From Altererythrobacter sp. (lineage in GTDB: Bacteria > Pseudomonadota > Alphaproteobacteria > Sphingomonadales > Sphingomonadaceae), in assembly GCA_031178065.1 (NCBI GenBank), contig JAPSJS010000016.1, positions 1 through 57,204 of the forward strand: a stretch of 57,204 bases of DNA, written 5' to 3'. Numbering within the stretch: position 1 is the stretch's first letter; each line of letters starts with the position of its first letter. Position numbers and translations under genes: made by a program. Positions 1 to 57,204 of this stretch are shown here, piece by piece. Below the pieces are notes generated by a model. That model saw only the letters and a program-made list of their open reading frames with translations, did no database searches and had not been told where the DNA came from.

Positions 1-1648
1 GCGTGCGCAGCGGCCCGTGCCATTCGGCGCCGGTGAGAAAATAGACGCCGTTCACCTTGATCAGCGCGTTGCCTTCGTAACCGACGTGATCGCCGTCGGT
101 GTCGACGAGCTGCCGCACCGGTCCCTCGAACCCGTCGCGCGCGGCATTGAGCTTGCCGATGTTGCCGCCGCCCCACAGGAAGTAGAGGCCGTCCTCGTCC
201 TCGAACGGGAAGCCGTCGATGCCGTCTACGAAATAGCCGTCGGTCACGTTCTCGTACGGACCGGCAGCGGTGCCGCTGGTCGAGCGGTAGAGCCAGGTCT
301 TTCCGCCGACTCCGCGCTCCATGACCGAGAAGGCGAGGTAGTAGGTCCGGTCGGCCTCGACCCAGCGGATCTCGGGCGCCCAGAGCTCGGCGACGCGGCC
401 GCCGAAGTCGTAGCCCATGTCCTGCCACTGCCAGACGGAGCCGCGATCCTCCCAGGTCTCGAGGTCCTGCGAGCGCCAGAGCTTCACTCCGCCCTCCGGC
501 CGGTGATAGCCATAGCCGCTGAGCGTGCCGACGAGATAGTAATAGCCGTCGTGGCCAAGCGTGACCGAGGGATCGCGCATCGTCTCGCTGGTGACGAGCG
601 GGCTGCGCGCGGCGACGGCGCTGTCCTCGGTCAGTATCGATGCCGCCTGGCGCAGCCGCCCGTCGGGCGCCGTTTCGAGCGGGACGAGACCGACCTGTTC
701 GCAGAACAGCGCGAAATCGTCGTCGCATTCGGGATTGTAGCTCGCCGCAGGGCGCCCGTCGTCGAGCGTCACGATCGAGCTTTGCCCGGCATGAGGGACC
801 GCCAGCATCCGCATCGAGAAGGGCCCGTAGGGCGTCGGCGCGGAGGCGAGGAACAGATCGTTGGTCGCCGTGCGCAGCCGGCCGGTGACTTCGCTCGCCG
901 CGAGCCAGTAATGGCCGTCATGCTTGAACATCGTCGCACCGCTGCGCCCGACGTGGGTGCGCACGGGCCAGTCCTTGCCCTCCGGTGGCGCCTCGGCGAA
1001 CAGCGCCTGATCGGGTTTCAGGAAGCGCGGCGCCTCGGCGAGCCGCGATAGATCAGGCGCGAGCTTCGCGATCCAGCCGCCGCCCCACAGCAGGTAGTGC
1101 GTGCCGTCGTCGACGAACAGCGAGACGTCGCTCGCGCCGTCGATCAGGCATGGGCTCGCGGCGAACGCGCCGTCGGGGGCGGCGACCTTGCCCGCGGCCA
1201 CGCGTGCGCAGCCCGTCTTGTCTGCGAACGCGAGATAGAGGGCGTCGCCCGCCACCGTGACCGACGGCGCCAGATAGCGCTCGGACGTGTCACCTGCACG
1301 GATGCCTTGTCCCGAGATCTTCGCCGGTCCATGCGCGGTCCAGTCGCGGCCGTTGCTGGACGTCCATAACGACACGCCATGGCGCGGGCCCGTGCGGAGC
1401 GTCGTTCCGGTCAGGAACCAGCGCCCATCCTCCGCCCGGGCAATCGAGGCGTCGCCGAGCGCGCGGTCGGAGAAGATCGGCTCGACCGGGCGCGCATCCG
1501 GGCCGGGCATCACGGTCGCGTTGCGGTCCATCGAGGGGTGGTCGAGGAAGATATCGTCAGCAACGGCGGGCTTGGCTGCGTCCTGCGCGGCGAGCGGCAC
1601 CGAGAGCATCACGGCGGCAAGCACCGGCGCGACCCAGTGTATCCTCAC
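1..1648 (-). CDS. tandem GH43-type glycoside hydrolase, secreted (3' end outside window)
   Basis: The reading frame starts at GTG 1648 and stays open to the window edge, so the C-terminus is missing. It begins with a signal peptide ending near PLAAQD. Two beta-propeller-like segments follow. The second has GH43 hallmarks: an SETMRDPSV blade, WAPEIRWVEADRTYYLAF and DGIDGFPFEDEDGLYFLWGG. The first has the related ERYLAPSVTV and HYLLWGGGW patterns. GH43 enzymes are five-bladed propellers that usually act on arabinose-, xylose- or galactose-containing chains. The start overlaps the sulfatase stop in a GTGA quartet, so the two are translationally coupled. Exact specificity cannot be read from sequence; the sulfatase and galactose-oxidation context suggests a side-chain or exo-acting enzyme on a galactan. 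Confidence 0.8.
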   Translation of the reverse strand, partial: MRIHWVAPVLAAVMLSVPLAAQDAAKPAVADDIFLDHPSMDRNATVMPGPDARPVEPIFSDRALGDASIARAEDGRWFLTGTTLRTGPRHGVSLWTSSNGRDWTAHGPAKISGQGIRAGDTSERYLAPSVTVAGDALYLAFADKTGCARVAAGKVAAPDGAFAASPCLIDGASDVSLFVDDGTHYLLWGGGWIAKLAPDLSRLAEAPRFLKPDQALFAEAPPEGKDWPVRTHVGRSGATMFKHDGHYWLAASEVTGRLRTATNDLFLASAPTPYGPFSMRMLAVPHAGQSSIVTLDDGRPAASYNPECDDDFALFCEQVGLVPLETAPDGRLRQAASILTEDSAVAARSPLVTSETMRDPSVTLGHDGYYYLVGTLSGYGYHRPEGGVKLWRSQDLETWEDRGSVWQWQDMGYDFGGRVAELWAPEIRWVEADRTYYLAFSVMERGVGGKTWLYRSTSGTAAGPYENVTDGYFVDGIDGFPFEDEDGLYFLWGGGNIGKLNAARDGFEGPVRQLVDTDGDHVGYEGNALIKVNGVYFLTGAEWHGPLRT

Positions 1649-3216
1649 TGCTCGCTCCCCTTGCGCAGGTCACGCAGATTGACCGATTTGGGCTTCGGCT
1701 GCGCATCGAGGATCGCGGCCAGCCGTGCCTCCACGTCGGGCATGGTCCCGGCCAGATTGCGCGTCTCGCCCGGATCGGCCTTCAGGTCGTAGAATTCGAC
1801 GTCGACCTGGCCCGTCTTCTCGTGCGTCCAGCGGACCAGCCGATAGCGTTCCGTCCGGATTGCCTGCCCGATGCGATTGGGACGGTTGAAGCTGTGATAG
1901 GCGAAATTCTGGAGCTGCGCGGGCCGGCCGAGCAGCACCGGCACGATGCTTTCGCCGTCGACGTGCTGCGCACCGCTCGGCATCGAAATGCCCGCAAGCT
2001 CAAGCAGCGTGGGATAGAGATCGACCGTCTCGACCACGTGATCCGGCGCCTGCGCCGCACCGCCGGTTCCCGGCCCGGCGAGGATCATCGCCTGGCGGAC
2101 CGCCTGCTCGTAATTGGTGTGCTTGGTCCACAGGCCGTGGTCGCCCAGATGATACCCGTGATCGCCCCACAGCACGACTATTGTGTCGTCCCGCAGCCCC
2201 TCGGCCTCGAGCGCGTCGAGCAGATAGCCGATCTGCGCGTCGACATAGCTGACCCCGGCATAATAGCCGTGCATCAGGCGCCGCTTCAGCGCCTCAGGGT
2301 AGTCCTTGCCCAGTCCTTCGGGGACCGGCTTGTACGCCACGATCTCGCCGCCCACCTTGCCTGCGAACTGCGGCGCGCCGTCGGGCAGAGCCTCATGTTC
2401 GGGCAAAGGCAGGCGCTGCGGATCGTAGAGGTCCCAGTACTTCTTCGGCACCGAGAACGGGAGGTGCGGGCGTGCGAACCCGACGGCAAGGAAGAAGGGC
2501 TCGTTCGCATCCCGGAGCCGGGCAAGCCGGCCGGCGGCGTGTCGGGCGACGCGGCCGTCGGCATAGGCATCGTCCGGGACATCCGGCGCCTCGAACGCCG
2601 CGCCGCGCGGCAGCGTGGCGGCATAGGCCCAGACGTCCTGCCCCTGGGGGACCGGCACTTCGTAGAACAGCGCCTCTTCGCGGGTCGGCTGGCCGCCGGT
2701 GCTTTCGCGCAGCAGGTATTCGACCACCTTGTCCTTGTGCGGCGCGATCGACCAGCTCGCGGGATCGTCGTCCGACCCGTGGCCGACGTGAAAGACCTTG
2801 CCGATCGCTTCGGTGTGATACCCAGCCTGCTTGAACCGCTCGGGCAGGGTCACTGCGTTCGGAATGTAGTCGCGCAGGTCCATTCCGAAGTCATAGATCC
2901 CGGTCGAGGTCGAGCGCGTGCCGGTCATCAGATTGATCCGGCTCGGCGCGCAGACGGCCTGATTGGCGTAGGCTCGTTCGAACCGCGTGCCGCGCGCCGC
3001 GAGCGCATCGATATTCGGGCTGATGGCATAGGGATCGCCGAACGCACCGAGGGCGGCCTTGAGATCGTCGACCAGGATGAAAAGGACGTTCGGACGTTCC
3101 TCCGCCTCTGCCGAGGGGGATGCCGCCGCCTGCGGCAACGTGGTCTGTGCGCAGCCGGCGAGAGCCGTGGCAGCCATCAGCCCGAGCGTGCGCCTTGCCC
3201 ACTTACAGGTATGCAT
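1645..3216 (-). CDS. sulfatase, iduronate-2-sulfatase-like, lipoprotein
   Basis: This 523-aa protein belongs to the type I (formylglycine) sulfatases. The start MHTCKW is chosen because GGGAGAGAG lies just upstream; an in-frame ATG 27 nt earlier has no ribosome site. The lipobox ATALAGC places the lipidated cysteine at residue 22, so the enzyme should be membrane-anchored facing the periplasm or outside. VDDL (D50, D51) supplies metal ligands and CAPSR (C89-R93) is the modification site, where cysteine becomes formylglycine. The stretch around QAVCAPSR and GKVFHVG resembles iduronate-2-sulfatases (S1_7-like). A later GDHGYHLGDHG block gives further metal-site residues. It lies 45 nt downstream of the gene for its probable activating enzyme. 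Confidence 0.92.
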   Translation of the reverse strand: MHTCKWARRTLGLMAATALAGCAQTTLPQAAASPSAEAEERPNVLFILVDDLKAALGAFGDPYAISPNIDALAARGTRFERAYANQAVCAPSRINLMTGTRSTSTGIYDFGMDLRDYIPNAVTLPERFKQAGYHTEAIGKVFHVGHGSDDDPASWSIAPHKDKVVEYLLRESTGGQPTREEALFYEVPVPQGQDVWAYAATLPRGAAFEAPDVPDDAYADGRVARHAAGRLARLRDANEPFFLAVGFARPHLPFSVPKKYWDLYDPQRLPLPEHEALPDGAPQFAGKVGGEIVAYKPVPEGLGKDYPEALKRRLMHGYYAGVSYVDAQIGYLLDALEAEGLRDDTIVVLWGDHGYHLGDHGLWTKHTNYEQAVRQAMILAGPGTGGAAQAPDHVVETVDLYPTLLELAGISMPSGAQHVDGESIVPVLLGRPAQLQNFAYHSFNRPNRIGQAIRTERYRLVRWTHEKTGQVDVEFYDLKADPGETRNLAGTMPDVEARLAAILDAQPKPKSVNLRDLRKGSEQ

Positions 3217-3261
3217 CAATTCTCTCTCCCGAAATTCCATCATTCCCCACCTGCCGACATG

Positions 3262-4308
<1,047 letters not shown>

Positions 4309-4333
4309 GGCTACCAGGCGGTCGGAGACCGCC

Positions 4334-5362
4334 TCAGTTCGGGAATGCCTTGACCAGCGCATCGTGCTGCGCGCGGCTGATCGGCAGCATCGAGCCGTGC
4401 CGGGCACCCGGGGTCATCTCGTAGCGGTTCCACTCGGGAATCCCCGAATTGCCCGAGACCTGATACCACGGCCCTTCCAGCCGCGGCGCCATCGAGAGGC
4501 CGTAGCTAGTCCCCGCATATTGCTCGTAATAGAGATACCAGTCCCCGCCGTCGGGCGAGCGGATCAGCGTCGGCGCCTCGCGGAAATTGGGGCTGAGCGG
4601 CGGGCCGGGCTCGGGGAACGGGCCGGTGAGCGTGGGGCCGCAGGTGATGCGAACCGTCTTGCCCGTGGTCCAGTTGTACGATGGGTAGCGCTCGTCCTTG
4701 ACGATGGCGCAATAACCGCCCGCCGGGTTGGGCTGCATGATCGTATCTATCGTCGCCATGTCCCAGGTGAAGAGCCGCTTCGGCGGCGCAGTGAAGGTCT
4801 TGAGATCCCTTGAGAGCGCGTAGAGCGTGCGCTGGCTGGCCCAGTAACGCTCCGGATCCTCGTCGCTGCCGGGCACGTTCGGGGTGTGCCACATCAGCAG
4901 GAACTGGCCGGACGGCTTGTCGAAGAACAGCTTGGGCGCGCCGATCCGCTGGAGCGCATGCGGATGGTTCTTCACCTTCGACAGATCGGGCTGATAGGTG
5001 CCGAACGGCTCCCAACGGATCAGATCGTCGGACACCCAGAAGCGGATCAGAGGATCGTCGTCGCTCTTGTTGCCGACGAGGTAATAGCGCCCGTCCGGCC
5101 CCTGCGCGATCGAGGCGTGGCCGTGGTAGTCGGAGGAGACCGGCTTTCCCTTGTTGAGGAAGGTCCAGTGCAACCCGTCCGTGCTGATCGAATAGTAGAG
5201 CGTGCCGTAGTCGCCCTTCATCATATGCGCGAAGAGATACGCCTTCTCGGACTCGGCGGCGGGCTTCGCCTCTTCCGCAGCCTGCGCGAGCGCTTGCCCC
5301 GCTCCGAGCACGAACAGCATCGGCGCGAGCGCGCGCAGAATCCCCTTCACCATCGATGTCAC
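4334..5362 (-). CDS. secreted GH43-like beta-propeller glycosidase
   Basis: This 342-aa protein has a signal peptide ending near QALAQA. The start is GTG 5362, preceded by GGGAGGAGG five bases upstream; an in-frame ATG 9 nt further in is less well placed. The body has repeated propeller strands such as YYSISTDGLHWTFL, SIAQGPDGRYYLVG, APKLFFDKPSGQFLLMWH and APTLIRSPDGGDWYLYYE, a pattern shared by GH43, GH117 and related five-bladed families. Substrate is unknown. GH117-type neoagarobiose hydrolase activity would fit a galactan locus, but I cannot separate the families by eye. It leads the transcript that also carries FGE, sulfatase and the tandem GH43. An AT-rich candidate operator sits 70-85 nt upstream. 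Confidence 0.72.
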   Translation of the reverse strand: MTSMVKGILRALAPMLFVLGAGQALAQAAEEAKPAAESEKAYLFAHMMKGDYGTLYYSISTDGLHWTFLNKGKPVSSDYHGHASIAQGPDGRYYLVGNKSDDDPLIRFWVSDDLIRWEPFGTYQPDLSKVKNHPHALQRIGAPKLFFDKPSGQFLLMWHTPNVPGSDEDPERYWASQRTLYALSRDLKTFTAPPKRLFTWDMATIDTIMQPNPAGGYCAIVKDERYPSYNWTTGKTVRITCGPTLTGPFPEPGPPLSPNFREAPTLIRSPDGGDWYLYYEQYAGTSYGLSMAPRLEGPWYQVSGNSGIPEWNRYEMTPGARHGSMLPISRAQHDALVKAFPN

Positions 5363-5432
5363 GCTAGCCTCCTCCCAGACACTTCGAGCTGATGCGGAAG
5401 TGCCGCATTCTCGGAATGGCGGAAGAGTATCA

Positions 5433-5446
5433 TTAATCTGATAAAT
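5433..5446 (-). promoter_or_regulatory. candidate shared operator, site A (upstream of 5362 gene)
   Basis: Read on the minus strand this is ATTTATCAGATTAA, centred on ATC-A-GAT. An overlapping plus-strand view shows TATCA-N6-TGATA (5428-5443). It lies in the 105-nt gap between the KDPGal aldolase stop and the GH43-like start. It shares 13 of 14 bases with the site at 15988. A GntR-type repressor from this locus is the natural candidate to bind it. Confidence 0.45.
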
Positions 5447-5467
5447 AACAACCCGGCATGTGCGGGA

Positions 5468-6109
5468 TCAGGTCGCGCCTTCAGGCTTTGCGGCCGCGAC
5501 GAAGCGTGCAGCGCGTTCCCGGATCTCGGGGAGAGTCACGCCCGGCGCGTAGAGCGCCGACCCGATGCCGAAGCCGGACGCGCCGGCCGCTTTCCAGGGA
5601 TCCATTCCTTCAGGCGTAACGCCTCCCACCACCAGCACCGGCAGCGACGGTGGCAGCACCGCCCGCTGCGCCTTCAGCACTTTGGGCGAGGCCGCCTCGG
5701 CGGGGAACAGCTTGAGCGCATGCGCTCCCGCCCGAGCGGCTGCGAAGGCTTCGCTGGGCGTGAAGTAGCCGGGCAGCGAGACGAGGCCTGCTTCGACCGT
5801 GGCGGCGATCACCGAAACGTCCGTATTGGGGGATACGATCAGCTCGCCGCCAGCGTCGCGCACCCGGGAGACTTGGTCCGGGCCAGTCACGGTCCCTGCC
5901 CCCGCCATCGCAGCGCCATCGAGCCGGCGGGCGAGCCGCGCGATGCTGTCGAACGGATCGGGCGAGTTGAGCGGCACTTCGATCAGCGTGAATCCGGCCT
6001 CTGCCAGAGCCTCACCCACGCCCTCGACCTCGTCGGGCCGGACGCCGCGCAGGATCGCGACGAGGGGGCATTTCGCAAAAGCGTTCCGGAATCTCGTATC
6101 CACACTCAT
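5468..6109 (-). CDS. dgoA: 2-dehydro-3-deoxy-6-phosphogalactonate aldolase
   Basis: This is a 213-aa class I aldolase of the KDPG/KDPGal family. It splits 2-keto-3-deoxy-6-phosphogalactonate into pyruvate and glyceraldehyde 3-phosphate, the last step of oxidative galactose catabolism. Visible family motifs are VAILRGVRPDE, TLIEVPLNSPDP, GAGTVTG, VSPNTD and the Schiff-base lysine in ALKLFPAE. VVGGVTPE and GIGSALY form the phosphate-binding end. ILRGVRP with IEVPLNSP is typical of the galactonate rather than the gluconate branch. The start ATG 6109 overlaps the DgoK stop in an ATGA quartet; longer upstream extensions are out-of-phase readings of dgoK. Kinase and aldolase are therefore coupled. 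Confidence 0.93.
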   Translation of the reverse strand: MSVDTRFRNAFAKCPLVAILRGVRPDEVEGVGEALAEAGFTLIEVPLNSPDPFDSIARLARRLDGAAMAGAGTVTGPDQVSRVRDAGGELIVSPNTDVSVIAATVEAGLVSLPGYFTPSEAFAAARAGAHALKLFPAEAASPKVLKAQRAVLPPSLPVLVVGGVTPEGMDPWKAAGASGFGIGSALYAPGVTLPEIRERAARFVAAAKPEGAT

Positions 6110-6975
6110 TCCACCAAATCCCAAATTAGCCGGATGCCGGCGGCGAACGCGGCGTGGCTGTCGACGATCGTGGCCTCGCCGCCGAACGCGGCGACCGCGC
6201 GCGCGTAGAGCCGGCCGAGCTCTGGCCCGGCGAGGATGAAGGGGCTCGCGCCCGCGGCATGCGCGGCGACGTCCGCGCCGATCAGCAGGCCGCTGGCGTA
6301 GGACGCCGATTCCTCGCGTGGCCGCTTGCGCAGCAGCACGTCCGCCCGCACCCCGAACAAGTGCGCCAGCAGGTCGGGCGAACGCGCCCGCTCGACACCG
6401 GCGAGGAAGGCCGCATCGTCTTCGGCAGCACGGTCGATCTGGCCGGCGAGCAGGCTGTGATCCTTCAAGAGGGCGAACATCTCGCCGGTGATGGCGGTGG
6501 TGAAACGGGTGATCGCACCGTCGGCGACATGAGCCCATTTGCAGTGAGTGCCGGGCTGCGCGAGGAGCGCGGTCGAGGGTACCTGTCCGGCCGCCACGGC
6601 GCCGAGGAACTGCACTTCCTCGCCGCGCATGGTGTCTGCACGGCCCTCGCCTTCGAATGAAAGCCCGGGGACAATCGCGGTGCGGCCCGGCTCGACCCAG
6701 CGCAGCGCCGCGGCCAGATCCTCGACCCGGGCCGGGCACGGCACATATCCCGCATCGGCCCATCCCCGATCCGAGCCGACCATGCCCGCGCACAGCATCG
6801 GCAGGTCGCCGAGCCGCTGCCGGATCGCCGCCGCCTCGCCCACAAACCCGTCGCGCCCGACCTTGACGACCCCTCGGTCGTCCCGCTCGGTGTGCTCCAC
6901 CGCGCCGTCCTCGCCGATGACGAACACGCGTCGGTTGGTGGTGCCCCAGTCGACCGCGAGGAAGCGCCCCTTCAT
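6106..6975 (-). CDS. dgoK: 2-dehydro-3-deoxygalactonokinase
   Basis: This 289-aa cytosolic kinase phosphorylates 2-keto-3-deoxygalactonate at C6 with ATP. The N-terminal FLAVDWGTTNRRVFVI is the DgoK family signature (an ASKHA-type phosphate-1 loop). AGMVGSDRGW, VPGLSFEG, MRGEEVQFLGA and PGTHCKWAHV are further conserved blocks. The length fits the family (about 290 aa). It starts 10 nt after the symporter stop and overlaps the aldolase start, so symporter, dgoK and dgoA look like one operon. The same enzyme would serve any route that yields KDGal, including one starting from galactonate itself. Confidence 0.93.
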   Translation of the reverse strand: MKGRFLAVDWGTTNRRVFVIGEDGAVEHTERDDRGVVKVGRDGFVGEAAAIRQRLGDLPMLCAGMVGSDRGWADAGYVPCPARVEDLAAALRWVEPGRTAIVPGLSFEGEGRADTMRGEEVQFLGAVAAGQVPSTALLAQPGTHCKWAHVADGAITRFTTAITGEMFALLKDHSLLAGQIDRAAEDDAAFLAGVERARSPDLLAHLFGVRADVLLRKRPREESASYASGLLIGADVAAHAAGASPFILAGPELGRLYARAVAAFGGEATIVDSHAAFAAGIRLIWDLVE

Positions 6976-6985
6976 CGCCGGCCGC

Positions 6986-8644
6986 TCACCACCAGGTCGC
7001 GTAGAGCGCGAGGAGGATGGCGATCACCCCGAAGGCGGCGGCGTTGAAGCCCGCCGTCGTGCGGTAGCTGATCCCCGTCGTGGTGATCCGGTCGCGTCCG
7101 GCGGCGCCAGGAATGGCGAGCGACAGGACGACGGCCAGTACGAGCGCGATGAGGAACACCAGGCCCATCCGGTTCATGAACGGGAAGTCCGGCATGAACT
7201 CCTTGAACGCATAGGACAATACGACCGATGCGATCGCGGCGGCGATGGCGCCCGCCTCGCTCGCCCGCTTCCAGAACAGGCCGAGCAGGAAGATCACGGT
7301 GATTCCGGGCGTGAAGAAGCCTGAGAATTCCTGGATGAACTGGAACGCCTGGTCTGACCCGCCGAGCAGCGGACGCGCCGTGAGCAGCGCGATGACCGTC
7401 GCCGCGGCGGCGGCGATCCGGCCGACCAGGACCAGGTGCTTCTCGTTCGCGGCGCGCAGGCTTTCGTCCTCGGCCGGCGGATAGGGCGCGTGCCCTGCCG
7501 CATCGGGATCGCCCGCCACGCGTTCCTCGTCCTCCGCACGCGTCGCGACGCGGCGGTACTTTGCGTAGAGATCGAGCGTGAAGATCGTGGCGATCGAGTT
7601 GATCTTGGACGCAGTCGAAGCGACGACGGCGGCCATCAGCGCGGCGAACACCAGGCCGAGCAGACCCGGCGGCAGATAGTGCATCATCGTCGGATAGGCC
7701 TCGTCCGCGGGGTCGAGCCCCGGAGCGAGGATCACCGCGGCGAGGCCCGGCAACACGACCACCGCGGGCATCAGCAGCTTGAGGAAGGCGGCGAACACGA
7801 CGCCCTTCTGCGCTTCGCCCAGGCTGCGGGCGGCGAGCGCGCGCTGGATGATGTACTGGTTGAAACCCCAGTAGCTGAGGTTGGCGATCCACATGCCGCC
7901 GACGAGCACCGCGATCCCCGGCAGTTCCTGATAGCCGATCTCGCCCGGTTCGAGGATCATGTTGAACTTCTCGGGCGCCTGGTCGAGCAGGGCGGTGAAG
8001 CCGACCCACACGCCCTGTCCTCCGCCGACTTCGTTGAGCGTCAGGCCGGAGATGATAAGTCCGCCGAGCACCAGCAGCGTCACCTGGACGATGTCGGTCA
8101 GCGCCACGGCCTTGAGACCGCCGTAGAGCTGGTAGAGGAGCGCAAAGCCGCCCAGCGCATAGAGCGCCACGTCCTGGTCGACGCCGGCGACCTTGTTGAC
8201 CGCGATCGAGCCGAGCCAGACGATCGAGGTGAGATTCACGAAAATGTAGAGCGCGATCCAGAAGATCGCCATCAAAGTGCGGATGGTCGGCCCGTACCGC
8301 TGTTCCAGGAACTGCGGCATCGTGTAGATTTCGTTCTTGAGGAAGATCGGCAGGAAGTACTTGCCGACGATCAGCAGCGTCAGCGCCGCCATCCATTCGT
8401 AGGAGGCGATCGCCAGCCCCAGCCGGTAGCCCGCGCCGGACATGCCGACGATCTGCTCGGCCGAGATATTGGCCGCGATCAGCGAGGCGCCGATCGCCCA
8501 CCAGGGCAGATCCTTGGACGCGAGGAAATAGTCGGAGCTGTTCTTGGCGTGCCCGCCCTTCTCGCGCGACACCCATTGCGCCAGACCGAAAATGCCGATC
8601 GCGTAGATAACCACCACGACCGCATCGATGGTTGCCAGATCCAA
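6986..8644 (-). CDS. SGLT-type sodium/sugar symporter
   Basis: This is a sodium:solute symporter (SSS family) of about 552 aa with roughly 14 hydrophobic segments. Diagnostic stretches include DLATIDAVVVVIYAIGIFGL, SSDYFLASKDLPWWAIGAS, LIAANISAEQIVGMSGAGY and EIYTMPQFLEQRYGP, close to sodium/glucose-galactose transporters of the vSGLT type. I prefer the TTG start at 8644, since GGGAGG lies six bases upstream and homologues begin at this point. The ATG at 8686 lacks a ribosome site. It would bring the monosaccharide into the cytoplasm for oxidation and phosphorylation by the downstream dgoK/dgoA products. It is divergent from the GntR gene. Confidence 0.9.
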   Translation of the reverse strand: MDLATIDAVVVVIYAIGIFGLAQWVSREKGGHAKNSSDYFLASKDLPWWAIGASLIAANISAEQIVGMSGAGYRLGLAIASYEWMAALTLLIVGKYFLPIFLKNEIYTMPQFLEQRYGPTIRTLMAIFWIALYIFVNLTSIVWLGSIAVNKVAGVDQDVALYALGGFALLYQLYGGLKAVALTDIVQVTLLVLGGLIISGLTLNEVGGGQGVWVGFTALLDQAPEKFNMILEPGEIGYQELPGIAVLVGGMWIANLSYWGFNQYIIQRALAARSLGEAQKGVVFAAFLKLLMPAVVVLPGLAAVILAPGLDPADEAYPTMMHYLPPGLLGLVFAALMAAVVASTASKINSIATIFTLDLYAKYRRVATRAEDEERVAGDPDAAGHAPYPPAEDESLRAANEKHLVLVGRIAAAAATVIALLTARPLLGGSDQAFQFIQEFSGFFTPGITVIFLLGLFWKRASEAGAIAAAIASVVLSYAFKEFMPDFPFMNRMGLVFLIALVLAVVLSLAIPGAAGRDRITTTGISYRTTAGFNAAAFGVIAILLALYATWW

Positions 8645-8714
8645 ACTCGCCTCCCGTCCCGAACTCTTGTGTTCTGCCGTGCCCATACGATAATGCGCAA
8701 GCAGCAGATGGTCT

Positions 8715-8728
8715 ATTTATATGATCTA
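8715..8728 (+). promoter_or_regulatory. candidate shared operator, site B (symporter/GntR divergent promoter)
   Basis: The plus-strand sequence ATTTATATGATCTA sits between the divergent symporter and GntR genes. It matches the ATTTATCNGATTAA-type motif of sites A, D and E with several mismatches, but keeps ATTTAT and GAT. This position is usual for an autoregulating GntR repressor. It is the weakest of the four copies. Confidence 0.35.
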
Positions 8729-8806
8729 TAGGACTTGTCCAGCGGCCACGTGCCTGCCTATATGCGGTGCAATGGACCGGGACATTATGAGGAGGATAGC
8801 GGCCTG

Positions 8807-9547
8807 ATGACGGCGATGGACCCGGCAGAAGTGCGTACGCAGCTTGGCCGCAACCTTACCTACGGCATGCTCGATACCCTCGGGCGCGCCATCGTCATCG
8901 GCAGCTATCAGGACCGCGTATTCCCGACCGAGGCCGAACTGGCCAAGGAATACGGCGTAAGCCGCTCGGTCACGCGCGAGGCGGTGAAGATGCTGACCGC
9001 CAAGGGGCTGCTGAGCGCCCGCCCGCGGCAGGGCACGATCATCCAGCCGGCCACATCGTGGAACCTGTTCGATACCGACGTGCTGCGCTGGCTGCTCGAG
9101 CGCAAGTTCTCGGTCGAGCTGCTGCGGCACTTCAACCAGCTTCGCGTCGCGATCGAACCCGAAGCGGCGGCGCTTGCGGCCACATATGCGGAGCCGTCCG
9201 ACCTCGAGGCGATCGATGCCGGGCTCAAGCGGATGCGCGCGGCCGAACAGGGGAACGACGATACGCTCGATGCCGACATCGCTTTCCACGTCGCCGTGCT
9301 GCGCGCCTCCGCCAACCCGTTCTACGCGCAGTTCCGCGACGTCGTCTCGACCGCGCTGCGGACCTCGATCCGCTTCACCAACCGGATCAAGGGCCGCTCC
9401 GCCAGCGTCGACGATCACGCCGCCGTCCGCGACGCGATCGCGGCGCGCAAGCCCGATGCCGCGCGCAAGGCGATGAAGCGGCTGATCGGCGACGTGCTCG
9501 AACTCATCGAAACCGCCGACGACGAGCCGGAGCGGCTGGCCGACTGA
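8807..9547 (+). CDS. GntR/FadR-subfamily transcriptional regulator
   Basis: This 246-aa regulator has an N-terminal winged helix-turn-helix (residues ~15-85; FPTEAELAKEYGVSRSVTREAVKML, read in overlapping pieces, ending GLLSARPRQGTII) and a C-terminal all-helical FCD ligand domain. The FCD metal-site residues are visible in DADIAFHVAVLRAS and DDHAAVRDAI. The family includes DgoR, UxuR and ExuR, which sense sugar acids. ATG 8807 is chosen because GGAGG precedes it and it aligns with the family N-terminus; an upstream in-frame ATG has no ribosome site. It is divergent from the symporter gene, and its likely effector is galactonate or KDGal (inference). It probably represses the promoters carrying the AT-rich motif. 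Confidence 0.88.
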   Translation: MTAMDPAEVRTQLGRNLTYGMLDTLGRAIVIGSYQDRVFPTEAELAKEYGVSRSVTREAVKMLTAKGLLSARPRQGTIIQPATSWNLFDTDVLRWLLERKFSVELLRHFNQLRVAIEPEAAALAATYAEPSDLEAIDAGLKRMRAAEQGNDDTLDADIAFHVAVLRASANPFYAQFRDVVSTALRTSIRFTNRIKGRSASVDDHAAVRDAIAARKPDAARKAMKRLIGDVLELIETADDEPERLAD

Positions 9548-9559
9548 TCGGCCCTTCGG

Positions 9560-10588
9560 TCACTCGCTGGCGCCCGGCGGCGCGAGCGCAGTATCGCCGG
9601 CGGCAGGCTCCCCGAATACGGGCGCACCCTCGCTGTCCCATTCGAACCGCTGAATCCGCGGCGACCGCTTGCTCGTGCATTGCATGTCCGGCCCGGGATT
9701 GGCGTGATAGATGATCCAGTTCTCGCGGCCGTCAGCGGCCGTGAAGAAGCCGTTGTGCCCCGGCGCATAGACGCCGTTCTCCGGTGATTTTCGGAAGACC
9801 GGCTCCGGCGACTTGGTCCAGGCGGACGGATCGAGCGGGTCGCTTCCCGCAGGCGCCGAGAGCAGGCCGAGGGCATAGTCGTCGGACCAGCAGGCGCTGG
9901 CCGAATAGCTGAGGAACAAGTCGCCGTCCGGGCCGAGCAGGAACTCGGGACCTTCGAGGATCTGGCGCCCGCCCTGCTTTTCCCAGGCGTGTTCCGGGCG
10001 GGCGATGATCGCCTCCTCACCCTCCAGCGTCCACGGGTCCGCCATGCGCGCGATCGCGAGCACGCTATCCGGCCCCACGTAGGGTGAGTAGACGAAGTAG
10101 CGCTCGCCCTCGTACACGAAGGTCGTGCCGTCGATGCCGCTGTAGCGGGTGTTCACCTGCCCCCGGTCGATCCAGGTGCCGGTGGTCGGATCCTCCGCGC
10201 CGTTCTCCAGCACGAACACGCCGCGATGCGCGTCGTTGTCCTGCCCGCTCGCGGCCGCCGTGTAGTAGACGTACCACTTGCCGTCGATGCGGTGCAGCTC
10301 CGGCGCCCAGATCGAAATCGCGTTGGGGCCGGTCGCGGGCGGGCGCCAGATCACCGTGGGCGATGCTTCGGCGAGCCGGGCCATGTCGCGCGTCTTGCGC
10401 ATCTCCAGCCGGTCTCCGCTGGTGTGCATGTAGTAGAACACGCCCTCATGTTCGGTCACCCAGGGATCGGGGCCGGAAGGCAGGAGGGGATTGGTGAACG
10501 TGCGGGGTGCGGCGGTCGCGCAGGCCGCGAGCAGACCGCAGGCCGCGAGGGTCAGCCACCTGGCGCGGCGCTTCTTCGGATCGGACAT
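9560..10588 (-). CDS. GH43 glycoside hydrolase, lipoprotein
   Basis: This 342-aa protein starts at ATG 10588 (GGAGGAAG upstream). A basic N-terminus and lipobox ACGLLAACA mark it as lipidated. GH43 features are clear: FTNPLLPSGPDPWV with the catalytic aspartate, IWAPELHRIDGKWYVYYTA, SGIDGTTFVYEGERYFVYS, and ILEGPEFLLGPDG with the probable acid glutamate. The GH43 family contains arabinofuranosidases, xylosidases and exo-beta-1,3-galactanases. This one most resembles the arabinofuranosidase-like groups, but no subfamily claim is safe. It lies 110 nt downstream of the TBDT gene behind a hairpin, and converges with the GntR gene at a 12-nt gap. Confidence 0.88.
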   Translation of the reverse strand: MSDPKKRRARWLTLAACGLLAACATAAPRTFTNPLLPSGPDPWVTEHEGVFYYMHTSGDRLEMRKTRDMARLAEASPTVIWRPPATGPNAISIWAPELHRIDGKWYVYYTAAASGQDNDAHRGVFVLENGAEDPTTGTWIDRGQVNTRYSGIDGTTFVYEGERYFVYSPYVGPDSVLAIARMADPWTLEGEEAIIARPEHAWEKQGGRQILEGPEFLLGPDGDLFLSYSASACWSDDYALGLLSAPAGSDPLDPSAWTKSPEPVFRKSPENGVYAPGHNGFFTAADGRENWIIYHANPGPDMQCTSKRSPRIQRFEWDSEGAPVFGEPAAGDTALAPPGASE

Positions 10589-10649
10589 CGGCGGTCTTCC
10601 TCCGGCAAAGAAATGGGCGGCACGGCGGCCGCCCAAGGGAGAGAAAGGG

Positions 10650-10672
10650 TGCCGCCGGACGAACCGGCGGCA
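10650..10672 (-). terminator. hairpin after TBDT gene, probable terminator or attenuator
   Basis: There is a perfect 9-bp stem TGCCGCCGG / CCGGCGGCA with a 5-nt loop. On the minus strand it is followed by CCCTTTCTCTCCC, a pyrimidine-rich but not pure T tail. It lies between the TBDT stop and the GH43 start, so it may only partly terminate transcription or may stabilise mRNA ends. Confidence 0.5.
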
Positions 10673-10698
10673 GTTCAGGGAATCGGGAAGCCGCGGCG

Positions 10699-13431
10699 TC
10701 AGAACTTCACGCGGACGCTGGCCCCGTAGAACGTGTCGTCGACACGGATGTCGTGCGGGTACTGCGGGATGTCGAAGTAGCTGAGGTACTTGCCCTTCAG
10801 CACGTTCACCCCTTCGAAGTTGACCGTGATGTTCTCCGTCACGTCGTAGCCGATCGAGAAATCGAGACGGCCGTTCGGACGCACGTAGTTGAAGTAGATC
10901 TGCTGCTCCGGAACCAGGAGCTGCGTGAACGTGCCATCGTAGTAGCGATCGCGCCAGTTGTAGGCGACGCGAGCGTGCAATCCGTACTTTTCGTACAGGG
11001 CACCCACGTTGTAGGCGTGCTTCGACACTCCGCCCAGCGCCTCGCCCTGAAGCAGGTCGCCTTCGGTCAGAACCTCTGTATCGGCGTAGGTGTAGTTCGC
11101 GAACACCCCGAAACCGTCAAACCCGTCCGGCAGGAAGTCCAGGAAGTACTGACCGCCGACTTCGAAGCCCTGCAGCCTCGATGAACCGAGATTGCGCGGA
11201 CGATTGATGTCGTAGGTGATCCCGTCGATCACTTCCTCGGCGACGTTCCGGGCCACGCGGTCCTTGATGTCGCGGTAATAGACGCCTGCCGCGATATAGG
11301 AGCCGCGACCGAAGTAATATTCGATCGTAGCGTCGTAGGAATCGGCCACCTGGGGCCTCAGGTTCGGATTGCCGCCGGTGCCGCTCGGGCGGATGTTCGC
11401 GTTCGACGGGATGGAATAAGTGAGGCCCGGATTGAGATCGGCGAACAACGGCTGAGCGATCGTCTTCGCATAGCTGGCGCGGAGCTGAAGCTCCGGGGTC
11501 AACTGAACACGGATGCTGGCGTTGGGCAGGAACTTCTTGCTCGACGAGGTCGCTTTCACCGGCGTGAGCACGCCCACGCCGTCCTCGGTCACCACCCCGG
11601 TTCCCAGGATAGTGCGGTCGGTGATGACATAGCGCCCGCCAATCAGGCCATCGACAGGAATGGTTCCGACGTCGAATGCATATCGGCCCTGCAGATAGAG
11701 CGCCATCGTCGCTTCGTCCGCGTCGAAGCTGCGTGTCGGGCTGTCCTCCGGATCGCCCGCGGGGCCGCCATAGAGCGCGCGCAACACATCGGTATTCTCA
11801 CGCAGGAAGTCGGGATCCGGCGTGATCCAGTGCTGTCCGCCATTGATGACCGGGATCGTCGCCGGCGACTGGATCAGGAAACCCGCCGGCAGGCCCGAGT
11901 TCGCGACCAGGCGGTCGGCCATGTTCGATGCCGGCGGTCCGCCTGCGAGATTGCCGCGGAAGGTCGCGTTGCGGTCGGCATAGCGCACGCCGAACTGGAC
12001 CTCGTCGAGGAACGAGCCGACCTCGTACGAGCCGTCGAACATTGCCTGCGTAATCGTGCTATTCGAGCGCCTGTAGTCCTGGAACAGGCTGTTGATGAAC
12101 ATGAAGCCGTCCGGATCGCCGACGGGGTTGCCGACCATGTCGGTCGTCCCATGGCGATCGTCGTTGATGTCGACGTTGACCTGTTCGATCCGCTTGCCGA
12201 TGTCGACGATCGTCGTCCGGTTGTTGGTCTTGCTCTGGAAGCGCGAAAGATCGAGCCGCAGGTTCCATGGGCCGTCGGTGATCTTGACACCGCCGGCGAA
12301 CAGATACTGATCGGTCTTGTCACGCTTGGCCTGGGTGCTGGTGTTGCCGGGCACGTTGTTGAACGTCGCCGAGCTGCCGATGCAGAGATCCTGGATGTCG
12401 GCCGCGTTGGGGTCACGGAAGCCCGCCGGGTTGACCGGTGCCTGGAAGCAGAGATCGGTCGCCTCGACGTTGCTGATGCTCTCCGCCCCGAAGATGTCGG
12501 AGAAAATGAAGAACGTGCCGAACTTCGCGCGGTAGCCCGAGTAGAGACCGTCCAGGTAGAACTCGACGGTGTCGTTCGGACGCCACTGGAACGCCGCGTT
12601 GACCTGGGGCCGCTGATACTTGCCGGTGTCGGTCAGTCCGCCGACGCAGGTCGGCAGAACCACGCCGTCGCCGCCCGGAGGGCCGTTGCTCCCCGAGCGC
12701 GGATCGCAGTTGAACGAGATCGGCCGGTTGAAGCTGTTGTCGGAGTAGGACAGGTTGATGAGCGCGCCCATCTCGCCGTCGCCTGCGTCCCAGCGGCCGC
12801 CGATCAGGATGCCGCCGTTGTAGCTCAGCTCGTCGGCGTTCTCGCCGTAGGTTGCGCGGCCGAGCGCGCTGACCGTCAGGCCCTTGTCGAGGTCGAAGGG
12901 CTTGCGCAGCCGCAGGTCGATATTGCCGGCAATGCCGCCTTCGATCTTCTCGGCCGAGTTCGACTTGTAGACGTCTGCCCGCGCCAGGGCCTCTGCCGGC
13001 AGGTCCTGGAAGGCGAAGCCGCGCCCGACGCCGGTGAAAATCTCGCGACCGTCGAGCGTGGTGATGATGTCGCCGATGCCGCGGATCAGCGGATTGACGA
13101 TCTCGTTGTTGAAACCGTTGACCACCTGCACGCCAGGCACGCGCTGAAGCGCCGCAGCGGTCGTCGTGTCCGGGAACTTGCCGATGTCCTCGGCGACGAT
13201 GGAATCAACCACCATGTCCGAGTTCCGCTTGATCTCGGCCGCACGGCTGAGACTGGCGCGGATGCCGGTGACGACGATGAGATCTTCCTCGCTGTCGGCC
13301 GGAAGGCCGGCGGAAGCGTCGACCGATTGAGAGCTGGACTGAGGCTGAGCAGCGTCTTGCGCGAAAGCCGTTCCCGACCACGCGATCGCAAGCAGCGAAG
13401 CCGAACGGAGGATGCCCTTGGACCAAATCAT
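10699..13431 (-). CDS. TonB-dependent receptor, probable oligosaccharide importer
   Basis: This 910-aa outer-membrane receptor starts at ATG 13431 (GGGGAG upstream). Its signal peptide ends near GTAFAQD. A TonB-box-like EEDLIVVTGIRAS is followed by the plug domain (about residues 60-190, with VPGVQVVNGF and PLIRGIGD) and a long 22-strand barrel ending in GASVRVKF with the C-terminal phenylalanine. There is no N-terminal STN signalling domain. Receptors of this size and plug type are the usual oligosaccharide importers of Caulobacter and sphingomonad glycan loci. Neighbouring GH43, GH-A, epimerase and sugar-oxidation genes support a carbohydrate substrate. The upstream region has a TACAA-N7-TTGTA palindrome and lacks the AT-rich motif seen at the other promoters. 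Confidence 0.92.
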   Translation of the reverse strand: MIWSKGILRSASLLAIAWSGTAFAQDAAQPQSSSQSVDASAGLPADSEEDLIVVTGIRASLSRAAEIKRNSDMVVDSIVAEDIGKFPDTTTAAALQRVPGVQVVNGFNNEIVNPLIRGIGDIITTLDGREIFTGVGRGFAFQDLPAEALARADVYKSNSAEKIEGGIAGNIDLRLRKPFDLDKGLTVSALGRATYGENADELSYNGGILIGGRWDAGDGEMGALINLSYSDNSFNRPISFNCDPRSGSNGPPGGDGVVLPTCVGGLTDTGKYQRPQVNAAFQWRPNDTVEFYLDGLYSGYRAKFGTFFIFSDIFGAESISNVEATDLCFQAPVNPAGFRDPNAADIQDLCIGSSATFNNVPGNTSTQAKRDKTDQYLFAGGVKITDGPWNLRLDLSRFQSKTNNRTTIVDIGKRIEQVNVDINDDRHGTTDMVGNPVGDPDGFMFINSLFQDYRRSNSTITQAMFDGSYEVGSFLDEVQFGVRYADRNATFRGNLAGGPPASNMADRLVANSGLPAGFLIQSPATIPVINGGQHWITPDPDFLRENTDVLRALYGGPAGDPEDSPTRSFDADEATMALYLQGRYAFDVGTIPVDGLIGGRYVITDRTILGTGVVTEDGVGVLTPVKATSSSKKFLPNASIRVQLTPELQLRASYAKTIAQPLFADLNPGLTYSIPSNANIRPSGTGGNPNLRPQVADSYDATIEYYFGRGSYIAAGVYYRDIKDRVARNVAEEVIDGITYDINRPRNLGSSRLQGFEVGGQYFLDFLPDGFDGFGVFANYTYADTEVLTEGDLLQGEALGGVSKHAYNVGALYEKYGLHARVAYNWRDRYYDGTFTQLLVPEQQIYFNYVRPNGRLDFSIGYDVTENITVNFEGVNVLKGKYLSYFDIPQYPHDIRVDDTFYGASVRVKF

Positions 13432-13507
13432 GATGTTCTCCCCATACCGCGTGGCGGTGTCCCGGTTTTCCGGTGTTGCGCCAATCGTAACGCGGCCGCA
13501 ATAGTCT

Positions 13508-13524
13508 TACAAGTAGTATTTGTA
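13508..13524 (+). promoter_or_regulatory. inverted repeat TACAA-N7-TTGTA upstream of TBDT
   Basis: A 5-bp perfect inverted repeat with a 7-nt spacer lies about 77-93 nt upstream of the TBDT start codon, in an AT-rich patch containing TAGTATAAT. Its spacing suits a dimeric repressor. The binding protein is unknown. It differs from the motif at the other promoters in this locus. Confidence 0.3.
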
Positions 13525-13535
13525 GTATAATTGAC

Positions 13536-13561
13536 GGCGGGCGCAGGTCACCTGCCCCGCC
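13536..13561 (-). terminator. GC-rich hairpin downstream of GH-A gene
   Basis: The arms GGCGGG(C)GCAGG and CCTGCCCCGCC pair with a single bulge around a short loop, just past the GH-A stop. On the minus strand the sequence after it is GTCAATTATACTAC, which is AT-rich but without a T run. It probably ends the epimerase/GH-A transcript. Confidence 0.4.
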
Positions 13562-13574
13562 GCCTCGACCGACC

Positions 13575-14741
13575 TCAGTCTGCGGCGCTGATCGCCGGCT
13601 GCGTCGGAGTCGGAGGCACGACACCCTTGGGCGCCGCGGCGAGCCGCTTGATCAGATCGACCTCGGCCTGCCTATAAGGCGTGCCGTCCGTGTGAAGCAC
13701 GTCGTGGAACCAGATCGTCGGTTCGTCATACGTGTACGGCTTCTTCCAGCTGTCCCACGGCAGGCGGGTCTGCGATTCCCCGTCGACGAAGCCCCAGTTG
13801 TACATCGCGATATTGAGGCGCTTGGCGATCGGCAGCGATCCGTCGAAAGTCGAGCCGTTGCCGCGGGCCATGTACTCGGTGCACAGGACCGGCCGGCCGT
13901 AGCTCAGCATCTGCTGCGCTCGCTGCTCGAACTGCTCGGGCCAGTTGTAGTCGTGGAAGCTCATCACGTCGGATTCGGCGAGCTGGATCTTCTCGACCGC
14001 GTCGCGCTTCTCCATCCGGTGCCAGTCTTCGCCGATCCACAGGCCGCTGGTCAGCGGCTGGGTGGGGTCGGCGCTGCGCGCCCATTCGAAGACGTCGTCG
14101 AGCAGCCCCGCGACCATTTCCTTCTTGTTCGGCGTGGGCTCGTAATTGCCGCCGCCCTCGTTGTTCGGCTCGTTCCAGACGTCCCATGCCAAGATGCGCT
14201 CGTCGTTGGCGAAATGCCCGACGATATCCTTCACGTAGCCTTCCAGCTTGTGATGCTGGCTCTTGTCCGCAAGCCGCTCGGCCCCGGGCGCCTGGACCCA
14301 GCCGGAGTTGTGGACGCCCGGAATCGGCGGGTGCTGCGCACCGGCAACCGGATGGGGATCCCAGCAGCTGTCGAACAGCACGAACATCGGCCGGATGCCG
14401 TGCTTGGCGGCGATGGTCAGGAACTGGTCCATCCGCTGCTTGAGGCCTTCGGGATCGTTCTCCCACAGCAGGTTGTGCAGATAGACCCGCATGGTGTTCA
14501 TGCCGAGATCCGCCGCCCAGCCGAGTTCCTTGTCGATCGTCGCAGGATCGAAGGTTTCGGCCTGCCACATGTCGAGCTGGTTGATCGCAGTCGCCGGATT
14601 GTAGTTCGCGCCGACGAGCCACGGCTGCTCTTCGTACCAGTCGTTGGCTTCCTGCTTGGTCCACATCTCGCGTGCCTGCGCGGGCGCGGTCATTGCGACG
14701 ACCGAAACGGCCGCGAAGAACAGGGTCATCGAACGCTTCAT
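13575..14741 (-). CDS. secreted clan GH-A (GH5-like) glycoside hydrolase
   Basis: This 388-aa protein has a signal peptide ending MTAPAQARE and ATG 14741 preceded by GGGAGG. It has a TIM-barrel hydrolase layout: LVGANYNPATAINQLDMW, GMNTMRVYLHNLLWE, ILAWDVWNEPNNE (acid/base glutamate in WNEP) and RPVLCTEYMARG (nucleophile glutamate on strand 7). Homologues are often labelled cellulase-family or 1,4-beta-xylanase, labels that are not backed by biochemistry I can name. In this locus it could be an endo- or exo-acting enzyme on a galactose- or arabinose-containing chain. It lies 35 nt downstream of the aldose epimerase gene and is probably cotranscribed with it. Confidence 0.82.
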   Translation of the reverse strand: MKRSMTLFFAAVSVVAMTAPAQAREMWTKQEANDWYEEQPWLVGANYNPATAINQLDMWQAETFDPATIDKELGWAADLGMNTMRVYLHNLLWENDPEGLKQRMDQFLTIAAKHGIRPMFVLFDSCWDPHPVAGAQHPPIPGVHNSGWVQAPGAERLADKSQHHKLEGYVKDIVGHFANDERILAWDVWNEPNNEGGGNYEPTPNKKEMVAGLLDDVFEWARSADPTQPLTSGLWIGEDWHRMEKRDAVEKIQLAESDVMSFHDYNWPEQFEQRAQQMLSYGRPVLCTEYMARGNGSTFDGSLPIAKRLNIAMYNWGFVDGESQTRLPWDSWKKPYTYDEPTIWFHDVLHTDGTPYRQAEVDLIKRLAAAPKGVVPPTPTQPAISAAD

Positions 14742-14776
14742 TGAAACCTCCCGTATTGTTCTGTGCAGCGCGTGTA

Positions 14777-15934
14777 TCAGCGCGCCGCTTTGGCCTGCCC
14801 GCTCGACAGGCGGTAAATCATGACGTTGCGATAGGTCTCGCCCGGCTCGAGCCGCCCGGATCCGAACGTCGACTGGTTGGGCGTATCGGGGAAGAGCTGC
14901 GGCTCGAGCACGATGGTATCGCCCTGCCGGTAGATGCCCTTCGACTTGCCCGCGATCGTGCCGTCGAGGAAGTTGCCCGAGTAGAATTGCAGACCCGGCT
15001 GGTTGGACCAGAGCTCGAAGCTGCGGCCCGAAACCGGCTCCTCGACCCGCGCCATCAGGCGCGGCTCGGCTGACACGGTTTTCCCGACGACGAAGTTGTG
15101 ATCGTAGCCGCGGCCGTAGACGATCTGCTGATCGCTTGCGTCGCGGACGCGCTCGCCCACCGCATGCGGTTCGCGGAAATCGAACACCGTGCCGTCCACC
15201 CGGCGGAATTCACCGGTGGGGATCAGCGTCTCGTCGACCGGGGTATAGTGATCCGCCGGAATGGTGAGCACGTGGCCCATGGCACTGCCCGCACCTTCGC
15301 CGAGCAGGTTCCAGTAGGCGTGATTGCTGATGTTGACGATCGTCGGCTCGTCGGTCGTTGCGCGATACTCGATCGTAAGCGCATTCGCTTCATCGAGCGA
15401 GTAAATCGCGAACACGGTCAGTTCGCCCGGATAGCCCTGATCGCCGTCGGGGCTGACATAACGCAGGGTGACTTTGGCGGCCGGCCCGTCTTCCACCGAG
15501 ACGACCTCCCATAGCACCTTGTCGAACCCTGCTGTGCCGCCGTGTAGCGAATTGGGGCCGTTGTTGACCGGCGTCTCGTACGTCTTGCCGTCGAGCGTGA
15601 AGCGCCCCTTGGCGATCCGGTTCGCGAAGCGGCCGACGGTCGCGCCGAAGTATTCGGGCTTGGTCAGATAGCCTTCGAGCGTAGGATAGCCGAGCTGGAC
15701 ATCCGCCTTCTCGCCGTTGCGGTCGGGCATGATCAGCGACTGGAGCGTCGCGCCCAGGCTGATCACGGTCGCCGACACACCCTGGCCGTTCGACAGAGTC
15801 ACCGCAGTGACCTGGCGCCCGTCAGGCAGTGTGCCGAAGCTTTCCTGCGATGCGGTCGCGGCGAGTGCTGCATTCGGCATGCCCATCGCGATCGCCGCCG
15901 CCGCAAGCGCGGCTGCCTTTGCCTTAAGCGTCAT
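14777..15934 (-). CDS. galM: aldose 1-epimerase, exported
   Basis: This 385-aa mutarotase has an N-terminal signal sequence (to about ALAATAS), so it probably acts in the periplasm. Family motifs are LGATLQSLIMPDRNG, GATVGRFANRIAKG, NNGPNSLHGG (catalytic-region histidine), ISNHAYWNL (second histidine) and the final LEPQLFPDTPNQ glutamate segment. It interconverts the alpha and beta forms of aldoses such as galactose, supplying the anomer needed by the transporter or 1-dehydrogenase. The start has a strong AGGAGGGAG site. A copy of the AT-rich motif lies about 55-67 nt upstream, suggesting the gene is induced with the rest of the pathway. Confidence 0.92.
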   Translation of the reverse strand: MTLKAKAAALAAAAIAMGMPNAALAATASQESFGTLPDGRQVTAVTLSNGQGVSATVISLGATLQSLIMPDRNGEKADVQLGYPTLEGYLTKPEYFGATVGRFANRIAKGRFTLDGKTYETPVNNGPNSLHGGTAGFDKVLWEVVSVEDGPAAKVTLRYVSPDGDQGYPGELTVFAIYSLDEANALTIEYRATTDEPTIVNISNHAYWNLLGEGAGSAMGHVLTIPADHYTPVDETLIPTGEFRRVDGTVFDFREPHAVGERVRDASDQQIVYGRGYDHNFVVGKTVSAEPRLMARVEEPVSGRSFELWSNQPGLQFYSGNFLDGTIAGKSKGIYRQGDTIVLEPQLFPDTPNQSTFGSGRLEPGETYRNVMIYRLSSGQAKAAR

Positions 15935-15987
15935 CTTCTCCCTCCTGATGCGAACCGTAACAACGGCCTTCTATCGAGTAAAGCAGT

Positions 15988-16001
15988 TTAATATGATAAA
16001 T
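15988..16001 (-). promoter_or_regulatory. candidate shared operator, site D (upstream of galM)
   Basis: On the minus strand this reads ATTTATCATATTAA, in the 70-nt gap between galM and the lactonase stop. It differs from site A at a single base. The GATAAAT core is strikingly AT-rich against the surrounding high-GC sequence. Confidence 0.45.
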
Positions 16002-16004
16002 GCA

Positions 16005-16862
16005 CTAACCCGCGTATTTGTGAGGCGCAAAGCCGCGCCGCCCGGTTTCGACTTCGAACAGGGCACCCCCGTGCTCCTCCGTTACGCCGTCCGCAGCGGA
16101 GGTGACGAACATCCGGTCGAGCGCGTGGCCGGCGAAGGCGCAGCTCGTGATCTGCGATGCAGGCAGCTCGACCGCTTCGTCGGGCCGGCCATCTGGCGAG
16201 AAGCGCAGCACCCGCGACGCGCCCCAGCACGCGACCCAGAGGCCGCCATCGCTGTCGAAGGTCATGCCGTCGGGCGTTCCCCATCCGCTCTCGAATTCGA
16301 CGAACAGCTCCCGCTCGCCCAGCACGCCCTCGGCGTCCACGGGGAAGCGATAAATCAGGCCGAGCCCGCTGTCGGTATGATAGATCCAGTCGCCATCCGG
16401 CGCGATCGCGGGGCCGTTGGCGATGCGATAACCGCTGTCGACCCGCGCAACGCTGCGGTCCGGATCGAGCCTATAGAATGCGCCGTCCGGCCGGTCAGCG
16501 GTTACCGGCATGGTCCCCGCCCAAATACGCCCGTCCGCGTCGGCCTTCGCGTCGTTCAACCGATTGTCGGGCATATGGGGTTCCGGATCGACGATCGGGT
16601 TCACCTGCAGCGGATCGAGCGAAAGTTCGGCAAACCCGTTTTGCAGGCCCGCGATGAAGCCGGGCCGCTCGCGTCGCTCGATCACCCAGCCGATCATTTC
16701 GGGAACCGGCCATTCCTCGACCGCGCCATCGTCCAGCGACAGGCGGTTGAGCCGCCGCCCGAGAATGTCGACCCAGAACAGCGAATTGGCGCCAGGCGAC
16801 CACAACGGCCCTTCGCCCAACTGGTCGCGGCGTGCGCGGTCGATGACGCGAAGGCGGGTCAA
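16005..16862 (-). CDS. SMP-30/gluconolactonase family sugar lactonase
   Basis: This 285-aa six-bladed propeller hydrolase probably opens the aldonolactone made by the sugar 1-dehydrogenase. Metal-site residues of SMP-30 proteins are visible: the glutamate in LGEGPLWSP, the asparagine in [17 protein letters not shown], a later asparagine in [12 protein letters not shown], and the aspartate in [15 protein letters not shown]. No signal peptide, so cytosolic. The start is a TTG at 16862 whose last two bases overlap the dehydratase stop (TTGA), so the two genes are coupled; a longer reading into the dehydratase gene is out of phase with any sensible N-terminus. Whether galactono-, arabino- or xylonolactone is preferred cannot be read from the sequence. 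Confidence 0.88.
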
Positions 16863-18655
16863 TGGCTGTCGCGCGGCATGCCCTTGGCCGCGATCCGCTG
16901 ATACTTGACCGCCGGCTCGAGCACGGCGCCCCCGTCGAACTGACCCACGATCCCGCGCTGAATCTCCTGCCAGGGAGTCTGTGAATCCACGATGCCATAG
17001 CCGCCAGCCGCTTCCAGTGCGGTTCGGCGGCGGGTCAGTTCGATATCGTCGACGAGCATGTTCACCTCGCGCCGTTTCAGGTCGACTCGAATGATGTCGC
17101 CTGTTTGGAGAAGCGCAATACCGCCCCCCGCCGCCGCTTCGGGCGAGGCGTTGAGGATCGATGGTGAGCCGGACGTGCCAGACTGGCGTCCGTCGCCGAT
17201 ACACGGCAGCGCTTCCACCCCGGCGCGGATCAATGACGCCGGCGGCCGCATGTTCACTACCTCGGCACCGCCGGGAAACCCGATCGGGCCGGTGCCGCGA
17301 ATGACCATGATCGTCCGGTCGTCGAGACCGAGTGCGGGGTCATCGATCTTCGCATGGTAGTCCTCCGGGCCGTCGAATACGACCGCGCGTGCTTCGAAAG
17401 CGTCAGGATCGTCCGGATCGGACAAGTAGTGCGCCCGGAACCAGTCCGAGATGACGCTGGTCTTCATCACCGCGGTATCGAACAGGTTGCCGCGCAGCAC
17501 CGTGAGGCCCGCGGCCGGCTTGAGGGGCGCTGCGAAGCGGCGGATGACCCGTTCGTCTTCAGGCTCGGCGTCGCAGTTGTTCTCCGCGATCGTGCGACCA
17601 TTGGCCGTCAGCGCCTCGCCGAAGATCAGGTCGGCCCTGAGCAATTCGCCGATCACTGCGGGCACGCCGCCCGCGCGGTAGAAATCTTCGCCGAGATATT
17701 CACCCGCCGGCTGCAGATTGACCAGCAGCGGGATCTCGGCCCCGTGCCGCTCCCAGTCGTCGAGCGACAGCTCGACCCCGACGTGCCGCGCGATCGCGTT
17801 CAGGTGGATCGGCGCGTTGGTCGACCCACCCAGCGCCGAGTTGACGCGGATCGCGTTGAGGAAGGCCTCACGCGTGAGGATGTCCGACGGCTTGCGGTCC
17901 GCGGCAACCATCTCGACCGCACGCCGCCCCGTTTCCCATGCACACTGCTGCCGGTCCCGATGGGGCGCCGGAATCGCCGCGGAGCCGGGGAGCGCCATCC
18001 CCAGCGCCTCGGTCAGCGAGTTCATCGTCGTCGCCGTGCCCATCGTATTGCAGAAGCCGGTCGACGGGGCGGAGGACGCGACCAGCTTGATGAAACCCTT
18101 GTAGTCGATCTCGCCCGCGGCGAGCATCTCGCGCGCCTTCCAGATGATCGTGCCCGAACCGACGCGCTCGCCCTTGTGCCAGCCATTGAGCATCGGTCCG
18201 ACCGAAAGCGCGATCGCCGGAATGTCCACGGTCGCGGCAGCCATCAGGCAGGCCGGCGTGGTCTTGTCGCAGCCGATCGTCAGCACCACGCCGTCGATCG
18301 GATAGCCGTGGAGAACCTCGACCAGGCTCAGATAAGCCAGATTGCGATCGAGCCCGGCCGTCGGACGCTTGCCGGTTTCCTGAATGGGATGGACCGGAAA
18401 CTCCAGCGGAATGCCGCCGGCGTCGCGGATCCCTTCCTTCACCCGCTCCGCCAATACGACGTGATGGCGGTTGCACGGCGTCAGATCGCTGCCCGTCTGG
18501 GCAATGCCGATGATCGGGCGATCCGACTGCAGTTCTTCGAGCGAGAGTCCGTAGTTCAGATAACGCTCGATATAGAGCGCCGTCATGTCGGGATTTTCCG
18601 GATTGTCGAACCACGCGCGGGAACGAAGACGCGGGCGATCTTCACCTGCGCTCAT
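16859..18655 (-). CDS. IlvD/Edd-family sugar-acid dehydratase (galactonate/arabonate/xylonate type)
   Basis: This 598-aa Fe-S dehydratase is close to the D-xylonate and L-arabonate dehydratase branch. Matching blocks include [80 protein letters not shown] and [20 protein letters not shown]. The cluster cysteines appear in [13 protein letters not shown] and GFCNTMGT. It converts an aldonate to its 2-keto-3-deoxy form. With DgoK and DgoA nearby and no DgoD-type enolase seen, it probably acts on galactonate, but xylonate or arabonate cannot be excluded. The start ATG 18655 lacks its own ribosome site and overlaps the stop of a 14-codon leader frame in an ATGA quartet. Confidence 0.9.
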
Positions 18656-18696
18656 TGCGGCGCCGTCCGCTGAAATCCGTGTCCGAGCCAGGTCAT
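18652..18696 (-). promoter_or_regulatory. candidate 14-codon leader ORF coupled to the dehydratase
   Basis: An ATG at 18696 has an excellent ribosome site (GGAGGGGGA directly before it) and encodes [14 protein letters not shown] followed by TGA. That stop overlaps the dehydratase ATG as ATGA. The dehydratase itself has no good ribosome site, so ribosomes loading on the leader could reinitiate there. Alternatively the dehydratase starts upstream in its own frame and the leader is chance. Confidence 0.4.
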
Positions 18697-18784
18697 TCCC
18701 CCTCCAATCGATCGGCCGCGTCGGATACGCCAGCCGGTATGCACCCGGGTTGATTACCAAGCCGGTTTGAATTTATAAAGCGTA

Positions 18785-18798
18785 TATATCCGATAAAT
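18785..18798 (-). promoter_or_regulatory. candidate shared operator, site E (dehydratase/dehydrogenase divergent promoter)
   Basis: On the minus strand this reads ATTTATCGGATATA, with the symmetric core ATC-G-GAT. It sits between the leader/dehydratase (minus) and the sugar dehydrogenase (plus), about 19 nt before the dehydrogenase ATG. A second ATTTAT lies at 18771-18776, forming a wider inverted repeat. Binding here could block both directions at once. Confidence 0.45.
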
Positions 18799-18816
18799 CA
18801 GGGAAGGAAAGAACCG

Positions 18817-19761
18817 ATGCGGAACGACGGCGATGGGGGAGCGCCCATACGGCTGGCGCTCGTCGGCATCGGCAAGATCGCACGGGATCAACATATCCCC
18901 GCGCTGCAGACCAACGGATCGTTCGACCTGGTGGCGGCAGTTAGCAGAAGCGGCGGAATTGAGAACCTCCCCTGCTTCACCGACATCGGCGACCTGCTCG
19001 AGAGCGGCCTCGAAGTGGATGCGGTATCGCTCGCGACGCCGCCTCAGGGCCGCCACGCGATCGCCAGCGCCGCGCTGAACGCGGGGCTTCACGTCATGCT
19101 GGAGAAGCCGCCAGCCGCCACGGTGAGCGAGGTTGCCGATCTTGCGGCACGCGCGCGCGCTGCCGGTGTGGCGCTCTTCGCGACATGGCATTCGCGGGAG
19201 GCGGCCTCGGTCGACGCGGCGCGCGACTGGCTGGTGGGCAAGACGCTCCATTCTGCGAGGATTGATTGGCGGGAAGACATCCGCGTCTGGCATCCGGGGC
19301 AGGAATGGATTCTCCAGCCCGGCGGGCTCGGCGTGTTCGATCCCGGCATTAATGCCCTGTCGATCGCGACCGCCATCCTTTCGCAACCCCTGCTGCTCCA
19401 GTCGGCACGGCTCGAATTTCCCGCCAACCGCCAGGCGCCGATCGCCGCCCAGCTTTCGCTTCGCAGCGGCGGTGCACCGGTCGAGGCCGCGTTCGACTTT
19501 CTGCAAACGGGTCCACAATCGTGGGACATCGTGCTGGAGACCGATTCCGGCCGCCTCGTCCTGTCGGACGGCGGCCAGCGGCTCGCGATCGACGGCGTCG
19601 AAGTCTCGGCCGGCGCCAACGAGGAGTATCCGCGTCTCTATCGCCGCTTCGCCTCGCTCGTTCGGGAAAGTGCCAGCGACGTCGACCTCGCCCCCCTGCA
19701 ACTTGTCGCCGATGCATTCCTCCTTGGCGACCGCAACGAGGCGTCCCCGTTCAGCTTCTGA
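18817..19761 (+). CDS. Gfo/Idh/MocA-family aldose 1-dehydrogenase (galactose/arabinose type)
   Basis: This 314-aa NAD(P)-dependent oxidoreductase probably oxidises D-galactose (or L-arabinose) at C1 to the lactone. The N-terminal Rossmann signature is IRLALVGIGKIARDQHIPAL; ATPPQGRHAIA and the EKPPAAT motif with the catalytic-region lysine follow. FATWHSREAASVDAARDWL, WREDIRVWHPGQEWI and GGLGVFDPGINALSI match the galactose 1-dehydrogenase group known from Pseudomonas and the L-arabinose dehydrogenase of Azospirillum. AAGGAAAG precedes the ATG. It is divergent from the dehydratase-lactonase pair, sharing a 120-nt control region with site E. Galactose and arabinose have the same C1-C4 stereochemistry here, so both may be substrates. 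Confidence 0.88.
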   Translation: MRNDGDGGAPIRLALVGIGKIARDQHIPALQTNGSFDLVAAVSRSGGIENLPCFTDIGDLLESGLEVDAVSLATPPQGRHAIASAALNAGLHVMLEKPPAATVSEVADLAARARAAGVALFATWHSREAASVDAARDWLVGKTLHSARIDWREDIRVWHPGQEWILQPGGLGVFDPGINALSIATAILSQPLLLQSARLEFPANRQAPIAAQLSLRSGGAPVEAAFDFLQTGPQSWDIVLETDSGRLVLSDGGQRLAIDGVEVSAGANEEYPRLYRRFASLVRESASDVDLAPLQLVADAFLLGDRNEASPFSF

Positions 19762-19798
19762 CTTTATCCCGGCGCCCGCTGCAAGTACGAGCGGATGG

Positions 19799-20368
19799 AT
19801 GGGGATACTTTCAGCAACGCGGATCGTAGCCGCAGCGGCGGCGGCTCTGACGCTGGCGGCCTGTGCGGGCGGCAATTTCAGGCCCGTGAGCGACAGCCCG
19901 GTGAGGATCGGCCAGCCTTACACGATACGCGGCACGACTTACACGCCAGCCGCCGCGCCTTCTTACGACGCGCTGGGATATGCGAGCTGGTACGGGAGCG
20001 AGTCCGGCAACCGCACGGCCAATGGCGAGCGCTTCCGCCCCGACTGGATCACCGGGGCCCACACCACCCTCCCCCTGCCCACCTATGTCGAGGTGACGGC
20101 GCTCGACACCGGCCGCCGGATCATCGTGCGAATCAACGATCGCGGTCCGTTCGCGCACGGCAACCGCATCGTCGATCTGTCACGCGGCGCTGCCGAGGAA
20201 CTCGGCATCAAGGCGCGGGGCATTGCGCCCGTCCGCGTGCGCCGCGTCGAACCTTCGGAGAAGGATCGTGAGCGCCTTCGCGAAGGCAAGCCCGCTCGCG
20301 CACTGAAACCGGTGCCGCAGCAGGAGTTGCAGCAGCTTCGGGCACGCCTGTCGAGTTGGGGCCGCTAA
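19799..20368 (+). CDS. rlpA: RlpA-like septal ring lytic transglycosylase lipoprotein
   Basis: This 189-aa lipoprotein has lipobox ALTLAAC. A double-psi beta-barrel domain covers about residues 55-150, with YASWYGSESGNRTANGE, the LPLPTYVEVTAL strand and VRINDRGPFAHGNRIVDLS. These match RlpA proteins, which cleave peptide-free glycan strands at the division septum; the aspartate of NDRGPF is essential in characterised members. No SPOR domain is present at the C-terminus, which is charged and Gln/Arg-rich, so septal targeting by that route is missing. Start ATG 19799 is chosen for signal-peptide fit; a longer reading runs into the dehydrogenase gene in another frame. It begins the cell-wall cluster. 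Confidence 0.88.
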   Translation: MGILSATRIVAAAAAALTLAACAGGNFRPVSDSPVRIGQPYTIRGTTYTPAAAPSYDALGYASWYGSESGNRTANGERFRPDWITGAHTTLPLPTYVEVTALDTGRRIIVRINDRGPFAHGNRIVDLSRGAAEELGIKARGIAPVRVRRVEPSEKDRERLREGKPARALKPVPQQELQQLRARLSSWGR

Positions 20369-20518
20369 GCGGAAAGCCCCGCCTTCTTCCGTCCCTCCGA
20401 CACGCCGAGATGCCCCGACCGCACGTCGAAGCGGAACTGGAGGGCCGGCTGTGTGTTGAATGCACACCGGAACGCCGGATTGCTCGCTTTTTCCGATACA
20501 AGGTTGAGAGGAATTCCG

Positions 20519-20773
20519 ATGAGACGCACTAATATTGTTCTCGCTGCAGTCGGTGCCATTGTCCTCGCCGGTTGTGCGACGGAAGAGCCCCCCGCGCCGC
20601 CTCCCCCGCCGCCGCTGCCGCCGGGTGCGGTTGCCGGTTCGGTAGCCGCGGACCGGGACGGCGACGGCATTATCGACGGTTACTACACGGCGGATGGGGT
20701 CTATCACCCCAACTACGTCCCGCCGCCCCCGCCGCCGCCTCCGCCGCCGAGTTCGACCGGTGAACGCGGGTAA
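20519..20773 (+). CDS. small proline-rich lipoprotein with a DxDGDG motif
   Basis: This 84-aa protein has a clear lipobox (GAIVLAGC, Cys19) and GAGAGG upstream of ATG 20519. The mature part has two polyproline tracts (about residues 24-35 and 68-77) flanking ADRDGDGIIDGYYTADG. That segment resembles single calcium loops of thrombospondin-type-3 or dockerin repeats. It lies 19 nt before the L,D-transpeptidase gene and may be cotranscribed. Function unknown; polyproline arms could span the periplasm or the peptidoglycan layer. Confidence 0.7.
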   Translation: MRRTNIVLAAVGAIVLAGCATEEPPAPPPPPPLPPGAVAGSVAADRDGDGIIDGYYTADGVYHPNYVPPPPPPPPPPSSTGERG

Positions 20774-20792
20774 AGGATAGAACCGCAGCATA

Positions 20793-22115
20793 ATGACTTT
20801 CCGCCAGTTCGTCCGTGGCCTCACGCCGGCTGCGTTGCTCAGCGTGTCCATGGTCGCCTTCGGGTCCGTTCCTGCGCATGCAGCAACCGAGACAGCACAG
20901 CCGGCTCTGTCGCAGGACGCAGTACTGACCGACGCCATCGCGGACGCGGCTGGCGGAAAGATCAAGAAGTTCTACCGGGCACGTGACTACCGCCCGCTCT
21001 GGATCGAAGACGGCCTGATCGGCCGCGATGCGCAGGTCCTCCTGCGCTATCTCGACGACGCCGATCTCGACGGCCTCAAGGCCTCCCGATATGATCCCGA
21101 CGAGTTGCGGGAAGACATCGCCAGCGCCGACACCGGCGATGTGGAGGAACTCGCTGCCGCCGAAGTGGCGCTGTCGAAAGCGCTGGTCCGTTACATCCAG
21201 GACATGCGCGAGACCCGCGACGTCGGCATGACGTTCGTCGGCGATGGCCTGGAGCCGCCGGAGCTTGACGACGATGCGATCCTGAAAGTCGCCGCGAGGA
21301 AGGATTTCAGCAGCTATCTCGCGGGCATGGCGTGGATGAGCCCGCACTATGTGCGTATGCGCGAGTTGCTGCGCGCCGCACACGCGAACGGGTCGAGCGA
21401 TCGCGTCGTCGACACGCTGCGCCTGAACCTGGAGCGCGCGCGGGTCCTGCCGTCTGCGGACGTCCGCCATATCGTGGTCGACGCCGCTTCCGCCCGGCTC
21501 TGGTATTACCAGAACGGCAGGGAGGTTGGCTCGATGCGGGTGGTCGTCGGCGCTCCCGAGACACAGACGCCGATGCTCGCCGGCTATATCAACTACGCAA
21601 TTCTCAATCCCTACTGGAACGTTCCCGACTACCTCGCGCGCGACAACGTGGCGAAGAAAGTCCTGGCCGGCCGCTCGCTCAACTCCATGCACATGGAAGT
21701 CCTCTCGGATTGGGGGCCGAATGCCCGGGTCGTCGATCCCGAAACGGTCGACTGGCATGCCGTCGCGGCCGGTCAGCAGGTTCTGAGGGTTCGGGAGCTG
21801 CCGGGGCCGTGGAACTCGATGGGCAAGGTCAAGTTCCTGTTCCCCAACGACGAGGGCATCTACCTCCACGACACGCCGGCGCGGGACCTGCTCCGCAGGG
21901 ACGACCGCCACCTCAGCAACGGCTGCATCCGGCTGGAAAAGGCGGACGAGCTCGGCCAATGGATGCTGGGCAAGCGCCTGAAAGCCGACGGCGACGAACC
22001 CGAACAGCCCGTCCCGCTGGCCGCCCCCGTCCCGGTCTATCTGACCTACCTGACCGCCACGAGCACGAAAAAGGGCCTAGCGCTACTCGACGACGTGTAC
22101 GGGCGGGATACGTAA
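20793..22115 (+). CDS. L,D-transpeptidase, YkuD family (YcbB-like layout)
   Basis: This 440-aa exported enzyme cross-links or remodels peptidoglycan. The signal peptide ends near PAHAAT. The N-terminal scaffold (residues ~40-215, with FYRARDYRPLWI and LSKALVRYIQDMRETRDVG) is that of the long LdtD/YcbB type. The YkuD catalytic domain follows (about 230-400), with VVVGAPETQTPML, LNPYWNVPDYLARDNV, GIYLHDTP and the active-site HLSNGCIRLE; the nucleophile is C378. The catalytic histidine and the SNGCIR motif are intact. There is no recognisable peptidoglycan-binding repeat in the usual position. A hairpin follows the stop. Confidence 0.9.
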   Translation: MTFRQFVRGLTPAALLSVSMVAFGSVPAHAATETAQPALSQDAVLTDAIADAAGGKIKKFYRARDYRPLWIEDGLIGRDAQVLLRYLDDADLDGLKASRYDPDELREDIASADTGDVEELAAAEVALSKALVRYIQDMRETRDVGMTFVGDGLEPPELDDDAILKVAARKDFSSYLAGMAWMSPHYVRMRELLRAAHANGSSDRVVDTLRLNLERARVLPSADVRHIVVDAASARLWYYQNGREVGSMRVVVGAPETQTPMLAGYINYAILNPYWNVPDYLARDNVAKKVLAGRSLNSMHMEVLSDWGPNARVVDPETVDWHAVAAGQQVLRVRELPGPWNSMGKVKFLFPNDEGIYLHDTPARDLLRRDDRHLSNGCIRLEKADELGQWMLGKRLKADGDEPEQPVPLAAPVPVYLTYLTATSTKKGLALLDDVYGRDT

Positions 22116-22137
22116 CGCGCCGACCGCTGGACGCGGA

Positions 22138-22161
22138 CGTCCGGCCATGCCTGGCCGGACG
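22138..22161 (+). terminator. hairpin after L,D-transpeptidase gene
   Basis: There is a perfect 9-bp stem CGTCCGGCC / GGCCGGACG around ATGCCT. No T run follows (next bases CTTGGGCC), so termination may be partial. It lies between the L,D-transpeptidase stop and the MFS start. Confidence 0.4.
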
Positions 22162-22223
22162 CTTGGGCCTCCTGACGATATCGACTGCTTGCGCCGCGGC
22201 TTCGAGCGAAGGATAGGCGAGCC

Positions 22224-23642
22224 ATGCCTCGGCCGGATCCATTCCACCTGATTCTCGCCAACAATCTGGTGCAGAACGTCGTCAATTTCACCGTCTGGTT
22301 CGCCCTGGTGTTCTGGGCGTTCCTGGAAACGCGCTCGGTGTTCGTCACCGGCATGATCGGCGGCATCTACCTGGTGTTTACCGCCGGCTTCGCGATCTGG
22401 TTCGGCAGCCTGGTGGATCATCACCGCAAGAAGCGGATCATGCTCGCCTCGAGCGCCGGGTCGTTCGTTCTCTATGCCGGCTCGCTCGCCGCCTACGTGC
22501 TGGCGCCCGAAGGCGCGCTGGGACGGGTCGACGGTGCGCCGCTCTGGGGCTTCATACTCCTCGTGATGCTGGCCGTGATCTGCGGGAATATCCGCATGAT
22601 CGCACTGCCGACGCTGGTCACTGCGCTGGTCGAGGAGGACCGGCGGGACAAGGCCAACGGGCTGGTCGGCATGGTGACCGGGATCGGGTTCCTGCTGACG
22701 TCCGGCATCAGCGGCTTTCTCGTCGCTTGGGACGGGATACGCGGCACGCTGGTGCTGGCGATCGCCTTCACCGCGCTGGTCTTCCTGCATCTCTTGACGG
22801 TGCGTATCGACGATCCCGAACCGGCCTCCTCCGCGCCTGGCGGACGCAAGCACGTGGACCTTAAGGGCACGATCCGCGTCGTCGCCGCGGTGCCGGGGCT
22901 GTTCGCGCTGATCTTCTTCGCCACTTTCAACAACTTCCTCGGCGGCGTGTTCATGGCATTGATGGACGCCTACGGCCTGTCGCTGATGAACGTGCAGGCC
23001 TGGGGTATCCTGTGGGCGGTCGCCTCGTGCTCGTTCATCGTCAGCGGCCTGACCATTGCCCGCACCGGCCTCGGAAAGAACCCGCTGCGTACGCTGCTGC
23101 TGGTCAACCTGATGGTCTGGACGGTGGCGAGCGTGTTCACCATCCAGTCCTCGATCGTGCTGCTTGCAGTGGGCTGCGTGATCTGGTTGTTCCTCGGCCC
23201 CTACGCCGAGGCCGCCGAACATACGACGCTGCAGAAGGTCGTGCCCTACGAGCGGCAGGGGCGGGTGTTCGGCTTCGCGCAGTCGGTGGAGCAATCCGCC
23301 GCGCCGCTGACGGCGTTTCTGATCGGTCCGCTCACCCAGTTCCTGGCGATCCCGTTCATGACCACCGGCGCAGGCGCCGAGGCGATCGGTGACTGGTACG
23401 GCACGGGGCCGGAGCGCGGCATGGCCCTGGTATTCAGCGCAACCGGCGTGCTCGGCATCGTGATGACGCTGATCGCGTTCAATTCCCGACAGTACCGGCA
23501 GTTGTCAGCCACTTATGCAGGCACGACGAACGAAAGCGCCGCCCCGGCTCACTCCGCCGAGGGAATAGTGGAGAGCTTCTCGACCCTAGCTGCGGCAGAC
23601 GGCGCCGAGCCACCACACATTCCGCCGGGAAGAGGGAGTTGA
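22224..23642 (+). CDS. MFS transporter
   Basis: This 472-aa inner-membrane protein has about 10-12 hydrophobic segments. After TM2 there is a basic loop, VDHHRKKRIML, that fits the motif A region of the major facilitator superfamily. NNLVQNVVNFTVWFALVFWA is TM1. The overall layout resembles the MFS_3 group (EntS-like exporters and related efflux proteins). Substrate unknown. The C-terminal tail of about 45 residues is polar and low-complexity. It follows the cell-wall genes on the same strand with a 108-nt gap containing a hairpin, so it may be a separate unit. It converges with the PhoD gene. Confidence 0.82.
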   Translation: MPRPDPFHLILANNLVQNVVNFTVWFALVFWAFLETRSVFVTGMIGGIYLVFTAGFAIWFGSLVDHHRKKRIMLASSAGSFVLYAGSLAAYVLAPEGALGRVDGAPLWGFILLVMLAVICGNIRMIALPTLVTALVEEDRRDKANGLVGMVTGIGFLLTSGISGFLVAWDGIRGTLVLAIAFTALVFLHLLTVRIDDPEPASSAPGGRKHVDLKGTIRVVAAVPGLFALIFFATFNNFLGGVFMALMDAYGLSLMNVQAWGILWAVASCSFIVSGLTIARTGLGKNPLRTLLLVNLMVWTVASVFTIQSSIVLLAVGCVIWLFLGPYAEAAEHTTLQKVVPYERQGRVFGFAQSVEQSAAPLTAFLIGPLTQFLAIPFMTTGAGAEAIGDWYGTGPERGMALVFSATGVLGIVMTLIAFNSRQYRQLSATYAGTTNESAAPAHSAEGIVESFSTLAAADGAEPPHIPPGRGS

Positions 23643-23796
23643 TCTGGCCGACGCGGTCGTCCTCGCGCGGTGATTCGCACCTCGCCGTTTGCCACACGGC
23701 ACATGATCCTCTCCGCAAGATGTGCCTTACTGCCGATCGATCCCTTCAGCGGCGCTTGGGAAGCTTTGCTGTTGGACATGTCTGAGTGACTGCTTT

Positions 23797-25365
23797 CTAA
23801 AGCGGATGAACTCCCGGCTCCTGCGGAACGGTGGCAAGCGTTGCGACCTTGATCTTGGCACCGCCCGAGGTGGTGACCCTGTCCAAGCCCACGACGTCGG
23901 TACGCCACTCATCCCTGCCGATGGTGAAGAGCTGATAGCCGCGGCGATCGCTCAGCAATTGGGTGTGTGGATTGTCGGCGAGGACGTTCTCCCATCCTCT
24001 TGGGACATCCGAACCATCGCCTCCCGAGGAGATCGAGGTCGCGACATACTCCGTCGCCGCAGCCGGGCCGTCGAGATTGTCCTCATGCATTGGGACTACG
24101 CCCGCATGGTGCTTGTGCACATCGCCGGTGGCCACCACGACGTTGGTGAGGCCTTTCTCGCCGATGGCATCCACCATCCGCGCCCGCGCATCGGAATAAC
24201 CGCTCCACGAATCGAAATTGTGCCGGCCGTCGGCTCGGTTCTCGGGGTAGAGGAAGGGCATCATCATGACTTGCTGCGCGAGCAGGTTCCAGCCGAAGTC
24301 AGCGCTCATGCCCTCCTTCAGCCACGCTTCCTGCTCCGCGCCCAGCATCTGCGATGGCGCGGCGTCACCCGAGGGACGGCAGTGCTCCGTGTTCTGGAGC
24401 CCGCAGCGCTGGTCTGTGCGATGCTGACGAGTATCGAGCAGGTGGATGCGGAGGAGCCGACCGTAATCGAGCCGCCGGTGCATGCGCAGCCCGCCGCGCG
24501 CGGGAAACTGCGCCCGTCGGACGGGCATATTTTCGTACCACGCCTGCATCGCGGCGTAGCGGCGCAGCAGGAACATCTCGGGCGGGGTGCCTTGCTCGTC
24601 CCACGTATCCACCCAGTTATTGTCGACCTCGTGGTCATCCCAGGTGGGCAGGAAGGCAGCCGCGGCATGGGCGGCCTGGAGATCGGAATCCATCTTGTAT
24701 TGGGCGTAGCGGCGGCGATAGTCGTCGAGCGAGTAGATCTCGTCACCGACATGGCTGCGGAAGCAGGTGCGCTCACCGTCTTCACCTTTTGGGCAGACAC
24801 GGCCGGCCACATGCTCGTAGATGTAATCGCCGTAGTGGAACACCGCGTCGAGATCGGGTTCTTCGCTCAAGTGGCGGTAGGCCGTGAAGTAGCCGCTTTC
24901 GTAGTTCTGGCACCCGGCGACACCGATGCGCAGCCGATCCACCGGAGCACCCGCCGCCGGAGCTGATCGAACCGTTCCGACGGGGCTCGTCTCGCCGCCC
25001 ACGAGAAAACGGTACCAGTAGGGCCGGCCTGGCTGGAGGCCGCCAACCTCGGCGTGGACCGAATGGCCGAGCTCGGGCCGGGCCATTTCCTCGCCCGAGT
25101 GGACGATGCGGGTAAAGCGCTCGTCTTCGGCAACCTGCCACTGCACCGGCACCGCCTTCATGGGCATACCGCTGCCCCGCTCGAGCGGATTGGGTGCGAG
25201 CCGCGTCCACAGGACGAAGCCGTCAGGATGAGGATCGCCGGACGCCACGCCGAGCTTGAAGGGATACCCCGCAAGCGACTGGCCGAAGACCGGCCGCGAC
25301 GCGAGCCCGGTGAATATGGCGAGCGAACCTGCCGCCTTGATCAGATTGCGGCGATCCAGCGGCAT
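23797..25365 (-). CDS. phoD: PhoD-family alkaline phosphatase/phosphodiesterase, Tat-exported
   Basis: This 522-aa protein begins with a twin-arginine signal (LDRRNLIKAAG; arginines 5-6), implying export of a folded metalloenzyme. PhoD features are visible: FKLGVASGDPHPDGFVLWTRL, an Ig-like PhoD_N domain, then AGCQNYESGYFTAYRHL, FHYGDYIYEH (metal aspartate), TWDDHEVDNNW and VVVATGDVHKHHAG. Members use Ca/Fe and release phosphate from mono- and diesters. ATG 25365 is chosen since it gives the Tat signal directly and is preceded by GAGGG. It is the last gene of the run sigma factor-FecR-TBDT-MBL-metallophosphoesterase-PhoD, 11 nt after the preceding stop. Confidence 0.92.
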   Translation of the reverse strand: MPLDRRNLIKAAGSLAIFTGLASRPVFGQSLAGYPFKLGVASGDPHPDGFVLWTRLAPNPLERGSGMPMKAVPVQWQVAEDERFTRIVHSGEEMARPELGHSVHAEVGGLQPGRPYWYRFLVGGETSPVGTVRSAPAAGAPVDRLRIGVAGCQNYESGYFTAYRHLSEEPDLDAVFHYGDYIYEHVAGRVCPKGEDGERTCFRSHVGDEIYSLDDYRRRYAQYKMDSDLQAAHAAAAFLPTWDDHEVDNNWVDTWDEQGTPPEMFLLRRYAAMQAWYENMPVRRAQFPARGGLRMHRRLDYGRLLRIHLLDTRQHRTDQRCGLQNTEHCRPSGDAAPSQMLGAEQEAWLKEGMSADFGWNLLAQQVMMMPFLYPENRADGRHNFDSWSGYSDARARMVDAIGEKGLTNVVVATGDVHKHHAGVVPMHEDNLDGPAAATEYVATSISSGGDGSDVPRGWENVLADNPHTQLLSDRRGYQLFTIGRDEWRTDVVGLDRVTTSGGAKIKVATLATVPQEPGVHPL

Positions 25366-25376
25366 CGTCCCGACCC

Positions 25377-26672
25377 TCACTGTGCGGCCTCGCCCGTGGG
25401 CGTGCCGAACCTTTCGTGGAAGCCGCCAAGTTCGATGGTGAACTCCTCGCGCGCCAGATAGTCCGCGTCCGACAGGTGCCCCTGCTTGTCGTGAGCCTTG
25501 TACCATGCACTGTACTCGGGAAGTTCCGATGCGAATTTCCCGTAATGCGTGGAGTAGGTACGGACTTCGATGCGCGGGCGGTCCGTATCCAGATGGAACT
25601 TCAGCAGCCGCAGCCAGCCGTCGCCTACCTGAGCGCTTTCCGCGCCCTTGCTTCGCGCTGTCTGCCCGCGCCCCTGATAATCGGCCATCATCTGATAGAC
25701 TGCGTTGCCCGCCCGGTTCGTCTCGACGCTGAAGCCCTGGCCGCCGACATGGCCGCTCAGGACCAGGAAGATCTGGTCGTGCCGGCTGACGAACTCCTCC
25801 CAGATCATCCCCGGATCGTTATCGAGCGGGTCGAGCGTGCTGCTCAGCGGATTGGAGTTCATGTTGTGCGTGCCGTCGCGCCCCAGATAATCGTGGGTGG
25901 TCAGGATGGTCGGCAGATCCGGAAAGCGGCCGATCACCTCGGTTGCCCAGGCCAGCGAGGCGTCCGGGGCGTGGTACTGCAGGCCGATGTGGAGGAAGCG
26001 GCATCCACCCGCGGTGAAGACCTGCGCGCTGTCCGCGCCGTCATCGTGAGAGTCGACATACCAGGGCTGGTCGGCGAAGAACTTGGACCTGTCGGAAAAT
26101 GCGGACTGAAACCCTGTCAGGCCGCCGACATGGCGCACCCCTTGCTTCTTGATCTCCGGTTGGGGCGGATGTGCCGGGTCGGTCCACAGAGCGTCATAGT
26201 CGTGGTTGCCCGGCACCACCGAGAACGGCAGCTTGCCCGCGATGAGTTCGAACGCCTGAACGGCGGCGGGGATTTCGAACGATCTGGTATGGACCTTGGG
26301 CGACCTGGCAACCTCCGACCCGCCATTGGGTATCCATTCGAAGCCGCGCGCGGCATGGCCCCGGTCCATCCATTCGGAATAGTGTTGCCAGACATCGCCC
26401 ACATGCGTGGCGAACACGATGTCGCCGCCGGCGCTTCTGGCGTTCTCGGCCACCCAGCGCATCTGCTGGTAGAACTGGTCGATCCCGTCGATTGGGAAGC
26501 CGGACCACTTCTGGTGCCGGTAATCCACGTAGTTCTGCGTGTCGGGAATCATCGCGACGGTGAACGCGCCGCAATCGCCTTCTCGGTAGTCGGCAGCGTA
26601 GGCGGCGGTGGGAAGGGCGGCCGCGGCCAGAAGGGCGGCTCCAAACTTGGCCAGAGCTCGACAGATCGTCAT
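25377..26672 (-). CDS. secreted metallophosphoesterase
   Basis: This 431-aa exported enzyme belongs to the calcineurin-like phosphoesterases. Signal peptide to about AAYAAD. The metal-binding series is present: VAMIPDTQNY, ATHVGDVWQHY, VVPGNHDYDAL, LTTHDYLG and LVLSGHVGGQG, corresponding to the DxH/GDxxx/GNHD/H/GHxH motifs with some drift (DTQ in place of DxH). ATG 26672 has AAGGAG eight bases upstream; a TTG two codons earlier is too close to that site. It probably hydrolyses an extracellular phosphate ester or diester. It sits between the MBL-fold and PhoD genes with 37- and 11-nt gaps, consistent with one operon. Confidence 0.88.
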   Translation of the reverse strand: MTICRALAKFGAALLAAAALPTAAYAADYREGDCGAFTVAMIPDTQNYVDYRHQKWSGFPIDGIDQFYQQMRWVAENARSAGGDIVFATHVGDVWQHYSEWMDRGHAARGFEWIPNGGSEVARSPKVHTRSFEIPAAVQAFELIAGKLPFSVVPGNHDYDALWTDPAHPPQPEIKKQGVRHVGGLTGFQSAFSDRSKFFADQPWYVDSHDDGADSAQVFTAGGCRFLHIGLQYHAPDASLAWATEVIGRFPDLPTILTTHDYLGRDGTHNMNSNPLSSTLDPLDNDPGMIWEEFVSRHDQIFLVLSGHVGGQGFSVETNRAGNAVYQMMADYQGRGQTARSKGAESAQVGDGWLRLLKFHLDTDRPRIEVRTYSTHYGKFASELPEYSAWYKAHDKQGHLSDADYLAREEFTIELGGFHERFGTPTGEAAQ

Positions 26673-26709
26673 GCGCAACGCTCCTTCTCGTGATGCACCG
26701 GGTTGTGGA

Positions 26710-27978
26710 TCATTTGCTGGCGTAGGGACCGAACATGGCCTTCACGCGCCGTTCCTCGTCACCATCGTCGAGCACGAAGACGCGGTAGCTTGCCCCGCCG
26801 GGCGCCACGCGGATGACGACGTGCCCTTGCGTGCTCGCTGCGTCCTCGATGCCGTAGGTGGTCTTGAAGGTGGCCGGGGAGACATTGGTGACGAACACGT
26901 CGCGCGGGCCGGGCCAGGTCGCTTGCGACGTCATGCGCTTGTAGGTGTTCACCGCCGGATGCCCTTCCGCTCGAGATCCGATCACGATCACCCGCGGGCG
27001 TAGAATTCCCAGGAAGGCAGCGCTGTTCGCGTCCCAGCTTCCGTGATGGTTGGCCTTCATCGCGTCGACCGGGCCGCTCGCTTGCGCCGCGGGGGTTTCG
27101 ACGTTCTTCCACGCGTCGGCGGAGGAGAGCGTCTCATCGCCGGCGGCCGACAAGTCGCCGCCGGTGAAATAGTCGAACTTTCCGTAGGTGACGCGAAAGG
27201 CGATGCTGAGCTTGTTCTCGATCGGATAGTCGCCTGGAGAAATGCTCTCGATCGGCGGAAAGAGCTCGCGCTTTTCGGAGCCGAGACCGGCCCAGACGGC
27301 GCCATTGGCCATCAGGTTGCGCACCTCGAACTGCGGATAGGCGTCAGGCCGGCGCAGCAGTTCGATCTGGTCGTTGCGCCCCGGCTCGAACCGTTCGACC
27401 TCGAGGCCGCGATTGTTTGTCTGCCAGTCGAGGAACTCGCGGTAGTTCGCGACCGTGCGGCTCTTCAGCGGCTTCGGATAGGCGTAGTCGGGCCGGCCTC
27501 GATCGATGATCTTGCCGATCGGCAGGTGCTCGGCGATTTCGGTGATCCCGCTCAACTGGTAATCGCCCTGTTCCGAGTGCGGTGAATCATCGACGATCGC
27601 GCCCATGTGATCGCCGTGAAAGTGCGACAGAAGGGCGTAATCGATCCTTCGCCGGGATAGGGGCAGCGCGCGCTCCACATATCGCGCGACCCATTCACCG
27701 GGCGGGCGCGAGGCATCGGGCTTGGTCGGAAGCGAGAATGGCGGCTTTTCGATTGTCTTGCCGCTGGCGTCGACCAGCAGGTTGGTGCCGTCTGGAAAGA
27801 CGAGGAACGAAGCCTCACCCCGGCCGGTGTTGATATGGTGAATGTCGAGCTCGCCCTCGCTCCAGGCGGGGAGGGGTTGCCCCACCTCGGACTCTGCGGG
27901 CGCGGTTTGCGCCTCCGCAGGGCCAGTCGGCAGGAAGCCGAGCGCCAGGATACAGAGCATCAGCGGTTTGATTGCCAT
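26710..27978 (-). CDS. secreted MBL-fold metallohydrolase (ComEC-like domain)
   Basis: This 422-aa exported protein carries a metallo-beta-lactamase fold. After the signal peptide (to PAEAQT) come LDIHHINTGRGEASFLVFP and NLLVDAS, then the metal motif LLSHFHGDHMGA (HxHxDH). FDYFTGGDLSA and MKANHHGSWDAN give the later metal aspartate and histidines. The arrangement resembles stand-alone ComEC/Rec2-type MBL domains, some of which are nucleases or phosphodiesterases. The lactonase branch is another option. It begins 29 nt after the TBDT stop and precedes two phosphoesterases, which favours a phosphodiesterase role (inference). Confidence 0.85.
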   Translation of the reverse strand: MAIKPLMLCILALGFLPTGPAEAQTAPAESEVGQPLPAWSEGELDIHHINTGRGEASFLVFPDGTNLLVDASGKTIEKPPFSLPTKPDASRPPGEWVARYVERALPLSRRRIDYALLSHFHGDHMGAIVDDSPHSEQGDYQLSGITEIAEHLPIGKIIDRGRPDYAYPKPLKSRTVANYREFLDWQTNNRGLEVERFEPGRNDQIELLRRPDAYPQFEVRNLMANGAVWAGLGSEKRELFPPIESISPGDYPIENKLSIAFRVTYGKFDYFTGGDLSAAGDETLSSADAWKNVETPAAQASGPVDAMKANHHGSWDANSAAFLGILRPRVIVIGSRAEGHPAVNTYKRMTSQATWPGPRDVFVTNVSPATFKTTYGIEDAASTQGHVVIRVAPGGASYRVFVLDDGDEERRVKAMFGPYASK

Positions 27979-28007
27979 GACTCTTCCCGCAGGCCTGCGC
28001 GGCGTGG

Positions 28008-31000
28008 CTAGAAGCGCGCCCTGACGCCGATCGTCCCGGACGTGCCGTTGTTGACGTAGATCGCGCTATGGTCGCCCAGCGCGCCGCTCTCCGCCAGACT
28101 GCCGGGCACCATCACGTTGAGGGGCCTCGTCAGCAGGTTCCGAACCGAGAAGAACGCCTCGAACGTACGGCTGATCTGATACGCCCCGGAAAGGCTCACA
28201 TCGAGGCGCTCCGCGAACCATGACGGCGTGGTGCTTCGGTACTTATCGCCCGTCCAGATGCCGTTGACGTAGAGCCGCACCGGCCCCTTCTTATAGGAGA
28301 ATGAGAGCGTGCCGACTTTGTCCGCGACCCGGACGATCGGCTCCTCCGGCTTGTTGTACATGAACGACCCGCGCACGGAGAGGCCGTCCAGCGGCGACGG
28401 CAGCCATGTCATCGCGTGGTTGAACTCGATCTCCACGCCGCGGATGTTGACCGCGTCGCCGCTCACCGTGTCGGTCGTGATGAAGGTGTAATCTTCGTAG
28501 AGAGGATTGGTGTTCCCGAACTCCTCGGCGGTCAGTTCCTGCTCCTGGAACAGGCCCTTGACCTTGTTCTGATAGAAATTGACGGCGATCATGCCGACCG
28601 GCTCGAAGTATTGGGCGACGCGAACGGAAAAATTGTCCGAGATGGCAGGCTCGAGATTGGGATTGGGGGCCCTGACGATCATGTCCTCTTCGTTGACCCG
28701 CCAAACGCCCGCGAGAACCGCCACTTCGGGCCGTGTGATTGTGCGGCTGTAGCCCAGATGGACTTCGGTATTGTCCGCCGGAAGATATTTGAGGGAGGCG
28801 CTGGGAAAGAACTGGTCGTAATTGCCCTTGCGATCGATCATCGGCCGCGTGAGATACTGATATTGCAGCCCTTCGATCGTTGTCGCCCGATCCGTCGAAC
28901 CCGAGACGGCATAGCCTGCGGCTTCGACCTCGGCCGGTGTGAGCGGGTCAAATTCGCGCGCCATGGTGTCCGTCCTCTCCCAGCGGACGCCTGCGCGGAC
29001 TTTCAGGTTCGGGGCAACATCGGCCGTGCCCATGACGTAAGCCGCGGTCGTCTTCTCCTCGAAGTGCCGCTTGTTGGCGATGTTGGCGTTGTACCACTGC
29101 GTCGCCGTTTGCGTGTGCTGCCAGTGCCCGGGATTGTCGAGGAACATCTGCCCGAGCTTGTAGGGGCTCGGCATGTAGAACAAATCTGAGCCCGAGATGG
29201 TCGCGATCGTGGCGCCGGTGTCGCCATAGGAAAGCTGGTTCGAGCTCTGCACCGCGCGGAGCAGTTCCTCGTTGGTCAGCGGCCCCACGTATTCGTAGAG
29301 ATTGTTGTCACTCGTATTGTCGAAGTCGTAGACCGCATTCCGGATCTTGAAACCGGTCTTGAAGACCACCGGCACCGAACCGAGGTCGGTCATCCAAGCC
29401 AGGTTCGCGGCGCCGCCCAGGTACTTTACAGAGGCGAAGCTCCCATTGCCGCTGCGGATGGTCGGCGTGCCCGACAGGTTGAACGACGCCGGATCACCCC
29501 AGTCCGGACCGCTGACCTGGCGAATGTCCCAATCCTGGTGGACGAGATTGTCGCGCCGCATCGAGAAATTGCCTTGCGACCGTATATCGGTCGTGAACCC
29601 CGCGACCGCACCCTTTCTGAGCGGATCGTATTCGCTGGTGGATTTGGAGTACGAGAAATTGCCGTCGATCGTGAGCGTGTCGGTCTGATACTCGAAGCTC
29701 GGCGTCAGGTTCTGGCCCTCGTTGATCTTGTAGGTCGAGGTATTGCTGATCTCGTAGGAATAGGCGTCCGCGGGATGCAGCGTAGTGAAGTCGAGGGTCG
29801 GATCCCCGTCCACTCCCAGCGAGCGAGCGCCGGTGGTGAATCGCGGTATAGATGAATCCTGCCAGACGGTGCTGCGGTTGTAGGACGATTTCAGCGACAG
29901 GATGAGATTGTCGGTCGCCTTGAAGTCGAGGTTGAGAGCAGCAGCGAAGCGCGAGGTCTGGCGCGGCGCCATCTGCAGTTGCTGGACCGTGATGGCGAGG
30001 GGCTCGGGGCTGACGTCGGTCGGGTTGTAGTTGCGGCTCGACGTGAGCTGCTCGCGCTCGATATAGGTGTTGGTCTGGCTCACACTCGCGACCACGCCGA
30101 GCCGCCTGTCGAAGAAGACGTCGGAATATTCGATCAGGCCGTTGGGCAGGAACTTCTTCCCGTCGTGCCCGCCTTCGCCGGGGCCGGCATTGCTCTTGCC
30201 GTCCCACATGTTTGCGTGCGTGGCGCCGCTCACCTGAACCTGGATCCGCCGCCCGCGGCGATCGAACGCGCGCTTGGTGCGGATGTTGATCGTGCCGGCC
30301 GGCGAGTTGGCGTCAACGTCGGCGCTGGTTGTCTTGGAGATCTCGATCGAGTCGATCCCCGCCAGCGACAGACCCTCGAAGCTGGCCGCGCGCGAGGTAT
30401 CGGCCCCGTTGTTCGCGTCCGCGGAAGCAAGGCCAATGCCGTCCAGCGTAACCCCGGTCATGGACGCCGGCAGACCGCGAAGCTGAACGTTGACGGCAGA
30501 GCCCGTCGTGCCATCCGTGTCCACGCCGGTCATGTACTTGATGAACTCGGCCGGGTTGCCGTCGGCGATGTCGCCGTAGGATTCGACCGACAGGTTGTTC
30601 TTGATGTCCATCGACTGGCGCTGATCCATGATGGCGCGCGCATCGCCTTCCAGGACGCCGGCGGCGGTGACGACGATCTCCTGACCGGCGCCGGTCTGCT
30701 CCCGCGTGGAATGCGTCAGCTCGACATCGTGTCGCAGGGCCTGACCGGAACGGACTTCGATGGTGGAAATCAGATCGCGATAGCCGGTGTAGCTGACCGT
30801 GACCTCGACCTGCCCCGCCGGGATGCCGGAAATGCGGTACTCACCACGCTCGGTGGAGGTGGTCGTTCGCCTGTGCCCATCGGCCGCCACGACGCGAATG
30901 ATTGCATTGCGGAGATACTCGCCGGTCGCGGGATCGAGCACTTGCCCCTCGATCACACCCTGGCCAAGCGTCTGCGCCTGCGCCGACGAGGTATCCATTC

Positions 31001-31343
31001 GGCGGGCGCTCGAAGGCGGAATCGATGGATCCTGCGTTCGCGACGCGGCGCGCAGGATCACGACGCCGCCCTCGTACGACGCCACTTCCAGCCCGCTGCC
31101 GTCAAGCAGCCTTCTCAGCGCTGCCTGCGGATTCATGGCGCCTGCGATGCGGCGAGACTTGAGATGCTCAAAGCCGGTCGCCGGTGCCACGATCTGCAAT
31201 CCGGTCTGGCGCCCGAACGCCGAGATCGCGGCGGGCAGGCTCTGCGCCGGAATGTCGAACGTCACGGCTTGGGCCATTGCCGGCGACGAAGCTGCCACTG
31301 CCGCGACGGCAACGCCGCAGCTCAAAACGGACCTCAAGTACAT
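28008..31343 (-). CDS. TonB-dependent receptor with STN signalling domain
   Basis: This 1111-aa outer-membrane receptor has, in order: signal peptide to PAMAQA; an STN domain (about 28-100; FDIPAQSLPAAISAFGRQTG); a carboxypeptidase-regulatory-like beta-sandwich (about 128-215; GVIEGQVLDPATGEYLRNA); plug (about 220-345; EIVVTAAGV, FIKYMTGVDTDG, NVQLRGLPASMTGV); and a long barrel ending IGVRARF. STN domains contact a FecR anti-sigma across the periplasm and report ligand binding. The FecR and ECF sigma genes lie directly upstream on the same strand. The downstream MBL, metallophosphoesterase and PhoD genes suggest the ligand is a phosphorus compound rather than a siderophore (inference). Confidence 0.93.
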   Translation of the reverse strand: MYLRSVLSCGVAVAAVAASSPAMAQAVTFDIPAQSLPAAISAFGRQTGLQIVAPATGFEHLKSRRIAGAMNPQAALRRLLDGSGLEVASYEGGVVILRAASRTQDPSIPPSSARRMDTSSAQAQTLGQGVIEGQVLDPATGEYLRNAIIRVVAADGHRRTTTSTERGEYRISGIPAGQVEVTVSYTGYRDLISTIEVRSGQALRHDVELTHSTREQTGAGQEIVVTAAGVLEGDARAIMDQRQSMDIKNNLSVESYGDIADGNPAEFIKYMTGVDTDGTTGSAVNVQLRGLPASMTGVTLDGIGLASADANNGADTSRAASFEGLSLAGIDSIEISKTTSADVDANSPAGTINIRTKRAFDRRGRRIQVQVSGATHANMWDGKSNAGPGEGGHDGKKFLPNGLIEYSDVFFDRRLGVVASVSQTNTYIEREQLTSSRNYNPTDVSPEPLAITVQQLQMAPRQTSRFAAALNLDFKATDNLILSLKSSYNRSTVWQDSSIPRFTTGARSLGVDGDPTLDFTTLHPADAYSYEISNTSTYKINEGQNLTPSFEYQTDTLTIDGNFSYSKSTSEYDPLRKGAVAGFTTDIRSQGNFSMRRDNLVHQDWDIRQVSGPDWGDPASFNLSGTPTIRSGNGSFASVKYLGGAANLAWMTDLGSVPVVFKTGFKIRNAVYDFDNTSDNNLYEYVGPLTNEELLRAVQSSNQLSYGDTGATIATISGSDLFYMPSPYKLGQMFLDNPGHWQHTQTATQWYNANIANKRHFEEKTTAAYVMGTADVAPNLKVRAGVRWERTDTMAREFDPLTPAEVEAAGYAVSGSTDRATTIEGLQYQYLTRPMIDRKGNYDQFFPSASLKYLPADNTEVHLGYSRTITRPEVAVLAGVWRVNEEDMIVRAPNPNLEPAISDNFSVRVAQYFEPVGMIAVNFYQNKVKGLFQEQELTAEEFGNTNPLYEDYTFITTDTVSGDAVNIRGVEIEFNHAMTWLPSPLDGLSVRGSFMYNKPEEPIVRVADKVGTLSFSYKKGPVRLYVNGIWTGDKYRSTTPSWFAERLDVSLSGAYQISRTFEAFFSVRNLLTRPLNVMVPGSLAESGALGDHSAIYVNNGTSGTIGVRARF

Positions 31344-31444
31344 TATCGCGCCCCTGAATTATTGTTTGAGCGATTGCGGTTCGGAGGCTGGATGATGGGG
31401 GGCGCTGTTTCCGCCATTGCGGCAGGGAAAAATCTTTCAGCGCG

Positions 31445-32476
31445 TCAGCGGCTGTCGAGGCGCATGCCCTCCGCGGTGGGAGTCGCCTGAATTCCGAGGC
31501 TGAGTGCGGCCGCTCTTGCGAAGCCCAGCGGATCGCTGGTCGAATAGACGCCCGTCACCTTCATCGCACCGACGGCCTGATCGGCGATCACGATCCGGCG
31601 GTCGGAGTAGCGCGCATATTCGGCAGCCGCCTGGGCCAATGTCATGCCGTGGAGATCGATGATCCCGCGACGCCAGCCGACCGAACGTTCGAGAGCCGCG
31701 TGCGACACATGTTCGGTCCGAACGTCACCACCCGGGAACACCCGAAGGCGCTCGCCGCGCCTCAACCGATACGGGTGAAGCCCGCTCCCTGCGTCGACCT
31801 CTACATGGCCCTCGAGAACCGCGACTTCCACTGAGCCGTCATCGAAGCGCCGCATCGAGAAGCTGGTGCCCAGTACGCGAACCCGCACGTCGCCGGCATG
31901 GACCACGAAGGGGCGGTTCGGGTCCCGTGAGACGTCGAACAGTGCCTCTCCTCTCACCAGATCCACCTGGCGGAGCCGTTCCTCGAGACGGGGTTCTATG
32001 TGGCTGTCGGTATTAAGCGTGATGGCCGAGCCTTCGGTCAGGGCGATGCGGCGCGTGTCTCCCTTGGCCGTCACCACGGCCGTGCCGGTGGAGAACATTC
32101 CGACCCCCACTGCCGCGGCAATCGATGCTGCCACAGCCGCGCCGCCTGCGAACAGGAAGTGCCTGCGGTGGAGTGCCGGCGATGGCGGGCGTACTTCCTC
32201 GAAATCTTCGGGCGAGAAGCCGGGCCCTAGGGCCGCGGCCCGGTCGAAATGGGCGTTGACCGCCAGCGCGCGTGCATAGGCACCCAGCCGGCGGGTGTCG
32301 GCGCCCAGCCATTTCTCCAGCGCGGCCTGCTCGTCGAAGGATAGCTTGCCCCGATCGACCCGGGCGGCCCAGGATGCTGCAGCGCTTTCAATTTCCGAGG
32401 CGGATTCCGGATGCTTCAGGTGTGGCGCGTTCGTCTTCACATGCTTTTGATGCCGCGATGCGGGAATTTCCGCCAT
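31445..32476 (-). CDS. FecR-family anti-sigma regulator
   Basis: This single-pass membrane regulator is about 343 aa long. The N-terminal cytosolic part (ASWAARVDRGKLSFDEQAALEKWL) is the DUF4880-type sigma-binding helix region. A membrane segment follows at about residues 105-125 (FLFAGGAAVAASIAAAVGV). The periplasmic FecR domain is seen as TRRIALTEGSAITLNTDSH, VDLVRGEALFDV and VRVLGTSFSMRRF, followed by an STN-like C-terminal module (MTLAQAAAEYARYSDRRIVI). It holds the ECF sigma inactive until the receptor signals. The start is uncertain: ATG 32476, GTG 32488 and GTG 32440 are all possible and all overlap the sigma gene. Confidence 0.88.
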   Translation of the reverse strand: MAEIPASRHQKHVKTNAPHLKHPESASEIESAAASWAARVDRGKLSFDEQAALEKWLGADTRRLGAYARALAVNAHFDRAAALGPGFSPEDFEEVRPPSPALHRRHFLFAGGAAVAASIAAAVGVGMFSTGTAVVTAKGDTRRIALTEGSAITLNTDSHIEPRLEERLRQVDLVRGEALFDVSRDPNRPFVVHAGDVRVRVLGTSFSMRRFDDGSVEVAVLEGHVEVDAGSGLHPYRLRRGERLRVFPGGDVRTEHVSHAALERSVGWRRGIIDLHGMTLAQAAAEYARYSDRRIVIADQAVGAMKVTGVYSTSDPLGFARAAALSLGIQATPTAEGMRLDSR

Positions 32477-32987
32477 AGGCGATTGCACTTGCCAGAAGAC
32501 GCACCGCCTTCCCCATGTGCTTTTCTACCGTGCTTTCCGAAATGCCCATACGGTGGGCGACCTCCCGCTGGGAAAGCTCGTGAACCTTGCGAAGCGTAAA
32601 AACCTCGCGGCATTTGGGCGGCAGCGTCGCTATGAAAGTGGCGATGCGTTCCAGTTCCTGCCTGCCGGCGGCGATTGCATCTGGTCCGGGGGCATCGCAA
32701 GGAACCTCGAGACTCTCCACGTCCGTCAGCGTGCTGAACGAAACGATCTGCGATCGCCGCAACGCCATCAGCACGACGGACTTTGCCACTTCGAACAGAT
32801 AGGTTCGCGGATTGCGAATGTGGCCGACGCAGCCGAGCCCCACCAGGATGGCATACGATTCCTGGACGACGTCATCGACGTCGAGACCCACGAGGGGACG
32901 ACGCGAAAGCCAAGTACGCAGCTCACCTTCGTGTGGCAGAATCCAGCGCGCAAGCCACTGCGTACGTTCGTGGGAGGGCACAGTCAT
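32388..32987 (-). CDS. ECF RNA polymerase sigma factor, FecI type
   Basis: This 199-aa protein has sigma region 2 at about residues 20-85 (VDDVVQESYAILVGLG, TYLFEVAKSVVLMALRR) and region 4 at about 118-170 (LPPKCREVFTLRKVHELSQ and the helix-turn-helix REVAHRMGISESTVEKHM). The layout and REVF-LRKV pattern fit FecI-like sigma factors that serve TonB receptors. It heads the minus-strand series and overlaps fecR by roughly 90 nt. A 367-nt gap to the divergent YncE-like gene must hold its promoter. Its likely targets are the promoters of the TBDT and the phosphoesterase genes, and possibly its own. Confidence 0.9.
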   Translation of the reverse strand: MTVPSHERTQWLARWILPHEGELRTWLSRRPLVGLDVDDVVQESYAILVGLGCVGHIRNPRTYLFEVAKSVVLMALRRSQIVSFSTLTDVESLEVPCDAPGPDAIAAGRQELERIATFIATLPPKCREVFTLRKVHELSQREVAHRMGISESTVEKHMGKAVRLLASAIAYGGNSRIAASKACEDERATPEASGIRLGN

Positions 32988-33354
32988 GCGGCGCGCCTAA
33001 GAGCGGCATGTTACACCTCAAGTGCAGATGCATGACAGCAATCCTCGCGAAGCCTGCGGAAGCTCTACGAGAGAGGCGCCTGACTTCCTTTCCGGTCTGC
33101 TCGAGCAACTTGTACTGGCGGGTGCAGCAATGCCCTGACCGAAGGCAACGACGATCTGCCTACCGCGCCGTGAATGACAACTCCGGGTTCGAAGCTGTCG
33201 GATCGCCTTGATCGAGCGACCCTCGCATCCGCTTTGCCGCACACGGCATTGGTAGAGGTGCGGCAGAAGCACCGCTTACGGCGCATTTGTCCTCTCGCAT
33301 GAAGCGGACTCCCCTGTTCGATTGGCGCACTTGGTTCGGACGGAGGGAAGCCAA
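32988..33354. other. 367-nt divergent intergenic region
   Basis: This gap separates the ECF sigma gene (minus) from the YncE-like lipoprotein gene (plus). Short frames on both strands have no ribosome sites and look like chance. No convincing palindrome, tRNA or riboswitch was seen. It must contain two divergent promoters. Confidence 0.5.
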
Positions 33355-34383
33355 ATGAGCAGAGCGGTTCTGGTCGCGGGTCTTGCACTATCGCTCGCGA
33401 GTTGCGGGGGCGATCCGGCAGAGACCTCCCGGGAAGCTGCAGGCGATCAGCCGGGGCTGGCGATCCTCGCCGAATACGGCGGGCCCGACGGCGGTTACGA
33501 TTACCTCTCCGTCGATAGCGATGCTCGCCGCCTGTTCGCGGCGCGCGAGTTCGGCGTCATGGCCGTCGATCTCGATACCGGGAAGGTGACCGACCGGCTG
33601 ATCGAAGCCAACGATGTCTCCGCCGTCCTGCCGATCGCCGGCACGAACGAGATGCTCAGCACCGTCTACGGCGATAACCAGGCCGTGCTGTTCGATCGCA
33701 GCACGGGCGACGAGATCGCGCGGATCGCCGTCGGCGAGAAGCCGGATGCGGCGGCCTACGATCCCGACAGCGGACTTGCCTTCGTGATGAATGCAGGCGG
33801 TAACAGCATCTCGCTCATCGATGTCGCCGATCGCGCGCCCGTCGGCACGATTGCCGTGGGCGGCAAGCCCGAGGCCGGCGTGATCGACGGCAAGGGCCAT
33901 CTGTTCGTCAATATCGAGGACACAGCAGAAATCGCGGTGATCGACATCGCCGCTCGGAAGGTTGCCCGCCGCCTGGCACTCCCCGGCTGCGTGGAGCCGA
34001 CCGGCATCGCCTACGACGCGCTTAGCGGCATCCTCATTTCCGCCTGTCACAACGGGGTTGCCAAGCTGATCGACGCCGGTTCGGGCGCGGACAAGGGAAC
34101 TGTGCAGGTCGGGCAGAATGCCGACGGCGCCATCTTCGATCCGAACACACGCCTGGCTTACGTACCGGCCAAGGAAGGCACCCTGACGCTCTTCCGGCTC
34201 GCCGAAACCGGCGCCGCTGGCGCGCCCACCAGCGTCCCCACGCGCTACGGCGCGCGCACCGCGGCGCTCGATCCGGCGACGGGCCGGGTCTACCTCTCGA
34301 CGGTGGACTTCACCCGGGGCACCGGGGACGAAGACGTCGCCACACCCGGTACCTTCCGCATTCTGGAGCTCGGCACCAAATGA
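33355..34383 (+). CDS. YncE-like beta-propeller lipoprotein
   Basis: This 342-aa protein has lipobox LALSLASC; GGAGGG precedes ATG 33355. The mature chain is a repeated propeller with WD/YVTN-type strands: LSVDSDARRLFAAREFGVMAVDLDTG, then AVLFDRSTGDEIARIAVG, ISLIDVADRAPVGTIAVG, IAVIDIAARKVARRLALPG, and KLIDAGSGADKGTVQVG, read as separate blades. This matches the YncE family of secreted seven-bladed propellers, whose function is mostly unknown (DNA or protein binding has been reported for some). It is the first of four consecutive exported proteins; its stop overlaps the next start (ATGA). Confidence 0.85.
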   Translation: MSRAVLVAGLALSLASCGGDPAETSREAAGDQPGLAILAEYGGPDGGYDYLSVDSDARRLFAAREFGVMAVDLDTGKVTDRLIEANDVSAVLPIAGTNEMLSTVYGDNQAVLFDRSTGDEIARIAVGEKPDAAAYDPDSGLAFVMNAGGNSISLIDVADRAPVGTIAVGGKPEAGVIDGKGHLFVNIEDTAEIAVIDIAARKVARRLALPGCVEPTGIAYDALSGILISACHNGVAKLIDAGSGADKGTVQVGQNADGAIFDPNTRLAYVPAKEGTLTLFRLAETGAAGAPTSVPTRYGARTAALDPATGRVYLSTVDFTRGTGDEDVATPGTFRILELGTK

Positions 34384-35369
34384 AGCACGCCCTCCCCCTT
34401 CTCCTCGCCGGCAGCCTGATCGCCGGCACGCCCGCCTCCGCCGAGACGATCCTGGTCTGTCCCGAGCGATCGCAAATGCAAGATTGCGATTTCACCGGGA
34501 ACGACGCTGTCCAGGAAGCGGTCGACCGCGCTGCGGATGGCGACGTGATCCAGCTCGCTGCGGGTCGCTATGTCCCCTCGTCGTACCGTGATGTGCCCTT
34601 CGAGGACATTGTGGCGCGCGGCTACGTCGTCATACGCGAGAAACGGCTCACGATCGAAGGGAGCGACGGGACCGTTCTCGACGGGAAGGAAGGCATTCCG
34701 GCGATCGCCTTCGTTCTCGAGAATGCCGACGTCACCATTCGCAACCTGGAGATAAACGACTTCCGCTGGGGCGAGGAGGAAGACGATATCTACGACGGAC
34801 ACGGCATCTTCGCGATCGACAGCCGCGTGCAAGCCTCGGACATCGTCATGCGCGGCATCGTCAAGATGGCGCTCACGGGACGCGGGCGGACGCTCATCGA
34901 CGCATCTGCGCTCCGGCTGCTCGACGGTCATCTCGGGATCTGGCTCGAAGAGGCTGCGCATGCTCACGTACGCGACAGCGTCATCGCCGGTGGGGATTCG
35001 GCGGGTATCGGGACCTACGATGACAGCACGCTCCATCTGTTCAACTCGGTGGTGGCCAACAATACCGACGACGGCGTCTATGCGGCGGACAGCTCCACGA
35101 TCCTGGTCGTTCGCTCGGTCATCACCGGAAATGCGCCCTACGGGATCAATGCCGAGGCGAAGGGCCGCGTGACGGTGCGTGAGAGCGCCATGCACGCCAA
35201 TGCCGCGCCCGCAAACGCTGCGCTCGGGCCAGACCAATTCGTGATCGGCGAGGACGTCCTGCAGGTCGACCCGATTCTGGACGCGCAGTGGCTTCCTCAG
35301 CCAGGATCGCCGCTGCTGGCTCCGGACGGATCGGGGCAACCGATCGGCCTCACGGGTGAGCGGCCGTGA
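34380..35369 (+). CDS. secreted right-handed beta-helix protein
   Basis: This 329-aa exported protein has a signal peptide to about TPASAET. An N-terminal capping region (AVQEAVDRAADGDVIQLAAGRYV) is followed by parallel beta-helix coils (LTIEGSDGTVLDG, VTIRNLEINDF, LGIWLEEAAHAHVRDSVIAGG, LHLFNSVVANNTDDGVYA, TILVVRSVITGN, read per coil). The pattern is that of the PbH1/pectate-lyase-like superfamily, including polysaccharide lyases, C5-epimerases and NosD-like proteins. No clear lyase active-site motif was seen, so catalysis is unproven. It overlaps its neighbours on both sides by four bases (ATGA before, GTGA after). Confidence 0.8.
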   Translation: MKHALPLLLAGSLIAGTPASAETILVCPERSQMQDCDFTGNDAVQEAVDRAADGDVIQLAAGRYVPSSYRDVPFEDIVARGYVVIREKRLTIEGSDGTVLDGKEGIPAIAFVLENADVTIRNLEINDFRWGEEEDDIYDGHGIFAIDSRVQASDIVMRGIVKMALTGRGRTLIDASALRLLDGHLGIWLEEAAHAHVRDSVIAGGDSAGIGTYDDSTLHLFNSVVANNTDDGVYAADSSTILVVRSVITGNAPYGINAEAKGRVTVRESAMHANAAPANAALGPDQFVIGEDVLQVDPILDAQWLPQPGSPLLAPDGSGQPIGLTGERP

Positions 35370-35716
35370 TCCGGGCATGCGCTTCGCTCGGTCTGCTGGG
35401 CCTGCTGCTGGCGACGCCGGCTCAGGCGGAGCAATATTGGACCAGCACACGCATCACCCAGATCGGGGCCGTCGCGGAGGATCTCGATTACCCGCACTAT
35501 AGCGACGTGATCTACATCGGTGTCGCGGATCGCGAGTGGCTTCCAGAGACCTGCCGCAAGATGCCGGGCCTGCTTGCGCGGGCCGGCGATACGGCCCTCC
35601 TCCTGCTGGCCAAGGCAGCATTCGAACACGGCCGCCCCGTCGTCATCAAGGCGGACGATGAGGGCAAGATCGGCGAATATTGCCGGTTCTTTCAGATCAC
35701 CGACGAAGCGCCGTGA
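35366..35716 (+). CDS. small secreted protein of unknown function
   Basis: This 116-aa protein starts at GTG 35366, overlapping the beta-helix stop as GTGA. The signal peptide ends at PAQAEQ. The mature ~95 residues contain WTSTRITQIGAVAEDLDYPH, IYIGVADREWLP, and two cysteines (in ETCRKM and EYCRFF) that could form a disulfide. I recognise no family. Tight coupling to the beta-helix gene and a 58-nt gap to the NylC-like gene suggest a shared role. Confidence 0.72.
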   Translation: MIRACASLGLLGLLLATPAQAEQYWTSTRITQIGAVAEDLDYPHYSDVIYIGVADREWLPETCRKMPGLLARAGDTALLLLAKAAFEHGRPVVIKADDEGKIGEYCRFFQITDEAP

Positions 35717-35774
35717 GCGCCGAGTTCCGCAAGATCGCGCCCGCAAAGACAGATCGAAAAGAGAGAGATACGTG

Positions 35775-37166
35775 ATGATCTTCAGGACGCCCGCACTGGC
35801 TTTGGGGCTTCTCGCTGCCGCGATGGCGGCTCCCGGGACCGCGCAGGATCAAAGCACACCAGGCGTTCAGGACGAGCTGGTGATGACGCTCAACGACGGG
35901 GTCGACGATCCCGATGCGCTGAAGTTCGACTGGCCGATGCTCTCCATCGGTACCGGGCAGTACGAAGCCGGTCCCACCGGCGTCACCGTCATCCGTTTCG
36001 GCCGCAAGGTGCACGGCGCGGTGGACGTGCGCGGCGGCGGACCGGGCACGGTCAACGCGCCCTATCTGGATCTCGGCTACGTCCAGCCCGAACTCGACGC
36101 CGTCGTCCTCGCCGGCGGATCCTGGTACGGGCTCGAGGCGGTCACCGCCGTCAACACCGCTATGAAGGACGACGGCTACCGCGGCGGTCACTGGAACAAT
36201 GTGGGTCTCGCCGTCGGCTCTATCATCTACGATTTCGGCGGACGCCGGTTGAACGAGATCTATCCGGACAAGCGCCTGGCGCAGGCAGCCTATCGCGCGG
36301 CCAGGCCTGGAATCTTTCCCGTCGGGCCTTACGGCGCCGGGCGCTCGGCCATGACGGGCGGCCTGTTCGGGTGCAATGCGAGGTCCGGCCAGGGCGCCGC
36401 GTTCCGCCAGATCGGCGACGTGAAGATCGCCGTCTTCACAGTCGTCAATGCGCTGGGCGTTGTCACAGATCGCGACGGCAAGGTGGTAGCCTGCCACGCA
36501 GGCGCTGGCTGGCCGCAGGATCTGGCTGCGCATGAGCTGCTCAACGCCTCCCCCGCAAGCCTCGGACCTGACTGGAACGGCGAGCGTGCCGCCGAGCCGG
36601 AGCGCAAGAACACCACCATCAGCCTCGTCGTCACCAACCGGTCAATGTCGAGCGCCGAGCTCAAGCGCCTTGCCGTTCAGGTGCACACCTCCATGGCCCG
36701 GGGCATTCAGCCGTTTGCGACCGAGCTCGACGGCGACGTACTTTACGCCGTCTCGACGGGAGAAGTGGAGGCGGGGCCCGGCGATGGCCTCGTCACGGCG
36801 GAGATCGGCGCCGTCGCATCGGAGCTCATGTGGGATGCCATTTTGAGCAGCGTCCCCGAACAACCCTCCGCCCCGCCCCCGCTGCAATCCCGGGGCGAAG
36901 CGTCCGATCTGCAGGGCTTCGTCGGCACCTACCGCTTCAGCCCGGTCGCATCGCTGGAAGTGACGACCGAAGGCGGCCGTCTCTTCGGCCGGGCTACCGG
37001 CGAGCGCGACATCTTCGCCATTCGCAAGGACGAACCGGTGGAGCTCCTGCCGTCGGGATCGAACCTGTTCGTGATCCCGGGCCGCTATCCCTTCAGCATT
37101 CGCTTCGAAGGCAATAAGGCCGTCATCAATCCCGGACGCTGGCAGCAGATCGGCACGCGTCCCTGA
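35775..37166 (+). CDS. secreted NylC-like P1/S58-family Ntn amidase with extra C-terminal domain
   Basis: This 463-aa protein has a signal peptide to about PGTAQD. Residues ~45-357 resemble 6-aminohexanoate-oligomer hydrolase NylC, an Ntn-fold P1 peptidase relative that cleaves itself between Asn and Thr. Shared blocks include YEAGPTGVTVI, YPDKRLAQAA, SGQGAAFRQIGDV, KNTTISLVVTN and AVQVHTSMARGIQPF. By comparison, cleavage would fall at N279/T280, freeing T280 as nucleophile. The supporting residues are all present: K166 (YPDK), N225 (VVN), D319 and D321 (LDGD). A C-terminal domain (about 378-463; GFVGTYRFSPVASLEVTTEGG) resembles the lipocalin-like DUF3471 domain found on some serine hydrolases; NylC lacks it. 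The substrate could be oligoamides, unusual peptides or nylon-like oligomers. Confidence 0.85.
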   Translation: MIFRTPALALGLLAAAMAAPGTAQDQSTPGVQDELVMTLNDGVDDPDALKFDWPMLSIGTGQYEAGPTGVTVIRFGRKVHGAVDVRGGGPGTVNAPYLDLGYVQPELDAVVLAGGSWYGLEAVTAVNTAMKDDGYRGGHWNNVGLAVGSIIYDFGGRRLNEIYPDKRLAQAAYRAARPGIFPVGPYGAGRSAMTGGLFGCNARSGQGAAFRQIGDVKIAVFTVVNALGVVTDRDGKVVACHAGAGWPQDLAAHELLNASPASLGPDWNGERAAEPERKNTTISLVVTNRSMSSAELKRLAVQVHTSMARGIQPFATELDGDVLYAVSTGEVEAGPGDGLVTAEIGAVASELMWDAILSSVPEQPSAPPPLQSRGEASDLQGFVGTYRFSPVASLEVTTEGGRLFGRATGERDIFAIRKDEPVELLPSGSNLFVIPGRYPFSIRFEGNKAVINPGRWQQIGTRP

Positions 37167-37199
37167 CCGCCAGCCGACCCGCGGCGGAACGGGGCCGGC

Positions 37200-37709
37200 T
37201 CAGATAGCGCGCTCCATGTAGTGTGCCGTGCCGCCGTAGCTGGCCAGCGAGCGCTCGACTTGCGCATCGCGAACCACGTCGAAGCCCTGCGTCCGCCAGA
37301 ACTCGGCGGAGTTTCCCACTGCCACGAGGGAGAGGGTTGCCAATCCGCGCGCCCTTGCGGTCGTGACGGCCGAGGTCACTGCCTCGATGGCCAGACCCTT
37401 TCCTCGCGCCTGCGGCGCCAGTGCGAGATCGTGGATGTAGTAAGTATCCGATGGCTCTGGGAGCTCTCCCAACGGCGTATCGAGTGCAGGCGGTGCCTTC
37501 CGCACCCAGGGATGCGAAATAAGGTATCCCAGTGCCTCGTCACGATCCACGAGCAGGCGGCACCCGTCGGGGAACAGCGCCAGCCGCTCCGCGAACACGT
37601 GCTCCTCTTCCGGGTAATCCAGATGGACGCACGCCGCGACCCGGACCACCTCGGGCAGGTCCTCCGACGTCATGGTTCGCCATCGCACTTGCTGAAGTTC
37701 GCCGCTCAT
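37200..37709 (-). CDS. GNAT-family N-acetyltransferase
   Basis: This 169-aa protein carries a GNAT fold. The acetyl-CoA loop is in YYIHDLALAPQARGKGLAIEAV (Q/RxxGxG/A motif, here QARGKGLA), and motif B ends in AEFWRTQGFDVV. GACGGAAGA precedes ATG 37709. Target unknown: members acetylate small amines, antibiotics or protein N-termini. It is convergent with the NylC-like gene (33-nt gap) and divergent from the TBDT gene. Confidence 0.88.
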   Translation of the reverse strand: MSGELQQVRWRTMTSEDLPEVVRVAACVHLDYPEEEHVFAERLALFPDGCRLLVDRDEALGYLISHPWVRKAPPALDTPLGELPEPSDTYYIHDLALAPQARGKGLAIEAVTSAVTTARARGLATLSLVAVGNSAEFWRTQGFDVVRDAQVERSLASYGGTAHYMERAI

Positions 37710-37786
37710 ATCTTCCGTCTAGCGATCCGGCGCATTCATCGCGCCGAGCCTTTCCCGCTTCTAACGTACGGTGCGAGATTGCCCAC

Positions 37787-37807
37787 GTGGTGCAAACGAA
37801 GCACCAC
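37787..37807 (+). promoter_or_regulatory. perfect palindrome GTGGTGC-N7-GCACCAC upstream of TBDT
   Basis: There are 7-bp perfect arms with a 7-nt AAACGAA spacer, about 82-102 nt before the TBDT start and 78-98 nt before the GNAT start. Size and symmetry suit a dimeric regulator. It contains no coding frame of interest. Confidence 0.45.
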
Positions 37808-37810
37808 CCT

Positions 37811-37825
37811 ATGCTATTTTAGCAT
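37811..37825 (+). promoter_or_regulatory. perfect palindrome ATGCTA-TTT-TAGCAT upstream of TBDT
   Basis: A second, AT-rich perfect inverted repeat lies 3 nt after the first. It overlaps the likely promoter region of the TBDT gene and could be an operator or a minus-10 region. The sequence differs from known Fur boxes. Confidence 0.4.
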
Positions 37826-37888
37826 CTGCAACACGCTGGCCCCTGTCATATCCTCGCAAAAAATCACGCAATGCGAGTGGGGGAAGTT

Positions 37889-40015
37889 ATGAGTGGAAAA
37901 TACGGATTCATCTGCACGGCGTCGGTCCTGGCGCTCGCGCAAGCAGCCCCCGCGTTCGCCCAGTCGGAGGACAATCCGGACGCGCTGAACGAGATCATCG
38001 TCACGGCGCAGAAGCGCGAGCAAACCCTTATCGAGGTGCCGATGGCCATCTCGGTGGTCGGAGGCGAGGAGCTCAGCGACCGCGGGATCGAGGACGTCCA
38101 GGATCTTTCTTTCGCCGTCCCGGGCCTAACCATGCGCGAGGATGGGCCCGGCAGCTACACGATCTTCCTACGCGGCCTTGCCAACCAGTCGGGATCGGGT
38201 GCGCTCGTTACCCAATATCTCGATGAAGCGCCGCTGTCCCTGAGCGGCTACGACCAACTCAGCCCCATCGCCCTCGACCTCGCGCGCGTGGAAGTCCTTA
38301 AGGGGCCGCAGGGCACCCTCTACGGGCAAGGCTCGGCCGGCGGCACCATCCGCTACATCACCAACGACCCCGATCCGACGCAAGTCGAGGGCCGCGCCGA
38401 GGGCAAGGTCTACTCTGTTGCGCATGGCGAGATGGGCGGCGGGGTCACCGGTGTGATCAACCTGCCGCTGATCCGCGACGAACTCGCGCTTCGCGTCGCC
38501 GGCAAATACGAGTCCGGCGGCGGCTGGATCGACCAGCCGGAGGCGGGGATCAAGGACGGCAACGGCACCGAACTCTTCAACCTTCGTGCCAAGCTCCGCT
38601 GGTCGCCGAGCGACGCGTTCGAAGCGACGGGCATGGTGCAGATTCACCGGGCGGACACCCGTCTCGGCCTCGGCTTCGAGGAGCCCGACCGCACCGTCGA
38701 CATCGGCCCCGACCGCAGCAAGGTGATGATCCCGAAGGAATTCGACTTCACCCTCTACAATCTCGAGCTGCGCTACGACCTGGGCTTCGCGGAACTCGTC
38801 AGCGCGACCACTTATGTGGAGCACGACCACCAGTACCCGTTCACCTACATTCCCCGCCCAGGCAACTACTCCTACGGGATCGTGGAAGGGAACGACGACC
38901 GCTGGATCGACGCGGACCAGTTCAGTCAGGAACTGCGGCTTTCCTCCGGCGAGGGGCCCTTCCAGTGGACCCTCGGCGCCTTCTACACCAAGGGCGACCG
39001 GACGATGCGCGCCGATTACGAGTACGCCTATGCGGCCGACGGCGACCTCTATTCGGGCGGCGGCGTCCTCATCGATGATCTGTACTATCTCAACGCCTCA
39101 AGCTCCGAGACGATTTCCGTCTTCGCCGATGGCGGCTACGATATTACCGATCGGCTGACCATCGGCGCCGGCATCCGCTATTTCCGGGACGAGCAGACCA
39201 GCCTCATCACGTACGTGCCCGATACCGGCACCACGCTGGAGGCGACCTTCGACTCCATCGATCCGCGGGTCTACCTGAGCTATCGCTACGCGGACCAAGC
39301 GAACTTCTATGCCAGCTTCGCCAAGGGGTTCCGCAGCGGCGGGTTCAACTCCGAGCCGTTCGATCCCTACGATCCGGAAAAGATCTACACCTACGAAATC
39401 GGCACCAAGGGCGCGGCCCTCGACGGGCGGCTCCAGTTCGAGCTGGCGGCGTTCTACACCGAATACAAGGACATGATCCGTCGCCGTTTAACCGAGGTGA
39501 ACGGCGCGTTCCTCGGCGAATCGAGCAATATCGGCAAGGTCGAGGTCAAGGGGCTCGAGCTCGGGCTGGCGACGCGGCCGGTCACCGGCCTCACGCTGTC
39601 GGCGACGGGCGCCTACATCGACAGCGAGATCGTCGAAACCGATGCGGCCGACCAGGTCAACATTCCGGGCGATCCGACCGACTATACGCCGGAGCTGAGC
39701 TTCACGCTGGGCGCCAATTACGACTTCGAGTGGGCGGCTTCCGTCCCCGGCTTCGTCCGCATCGACTACAACTATCGCGATGCCGTGACCTACATCGACC
39801 GGTCGAGCTTCCTGCCGAGCGCCCTGCCCCAGCGGTCCGACAGCATCGGCCTGCTCAACGCCCGCTTCGGAGGGACGGTGCACGGGTTCGACGTGGAGCT
39901 GTTCGCGGAGAACATCACCAACGAGAACAAGGCGATCGACCCCTACCAGGGATGGGCCAACTCCAACCGCACCCGGCCGCGGGTGATCGGGATCGAGGTC
40001 GGCTACTCCTTCTAA
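37889..40015 (+). CDS. TonB-dependent receptor (short type, no STN domain)
   Basis: This 708-aa outer-membrane receptor starts at ATG 37889 (GGGGGAAG upstream). Signal peptide to PAFAQS; a TonB-box-like NEIIVTAQKREQ; plug (about 45-160, with VPMAISVVGGEEL, GIEDVQDLSFAVPGL, VEVLKGPQGTLYGQGSAGGTI); and barrel ending RPRVIGIEVGYSF. ALNEIIVTAQKR plus KGPQGTLYG is the common plug signature of the large sphingomonad receptor group that imports diverse organics as well as iron complexes. The ligand is unknown; nearby NylC-like amidase, POT transporter and amidohydrolase genes make an oligopeptide or oligoamide plausible (inference). A strong terminator follows. Confidence 0.92.
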   Translation: MSGKYGFICTASVLALAQAAPAFAQSEDNPDALNEIIVTAQKREQTLIEVPMAISVVGGEELSDRGIEDVQDLSFAVPGLTMREDGPGSYTIFLRGLANQSGSGALVTQYLDEAPLSLSGYDQLSPIALDLARVEVLKGPQGTLYGQGSAGGTIRYITNDPDPTQVEGRAEGKVYSVAHGEMGGGVTGVINLPLIRDELALRVAGKYESGGGWIDQPEAGIKDGNGTELFNLRAKLRWSPSDAFEATGMVQIHRADTRLGLGFEEPDRTVDIGPDRSKVMIPKEFDFTLYNLELRYDLGFAELVSATTYVEHDHQYPFTYIPRPGNYSYGIVEGNDDRWIDADQFSQELRLSSGEGPFQWTLGAFYTKGDRTMRADYEYAYAADGDLYSGGGVLIDDLYYLNASSSETISVFADGGYDITDRLTIGAGIRYFRDEQTSLITYVPDTGTTLEATFDSIDPRVYLSYRYADQANFYASFAKGFRSGGFNSEPFDPYDPEKIYTYEIGTKGAALDGRLQFELAAFYTEYKDMIRRRLTEVNGAFLGESSNIGKVEVKGLELGLATRPVTGLTLSATGAYIDSEIVETDAADQVNIPGDPTDYTPELSFTLGANYDFEWAASVPGFVRIDYNYRDAVTYIDRSSFLPSALPQRSDSIGLLNARFGGTVHGFDVELFAENITNENKAIDPYQGWANSNRTRPRVIGIEVGYSF

Positions 40016-40037
40016 TTCCCTCCGCCGAACTCATCGT

Positions 40038-40071
40038 GGGCCGGAACCTCAGGGGTTCCGGCCCCTTTTTT
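40038..40071 (+). terminator. Rho-independent terminator after TBDT
   Basis: A perfect 11-bp stem GGGCCGGAACC / GGTTCCGGCCC with a TCAGG loop is followed by CC? no intervening purines and six T residues (40066-40071). It is the clearest intrinsic terminator in the window and lies 23 nt after the receptor stop. Confidence 0.92.
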
Positions 40072-40180
40072 GTCCGCAGATTGGGTCGGCGGCGGAATTC
40101 CTGAAGGAGGTGGGAAACCCGGCCCCTCAATGCGGCCGGACCGCGCGCGCTGCCCTGCTCGCCGCCGGTCACACGACGTA

Positions 40181-40201
40181 AGCCCCGCACGCGGCGGGGC
40201 T
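40181..40201 (-). terminator. hairpin downstream of POT transporter gene
   Basis: A perfect 8-bp stem AGCCCCGC / GCGGGGCT with a 5-nt loop lies 23 nt past the POT stop (minus strand). No T run follows on either strand, so it is only a possible terminator for the POT gene. Nothing else is seen in the gap between the terminator at 40071 and the POT stop. Confidence 0.35.
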
Positions 40202-40223
40202 ACGCTTCTGTCACCGGATCAGC

Positions 40224-41639
40224 TCAGCCTGGTGCGCGGGGGTTCAGCTTCATCGCCTGCAGCAGCCGCGTCTTGAAGACGAAGAGCAGCAACGCGCCGA
40301 CCCCGACGACGGCGGCGTGAATCAGCCAGAACGCCGAGGGCGAGACCGTCTCGTAGAACCTGCCGAGCCAGCCGCTGGCGATCCCGCCGGCGAAGATCGC
40401 GAGATAGTAGGAGCCTACCATCATCGCGTTCACAGCGGGCGGCGCCGCCCGCGAGGTTAGCGCGAGTGCGATTGGACCGACATAGAGAAACGACCAGGCG
40501 CAGATGAAGTGGAATACCACCGGCCACACCAACGCCACGGTGTTCCCGCCGGAAAGCAGCTCGCCGACGGACAGCCAGATCATGGCTGCAGCGAAGACGA
40601 GACAGCCGATCGCGATCTTGGGAAGATCGCCCGGTTCTGCCGAACGCCGCGCCTGAAAGCGCCAGAACCACAGCACGGCTGGCGCGAAGATCAGCACGGC
40701 CAGGGAATCCAGCGACTGGAACCAGGTGACGGGCACCGTCAGGCCCAGAATCTCGCGGTCGACCCGGGCGCGGATCCAGAGAGGATATGTGTTCCAGACC
40801 TGGCTCTGCGCCGTCCAGAACAGCGCGGTAATGGCGAGCATCACGAAGATCGCGGCGATGATACGCCAGTCGCCCGGCGCGAGCCGCGGCCGTTCGCTCG
40901 CACCCTTCCCGATCCTTTCGGGCGGGAGCCAGTGCGCACCGCGCAGGTAGATGACGATCCCGACCAGCATGCCGATGCCGGCCGCGCCGAAGCCGTAGTG
41001 CCAGCCGTAGAGTTCGCCCAGCGTGCCGCATACGAGCGGCGCCACGAACGCGCCAATGTTGATCGCCAGGACGTAGAGCGAAAACGCGGTATCGCGCCGC
41101 GGGTCGTCCTTGGAGTAAAGATCGCCCACCTGGGCGGCGAGGTTCCCCTTCAACAGGCCAGCCCCCAGGATCAGCGCCGAGAGCGCTGGGAGAAACAGGT
41201 TCTCGAACGCCATCAGGAAATGGCCGACCGCCATCAAGGCGCCGCCGAGCAGGACGGCACGGCGCCGGCCGATCCAGCGATCGCCCAGAAGACCGCCAAG
41301 CACCGGCATGAAATAGATCAGCCCGACGTAGAGGCCGAACACCTGCGTCGCGAGCGCCTGGATGCTGAGCGGCCCGAACACCGCCTCTACGCCCGTCCTG
41401 AAGCCTGCGAATCCGGCCACGCCGCCGATGTTCTCCGGCTGGAACAGGTAAGTCGCCATGTAGAGGACGAGAAGCGCCTGCATCCCGTAGAACGAGAAGC
41501 GCTCCCATGCCTCGGTGAAGACGATGAAGGCGAGGCCGCGCGGATGCCCCAGAAACAGCTTGTCCGCCGATCCTGCGTTCCCCCCGTCTCCGTTTAAACG
41601 CGCGATCGTCTGCGTGGTTACGCCGTCTGCTGCCTGCAC
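40224..41639 (-). CDS. POT/PTR-family proton-coupled peptide transporter
   Basis: This 471-aa MFS protein belongs to the proton-dependent oligopeptide transporters. TM1 contains FTEAWERFSFYGMQALLVLYM, i.e. the family ExxERFxYY proton-coupling motif (with F for the first Y). GGLLGDRWIGRRRAVLLGG is the POT motif after TM2, and ILGAGLLKGNLAAQVGDLY is the second family signature. The length is near the usual ~500 aa. The start is a GTG at 41639; an alternative further in is possible because no strong ribosome site is visible. It would carry di- or tripeptides from the periplasm. It follows the TolB/amidohydrolase gene by 34 nt on the same strand, consistent with cotranscription. Confidence 0.9.
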   Translation of the reverse strand: MQAADGVTTQTIARLNGDGGNAGSADKLFLGHPRGLAFIVFTEAWERFSFYGMQALLVLYMATYLFQPENIGGVAGFAGFRTGVEAVFGPLSIQALATQVFGLYVGLIYFMPVLGGLLGDRWIGRRRAVLLGGALMAVGHFLMAFENLFLPALSALILGAGLLKGNLAAQVGDLYSKDDPRRDTAFSLYVLAINIGAFVAPLVCGTLGELYGWHYGFGAAGIGMLVGIVIYLRGAHWLPPERIGKGASERPRLAPGDWRIIAAIFVMLAITALFWTAQSQVWNTYPLWIRARVDREILGLTVPVTWFQSLDSLAVLIFAPAVLWFWRFQARRSAEPGDLPKIAIGCLVFAAAMIWLSVGELLSGGNTVALVWPVVFHFICAWSFLYVGPIALALTSRAAPPAVNAMMVGSYYLAIFAGGIASGWLGRFYETVSPSAFWLIHAAVVGVGALLLFVFKTRLLQAMKLNPRAPG

Positions 41640-41673
41640 CCTTGATCTCCCGCCGGTCCGGCGAAGCCCATCG

Positions 41674-44600
41674 TCATTGATGCGCCCACGCCGGTTCCCA
41701 ATCGATTCCGTTGAAGTCGCGCCCGGTTTCCCAGAAGAACGGCTCGCGCTCGCGCGGGTGGTTGCCGATCTGGTTCATCGTGACGGAGTCGTAGAGCCGC
41801 CCGTTCGCGAGCGTGTATCGCACGCTGTTGGAGTTGCGGATGTCCTCGAGCGGATTGCGGTCGAGCACCAGCAGGTCCGCCAGCTTGCCCGGCGCTATGG
41901 TTCCGATCTGGCCGTCGAGGCCGAGCGTCCTGGCGCCGTTGATGGTGGCGGTGCGCAGAACCCGGTGGTTCGACATGCCCCCTTCGACCAGCAGCCACAT
42001 CTCCCAATGAAGCGCGAGGCCGGTGACCTGGCCGTGCGATCCTGCGTTGATCACCACGCCCGCGTCGTCGAGCGCCTTCATCGACCGTGCAGCGGCGCGG
42101 AAGCCGATGTCGTAGAGCTCGTCCGCCGCGTGAATGGTGGTCATGCCGCGCACGTGCGGCGGTGCGCCGTAGGGCGCGCCGAGCGGGCTGTAGCCGCTGG
42201 TCGTCAACTGGACGAAACGGCGCGCCTTCGGATCCTCCCAGGCGCGGGTGTGCTGGTAGAGGTAGTTCTCCCCCATCAGCTCTCCGAACAGCACGATCAG
42301 CGTCGGCGTCTGCGCGACCTCCGACGCCGCCATGAGCTGGACGACGTCGTCGTAGATGTTCTCCAGCGGCATGTTGTGCTGCAGGTTCGTATGACCGTCG
42401 AGGATCATGGTGATGTTGTTGTAGAAGTGGCTCTCGCCCTCCACATCGACCATGACCCCGGCCTCGCGGCCGGCGGCGAGGATCTGCTGGCGCTGCCGGC
42501 GCATCGGCTGACGGTAGCTCTTGACGATGGCGCCGCCGAGCGCCTTCTTGCGCGCCATCAGCGCATCGGCATCTGCCTGGCTCTCGATCGGAATGTAGAC
42601 CTTGTCGACCTTTCCGGTCCGTCCATAGGCCACCATTCCGGAATCGATCGCGCGCGGACCGGTCATCATCCCGGCCATCGCCATCTCGCGCGTGGCATAG
42701 GTCGCGAGTTCCGAGGTGTAGGGATCGTAGTTGGTCGTCACCCCGTACGCCAGATCGGCATACTGGGTCGGCTGCTTCTCAGGGGTGAGACCGGACGAGC
42801 TGTAATAGCAATTGTCCACATGGCCGTGCATGTCGACGAGGCCCGGCATCACGGTCTTGCCGCTGATGTCGATAACCCTGGCATCGGCCGGCACGTCGAT
42901 CGACGCGGCGGGCCCAACGGCCTGGATCCGGTTCCCGCGCACGACCACCGTGCCGCGCTCGATCACCTCGCCGCCGTGCATGGTGATGATGCGCCCGTTG
43001 ACGAACGCCAGGGCGCCGCTCGGCACGTCCGCTTCTGCGGTCAGCTCGATCTCGGCGTGGACCACGGGCGAGGCGCCCGAGACCGCGCTTCGATAGATGG
43101 TCGGGCCAAGAGCCCAGAGCACCGCGCTCGAATCCGGTGCCCAGGTCAGTTCGTAGCCCCCGAGGCGCCCGAGCGGCTTCGCCCCCTCGGGGGTAATCTC
43201 GACCGGGTCCGCGCCCGGCGCAAACGGCTTCAGATAATATTGCTGCTCGTGACGGAAGGCGATCCACTTGAGATCCGGGCTCACCTTCAGCTCGTTCACA
43301 TCGGCGTGCGACGCGCGCGCATGGATGCGGCGGTCACTTCCGTCGAGCCCAAGGCTTTCGACCTGCGAGACCAGATCATGGCCGGCATAGCTTTCGGTGG
43401 TGAACCAGATTCGCGCCCCGTCGGGCGAGAACGCCGCCTCGATGGCCGGCGGACCGACGTAGTGAGACGGCCCTCCGCCAACATCCGTCCAGTAGATGCC
43501 CGGACGCGCCTGATGGCCGCCGAGGCAACGATCGCCTTCCGCAATGATGTAGAGGATGCGCTTGCCGTCGGGCGAGAATGCCGGAGCACGCAGGATTCCC
43601 GCGCTCTCCACAAGCGTGCGTATTTCTCCGCCGGCATTGTGCACCTTGAGCGTGCCGCCCCGATCATCCTTCCAATCGACGAACGCGACCTGCTTGCCGT
43701 CGGGCGAATAGGCCGGATCGAATTCGGGCAGATCTCCCGCCGTGAGACGGGCCGGCGCGCCGCCGGCGGGCTGGCTCCAGATCCTGCCGAGCGCGTTGAA
43801 GCTCAGGCGATCGTCACCGGGCGCCCAGGCAAGCTGGCGAATGATCCGGGCGCGGAACTCTTCCGGCGCGAGGTCCTGCGTCACGCGCGGGGGCGCGGTG
43901 AGGCGATGAGTGGCCGATGCCGTGAAGGGAATCTCTTCCGTGTCGCCGGTCTCGGTGTCGAGCCGGAGTATCTTGCCGCCCGCCCAGATCGCGAGATGGC
44001 GATTGTCGGGGAACCAGTCGTACTGCGGATAATAGATGCCCTGCCCGAGGAAATCCGCCTGGTCGTCACGGTCCAGACCGGCGAATACCGGCCACTGCTC
44101 GCGCGTCTCCAGATCGTAGAGGAAGAGCACGGTGTCGGTCTTGACGCGCCTCAGGAAGGCGAGCGTGCGCCCGTCGGGCGAGAGGGAGGGCGTTGTGGCG
44201 CTGCCGAATCCCTTCACCAGTTCCTCGACCGCACCGGTGCGAAGGTCGCGCCGCTTGACCGCGTAGTTGATGTGGTTGGCATCGACATAGACGACCGACG
44301 CTGTCGGGGCGGAGACCTTCTCCGTGTAGTACAGCCAGCGCCCGTCACGCCCGAATGCCGGTTCGTGTACGTTCTCGCCGTTCGCCGGTGCGGCGACGAG
44401 CTGCGTGTCGTCGCCCGTAGCGACGTCGTAGAGACGAATCTCGGACGCGTGCAGCTTGTCCGCGCTGTCGAACATCCGCGCCGCAGCGACGCTCTTCCCA
44501 TCGACGCTCCAGGCCGGGCCGGTGACGGCGAGCGTCGTCTCGCGTGAGATCTGGCGAGCATCCGATCCATCAATGCGCGAGGTCCAGATGTTGTCCGCGC

Positions 44601-44919
44601 CATCCTCGTCGCTGAGGTACAGCAGCCTCGTGCCATCGGGGCTGAAACGGGGGCTGCGCTGCATCGCAGGGCCGCCATGGACGAGCTGCGCCCCGCCGCC
44701 ACCGGCAGGCATGACATAGATGTCGTTGAGGAGATCGAAGGCGATCGTCTTCCCGTCGGGACTGACGTCGACGCTCATCCAGGTGCCCTCGGTGACTGTA
44801 ATGTTCACGTCCCGGTGAGGCAGGCTGGCGGGCGGCGACGGCTCGGCGGCCACAGGCGCGCTGGACGTATAGGGAGCAAGCGTCAGGGCGAGCACCAGCC
44901 CCAACCAGGCAACTTTCAT
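41674..44919 (-). CDS. exported TolB-like propeller/amidohydrolase fusion
   Basis: This 1081-aa exported protein starts at ATG 44919 (GGGGAGGGG upstream); longer readings run into the divergent PepSY gene region. Signal peptide to about SSAPVAAE. Residues ~35-640 hold WD40-like PD40 repeats (MSVDVSPDGKTIAFDL, PRFSPDGTRLLYLSD, PSLSPDGRTLAFLRR, PAFSPDGKRILYII, EAAFSPDGARIWFTT). Residues ~680-1070 form an amidohydrolase: GKTVMPGLVDMHGHVDN (HxH metal ligands), then VVINAGSHGQ, and APGKLADLLVLDRNPLED. Such fusions are often annotated as prolidase-like dipeptidases, but activity is rarely tested. Its gene precedes a POT peptide transporter, suggesting periplasmic cleavage of peptide or amide bonds before uptake. 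Confidence 0.88.
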   Translation of the reverse strand: MKVAWLGLVLALTLAPYTSSAPVAAEPSPPASLPHRDVNITVTEGTWMSVDVSPDGKTIAFDLLNDIYVMPAGGGGAQLVHGGPAMQRSPRFSPDGTRLLYLSDEDGADNIWTSRIDGSDARQISRETTLAVTGPAWSVDGKSVAAARMFDSADKLHASEIRLYDVATGDDTQLVAAPANGENVHEPAFGRDGRWLYYTEKVSAPTASVVYVDANHINYAVKRRDLRTGAVEELVKGFGSATTPSLSPDGRTLAFLRRVKTDTVLFLYDLETREQWPVFAGLDRDDQADFLGQGIYYPQYDWFPDNRHLAIWAGGKILRLDTETGDTEEIPFTASATHRLTAPPRVTQDLAPEEFRARIIRQLAWAPGDDRLSFNALGRIWSQPAGGAPARLTAGDLPEFDPAYSPDGKQVAFVDWKDDRGGTLKVHNAGGEIRTLVESAGILRAPAFSPDGKRILYIIAEGDRCLGGHQARPGIYWTDVGGGPSHYVGPPAIEAAFSPDGARIWFTTESYAGHDLVSQVESLGLDGSDRRIHARASHADVNELKVSPDLKWIAFRHEQQYYLKPFAPGADPVEITPEGAKPLGRLGGYELTWAPDSSAVLWALGPTIYRSAVSGASPVVHAEIELTAEADVPSGALAFVNGRIITMHGGEVIERGTVVVRGNRIQAVGPAASIDVPADARVIDISGKTVMPGLVDMHGHVDNCYYSSSGLTPEKQPTQYADLAYGVTTNYDPYTSELATYATREMAMAGMMTGPRAIDSGMVAYGRTGKVDKVYIPIESQADADALMARKKALGGAIVKSYRQPMRRQRQQILAAGREAGVMVDVEGESHFYNNITMILDGHTNLQHNMPLENIYDDVVQLMAASEVAQTPTLIVLFGELMGENYLYQHTRAWEDPKARRFVQLTTSGYSPLGAPYGAPPHVRGMTTIHAADELYDIGFRAAARSMKALDDAGVVINAGSHGQVTGLALHWEMWLLVEGGMSNHRVLRTATINGARTLGLDGQIGTIAPGKLADLLVLDRNPLEDIRNSNSVRYTLANGRLYDSVTMNQIGNHPREREPFFWETGRDFNGIDWEPAWAHQ

Positions 44920-45120
44920 TCTTCCCCTCCCCACAAGCACCCTCGCCCTTTCGATCAGCGGTCGCGCAGGGAAATGCAACACAGGGCCCCCGGCGCAGAC
45001 AGGCGCGTTCGAAGCATACCCTGTTGCGGCGAAGTCACCACCGCCACCCTCATTCGCATCTGGCGTGATGCGGGTGGACGCCCACTCTGTACCCGTCCGA
45101 ACCGAGGGGGATGAAGCACA
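44920..45120. other. 201-nt divergent promoter region
   Basis: This separates the amidohydrolase (minus) and PepSY (plus) genes. It includes imperfect inverted elements GCAACA(CA)GGG and CCCTGTTGC about 35 nt apart. No gene was seen. Confidence 0.35.
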
Positions 45121-46209
45121 ATGGCGGCAGTCCGCACAAGCGCCCGGCGGGTGCACAAGTACCTGAGCCTCGCCGCGGCGGTCTTCTGGCTGCTTCAGGC
45201 TCTCAGCGGCATTGCGATCTCGTTCCGGGCGGAGCTGGACGACTGGTGGCTGAGCGGCGTTCCCACCGAAACCCGCGTCGAAAGGCTGGGCGAGAGGATC
45301 GAGGCGGTCGAGCGCGGCGGACTGGACGTCAGCGGCATGTGGGCGACCGGAGGCATCCCCGGCCAGTACGACATCTACGCCGCGGCGCCCGGCGGCGACC
45401 GAACCATTCGCGTGAACGGCGGGGGCGAAGTGTTGCGCGACAGGCCGGATCACGAGAAATTTTCCGACGGCGCCGTGTTCGAGACGCTGACGCTATTCCA
45501 CAAGTCGCTCCTGCTCGGGAACACGGGCACGGTGCTGATCGGAATCAGCGGTCTGCTGCTCTTCAGCAACATCGTGCTCGGGCTTACTGCGGCCTGGCCT
45601 GCGAGAAACTTACGGCGCGCGCTGACCACCCCGCCTCGCGGGCCGAGCTCGGCCCGCATCGCGGGCTGGCACCGACTGCTGGGCCTGTGGGTGGGCGTTC
45701 CCGCAGCGCTGATGGTCGTAGCGGGTATCCAGCTAGCTTTTCTGGACACGATCGAGGGCGCGGTGGACGGTGGCCTGGCCGACCCGATAGCAGCCCCCTC
45801 CGGCCCAGTTACCGTCGAACCGGGCGAGGCGATGGCGCGCGCCCTCGCCCGTTACCCTGGCGCAGAACTCACGGCGCTCTCGATGCCCGGCGAGGACGCG
45901 CCCTGGTACCGGATCAGATTGCGAGCGGCTGGCGAGATCCCTCGTCAGTTCGGAGCGACCACCGTGTGGGTGTCCTCCGTCGACGGCACTATTCTCGGCG
46001 ACCATGACGCGCGAACGAGCAGGCCTGCGCGCCGGCTGATCGAGTGGCTCTATCCCATTCACACAGGCCAGATCGGCGCCGTTCCCGGCCGCCTTCTCAA
46101 TCTCGCGATCGGATGTTGGCTCGTAACGATGATCTTCCTCGGCGTGCTCAGTTGGCAGCGGCGCGCCAGGCGTGTCAGCGAAAGCCGGCGCTCAGGCGCA
46201 GACCGATGA
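45121..46209 (+). CDS. PepSY-associated membrane protein
   Basis: This 362-aa inner-membrane protein has about four TM helices: near 15-35 (YLSLAAAVFWLLQALSGIAI), 135-155 (GTVLIGISGLLLFSNIVLGL), 185-205 (LLGLWVGVPAALMVVAGIQ) and 335-355. Histidines lie at helix ends (RRVHKYLSL, FHKSLL, GWHRLLGLWVG, YPIHTGQ), as in PepSY_TM proteins that may bind haem and reduce iron. A PepSY domain (GEAMARALARYPGAELTAL) fills the last periplasmic loop. GAGGGGGA precedes ATG 45121. These proteins often accompany TonB receptors. Its 3' end overlaps the convergent porin gene by 35 nt. Confidence 0.87.
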   Translation: MAAVRTSARRVHKYLSLAAAVFWLLQALSGIAISFRAELDDWWLSGVPTETRVERLGERIEAVERGGLDVSGMWATGGIPGQYDIYAAAPGGDRTIRVNGGGEVLRDRPDHEKFSDGAVFETLTLFHKSLLLGNTGTVLIGISGLLLFSNIVLGLTAAWPARNLRRALTTPPRGPSSARIAGWHRLLGLWVGVPAALMVVAGIQLAFLDTIEGAVDGGLADPIAAPSGPVTVEPGEAMARALARYPGAELTALSMPGEDAPWYRIRLRAAGEIPRQFGATTVWVSSVDGTILGDHDARTSRPARRLIEWLYPIHTGQIGAVPGRLLNLAIGCWLVTMIFLGVLSWQRRARRVSESRRSGADR

Positions 46210-47380
46210 CCAGCGCGTCGTCGAGAGCCGGATCCCAGCCGGGATTCCGCACGTACTGAATATCGGGCTGAATAGTCACTGCCGGCGTCAGCGCATGAAC
46301 GTAGCTGAGTTCGAAGCTCGTCTCCGCCCGCTGGGCCCTGTCGCCGCTGATCGCTGCGGCATCGATCGCCGGATCGCCGAGCCGCGCATGCGCAATGGCG
46401 AAACCGATGCCCCGGTCCTCGGTGCCGTAGCGAACCCCACCGCCCAGGTAGGTCCCGACCGGGAGGACGTCCTCATTGGCAATGCCGACCCGAACCCACG
46501 ATTCGAGCTTTTCGCCAGTGTGTGCCGTTGCGAGCGTCGTCTCCATGGCGGCGTAAGCGCCACGACTGCGCCACCGATCGCCGGCCGCGTCATCCGGGTG
46601 CAGTAGGTCGGAGGAAGCGGTGCTATATGCCCAGAGGCCGGCGTAGGCTCGCACACTTTCGAACCGATGCTCAGCCTCGGCAATCAACAGCAACCCATCT
46701 TCGCCCGGGAATGGCACGACGGTCTTCTTCGGGTTCGCAGGGTCGCCGGCGACTGCGTTGAAAGCCCCCACCCTCGCTCCCCAGCGTTCGGCTTCGAAGC
46801 CATAGACGACCGCGGTGGTCGTGGTCGGGAAGATGGAGGGACCGTTCGCTCCCGACTGCGACAACTCGTGGCCGATGCCGTGCGAGCTGTTGAGAAACAT
46901 GCTCCCGACCTGCTGCATGTCGAACTCGCGATTGAGATCGATCAACCCCGCCTTGATGCGATGCCGCCCCCCCTCCACTCCCAGTTGCAGCCAGGCTTCA
47001 ATTGGGCGAATTCCGGGCACGGCCTCGATGTTGCTGACGACCTGCCCGTCCCCCACGACGTTCTCCGAAAATCCATCGCCATCGACGAATTGCACTTCGA
47101 CAAAACCGGAGATTTCGAGCGGACCGCTGCGCAAATCGTTCACACCGGCGGCAACGCTCGCCAGCCCGAGCAAACGGCTGTCACGGCGCTGCCCTCCTGA
47201 CTGGTTAGCCAGCGCATCGATCGTAATCGCACCCTCGACAAAGGTCCGAGGATTCTCCGAGGCAGCGACCGGCGAAGCCATCGCTGTTCCGCTTGCCGCC
47301 AGCGCCGAGCCCAGCATCGCGTGAGCCCGACGCCGGAATCGGGAGAACCAATGCTCGGCCATGTGTTGCATGTCAGCCAT
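46175..47380 (-). CDS. OprB-family carbohydrate-selective porin
   Basis: This outer-membrane barrel protein of about 401 aa has a long basic N-terminus and signal peptide (AMLGSALAASGTAMASPVAA). OprB-like segments include LASVAAGVNDLRSGPLEISG, RHRIKAGLIDLNREFDMQQVG, FLNSSHGIGHELSQSG, YAGLWAYSTASSD, and the closing ALTPAVTIQPDIQYVRNPGWDPALDDALVIGLRL, read in parts. It would allow diffusion of small hydrophilic solutes, classically sugars. The start is uncertain: ATG 47380 is used, and ATG 47362 would shorten it by six residues. It is divergent from the LysR gene, so it is a likely LysR target. Confidence 0.8.
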   Translation of the reverse strand: MADMQHMAEHWFSRFRRRAHAMLGSALAASGTAMASPVAASENPRTFVEGAITIDALANQSGGQRRDSRLLGLASVAAGVNDLRSGPLEISGFVEVQFVDGDGFSENVVGDGQVVSNIEAVPGIRPIEAWLQLGVEGGRHRIKAGLIDLNREFDMQQVGSMFLNSSHGIGHELSQSGANGPSIFPTTTTAVVYGFEAERWGARVGAFNAVAGDPANPKKTVVPFPGEDGLLLIAEAEHRFESVRAYAGLWAYSTASSDLLHPDDAAGDRWRSRGAYAAMETTLATAHTGEKLESWVRVGIANEDVLPVGTYLGGGVRYGTEDRGIGFAIAHARLGDPAIDAAAISGDRAQRAETSFELSYVHALTPAVTIQPDIQYVRNPGWDPALDDALVIGLRLSAGFR

Positions 47381-47510
47381 CGGGGGCACGTTGGACCATA
47401 GGTGCACGTACGTCGCCAGATGCCAAGGCCGGAGGGTGTGGTGCAGATGCAGCACCGCCACGCATTCGGGTCGCCCCCCTTGACCCGTCCGTCGCAGCAC
47501 CGAATGATAG

Positions 47511-47531
47511 GCAATTCACTCTCGCGAATGC
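47511..47531 (+). promoter_or_regulatory. possible LysR-type operator
   Basis: ATTC-N8-GAAT (47514-47529) lies 17 nt before the LysR start, in the divergent porin/LysR gap. The T-N11-A pattern of LysR boxes can be fitted within it. Weak evidence, based on position and symmetry only. Confidence 0.3.
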
Positions 47532-47545
47532 ATCGAAGGATTTGA

Positions 47546-48529
47546 ATGGCGGACGATCAGCCCCTGGTTCCAAGATCCGACAATCCGCCTTCGCGGAAAG
47601 CCCTGCCCCCGTTCGAAGCGCTGCGGGCCTTCGACGCCGTTGCACGGTTGGGCGGCGTCAGGCGGGCGGCACAATGGCTTGACCGTGATCACGCCGTGAT
47701 CAGCCGCCATCTCCGCGCGATCGAGTCCTGGGCCGGCGTGCAACTGGTGGAGCGCACGCCGTACGGCATTGCGCTCACCGAGCGGGGCCGCAACTATCAC
47801 GGTCGGGTGTCCTCCGCGATGGACATGCTGGCTCACGCCACGCTCGATCTGATGAGCGAGGGCCATCACCGACGGCTTCACATCTGGAGCACCTCGGGCT
47901 TCGCCCTGCACTGGCTCTCGAGCCGACTGGAGCAGTTCGAGAGGCGCAACAACGATGCCGATATCGTCCTGCGTCCCACCGACCATAGTCCGGACTTCGC
48001 CGCCCACGAGGCTGACGTCGACGTTCGCTTTCACGCGACCTACGAAGCTGAGCCGGAACTGCTGCCGCAACTCAGGCGCCAAATTCTGGTGGAGGCCCCC
48101 ATCATTGCGGTTGCCAGTCCGAGCTATCTAGGCAGCACCCAAACTCCGAAGACGCCCGCGGACCTCCTCCAGCACCGGCTGCTGCACGAAGACAGCTTCC
48201 AGACCTGGGCCAAGTGGCTCGCCTCCTATGGCGTGGAAGACAGCTCCGGCCTCACCGGAGCGCGACTTTGGGAGGGGCATCTCACGCTGGACGCAGCGCG
48301 GCACGGGCGAGGCATCGCGCTTGCCAATCCGGTGACGGCTGGCGCCGATCTTCAATCAGGAGCCCTGATCGACATCGGAAAAGACAATCCGCATTTCGCG
48401 CCGCGCCTCGGCCGCTATACGCTCTATGCCCGTCGCGACCGCTGGAATGATCCGCTGCTCAGGCGGTTCAGGCAGTGGGTCACCTCCGCCCTGACGGCCG
48501 ACTATCCGGCGCTGAAATCCGCCGCCTGA
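47546..48529 (+). CDS. LysR-family transcriptional regulator (GcvA-like)
   Basis: This 327-aa regulator has an N-terminal winged helix (about residues 22-82; LPPFEALRAFDAVARLGGVRRAA, then RDHAVISRHLRAIE and GVQLVERT) and a C-terminal periplasmic-binding-protein-like effector domain. The opening PPFEALRAFDAVARLG is typical of the GcvA/AmpR/GcdR branch of LysR proteins. It is divergent from the OprB-like porin gene and convergent (4-nt gap) with the serine hydrolase gene. Given the transaminase, semialdehyde dehydrogenase and glutaryl-CoA dehydrogenase genes nearby, a role in controlling omega-amino acid or glutarate use is reasonable, but effector and targets are unknown. Confidence 0.9.
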   Translation: MADDQPLVPRSDNPPSRKALPPFEALRAFDAVARLGGVRRAAQWLDRDHAVISRHLRAIESWAGVQLVERTPYGIALTERGRNYHGRVSSAMDMLAHATLDLMSEGHHRRLHIWSTSGFALHWLSSRLEQFERRNNDADIVLRPTDHSPDFAAHEADVDVRFHATYEAEPELLPQLRRQILVEAPIIAVASPSYLGSTQTPKTPADLLQHRLLHEDSFQTWAKWLASYGVEDSSGLTGARLWEGHLTLDAARHGRGIALANPVTAGADLQSGALIDIGKDNPHFAPRLGRYTLYARRDRWNDPLLRRFRQWVTSALTADYPALKSAA

Positions 48530-48533
48530 TCGA

Positions 48534-49736
48534 TCACCGCAGCGCCTCGACAGCCGAATTGAAGAAGTGGTTGTCGAGTATCGCTTCGGCGAACTTCGGC
48601 TTGGACCGCGAGCTGAGCACCGTGAGCACCACCCGCTCGGCGGGATTGACGTAGATATACTGCCCGAAGATTCCGCGAGCGCTGAACGCGCCGTCGGCGA
48701 ACGATCCCTCGGCGTTGGGGACCGGCCACCACATGTACCCGTAATTGAGGGGCTCGCCGCCTGCTTCGCGCGGCGCGGTGGACTCTTCGATCCAGCCCGT
48801 GGGCAGCACTTGGTCGCCCCCGACCCGGCCACCATCCATGGCGAAGAGACCGAGCCGCGCATAATCACGGAGCGTAGCGCAGATTCCGCTACCGGCGACT
48901 TCGAGCCCATCAGGCGCTTCGAGCCACCATTCGGCGTCGGCATCCATGCCGAGCCGCGACCAGAGCTTCTCGGAAAGGTAGTCGGCGAGCCAGCGCCCCG
49001 TCGCCGCCTTGACCAGCGCCCCCACGACATGGGTTTCGCCGGTGCTGTAGTTCCAGCGGGTGCCGGGCTCCGCGATGCGCGGGAGGCTCGCCATGTATTT
49101 CAGGATGGCGTCCGGCTGCTGGCCAACCTGCAGGGCGAGCATGTGGCGCCGGTGTGAGTTGGCGTCGGTATGGGTGTCGTCCCATTCGACACCCGAGGTC
49201 ATCTGCATCAGATGACGGATCGAGACGCCGTCATAACCGCTTCCCCGCAGTTCGGGCAGGTAATCCGTCAGGGCGTCGTCGACACCGCCGATGAACCCGT
49301 CGCGGACGGCGATGCCGATCAGAAGCGTGCTCACGGACTTCGCCATCGACATGGACATCCAGCGCGTGCCCGCGTCGGTCCCGAGTTCGTAGCGCTCGTG
49401 AACGACCTTCCCGTCCTTCAGCATCAGCAGGCCGACGAGCCGGTTGCGCGAGACGTAATCGTTGAGATCGAACTCCTGCTCGCAAGCCCTTATCGGGAAG
49501 TCCTCGATGACATCGGCGCTCTGAGGCAAGGCCTGCACCGGACCTTCGCCACGCGAGATACGCCGGCAGGGAAACACCCGGTGCGTGTTGCGGAACAGGT
49601 GCACCTGCTCGCCGGGCATCAGCTTGCCGGCGTAGGCCTGCTCGATCGACGCCAGGGGCTGCTCATTTCTGTCCGCGCTCGCCATTTCTTCCCACAACGC
49701 TTCACACTCCCCGGCTTCATGGTCCATGCGGGTCAT
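48534..49736 (-). CDS. serine hydrolase, class C beta-lactamase/NylB-like
   Basis: This enzyme of about 400 aa has the serine beta-lactamase-like fold. The nucleophile motif SxxK is at RWMSMSMAKS (S130, K133). RWNYSTGETHVVG gives the second-motif tyrosine (Y230). IFGQYIYVNP is in the position of the third motif. Other blocks are DYLPELRGSGYDGVSI and LMQMTSGVEWDD. The YDG-VS--LMQM pattern and ARLGLFAMDGGRVGGDQVLP resemble 6-aminohexanoate-dimer hydrolase NylB, as well as many esterases of this family, so activity is open. No signal peptide is visible. The start is unsure: ATG 49736 or ATG 49685. It is divergent from the PaiB-like gene. Confidence 0.8.
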   Translation of the reverse strand: MTRMDHEAGECEALWEEMASADRNEQPLASIEQAYAGKLMPGEQVHLFRNTHRVFPCRRISRGEGPVQALPQSADVIEDFPIRACEQEFDLNDYVSRNRLVGLLMLKDGKVVHERYELGTDAGTRWMSMSMAKSVSTLLIGIAVRDGFIGGVDDALTDYLPELRGSGYDGVSIRHLMQMTSGVEWDDTHTDANSHRRHMLALQVGQQPDAILKYMASLPRIAEPGTRWNYSTGETHVVGALVKAATGRWLADYLSEKLWSRLGMDADAEWWLEAPDGLEVAGSGICATLRDYARLGLFAMDGGRVGGDQVLPTGWIEESTAPREAGGEPLNYGYMWWPVPNAEGSFADGAFSARGIFGQYIYVNPAERVVLTVLSSRSKPKFAEAILDNHFFNSAVEALR

Positions 49737-49919
49737 TTCTATCGGAGCGCGGGGGAGATGATCCGGTGCGAAAGCCATCCTCGTCCGGTGAGGCCGGGTC
49801 ACCACTACCGACGCCGGATCCTCGGTGCCCCCTCCGCACCGGCGAGCGCACATTCGGCATCTGGCTGCGCCCGCGCTGGTGGACATGATGGAACAAGTCG
49901 ATCGGGAGAGACGTGAAAC

Positions 49920-50567
49920 ATGGATGACGAACGCCGCCTCTATGCACCCAAAGCCTACATCGCACAGGATCCGCGGCAGATTGTGCGGGAGCATCCGTTC
50001 GCGCTTCTGGTCACGACCGGCGACGCCGGCCCATGGGCGACATCCGTGCCGATCTACTTCGAGACCGACGACCCCGCGGAGACGAGGCTGATCGGGCACA
50101 TGGCCCGAAACAATCCGCACGCGCAGGCACTCCGAGCCGGCGAGATGGCACTGGCGGTATTTGCCGGACCGCACGCCTATGTCTCGGCCGGCTGGTACCG
50201 CGAACGTCCGACGGTGCCGACCTGGAACTATGTTACCGCGCATGTCCGGGGAACGCTCAATCCCATCGATGACGACGGCACGCAATTGCGACTGCTCGAT
50301 CGCGTGACCGAGATGGTCGAACAGGGACACAGTTCCCCCTGGACGATGGCGCAGGCGCCGGAAGGCCGTGTCGACGCGCTCCTGCCCCACATACGGTCGT
50401 TCCGCATCGAAATCGGCAGCATCGAAGGCGTCACCAAGCTGAGCCAGACGCACCCTGCGGGCGACCGTGCGAGGGTGATCGACGCGCTCGAAGCGCGCGG
50501 CTGGTTCGGCGATCAGGAGATTGCGGCCCTCATGCGTGAGAACGAACAGGCAGCCCAGGAGACGTGA
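49920..50567 (+). CDS. PaiB-like FMN-binding protein
   Basis: This 215-aa protein matches the PaiB family (called FMN-binding negative transcriptional regulators after Bacillus PaiB). Visible blocks are HPFALLVTTGDAGPWATSVPIYF, GHMARNNPHAQAL, MALAVFAGPHAYVSAGWY, TVPTWNYVTAHVRG, and the C-terminal GSIEGVTKLSQ followed by RARVIDAL. The split-barrel flavin fold is expected; enzymatic or regulatory role is unsettled in the family. It lies upstream of the omega-transaminase on the same strand, separated by a 103-nt gap with a hairpin. Confidence 0.88.
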   Translation: MDDERRLYAPKAYIAQDPRQIVREHPFALLVTTGDAGPWATSVPIYFETDDPAETRLIGHMARNNPHAQALRAGEMALAVFAGPHAYVSAGWYRERPTVPTWNYVTAHVRGTLNPIDDDGTQLRLLDRVTEMVEQGHSSPWTMAQAPEGRVDALLPHIRSFRIEIGSIEGVTKLSQTHPAGDRARVIDALEARGWFGDQEIAALMRENEQAAQET

Positions 50568-50572
50568 TCCGG

Positions 50573-50591
50573 CGGTGCGCCCCGCGCACCG
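50573..50591 (+). terminator. hairpin between PaiB-like and transaminase genes
   Basis: A perfect 8-bp stem CGGTGCGC / GCGCACCG around a CCC loop lies just past the PaiB stop. No T run follows, so it may attenuate or stabilise rather than terminate. Confidence 0.4.
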
Positions 50592-50670
50592 GCACTGGCG
50601 ATTTAATCATCTGATGCCTCCCACCCGAGCGGCATACCCCGAACCGGAACCGAAGGAATGGGAGTTCGAG

Positions 50671-52044
50671 ATGGAGCAGATTACCACCACCACCGCCGAA
50701 TGGCAGGCGCTGGACCGTGAGCACCATCTGCATCCATTCACCGATCCCAAAGTGCTTGGCGAACAAGGCGTTCGTGTCTTCACCCACGCGGATGGCTGCT
50801 ACATCTGGGACAGCGACGGCAACAAGATTCTCGATACTATGGCCGGCCTGTGGTGCGTGAATGTCGGCTATGGCCGTCAGGAACTTGTCGACGCCGCATC
50901 GAAGCAGATGGCGACGCTGCCGTACTACAACACCTTCTTCTCCAGCTCGACGCCGACCCAGATCCGGCTCGCCCGCCGCCTTTCGGAGCTGACTCCGGCG
51001 GGGCTCGACTACTTCTTCTTCGCCAACTCGGGTTCCGAGGCCAACGACACGATCATCAGGCTCGTGCGCCATTTCTGGGAAGTTCAGGGCCAACCGAGCA
51101 AGAACGTCTTCATCGGCCGCACCCTCGGCTATCACGGCAGCACGCTTGCCGCGACGAGCCTGGGCGGCATGGCCCCGATGCATGCGATGGGTCAGTCGCT
51201 CCTGCCCGGCTTCGAGCATATCATGGAGCCGCACTGGTACCGGCACGGCCAGGGCAAGACGCCAGAGGAATTCGGCCTCGAAGCGGCGCGCGCACTCGAG
51301 ACCAAGATTCTGGAACTGGGTGCCGAGAACGTCGCCGCCTTCGTCGCGGAACCGGTGCAGGGTGCCGGCGGCGTGATCGATCCGCCCTCCACCTACTGGC
51401 CCGAGATCCAGCGTATCTGCAGGAAATACGACATCCTGCTGGTGGCGGACGAGGTGATCTGCGGGTTCGGCCGCACGGGCAACTGGTTCGGATCGGACAC
51501 GTACGGCATCGAACCAGACCTGATGCCGATGGCGAAGGGTCTTTCGTCGGGTTACCTTCCAATCGCCGCGGTCGCTATGAACAAGCGCGTGAGCGACGCC
51601 ATCAACGGCGGCGGCGTGATATCGCACGGCTACACGTATTCGGGGCACCCGGTGTCCTGCGCGGTCGCGCTCGCCAATATCGACATCATCGAGCGTGAAG
51701 GCCTGATCGAGAAGGTGCGCGAGGAGACCGCACCCTATTTCCGGAGCTCCTTACAGCAACTGGCGGACTCCCACCCAATCGTCGGCGAGCTGCGCGGCGT
51801 CAGCCTGATCGCCGGTCTCCAACTGGTGCGCGACAAGGCCAGCCGCGAGTTCTTCGCGGCTACCGAGCAGCCGGCGATCGAATGCCGGGAGCACTGCATC
51901 GAGGAGAACCTCATCCTCCGCGCCGTGGGCCACACGATGGTCGCTTGTCCGCCGCTCACGATCGGACGCTCCGAAATCGACGAGATGATCGAGAAGACCA
52001 AGATCGGCCTCGACAAGACGGCAGCGGCCCACGGCCTTTTGTAA
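50671..52044 (+). CDS. class III omega-aminotransferase (pyruvate-dependent type)
   Basis: This 457-aa PLP enzyme starts at ATG 50671 (GGGAG upstream), which matches the N-terminus of the SpuC/omega-amino acid:pyruvate group (REHHLHPFTDPKVLGEQG). Conserved features are SGSEANDTIIRLVR, GRTLGYHGSTLAA, VQGAGGVIDPP, LLVADEVICGFGRTGNWF (PLP aspartate) and the Schiff-base lysine K289 in MAKGLSSGYLP. Known members transfer amino groups from putrescine, cadaverine, beta-alanine or other omega-amines to pyruvate. The semialdehyde dehydrogenase gene follows 14 nt later and would oxidise the product. Substrate chain length cannot be read from sequence. Confidence 0.9.
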   Translation: MEQITTTTAEWQALDREHHLHPFTDPKVLGEQGVRVFTHADGCYIWDSDGNKILDTMAGLWCVNVGYGRQELVDAASKQMATLPYYNTFFSSSTPTQIRLARRLSELTPAGLDYFFFANSGSEANDTIIRLVRHFWEVQGQPSKNVFIGRTLGYHGSTLAATSLGGMAPMHAMGQSLLPGFEHIMEPHWYRHGQGKTPEEFGLEAARALETKILELGAENVAAFVAEPVQGAGGVIDPPSTYWPEIQRICRKYDILLVADEVICGFGRTGNWFGSDTYGIEPDLMPMAKGLSSGYLPIAAVAMNKRVSDAINGGGVISHGYTYSGHPVSCAVALANIDIIEREGLIEKVREETAPYFRSSLQQLADSHPIVGELRGVSLIAGLQLVRDKASREFFAATEQPAIECREHCIEENLILRAVGHTMVACPPLTIGRSEIDEMIEKTKIGLDKTAAAHGLL

Positions 52045-52058
52045 CGGGAGGCCGGGCG

Positions 52059-53525
52059 ATGAATGTGATGACCAACATGGACCGGGGGAAGGATGCGGAC
52101 CTCCTCGCCCGGATCGCGCCGGGGAACAACATCACGGCTCGTTTCCCGGTCAGCAATCCGGCCACCGGCGCGCATATCGCGGATGTGGCGGACATGGATA
52201 CCGAAGACGCCGCCCGGGCGGTGGCCAAGGCCAAGGAGGCGCTTCCCGCCTGGGCAGCGAAAACGGCAAAGGAACGCGCCGCGATCCTGCGCCGCTGGCA
52301 CGACCTCATCCTCGACAACCAGGAGGCGCTCGCCACCCTGCTCACTCGAGAACAGGGCAAGCCGATCGCAGAGGCGATGGGCGAGATCGTCTATGGGGCG
52401 AGCTTCGTCGAGTGGTTCGCCGAGGAAGGCAAGCGCGCCTACGGAGACGTCATTCCCACGAATGCGCCGGGCCGCCGCCTGCTCGTACTGCGCCAACCCA
52501 TCGGTGTGGTCGGGGCAATCACCCCATGGAACTTTCCCGTCGGTATGGTGACCCGGAAGGTCGCGCCCGCGCTTGCCGCGGGTTGCACCATCGTCCTGAA
52601 GCCGGCCGAGGATACGCCTCTATGCGCACTGGCATTGGCTGCGCTCGCACGGGACGCTGGATTCCCAGAAGGCGTGCTGGAAGTCGTCACCGCTGCACGA
52701 GCGGACTCCGTCGCTCGGGTGCTAACGGACAACCCGAACATCCGGAAGCTGTCGTTCACGGGATCCACGCGGGTCGGCAAGCTGCTGATGGCGCAATGCG
52801 CGGGGACGGTGAAGAAGCTCTCGCTCGAGCTGGGCGGGAATGCGCCGTTCATCGTCTTCGACGATGCCGACATCGACGCGGCGGTTGCGGGCGCGATCCA
52901 GTCGAAATTCCGCAACGCCGGGCAAACCTGCGTCTGCGCCAATCGCCTCTTCGTTCAGTCCGGCGTCGCCGACGAGTTCACGGCCCGTTTCGCAGCCGCG
53001 GTCGAAGCCTTGGCGGTGGGAGAGGGTTTGGCGGGCGGAAACGCGATCGGTCCGCTGATCAATTCGGCAGCGGTAGCGAAAGTGGACGGGCTCGTGCGCG
53101 ACGCTCTTGCGAAGGGGGCGCAGTGCGTGCTCGGCGGCGGGGGACACGCCCTCGGCGGCAATTTCTACGCGCCCACGATCCTCACCGACATCGATTCCTC
53201 GATGGACATCGCCAGTGCGGAGATCTTCGGGCCGGTCGCGCCGGTCATGCCGTTCGAGACGGAGGAGGAGGTCGTCGCACGGGCGAACGACACGCCCTAC
53301 GGGCTCGCCGCCTATTTCTGGACTCGCGACCTCGGGCGCGCGTGGCGCGTGGCGGAGCAGCTCGAATACGGGATGATCGGCCTCAACGAAGGGATCATTT
53401 CGAGCGAAGCCGCACCCTTCGGCGGGGTCAAAGAATCGGGCATCGGCCGCGAAGGTTCGAAGTACGGTTTGGATGAGTTCCTCGAGCTCAAATACTTCAC
53501 GATGGGCGGCCTTTCCGCACGGTAG
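52059..53525 (+). CDS. gabD: NAD(P)-dependent succinate/glutarate-semialdehyde dehydrogenase
   Basis: This 488-aa aldehyde dehydrogenase resembles GabD. Motifs: PIGVVGAITPWNFPVGMVTRK, KPAEDTPLCALALA, SFTGSTRVGKLL, LELGGNAPFIVFDDADID (general-base glutamate) and NAGQTCVCANR with catalytic Cys291 and the neighbouring Cys293, as in many SSADHs where the pair is redox-sensitive. PFGGVKESGIGREG is the C-terminal family block. It oxidises a dicarboxylic semialdehyde; C4 (from GABA) and C5 (from 5-aminovalerate) are both handled by known relatives. It is coupled to the transaminase gene (14-nt gap), and the glutaryl-CoA dehydrogenase in the same cluster favours C5. Confidence 0.9.
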   Translation: MNVMTNMDRGKDADLLARIAPGNNITARFPVSNPATGAHIADVADMDTEDAARAVAKAKEALPAWAAKTAKERAAILRRWHDLILDNQEALATLLTREQGKPIAEAMGEIVYGASFVEWFAEEGKRAYGDVIPTNAPGRRLLVLRQPIGVVGAITPWNFPVGMVTRKVAPALAAGCTIVLKPAEDTPLCALALAALARDAGFPEGVLEVVTAARADSVARVLTDNPNIRKLSFTGSTRVGKLLMAQCAGTVKKLSLELGGNAPFIVFDDADIDAAVAGAIQSKFRNAGQTCVCANRLFVQSGVADEFTARFAAAVEALAVGEGLAGGNAIGPLINSAAVAKVDGLVRDALAKGAQCVLGGGGHALGGNFYAPTILTDIDSSMDIASAEIFGPVAPVMPFETEEEVVARANDTPYGLAAYFWTRDLGRAWRVAEQLEYGMIGLNEGIISSEAAPFGGVKESGIGREGSKYGLDEFLELKYFTMGGLSAR

Positions 53526-53617
53526 CGAGCAGCGAACCGCCCGCCGGTTGCGCTCTCTCGACACCTTTTGAGGCGCAGGCGTCGTCCGCAAGGCGCGACA
53601 AACGAAAGGAAGCAAGC

Positions 53618-54931
53618 ATGCGACTGAAACTCGCCGCCGCTCTGCTCGCGACGACGTTCGTGACCGCTCCGGTCCTGGCGCAGAGCGAGGCCGACAAGGA
53701 CGCGCGCATAACGGAACTGGAAGCGCGCCTAGAGGCACAGGAGGTGCGCATCCGGCAGCTCGAGGAGCGGCTTCTGACGGCTGTCGAAGGAGGACGGCCG
53801 CTGGCCGAAGCCTCGACCATTCCCCGAACCCGCGCCTCAGCGGTGCCGGCCGCAAACGGGGCTTCCCAAGCCCCTCGCCTCGCCGCCGCCGCTCCGACAG
53901 CGCCCGCCGCTTCTTCGGCACTGAGCGTCTCGGGCGACTTGCGCCTGCGTTACGAACACAACGGAAGCGACAACGACGCGCCCGGCGATGGCCGGGGTGT
54001 CCTCCGCGCCCGCGTGCGCGCCGCGTATCAGGTCAACGACTGGCTCGAGCTCGGCGGTCAGCTGGTCACCGGCAGTCAGGACGACCCGAACACGACCGAC
54101 GTGACGCTGGGGAATTTCGACGACGATCTCGAAGTCAGCCTGGATCAGGCTTATGCGCATATCACCCGCGGCGGCTTGGACATCTGGGGCGGCAAGATTC
54201 CCCAGGTGTTTCGCCGGACCGACCTCGTCTGGGACGGCGATGTAAGCCCGCAGGGCATTGCCGCGCGGTACCGAGTTCCCCTTTCATCCGCCGTCTCGCT
54301 CGGCGCGACCGGTATCTACTTCCCCATCGACCGTTCGGTAACCGGCCCGGACAGCACGATGACGGGGGGCCAGATCGAACTCGCTGCCGGTGGCTCCATG
54401 TGGTCGGGAGCGCTCGCCGCCGCCTACTACGACTATCGGCTCGGGAGCGTTGCCACGGCCGATGCGGGCGACTTTCGGGGCAACTTGCTCGGCCCGGACG
54501 GCCGCTATCTGTCGGACTTCGATCTCATCGACGTGATCGCCGAAGTCAGCGTTCGGCCCTTGGGCGCACGCTGGCCGATCTCCGTCACCGCGGACTATGT
54601 GAAGAACCTCGGCGCCTCGACCGCCGCCGACAGCGGCTACAGCGTCGCGCTCGCGCTCGGCAGATCGAGCGAGGCCGGTGACTGGCGGTTCGGTTACGGC
54701 TACTCTCAGGCCGAAGCCGACGCGGTCTTTGCCGCATTCTCGCAGGACAATATCAATCTCGCGACGAACTACCGGCTGCACTCGCTCACCGCCGACTACG
54801 TCTATCGCAAGGACCTGATCCTCAACGCGACGCTCTATCTCTACCGTCCCGACGACCCGCTCTATGCCGGAACCGAAGATCCGGACGACTGGCTCTCACG
54901 GCTGCGGCTGAACGCTCTCTTCACGTTTTGA
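53618..54931 (+). CDS. coiled-coil porin, outer-membrane beta-barrel
   Basis: This 437-aa exported protein has a signal peptide to PVLAQS, then a short predicted coiled coil (about 26-55; DARITELEARLEAQEVRIRQLEERL read as heptads), an Ala/Pro-rich linker, and a beta-barrel (about 100-437). Barrel strands include LSVSGDLRLRYEHN, LRARVRAAYQVNDWLELGGQL, GGLDIWGGKIPQVF and the closing [13 protein letters not shown] with C-terminal phenylalanine. The layout is that of coiled-coil-stalk porins. AAAGGAAG precedes the ATG. Solute unknown; its position after gabD suggests the carbon source of this cluster. The 3' end overlaps the convergent CoA-transferase gene by 36 nt. Confidence 0.85.
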   Translation: MRLKLAAALLATTFVTAPVLAQSEADKDARITELEARLEAQEVRIRQLEERLLTAVEGGRPLAEASTIPRTRASAVPAANGASQAPRLAAAAPTAPAASSALSVSGDLRLRYEHNGSDNDAPGDGRGVLRARVRAAYQVNDWLELGGQLVTGSQDDPNTTDVTLGNFDDDLEVSLDQAYAHITRGGLDIWGGKIPQVFRRTDLVWDGDVSPQGIAARYRVPLSSAVSLGATGIYFPIDRSVTGPDSTMTGGQIELAAGGSMWSGALAAAYYDYRLGSVATADAGDFRGNLLGPDGRYLSDFDLIDVIAEVSVRPLGARWPISVTADYVKNLGASTAADSGYSVALALGRSSEAGDWRFGYGYSQAEADAVFAAFSQDNINLATNYRLHSLTADYVYRKDLILNATLYLYRPDDPLYAGTEDPDDWLSRLRLNALFTF

Positions 54932-56125
54932 CGCGGGCCGGCACGGCGCGGCCCAGCCGAGAGCGCGGATGGCCGTGCCGTGCTCATCCAGCACCGGCGG
55001 TCCGAGATCGCCTCGCGGCGGAGAAGCCGAGAGGCGCACCGGGCAGGCAACGCCGGGGACCAGGCCCAGAGCGGCGTGCGGCATATCCTTCCGAATTTCC
55101 CGAGCCTGCACATGCGGATCGGCGAAGACGTCGCCGATCGTATTGACAGGACCCGCCGGAATGCCCGCAGCGCGCAGTGCGTCGATCCATTCGTCGGCGG
55201 TGCGACGCCGGAATTCCGCCTCGAGCATGGGGATCAGCTTGTCGCGGCCGGCTACGCGCCCGGCATTGGTCGCATACGCAGGGTCACGGCCGAGGTCCTC
55301 ACGCCCGAGGAGTATACAAAGCTGCCCGAACTGCGCGTCGTTCCCCACCGCCAGCGCGATCGTCCGCGTCGAGGTTTCGAACGCCTGGTAAGGAACGATG
55401 CTGGGATGAGCGTTGCCGTGCCTCTGCGGGTCACAGCCCGCGGCAAGATAGCCCGCAGCTTGATTGGCGAGTGCGGCCACTTGAACGTCGAGGAGCGACG
55501 TCTCGACCCATTGGCCTCGCCCTGTGTTCGACCGCTGGTGGAGCGCCGCCAGAATGCCGTTACAGGCGTAGAGGCCCGTCAGAATGTCAGTCAGCGCCAC
55601 CCCTGCCTTCATCGGCGGCCCGCCCAGCTCGCCGGTAAGGCTCATGAGGCCGCCCATCGCCTGGATGATGAAGTCGTATCCGGGCAGGCTTGCATAGGGC
55701 CCGTCCTGTCCAAAACCCGAGATCGAGCAATAGACGAGGCGCGGATTGCGCGCCGACAGCACGGCGTAGTCCAGGCCATATCGGGCCAGCGCGCCCACTT
55801 TGAAGTTCTCGACCAGCACGTCGGCCTCGTCGGCCAGAGAGGCAACGAGCGCTGCGCCGTCCGCGTCGCTGATATCCACCGCGAGCGATCGTTTGCCGCG
55901 GTTGGCGCAGGTGAAGTAGGCCGCCTCGCGGCTGTCCTCCCCGTGCGTGAACCACGGCGGCCCCCATCCCCGAGTGTCATCCCCCGTGCCGGGTCGCTCA
56001 ATCTTGATCACGTCCGCGCCGAGATCTGCCAAAAGCTGCGTCGCCCAGGGGCCGGCAAGGACGCGGCTGAGATCGAGGACGCGAACGCCCTCGAGCGCCC
56101 GCGCGGGTGCAGTGTTCTCAGGCAA
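54896..56125 (-). CDS. CaiB/BaiF (class III) CoA-transferase, probably for glutarate
   Basis: This 409-aa enzyme belongs to the class III CoA-transferases. The N-terminal [39 protein letters not shown] (read in parts) is the family start. [23 protein letters not shown] and [18 protein letters not shown] follow, with the catalytic aspartate expected in [13 protein letters not shown]. Family members include succinyl-CoA:glutarate CoA-transferase (SUGCT). The start is a TTG at 56125 that overlaps the glutaryl-CoA dehydrogenase stop by 8 nt, so the two are coupled. The partner strongly suggests glutarate activation to glutaryl-CoA. Start context is weak and an internal start cannot be excluded. 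Confidence 0.88.
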
Positions 56126-57204
56126 AGGCGGCGAGCCCCGTCTGCGCCCGACCGAGGATCAGCGCATGGATGTCGTGGGTCCCCTCGTAGGTATTGACCG
56201 CTTCCAGGTTGCAGGCGTGGCGCATCACGTGAAACTCGTCCGAAATCCCGTTCCCGCCGTGGATATCGCGCGCTTCCCGCGCAATGACCAGCGCCTTGCC
56301 GCAACTGTTGCGCTTGACGATGGAGATGTTCGCAACCGGACAGCGCCCTTCGTCCAGCAGCCGCCCCACGCGCAGGCAGGCCTGCAGGCCGAGCGTGATC
56401 TCCACCTGCATTTCGACGAGCTTGCGCTGGATGAGCTGGGCCGCCGCCAGCGGGCGGCCGAATTGAACGCGATCGAGGGCGTACTGGCGCGCGGCGTGCC
56501 AGCAGAACTCCGCTGCGCCCAGCGCCCCCCAGGAAATCCCGTAACGCGCCTTGTTGAGGCAGCCGAACGGCCCGCCCAGTCCTTGCGCATTCGGAAGAAG
56601 TGCGGTCTCGGGAACGAAGACGTCGTCGAGGACGATCTCTCCGGTCACGGAGGCCCGCAAGGCCAGCTTGCCCTCGATCTTCGGCGCGGAGTAACCGCTG
56701 GCTCCCGCTTCGACGATGAAGCCGCGGATCACTCCGTCCAGCTTCGCCCAGACGACCGCAAGGTCGGCGATGGGGCTGTTGGTGATCCACATCTTGCCGC
56801 CGTTGAGGCGATAGCCGCCGTCCACCCGGTCGGCGCGCGTGCGCATCCCGTCCGGATCGGAGCCGTGATCGGGTTCGGTCAGTCCGAAGCAACCGATCAG
56901 GCGCCCCGACGCGAGCTCGGGCAGGTACCTGGAGCGCTGAGCATCGTCTCCGTATGCGTAGATCGGGTGCATGACGAGCGACGACTGGACACTCATCGCA
57001 GAGCGATAGCCCGAGTCCACGCGCTCGACTTCGCGCGCGACGAGCCCATAGGCCACGTGCCCCGCCTCTGCGCCACCGTAAGCTTCGGGCAGAGTGGCAC
57101 CGAGGAGTCCGAGCGCGCCCATTTCGGTCATGATCTCCCGGTCGAAGCTCTCATGACGCGCGGCGAGCAGGACACGCGGCATCAATGATGATTGACAGTA
57201 ATCA
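56118..57204 (-). CDS. gcdH: glutaryl-CoA dehydrogenase (N-terminus outside window)
   Basis: The frame is open to the window edge with residues that fit the family ([17 protein letters not shown]), so about 30-40 N-terminal residues are missing; the internal TTG/ATG at 57185/57182 is not the true start. This FAD acyl-CoA dehydrogenase has [51 protein letters not shown] and the diagnostic C-terminal [17 protein letters not shown], whose glutamate is the catalytic base in glutaryl-CoA dehydrogenases. It oxidatively decarboxylates glutaryl-CoA to crotonyl-CoA. It is translationally coupled to the CoA-transferase, as expected for a glutarate operon. Confidence 0.93.

What the first reader, a model, noticed from the sequence alone, without database searches (positions are those of the whole stretch)
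1..19761. Candidate locus for a sulfated galactose-rich glycan with a complete oxidative galactose pathway
Seen: sulfatase plus FGE, three GH43-type proteins, a GH-A enzyme, TBDT, galM and SGLT symporter, together with sugar 1-dehydrogenase, SMP-30 lactonase, IlvD/Edd dehydratase, dgoK and dgoA, which cover every step from an aldose to pyruvate and glyceraldehyde 3-phosphate. Known: DgoK/DgoA serve KDGal and KDPGal from galactose. Inference: the polymer is a sulfated galactan or arabinogalactan. I know of no described locus with just this combination.
Basis: partly seen in the sequence, partly recalled or inferred. Interest (0 to 1): 0.72.

Follow-up and report, generated by a model that had tools for sequence, protein, structure and literature searches.

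The report
Sulfated arabinogalactan and galactose utilization locus
A bacterium of the genus Pelagerythrobacter carries one gene set, apparently under common control, that seems to take up an arabinose- and galactose-containing polysaccharide, trim off sulfate and arabinose, and use the galactose by an oxidative route; it is a new combination of known parts rather than a new kind of system.

Summary
Window 1-19761 carries every gene named, including a complete De Ley-Doudoroff route (by homology). No galactokinase domain was found in the genome. The 12-gene core (GH-A enzyme, two GH43s, TBDT, GalM, symporter, GntR, DgoK, DgoA, lactonase, dehydratase, dehydrogenase) is whole in three of six congeners and recurs in part elsewhere. 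Partner enzymes there are arabinan-type, and some related loci carry a DgoD-type galactonate dehydratase where no IlvD/Edd was found. Best reading: an arabinogalactan-type glycan; the locus shows no carrageenan, agar or porphyran enzyme. The sulfatase, FGE and two-domain GH43 are a variable end module: none in two congeners, FGE alone in a third, whose sulfatase and GH43 orthologues sit in a separate multi-sulfatase locus. Still, a close sulfatase relative is in 5 of 397 family genomes, all 5 among the 41 with the GH-A enzyme, and a palindrome shared with the galactose genes lies at the promoter of the inferred sulfatase operon in 4 of 6 loci. "Sulfated" is thus supported, but variable. The GH-A enzyme's activity and the fate of arabinose are unknown. 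A sulfatase locus with oxidative galactose genes is already described for carrageenan.

The parts
2..1648 (-). GH43a, two GH43 domains, cut by the contig end; last ~80 codons on contig C29:1-375
   Evidence: PF04616 125.6 bits; C29 end overlap; 89.5% orthologue in G003 close to a sulfatase orthologue
1645..3243 (-). S1 sulfatase with CAPSR motif, lipobox-like signal by eye; S1_7-like
   Evidence: PF00884 162.5 bits; best PDB 6hhm 303.6 bits, listed as P18_S1_7 in PMC9096561; CAPS invariant in 6 of 6, CAPSR in 5 of 6
3262..4308 (-). formylglycine-generating enzyme (FGE), start chosen at 4308
   Evidence: PF03781 240.6 bits on the longer frame 3262-4407; C310 and C315 invariant in 6 of 6
4334..5362 (-). 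GH43b, divergent GH43-like enzyme conserved with the core
   Evidence: PF04616 22.3 bits, below cut-off 32.2; NF052546 40.6 bits, cut-off 500; in 12 of 80 related loci
5430..5449 (.). palindrome 1 (putative operator), upstream of the inferred GH43b-FGE-sulfatase-GH43a operon
   Evidence: score 33.5; found at the same place in G001, G003, G004
5468..6106 (-). dgoA, 2-dehydro-3-deoxy-6-phosphogalactonate aldolase
   Evidence: NF006600 PRK09140 270.9 bits, cut-off 207
6106..6975 (-). dgoK, 2-keto-3-deoxygalactonate kinase
   Evidence: PF05035 274 bits
6986..8686 (-). sodium:solute (SGLT-type) sugar symporter
   Evidence: PF00474 194.5 bits
8713..8732 (.). palindrome 2, between symporter-dgoK-dgoA and GntR
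   Evidence: score 31.4
8807..9547 (+). GntR/FCD regulator, start chosen at 8807
   Evidence: PF07729 85 bits, PF00392 44.5 bits
9560..10588 (-). GH43c, exo-arabinofuranosidase-like; start chosen at 10588
   Evidence: PF04616 191.5 bits; PDB 9nxj 236.5, 3akf 226.1, 5m8e 201.1 bits
10699..13431 (-). TonB-dependent transporter
   Evidence: PF00593 144.6 bits, PF07715 55.4 bits
13575..14741 (-). GHA, clan GH-A-like enzyme of unknown activity (candidate acid/base E191, nucleophile E289)
   Evidence: PF00150 35.4 bits, PF00331 33.2 bits; E191 and E289 invariant in 49 of 49 aligned relatives
14777..15934 (-). galM aldose 1-epimerase, signal peptide by eye
   Evidence: PF01263 307.8 bits
15985..16004 (.). 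palindrome 3, upstream of galM
   Evidence: score 27.6
16005..16868 (-). SMP-30 type lactonase
   Evidence: PF08450 260.1 bits on the longer frame 16005-17204
16859..18655 (-). IlvD/Edd sugar-acid (probably galactonate) dehydratase, start chosen at 18655
   Evidence: PF00920 348.2 bits; NF009560 1009 bits, cut-off 684; PDB 7m3k 1007.8 bits
18782..18801 (.). palindrome 4, between dehydratase and dehydrogenase
   Evidence: score 28.7
18817..19761 (+). D-galactose (or L-arabinose) 1-dehydrogenase
   Evidence: PF01408 65.2 bits; PDB 4ew6 356.7 bits, 6jnj 314.8 bits

Best explanation
A polysaccharide utilization locus for an arabinose- and galactose-containing glycan (arabinogalactan type), here with an added module for a sulfated form. 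The TBDT brings oligosaccharides into the periplasm. Secreted GH43s and the GH-A enzyme release arabinose and galactose, while the FGE-activated S1_7-like sulfatase removes sulfate that would block them. Periplasmic GalM equilibrates the anomers and the sodium symporter imports galactose. In the cytoplasm galactose 1-dehydrogenase, lactonase, IlvD/Edd dehydratase, DgoK and DgoA give pyruvate and glyceraldehyde 3-phosphate. A GntR/FCD regulator acting on an ATTTAT-ATAAAT palindrome controls the symporter-dgoK-dgoA, galM, dehydrogenase/dehydratase and GH43b-FGE-sulfatase-GH43a units. Shown: gene content, conservation, palindrome pattern, no galactokinase domain found. Inferred: compartments, substrate specificities, operons, that GntR binds the palindrome, and that the sulfate sits on this same glycan.
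For: Complete pathway by homology. No galactokinase (PF10509: 0 matches; found in 10 of 14 control genomes). An enolase-type dehydratase family is in 8 of 80 GHA loci (six Rhodanobacteraceae, one Lysobacter, one Sphingomonas), none of which showed IlvD; the three members scanned, all Rhodanobacteraceae, hit PRK14017 galactonate dehydratase at 663.6-690.2 bits, cut-off 311. Arabinan enzymes: GH43c; a second GH43 family in 28 of 80 loci, one member tested, like endo-arabinanase 1wl7 (264.5 bits); a GH93-type family in 8 of 80, one member tested (3a71, 131.4 bits). Sulfatase relatives (E 1e-100) in 5 of 397 genomes, all 5 within the 41 with GHA, hypergeometric 9.35e-6; by genus 4 of 4 within 17 of 96, 7.2e-4. 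Palindrome (score 17 or more): 4 sites in the locus, 0 in the other 37.4 kb, 0 in 20 shuffles; 57 sites in 25 other loci with a GntR homologue over 50%, against 1, 0, 1 in shuffles. It lies at the promoter of the inferred sulfatase operon in 4 of 6 loci: G000, G003, G236, L099.
Against: Three congeners have the core without sulfatase or GH43a at the locus. In G003 these orthologues sit in a separate locus of several sulfatases. No galactan-cleaving enzyme of known family is in the locus; GHA's activity is unknown. Neither of two arabinose routes looked for was found (no AraA domain; one DHDPS-family gene). The co-occurrence test is not corrected for phylogeny or for general richness in sugar genes. 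The palindrome was first seen by eye in the window and the score threshold chosen by me, so the window count is not independent; the sites in G003 (19.5) and L099 (18.4) score well below the training minimum (27.6); G076 has no site at its sulfatase and G210 none; 19 sites also occur in 54 loci without such a GntR (shuffles 9, 5, 4) and one lies inside a TBDT gene on C29.
Confidence: 0.55

Rival explanations
1. The core is an arabinogalactan or pectic side-chain system and the sulfatase module is only a neighbour that acts on another glycan.
For: G001, G003 and G004 lack sulfatase and GH43a at the locus; G003 holds them in a separate multi-sulfatase locus.
Against: Tightly packed four genes (gaps of 25 and 18 bases and a 4-base overlap with the starts I chose) behind a shared palindrome; 5 of 5 sulfatase genomes carry GHA; the palindrome also stands at sulfatase promoters in G003, G236 and L099, though not in G076 or G210.
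Confidence: 0.25
2. The polymer is mainly arabinan and the sugar oxidised is L-arabinose: dehydrogenase, lactonase and dehydratase make L-2-keto-3-deoxyarabonate, which DgoK and DgoA homologues phosphorylate and cleave. That would be an arabinose route I know no description of (recalled; not searched).
For: The dehydrogenase resembles L-arabinose 1-dehydrogenase almost as well; partner hydrolases are arabinan-type; no AraA domain and one DHDPS-family gene.
Against: DgoD-type galactonate dehydratase in related loci and DgoA over its cut-off; the window dehydratase stays under the L-arabinonate dehydratase cut-off (512.6 of 882 bits).
Confidence: 0.1
3. The glycan holds beta-D-galactofuranose, and GHA is an exo-galactofuranosidase like GH5_13 GlfH1.
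For: Weak GH5 match; GlfH1 is a GH5_13 exo-beta-D-galactofuranosidase (PMC10115798, passages); alpha-L-Araf and beta-D-Galf are alike in shape (recalled).
Against: Nothing direct; membership of GHA in GH5_13 could not be tested.
Confidence: 0.15
4. A sulfated red-algal galactan (carrageenan, agar, porphyran).
For: Sulfatases with oxidative galactose genes occur in a carrageenan locus; a listed S1_7 enzyme acts on carrageenan galactose-4-sulfate.
Against: No carrageenase, agarase, porphyranase or anhydrogalactosidase hit in the locus; arabinan-type partners in related loci.
Confidence: 0.04

Closest known systems
Pseudoalteromonas carrageenovora 9T PUL 7 (PMC6262041, passages only)
   Same: S1 sulfatases, TBDTs, galactonate dehydratase, lactonase, KDGal kinase and aldolase in one locus; a GntR galactonate repressor is named in the legend of the figure comparing such loci
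   Different: Carrageenases and anhydrogalactose enzymes; Leloir route also in the genome; galactose dehydrogenase on the chromosome; GH43 and GHA not mentioned in the passages seen
Maribacter sp. MAR_2009_72 arabinogalactan PULs (PMC11036162, abstract and passages)
   Same: Marine arabinogalactan use with GH43 arabinofuranosidases, including GH43_26, TonB-type uptake and galactose mutarotase
   Different: SusC/D, arabinose isomerase route, GH105; [quoted passage not shown]
De Ley-Doudoroff galactose pathway (dgo genes)
   Same: All five steps present by homology
   Different: IlvD/Edd dehydratase and Gfo/Idh/MocA dehydrogenase, linked to a polysaccharide locus
S1_7 sulfatase P18_S1_7 of Formosa agariphila (6HHM)
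   Same: Best solved relative of the window sulfatase
   Different: Acts on ulvan xylose-2-sulfate; specificity here unknown

Membership tests
De Ley-Doudoroff pathway | galactose dehydrogenase, lactonase, galactonate dehydratase, KDGal kinase, KDPGal aldolase | tested here: met
   by homology only
De Ley-Doudoroff pathway | activity on galactose rather than arabinose | not testable with these tools
   indirect: DgoD in related loci, no galactokinase domain
TonB-type polysaccharide utilization locus | TBDT, hydrolases, inner-membrane sugar transporter and regulator, co-localised | tested here: met
   secretion of the hydrolases judged by eye only
Sus-type PUL of Bacteroidota | SusD partner | tested here: not met
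   no SusD hit among the locus genes scanned
Arabinogalactan utilization locus | arabinofuranosidases plus galactan-cleaving enzymes | tested here: inconclusive
   arabinofuranosidase-like GH43c; no known galactanase, GHA unassigned
Type I formylglycine sulfatase | C-x-P-S-R motif and an FGE with paired cysteines | tested here: met
   window CAPSR; CAPSR in 5 of 6 relatives, CAPSQ in G076; FGE cysteines 6 of 6. Their catalytic role is recalled
S1_7 sulfatase subfamily | SulfAtlas clade membership | tested here: inconclusive
   nearest PDB chains 6hhm and iduronate-2-sulfatase; SulfAtlas not available
GH5_13 | clade membership with GlfH1 | not testable with these tools
Carrageenan or agar PUL | GH16, GH82, GH50, GH86, GH117, GH127 or GH129 in the locus | tested here: not met
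   none among Pfam hits of the locus genes

The most novel reading that the evidence does not exclude
A single GntR regulon couples a movable S1_7-like sulfatase-FGE-GH43 module to an arabinogalactan core with oxidative galactose use, built round a widespread GH-A enzyme without assigned activity that releases galactose (pyranose or furanose) from arabinogalactans in Pseudomonadota, Acidobacteriota and Bacteroidota. This would be a first genetic system for sulfated arabinogalactans such as those of green algae.
Probability: 0.3. Interest if true: 0.6.

Novelty: new variant of a known kind. Interest (0 to 1): 0.45.

Why it matters
Arabinogalactans turn over fast in the sea (PMC11036162, abstract). 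For sulfated ones, which occur in Codium fragile (PMC3093253, passage), one search of the held library (sulfated arabinogalactan, sulfatase, degradation) listed 2 papers, neither by its title or abstract start about degradation genes. The shared palindrome and the co-occurrence give a testable regulon.

Tried and rejected
Sulfated red-algal galactan: no matching enzyme in the locus. Xylan or glycosaminoglycan: a weak GH10 match within GHA and the sulfatase's second-best solved relatives, iduronate-2-sulfatases, are the only pointers; no lyase hit in the locus. A FadR-like T-GT-AC-A operator: one site only near the intergenic stretches, 8 in the window, dropped. NCBIfam gave no family for GHA, phmmer only weak GH10 chains. 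Paper searches: a sphingomonad arabinogalactan/galactonate locus, 0 papers; De Ley-Doudoroff plus sulfatase plus polysaccharide utilization, 1 paper. Of the GH5_13 papers listed (9) I read passages of three.

Rows dropped: the sulfatase column counts 3 loci, but only L099 (61%) is close; L095 and L146 matched at 25-40%. L091 is the congener G004 and was left out of the palindrome count. The ORF caller missed dgoA in G001 and G004 and SMP30 in G001 through overlapping frames; tblastn found them. Counts come from my own ORF caller on loci of unequal length (some end near GHA), so they are lower bounds.
Full report
What is there. The window is one whole contig (C48) of a 3.17 Mb draft genome of 108 contigs, 99.99% complete by the tool's table. 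The GH43 at the contig edge ends on contig C29, 375 bases in, after which the flank shared with G001 and G003 begins.

The sugar route. Dehydrogenase, lactonase, IlvD/Edd dehydratase, DgoK and DgoA make the full De Ley-Doudoroff route by homology. The dehydrogenase is closest to a chain titled D-galactose-1-dehydrogenase and nearly as close to L-arabinose 1-dehydrogenase, so it alone does not decide the sugar. Three things point to galactose. DgoA passes the PRK09140 cut-off. The dehydratase is closest to a chain titled Galactonate dehydratase, then to another IlvD/Edd family chain (7m3k, 5oyn), and stays under the L-arabinonate dehydratase cut-off. And 8 of 80 GHA loci, none with IlvD, carry an enolase-type dehydratase family beside GHA, galM, a TBDT and dgoK or dgoA; the three members scanned pass the galactonate dehydratase cut-off twofold. 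The genome shows no galactokinase domain, no arabinose isomerase domain and one DHDPS-family gene; other routes were not looked for.

The polymer. GH43c is closest to solved arabinofuranosidases. Among 80 named GHA loci (the best 80 of 593 confirmed), within up to 10 kb and by blastp against window genes at E 1e-8, galM is found in 46, a TBDT in 46, GntR in 34, GH43c-type in 28, SSS in 24, dgoK in 22, IlvD in 20, GalDH in 17, dgoA in 15, SMP30 in 13, GH43b in 12. A further GH43 family in 28 loci has a member like endo-arabinanase, and a family in 8 loci a member like GH93 exo-arabinanase; I tested one member of each. One GHA locus (G210) adds a GH2. Arabinose plus galactose suggests an arabinogalactan or pectic side chain. 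GHA has E191 and E289 invariant in 49 of 49 sequences, as expected of clan GH-A (recalled), but no assigned activity. A GH5_13 galactofuranosidase relation is a lead from reading, not tested.

The sulfated part. All 12 core genes are at the corresponding place in G001, G003 and G004 (78-99% identity), with no sulfatase or GH43a there by tblastn. The order is flank-GH43b (G001), no FGE before GH43b (G004), flank-FGE-GH43b (G003), flank-GH43a-sulfatase-FGE-GH43b (window). G003 holds orthologues of GH43a (89.5%) and the sulfatase (88.5%) close together in another locus with a TBDT, further sulfatases and another FGE. So the module is gained, lost or moved. It is still tied to the core in two ways. 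First, a close sulfatase relative (E 1e-100) is in 5 of 397 family genomes and GH43a (E 1e-60) in 4 of 397; all of these have GHA, which is in 41 of 397 (three draws of 397 that I take to be the same set). Two of the five are one genus, so the genus count (4 of 4 among 17 of 96) is the fairer figure. Second, the palindrome.

The palindrome. I noticed a shared AT-rich palindrome in four intergenic stretches. A pattern scan gave 7 matches, six of them at these four sites (two sites match on both strands) and one elsewhere at 27830, against 0.46 expected, largest of 100 shuffles 4. All four sites recur at the corresponding places in G001, G003 and G004, which are close relatives. A score built from those 16 sites, at a threshold of 17 that I chose, finds 57 sites in 25 other GHA loci with a GntR homologue over 50%, 21 of 25 loci having at least one, against 1, 0 and 1 in shuffled copies; in the 54 other loci there are 19 sites in 11 loci against 9, 5 and 4. 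At a laxer threshold of 9, 133 of 167 rows (both strands counted) in the GntR-bearing loci lie outside my gene calls: between GntR and SSS, between GalDH and IlvD, before galM and TBDT, and near the starts of GH43b and GH43c, in sphingomonads and in Steroidobacter relatives alike. In the sulfatase loci a site stands before the GH43b-FGE-sulfatase-GH43a genes (window), in the divergent TBDT/sulfatase stretch of G003 (19.5), between GHA and the sulfatase in G236 (23.6), and between sulfatase and FGE in L099 (18.4); none at the sulfatase of G076, none in the two G210 stretches. One site lies inside a TBDT gene on C29, so the score is not perfect.

How it works, most likely. Uptake by TBDT, periplasmic trimming by GH43s, GHA and sulfatase, GalM, sodium symport of galactose, oxidation to pyruvate and glyceraldehyde 3-phosphate, with GntR relieved by a pathway acid. 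Signal peptides and lipoprotein motifs were judged by eye, not predicted by a program.

What is known. [quoted passage not shown] The S1_7 enzymes in the table passage of PMC9096561 act on ulvan xylose-2-sulfate and on carrageenan galactose-4-sulfate. Sulfated arabinogalactan occurs in Codium fragile (PMC3093253, passage). GH43_22 for BAD_1527, the nearest NCBIfam model of GH43b, is from a title and abstract start (PMC11264647, listing). So this is a new combination, not a new kind. The fate of the arabinose is unexplained.

Noticed in passing
L177:7256-18320 and L178:702-3375 (G003:C2:253-268 kb): A multi-sulfatase locus in a congener: GH43a, several S1 sulfatases, TBDT and FGE, with the palindrome in its divergent promoter stretch.
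   Followed up: partly
window 4334-5362: GH43b and most sphingomonad relatives read GHASI or GHPSI where the two Flavobacterium relatives read GHPDI, so the usual GH43 base position (recalled) may be altered; TID and EAP are kept.
   Followed up: no
L070:3228-4589: The G076 sulfatase relative reads CAPSQ instead of CAPSR and its frame lacks the N-terminal part; it may be inactive or its start miscalled.
   Followed up: no
window 3262-4308: The FGE has a lipoprotein-like signal by eye, which would suggest sulfatase activation outside the cytoplasm.
   Followed up: no
L172:8049-9116: A 37% GHA relative sits on E. coli plasmids (17 Escherichia among 42 plasmid records with a match); in the one looked at it lies between IS elements, near a LacI gene.
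   Followed up: no
L171:9824-11020: A 54% GHA relative lies among ribosomal protein genes on a record called a Tsukamurella plasmid.
   Followed up: no
window 23797-32488: PhoD-type phosphatase, metallo-beta-lactamase-fold protein and a large TBDT with a FecR gene: a second uptake cluster in the window.
   Followed up: no
genome G000: Arabinofuranosidase-like enzyme but no arabinose isomerase domain and only one DHDPS-family gene: neither of the two arabinose routes looked for was found.
   Followed up: partly
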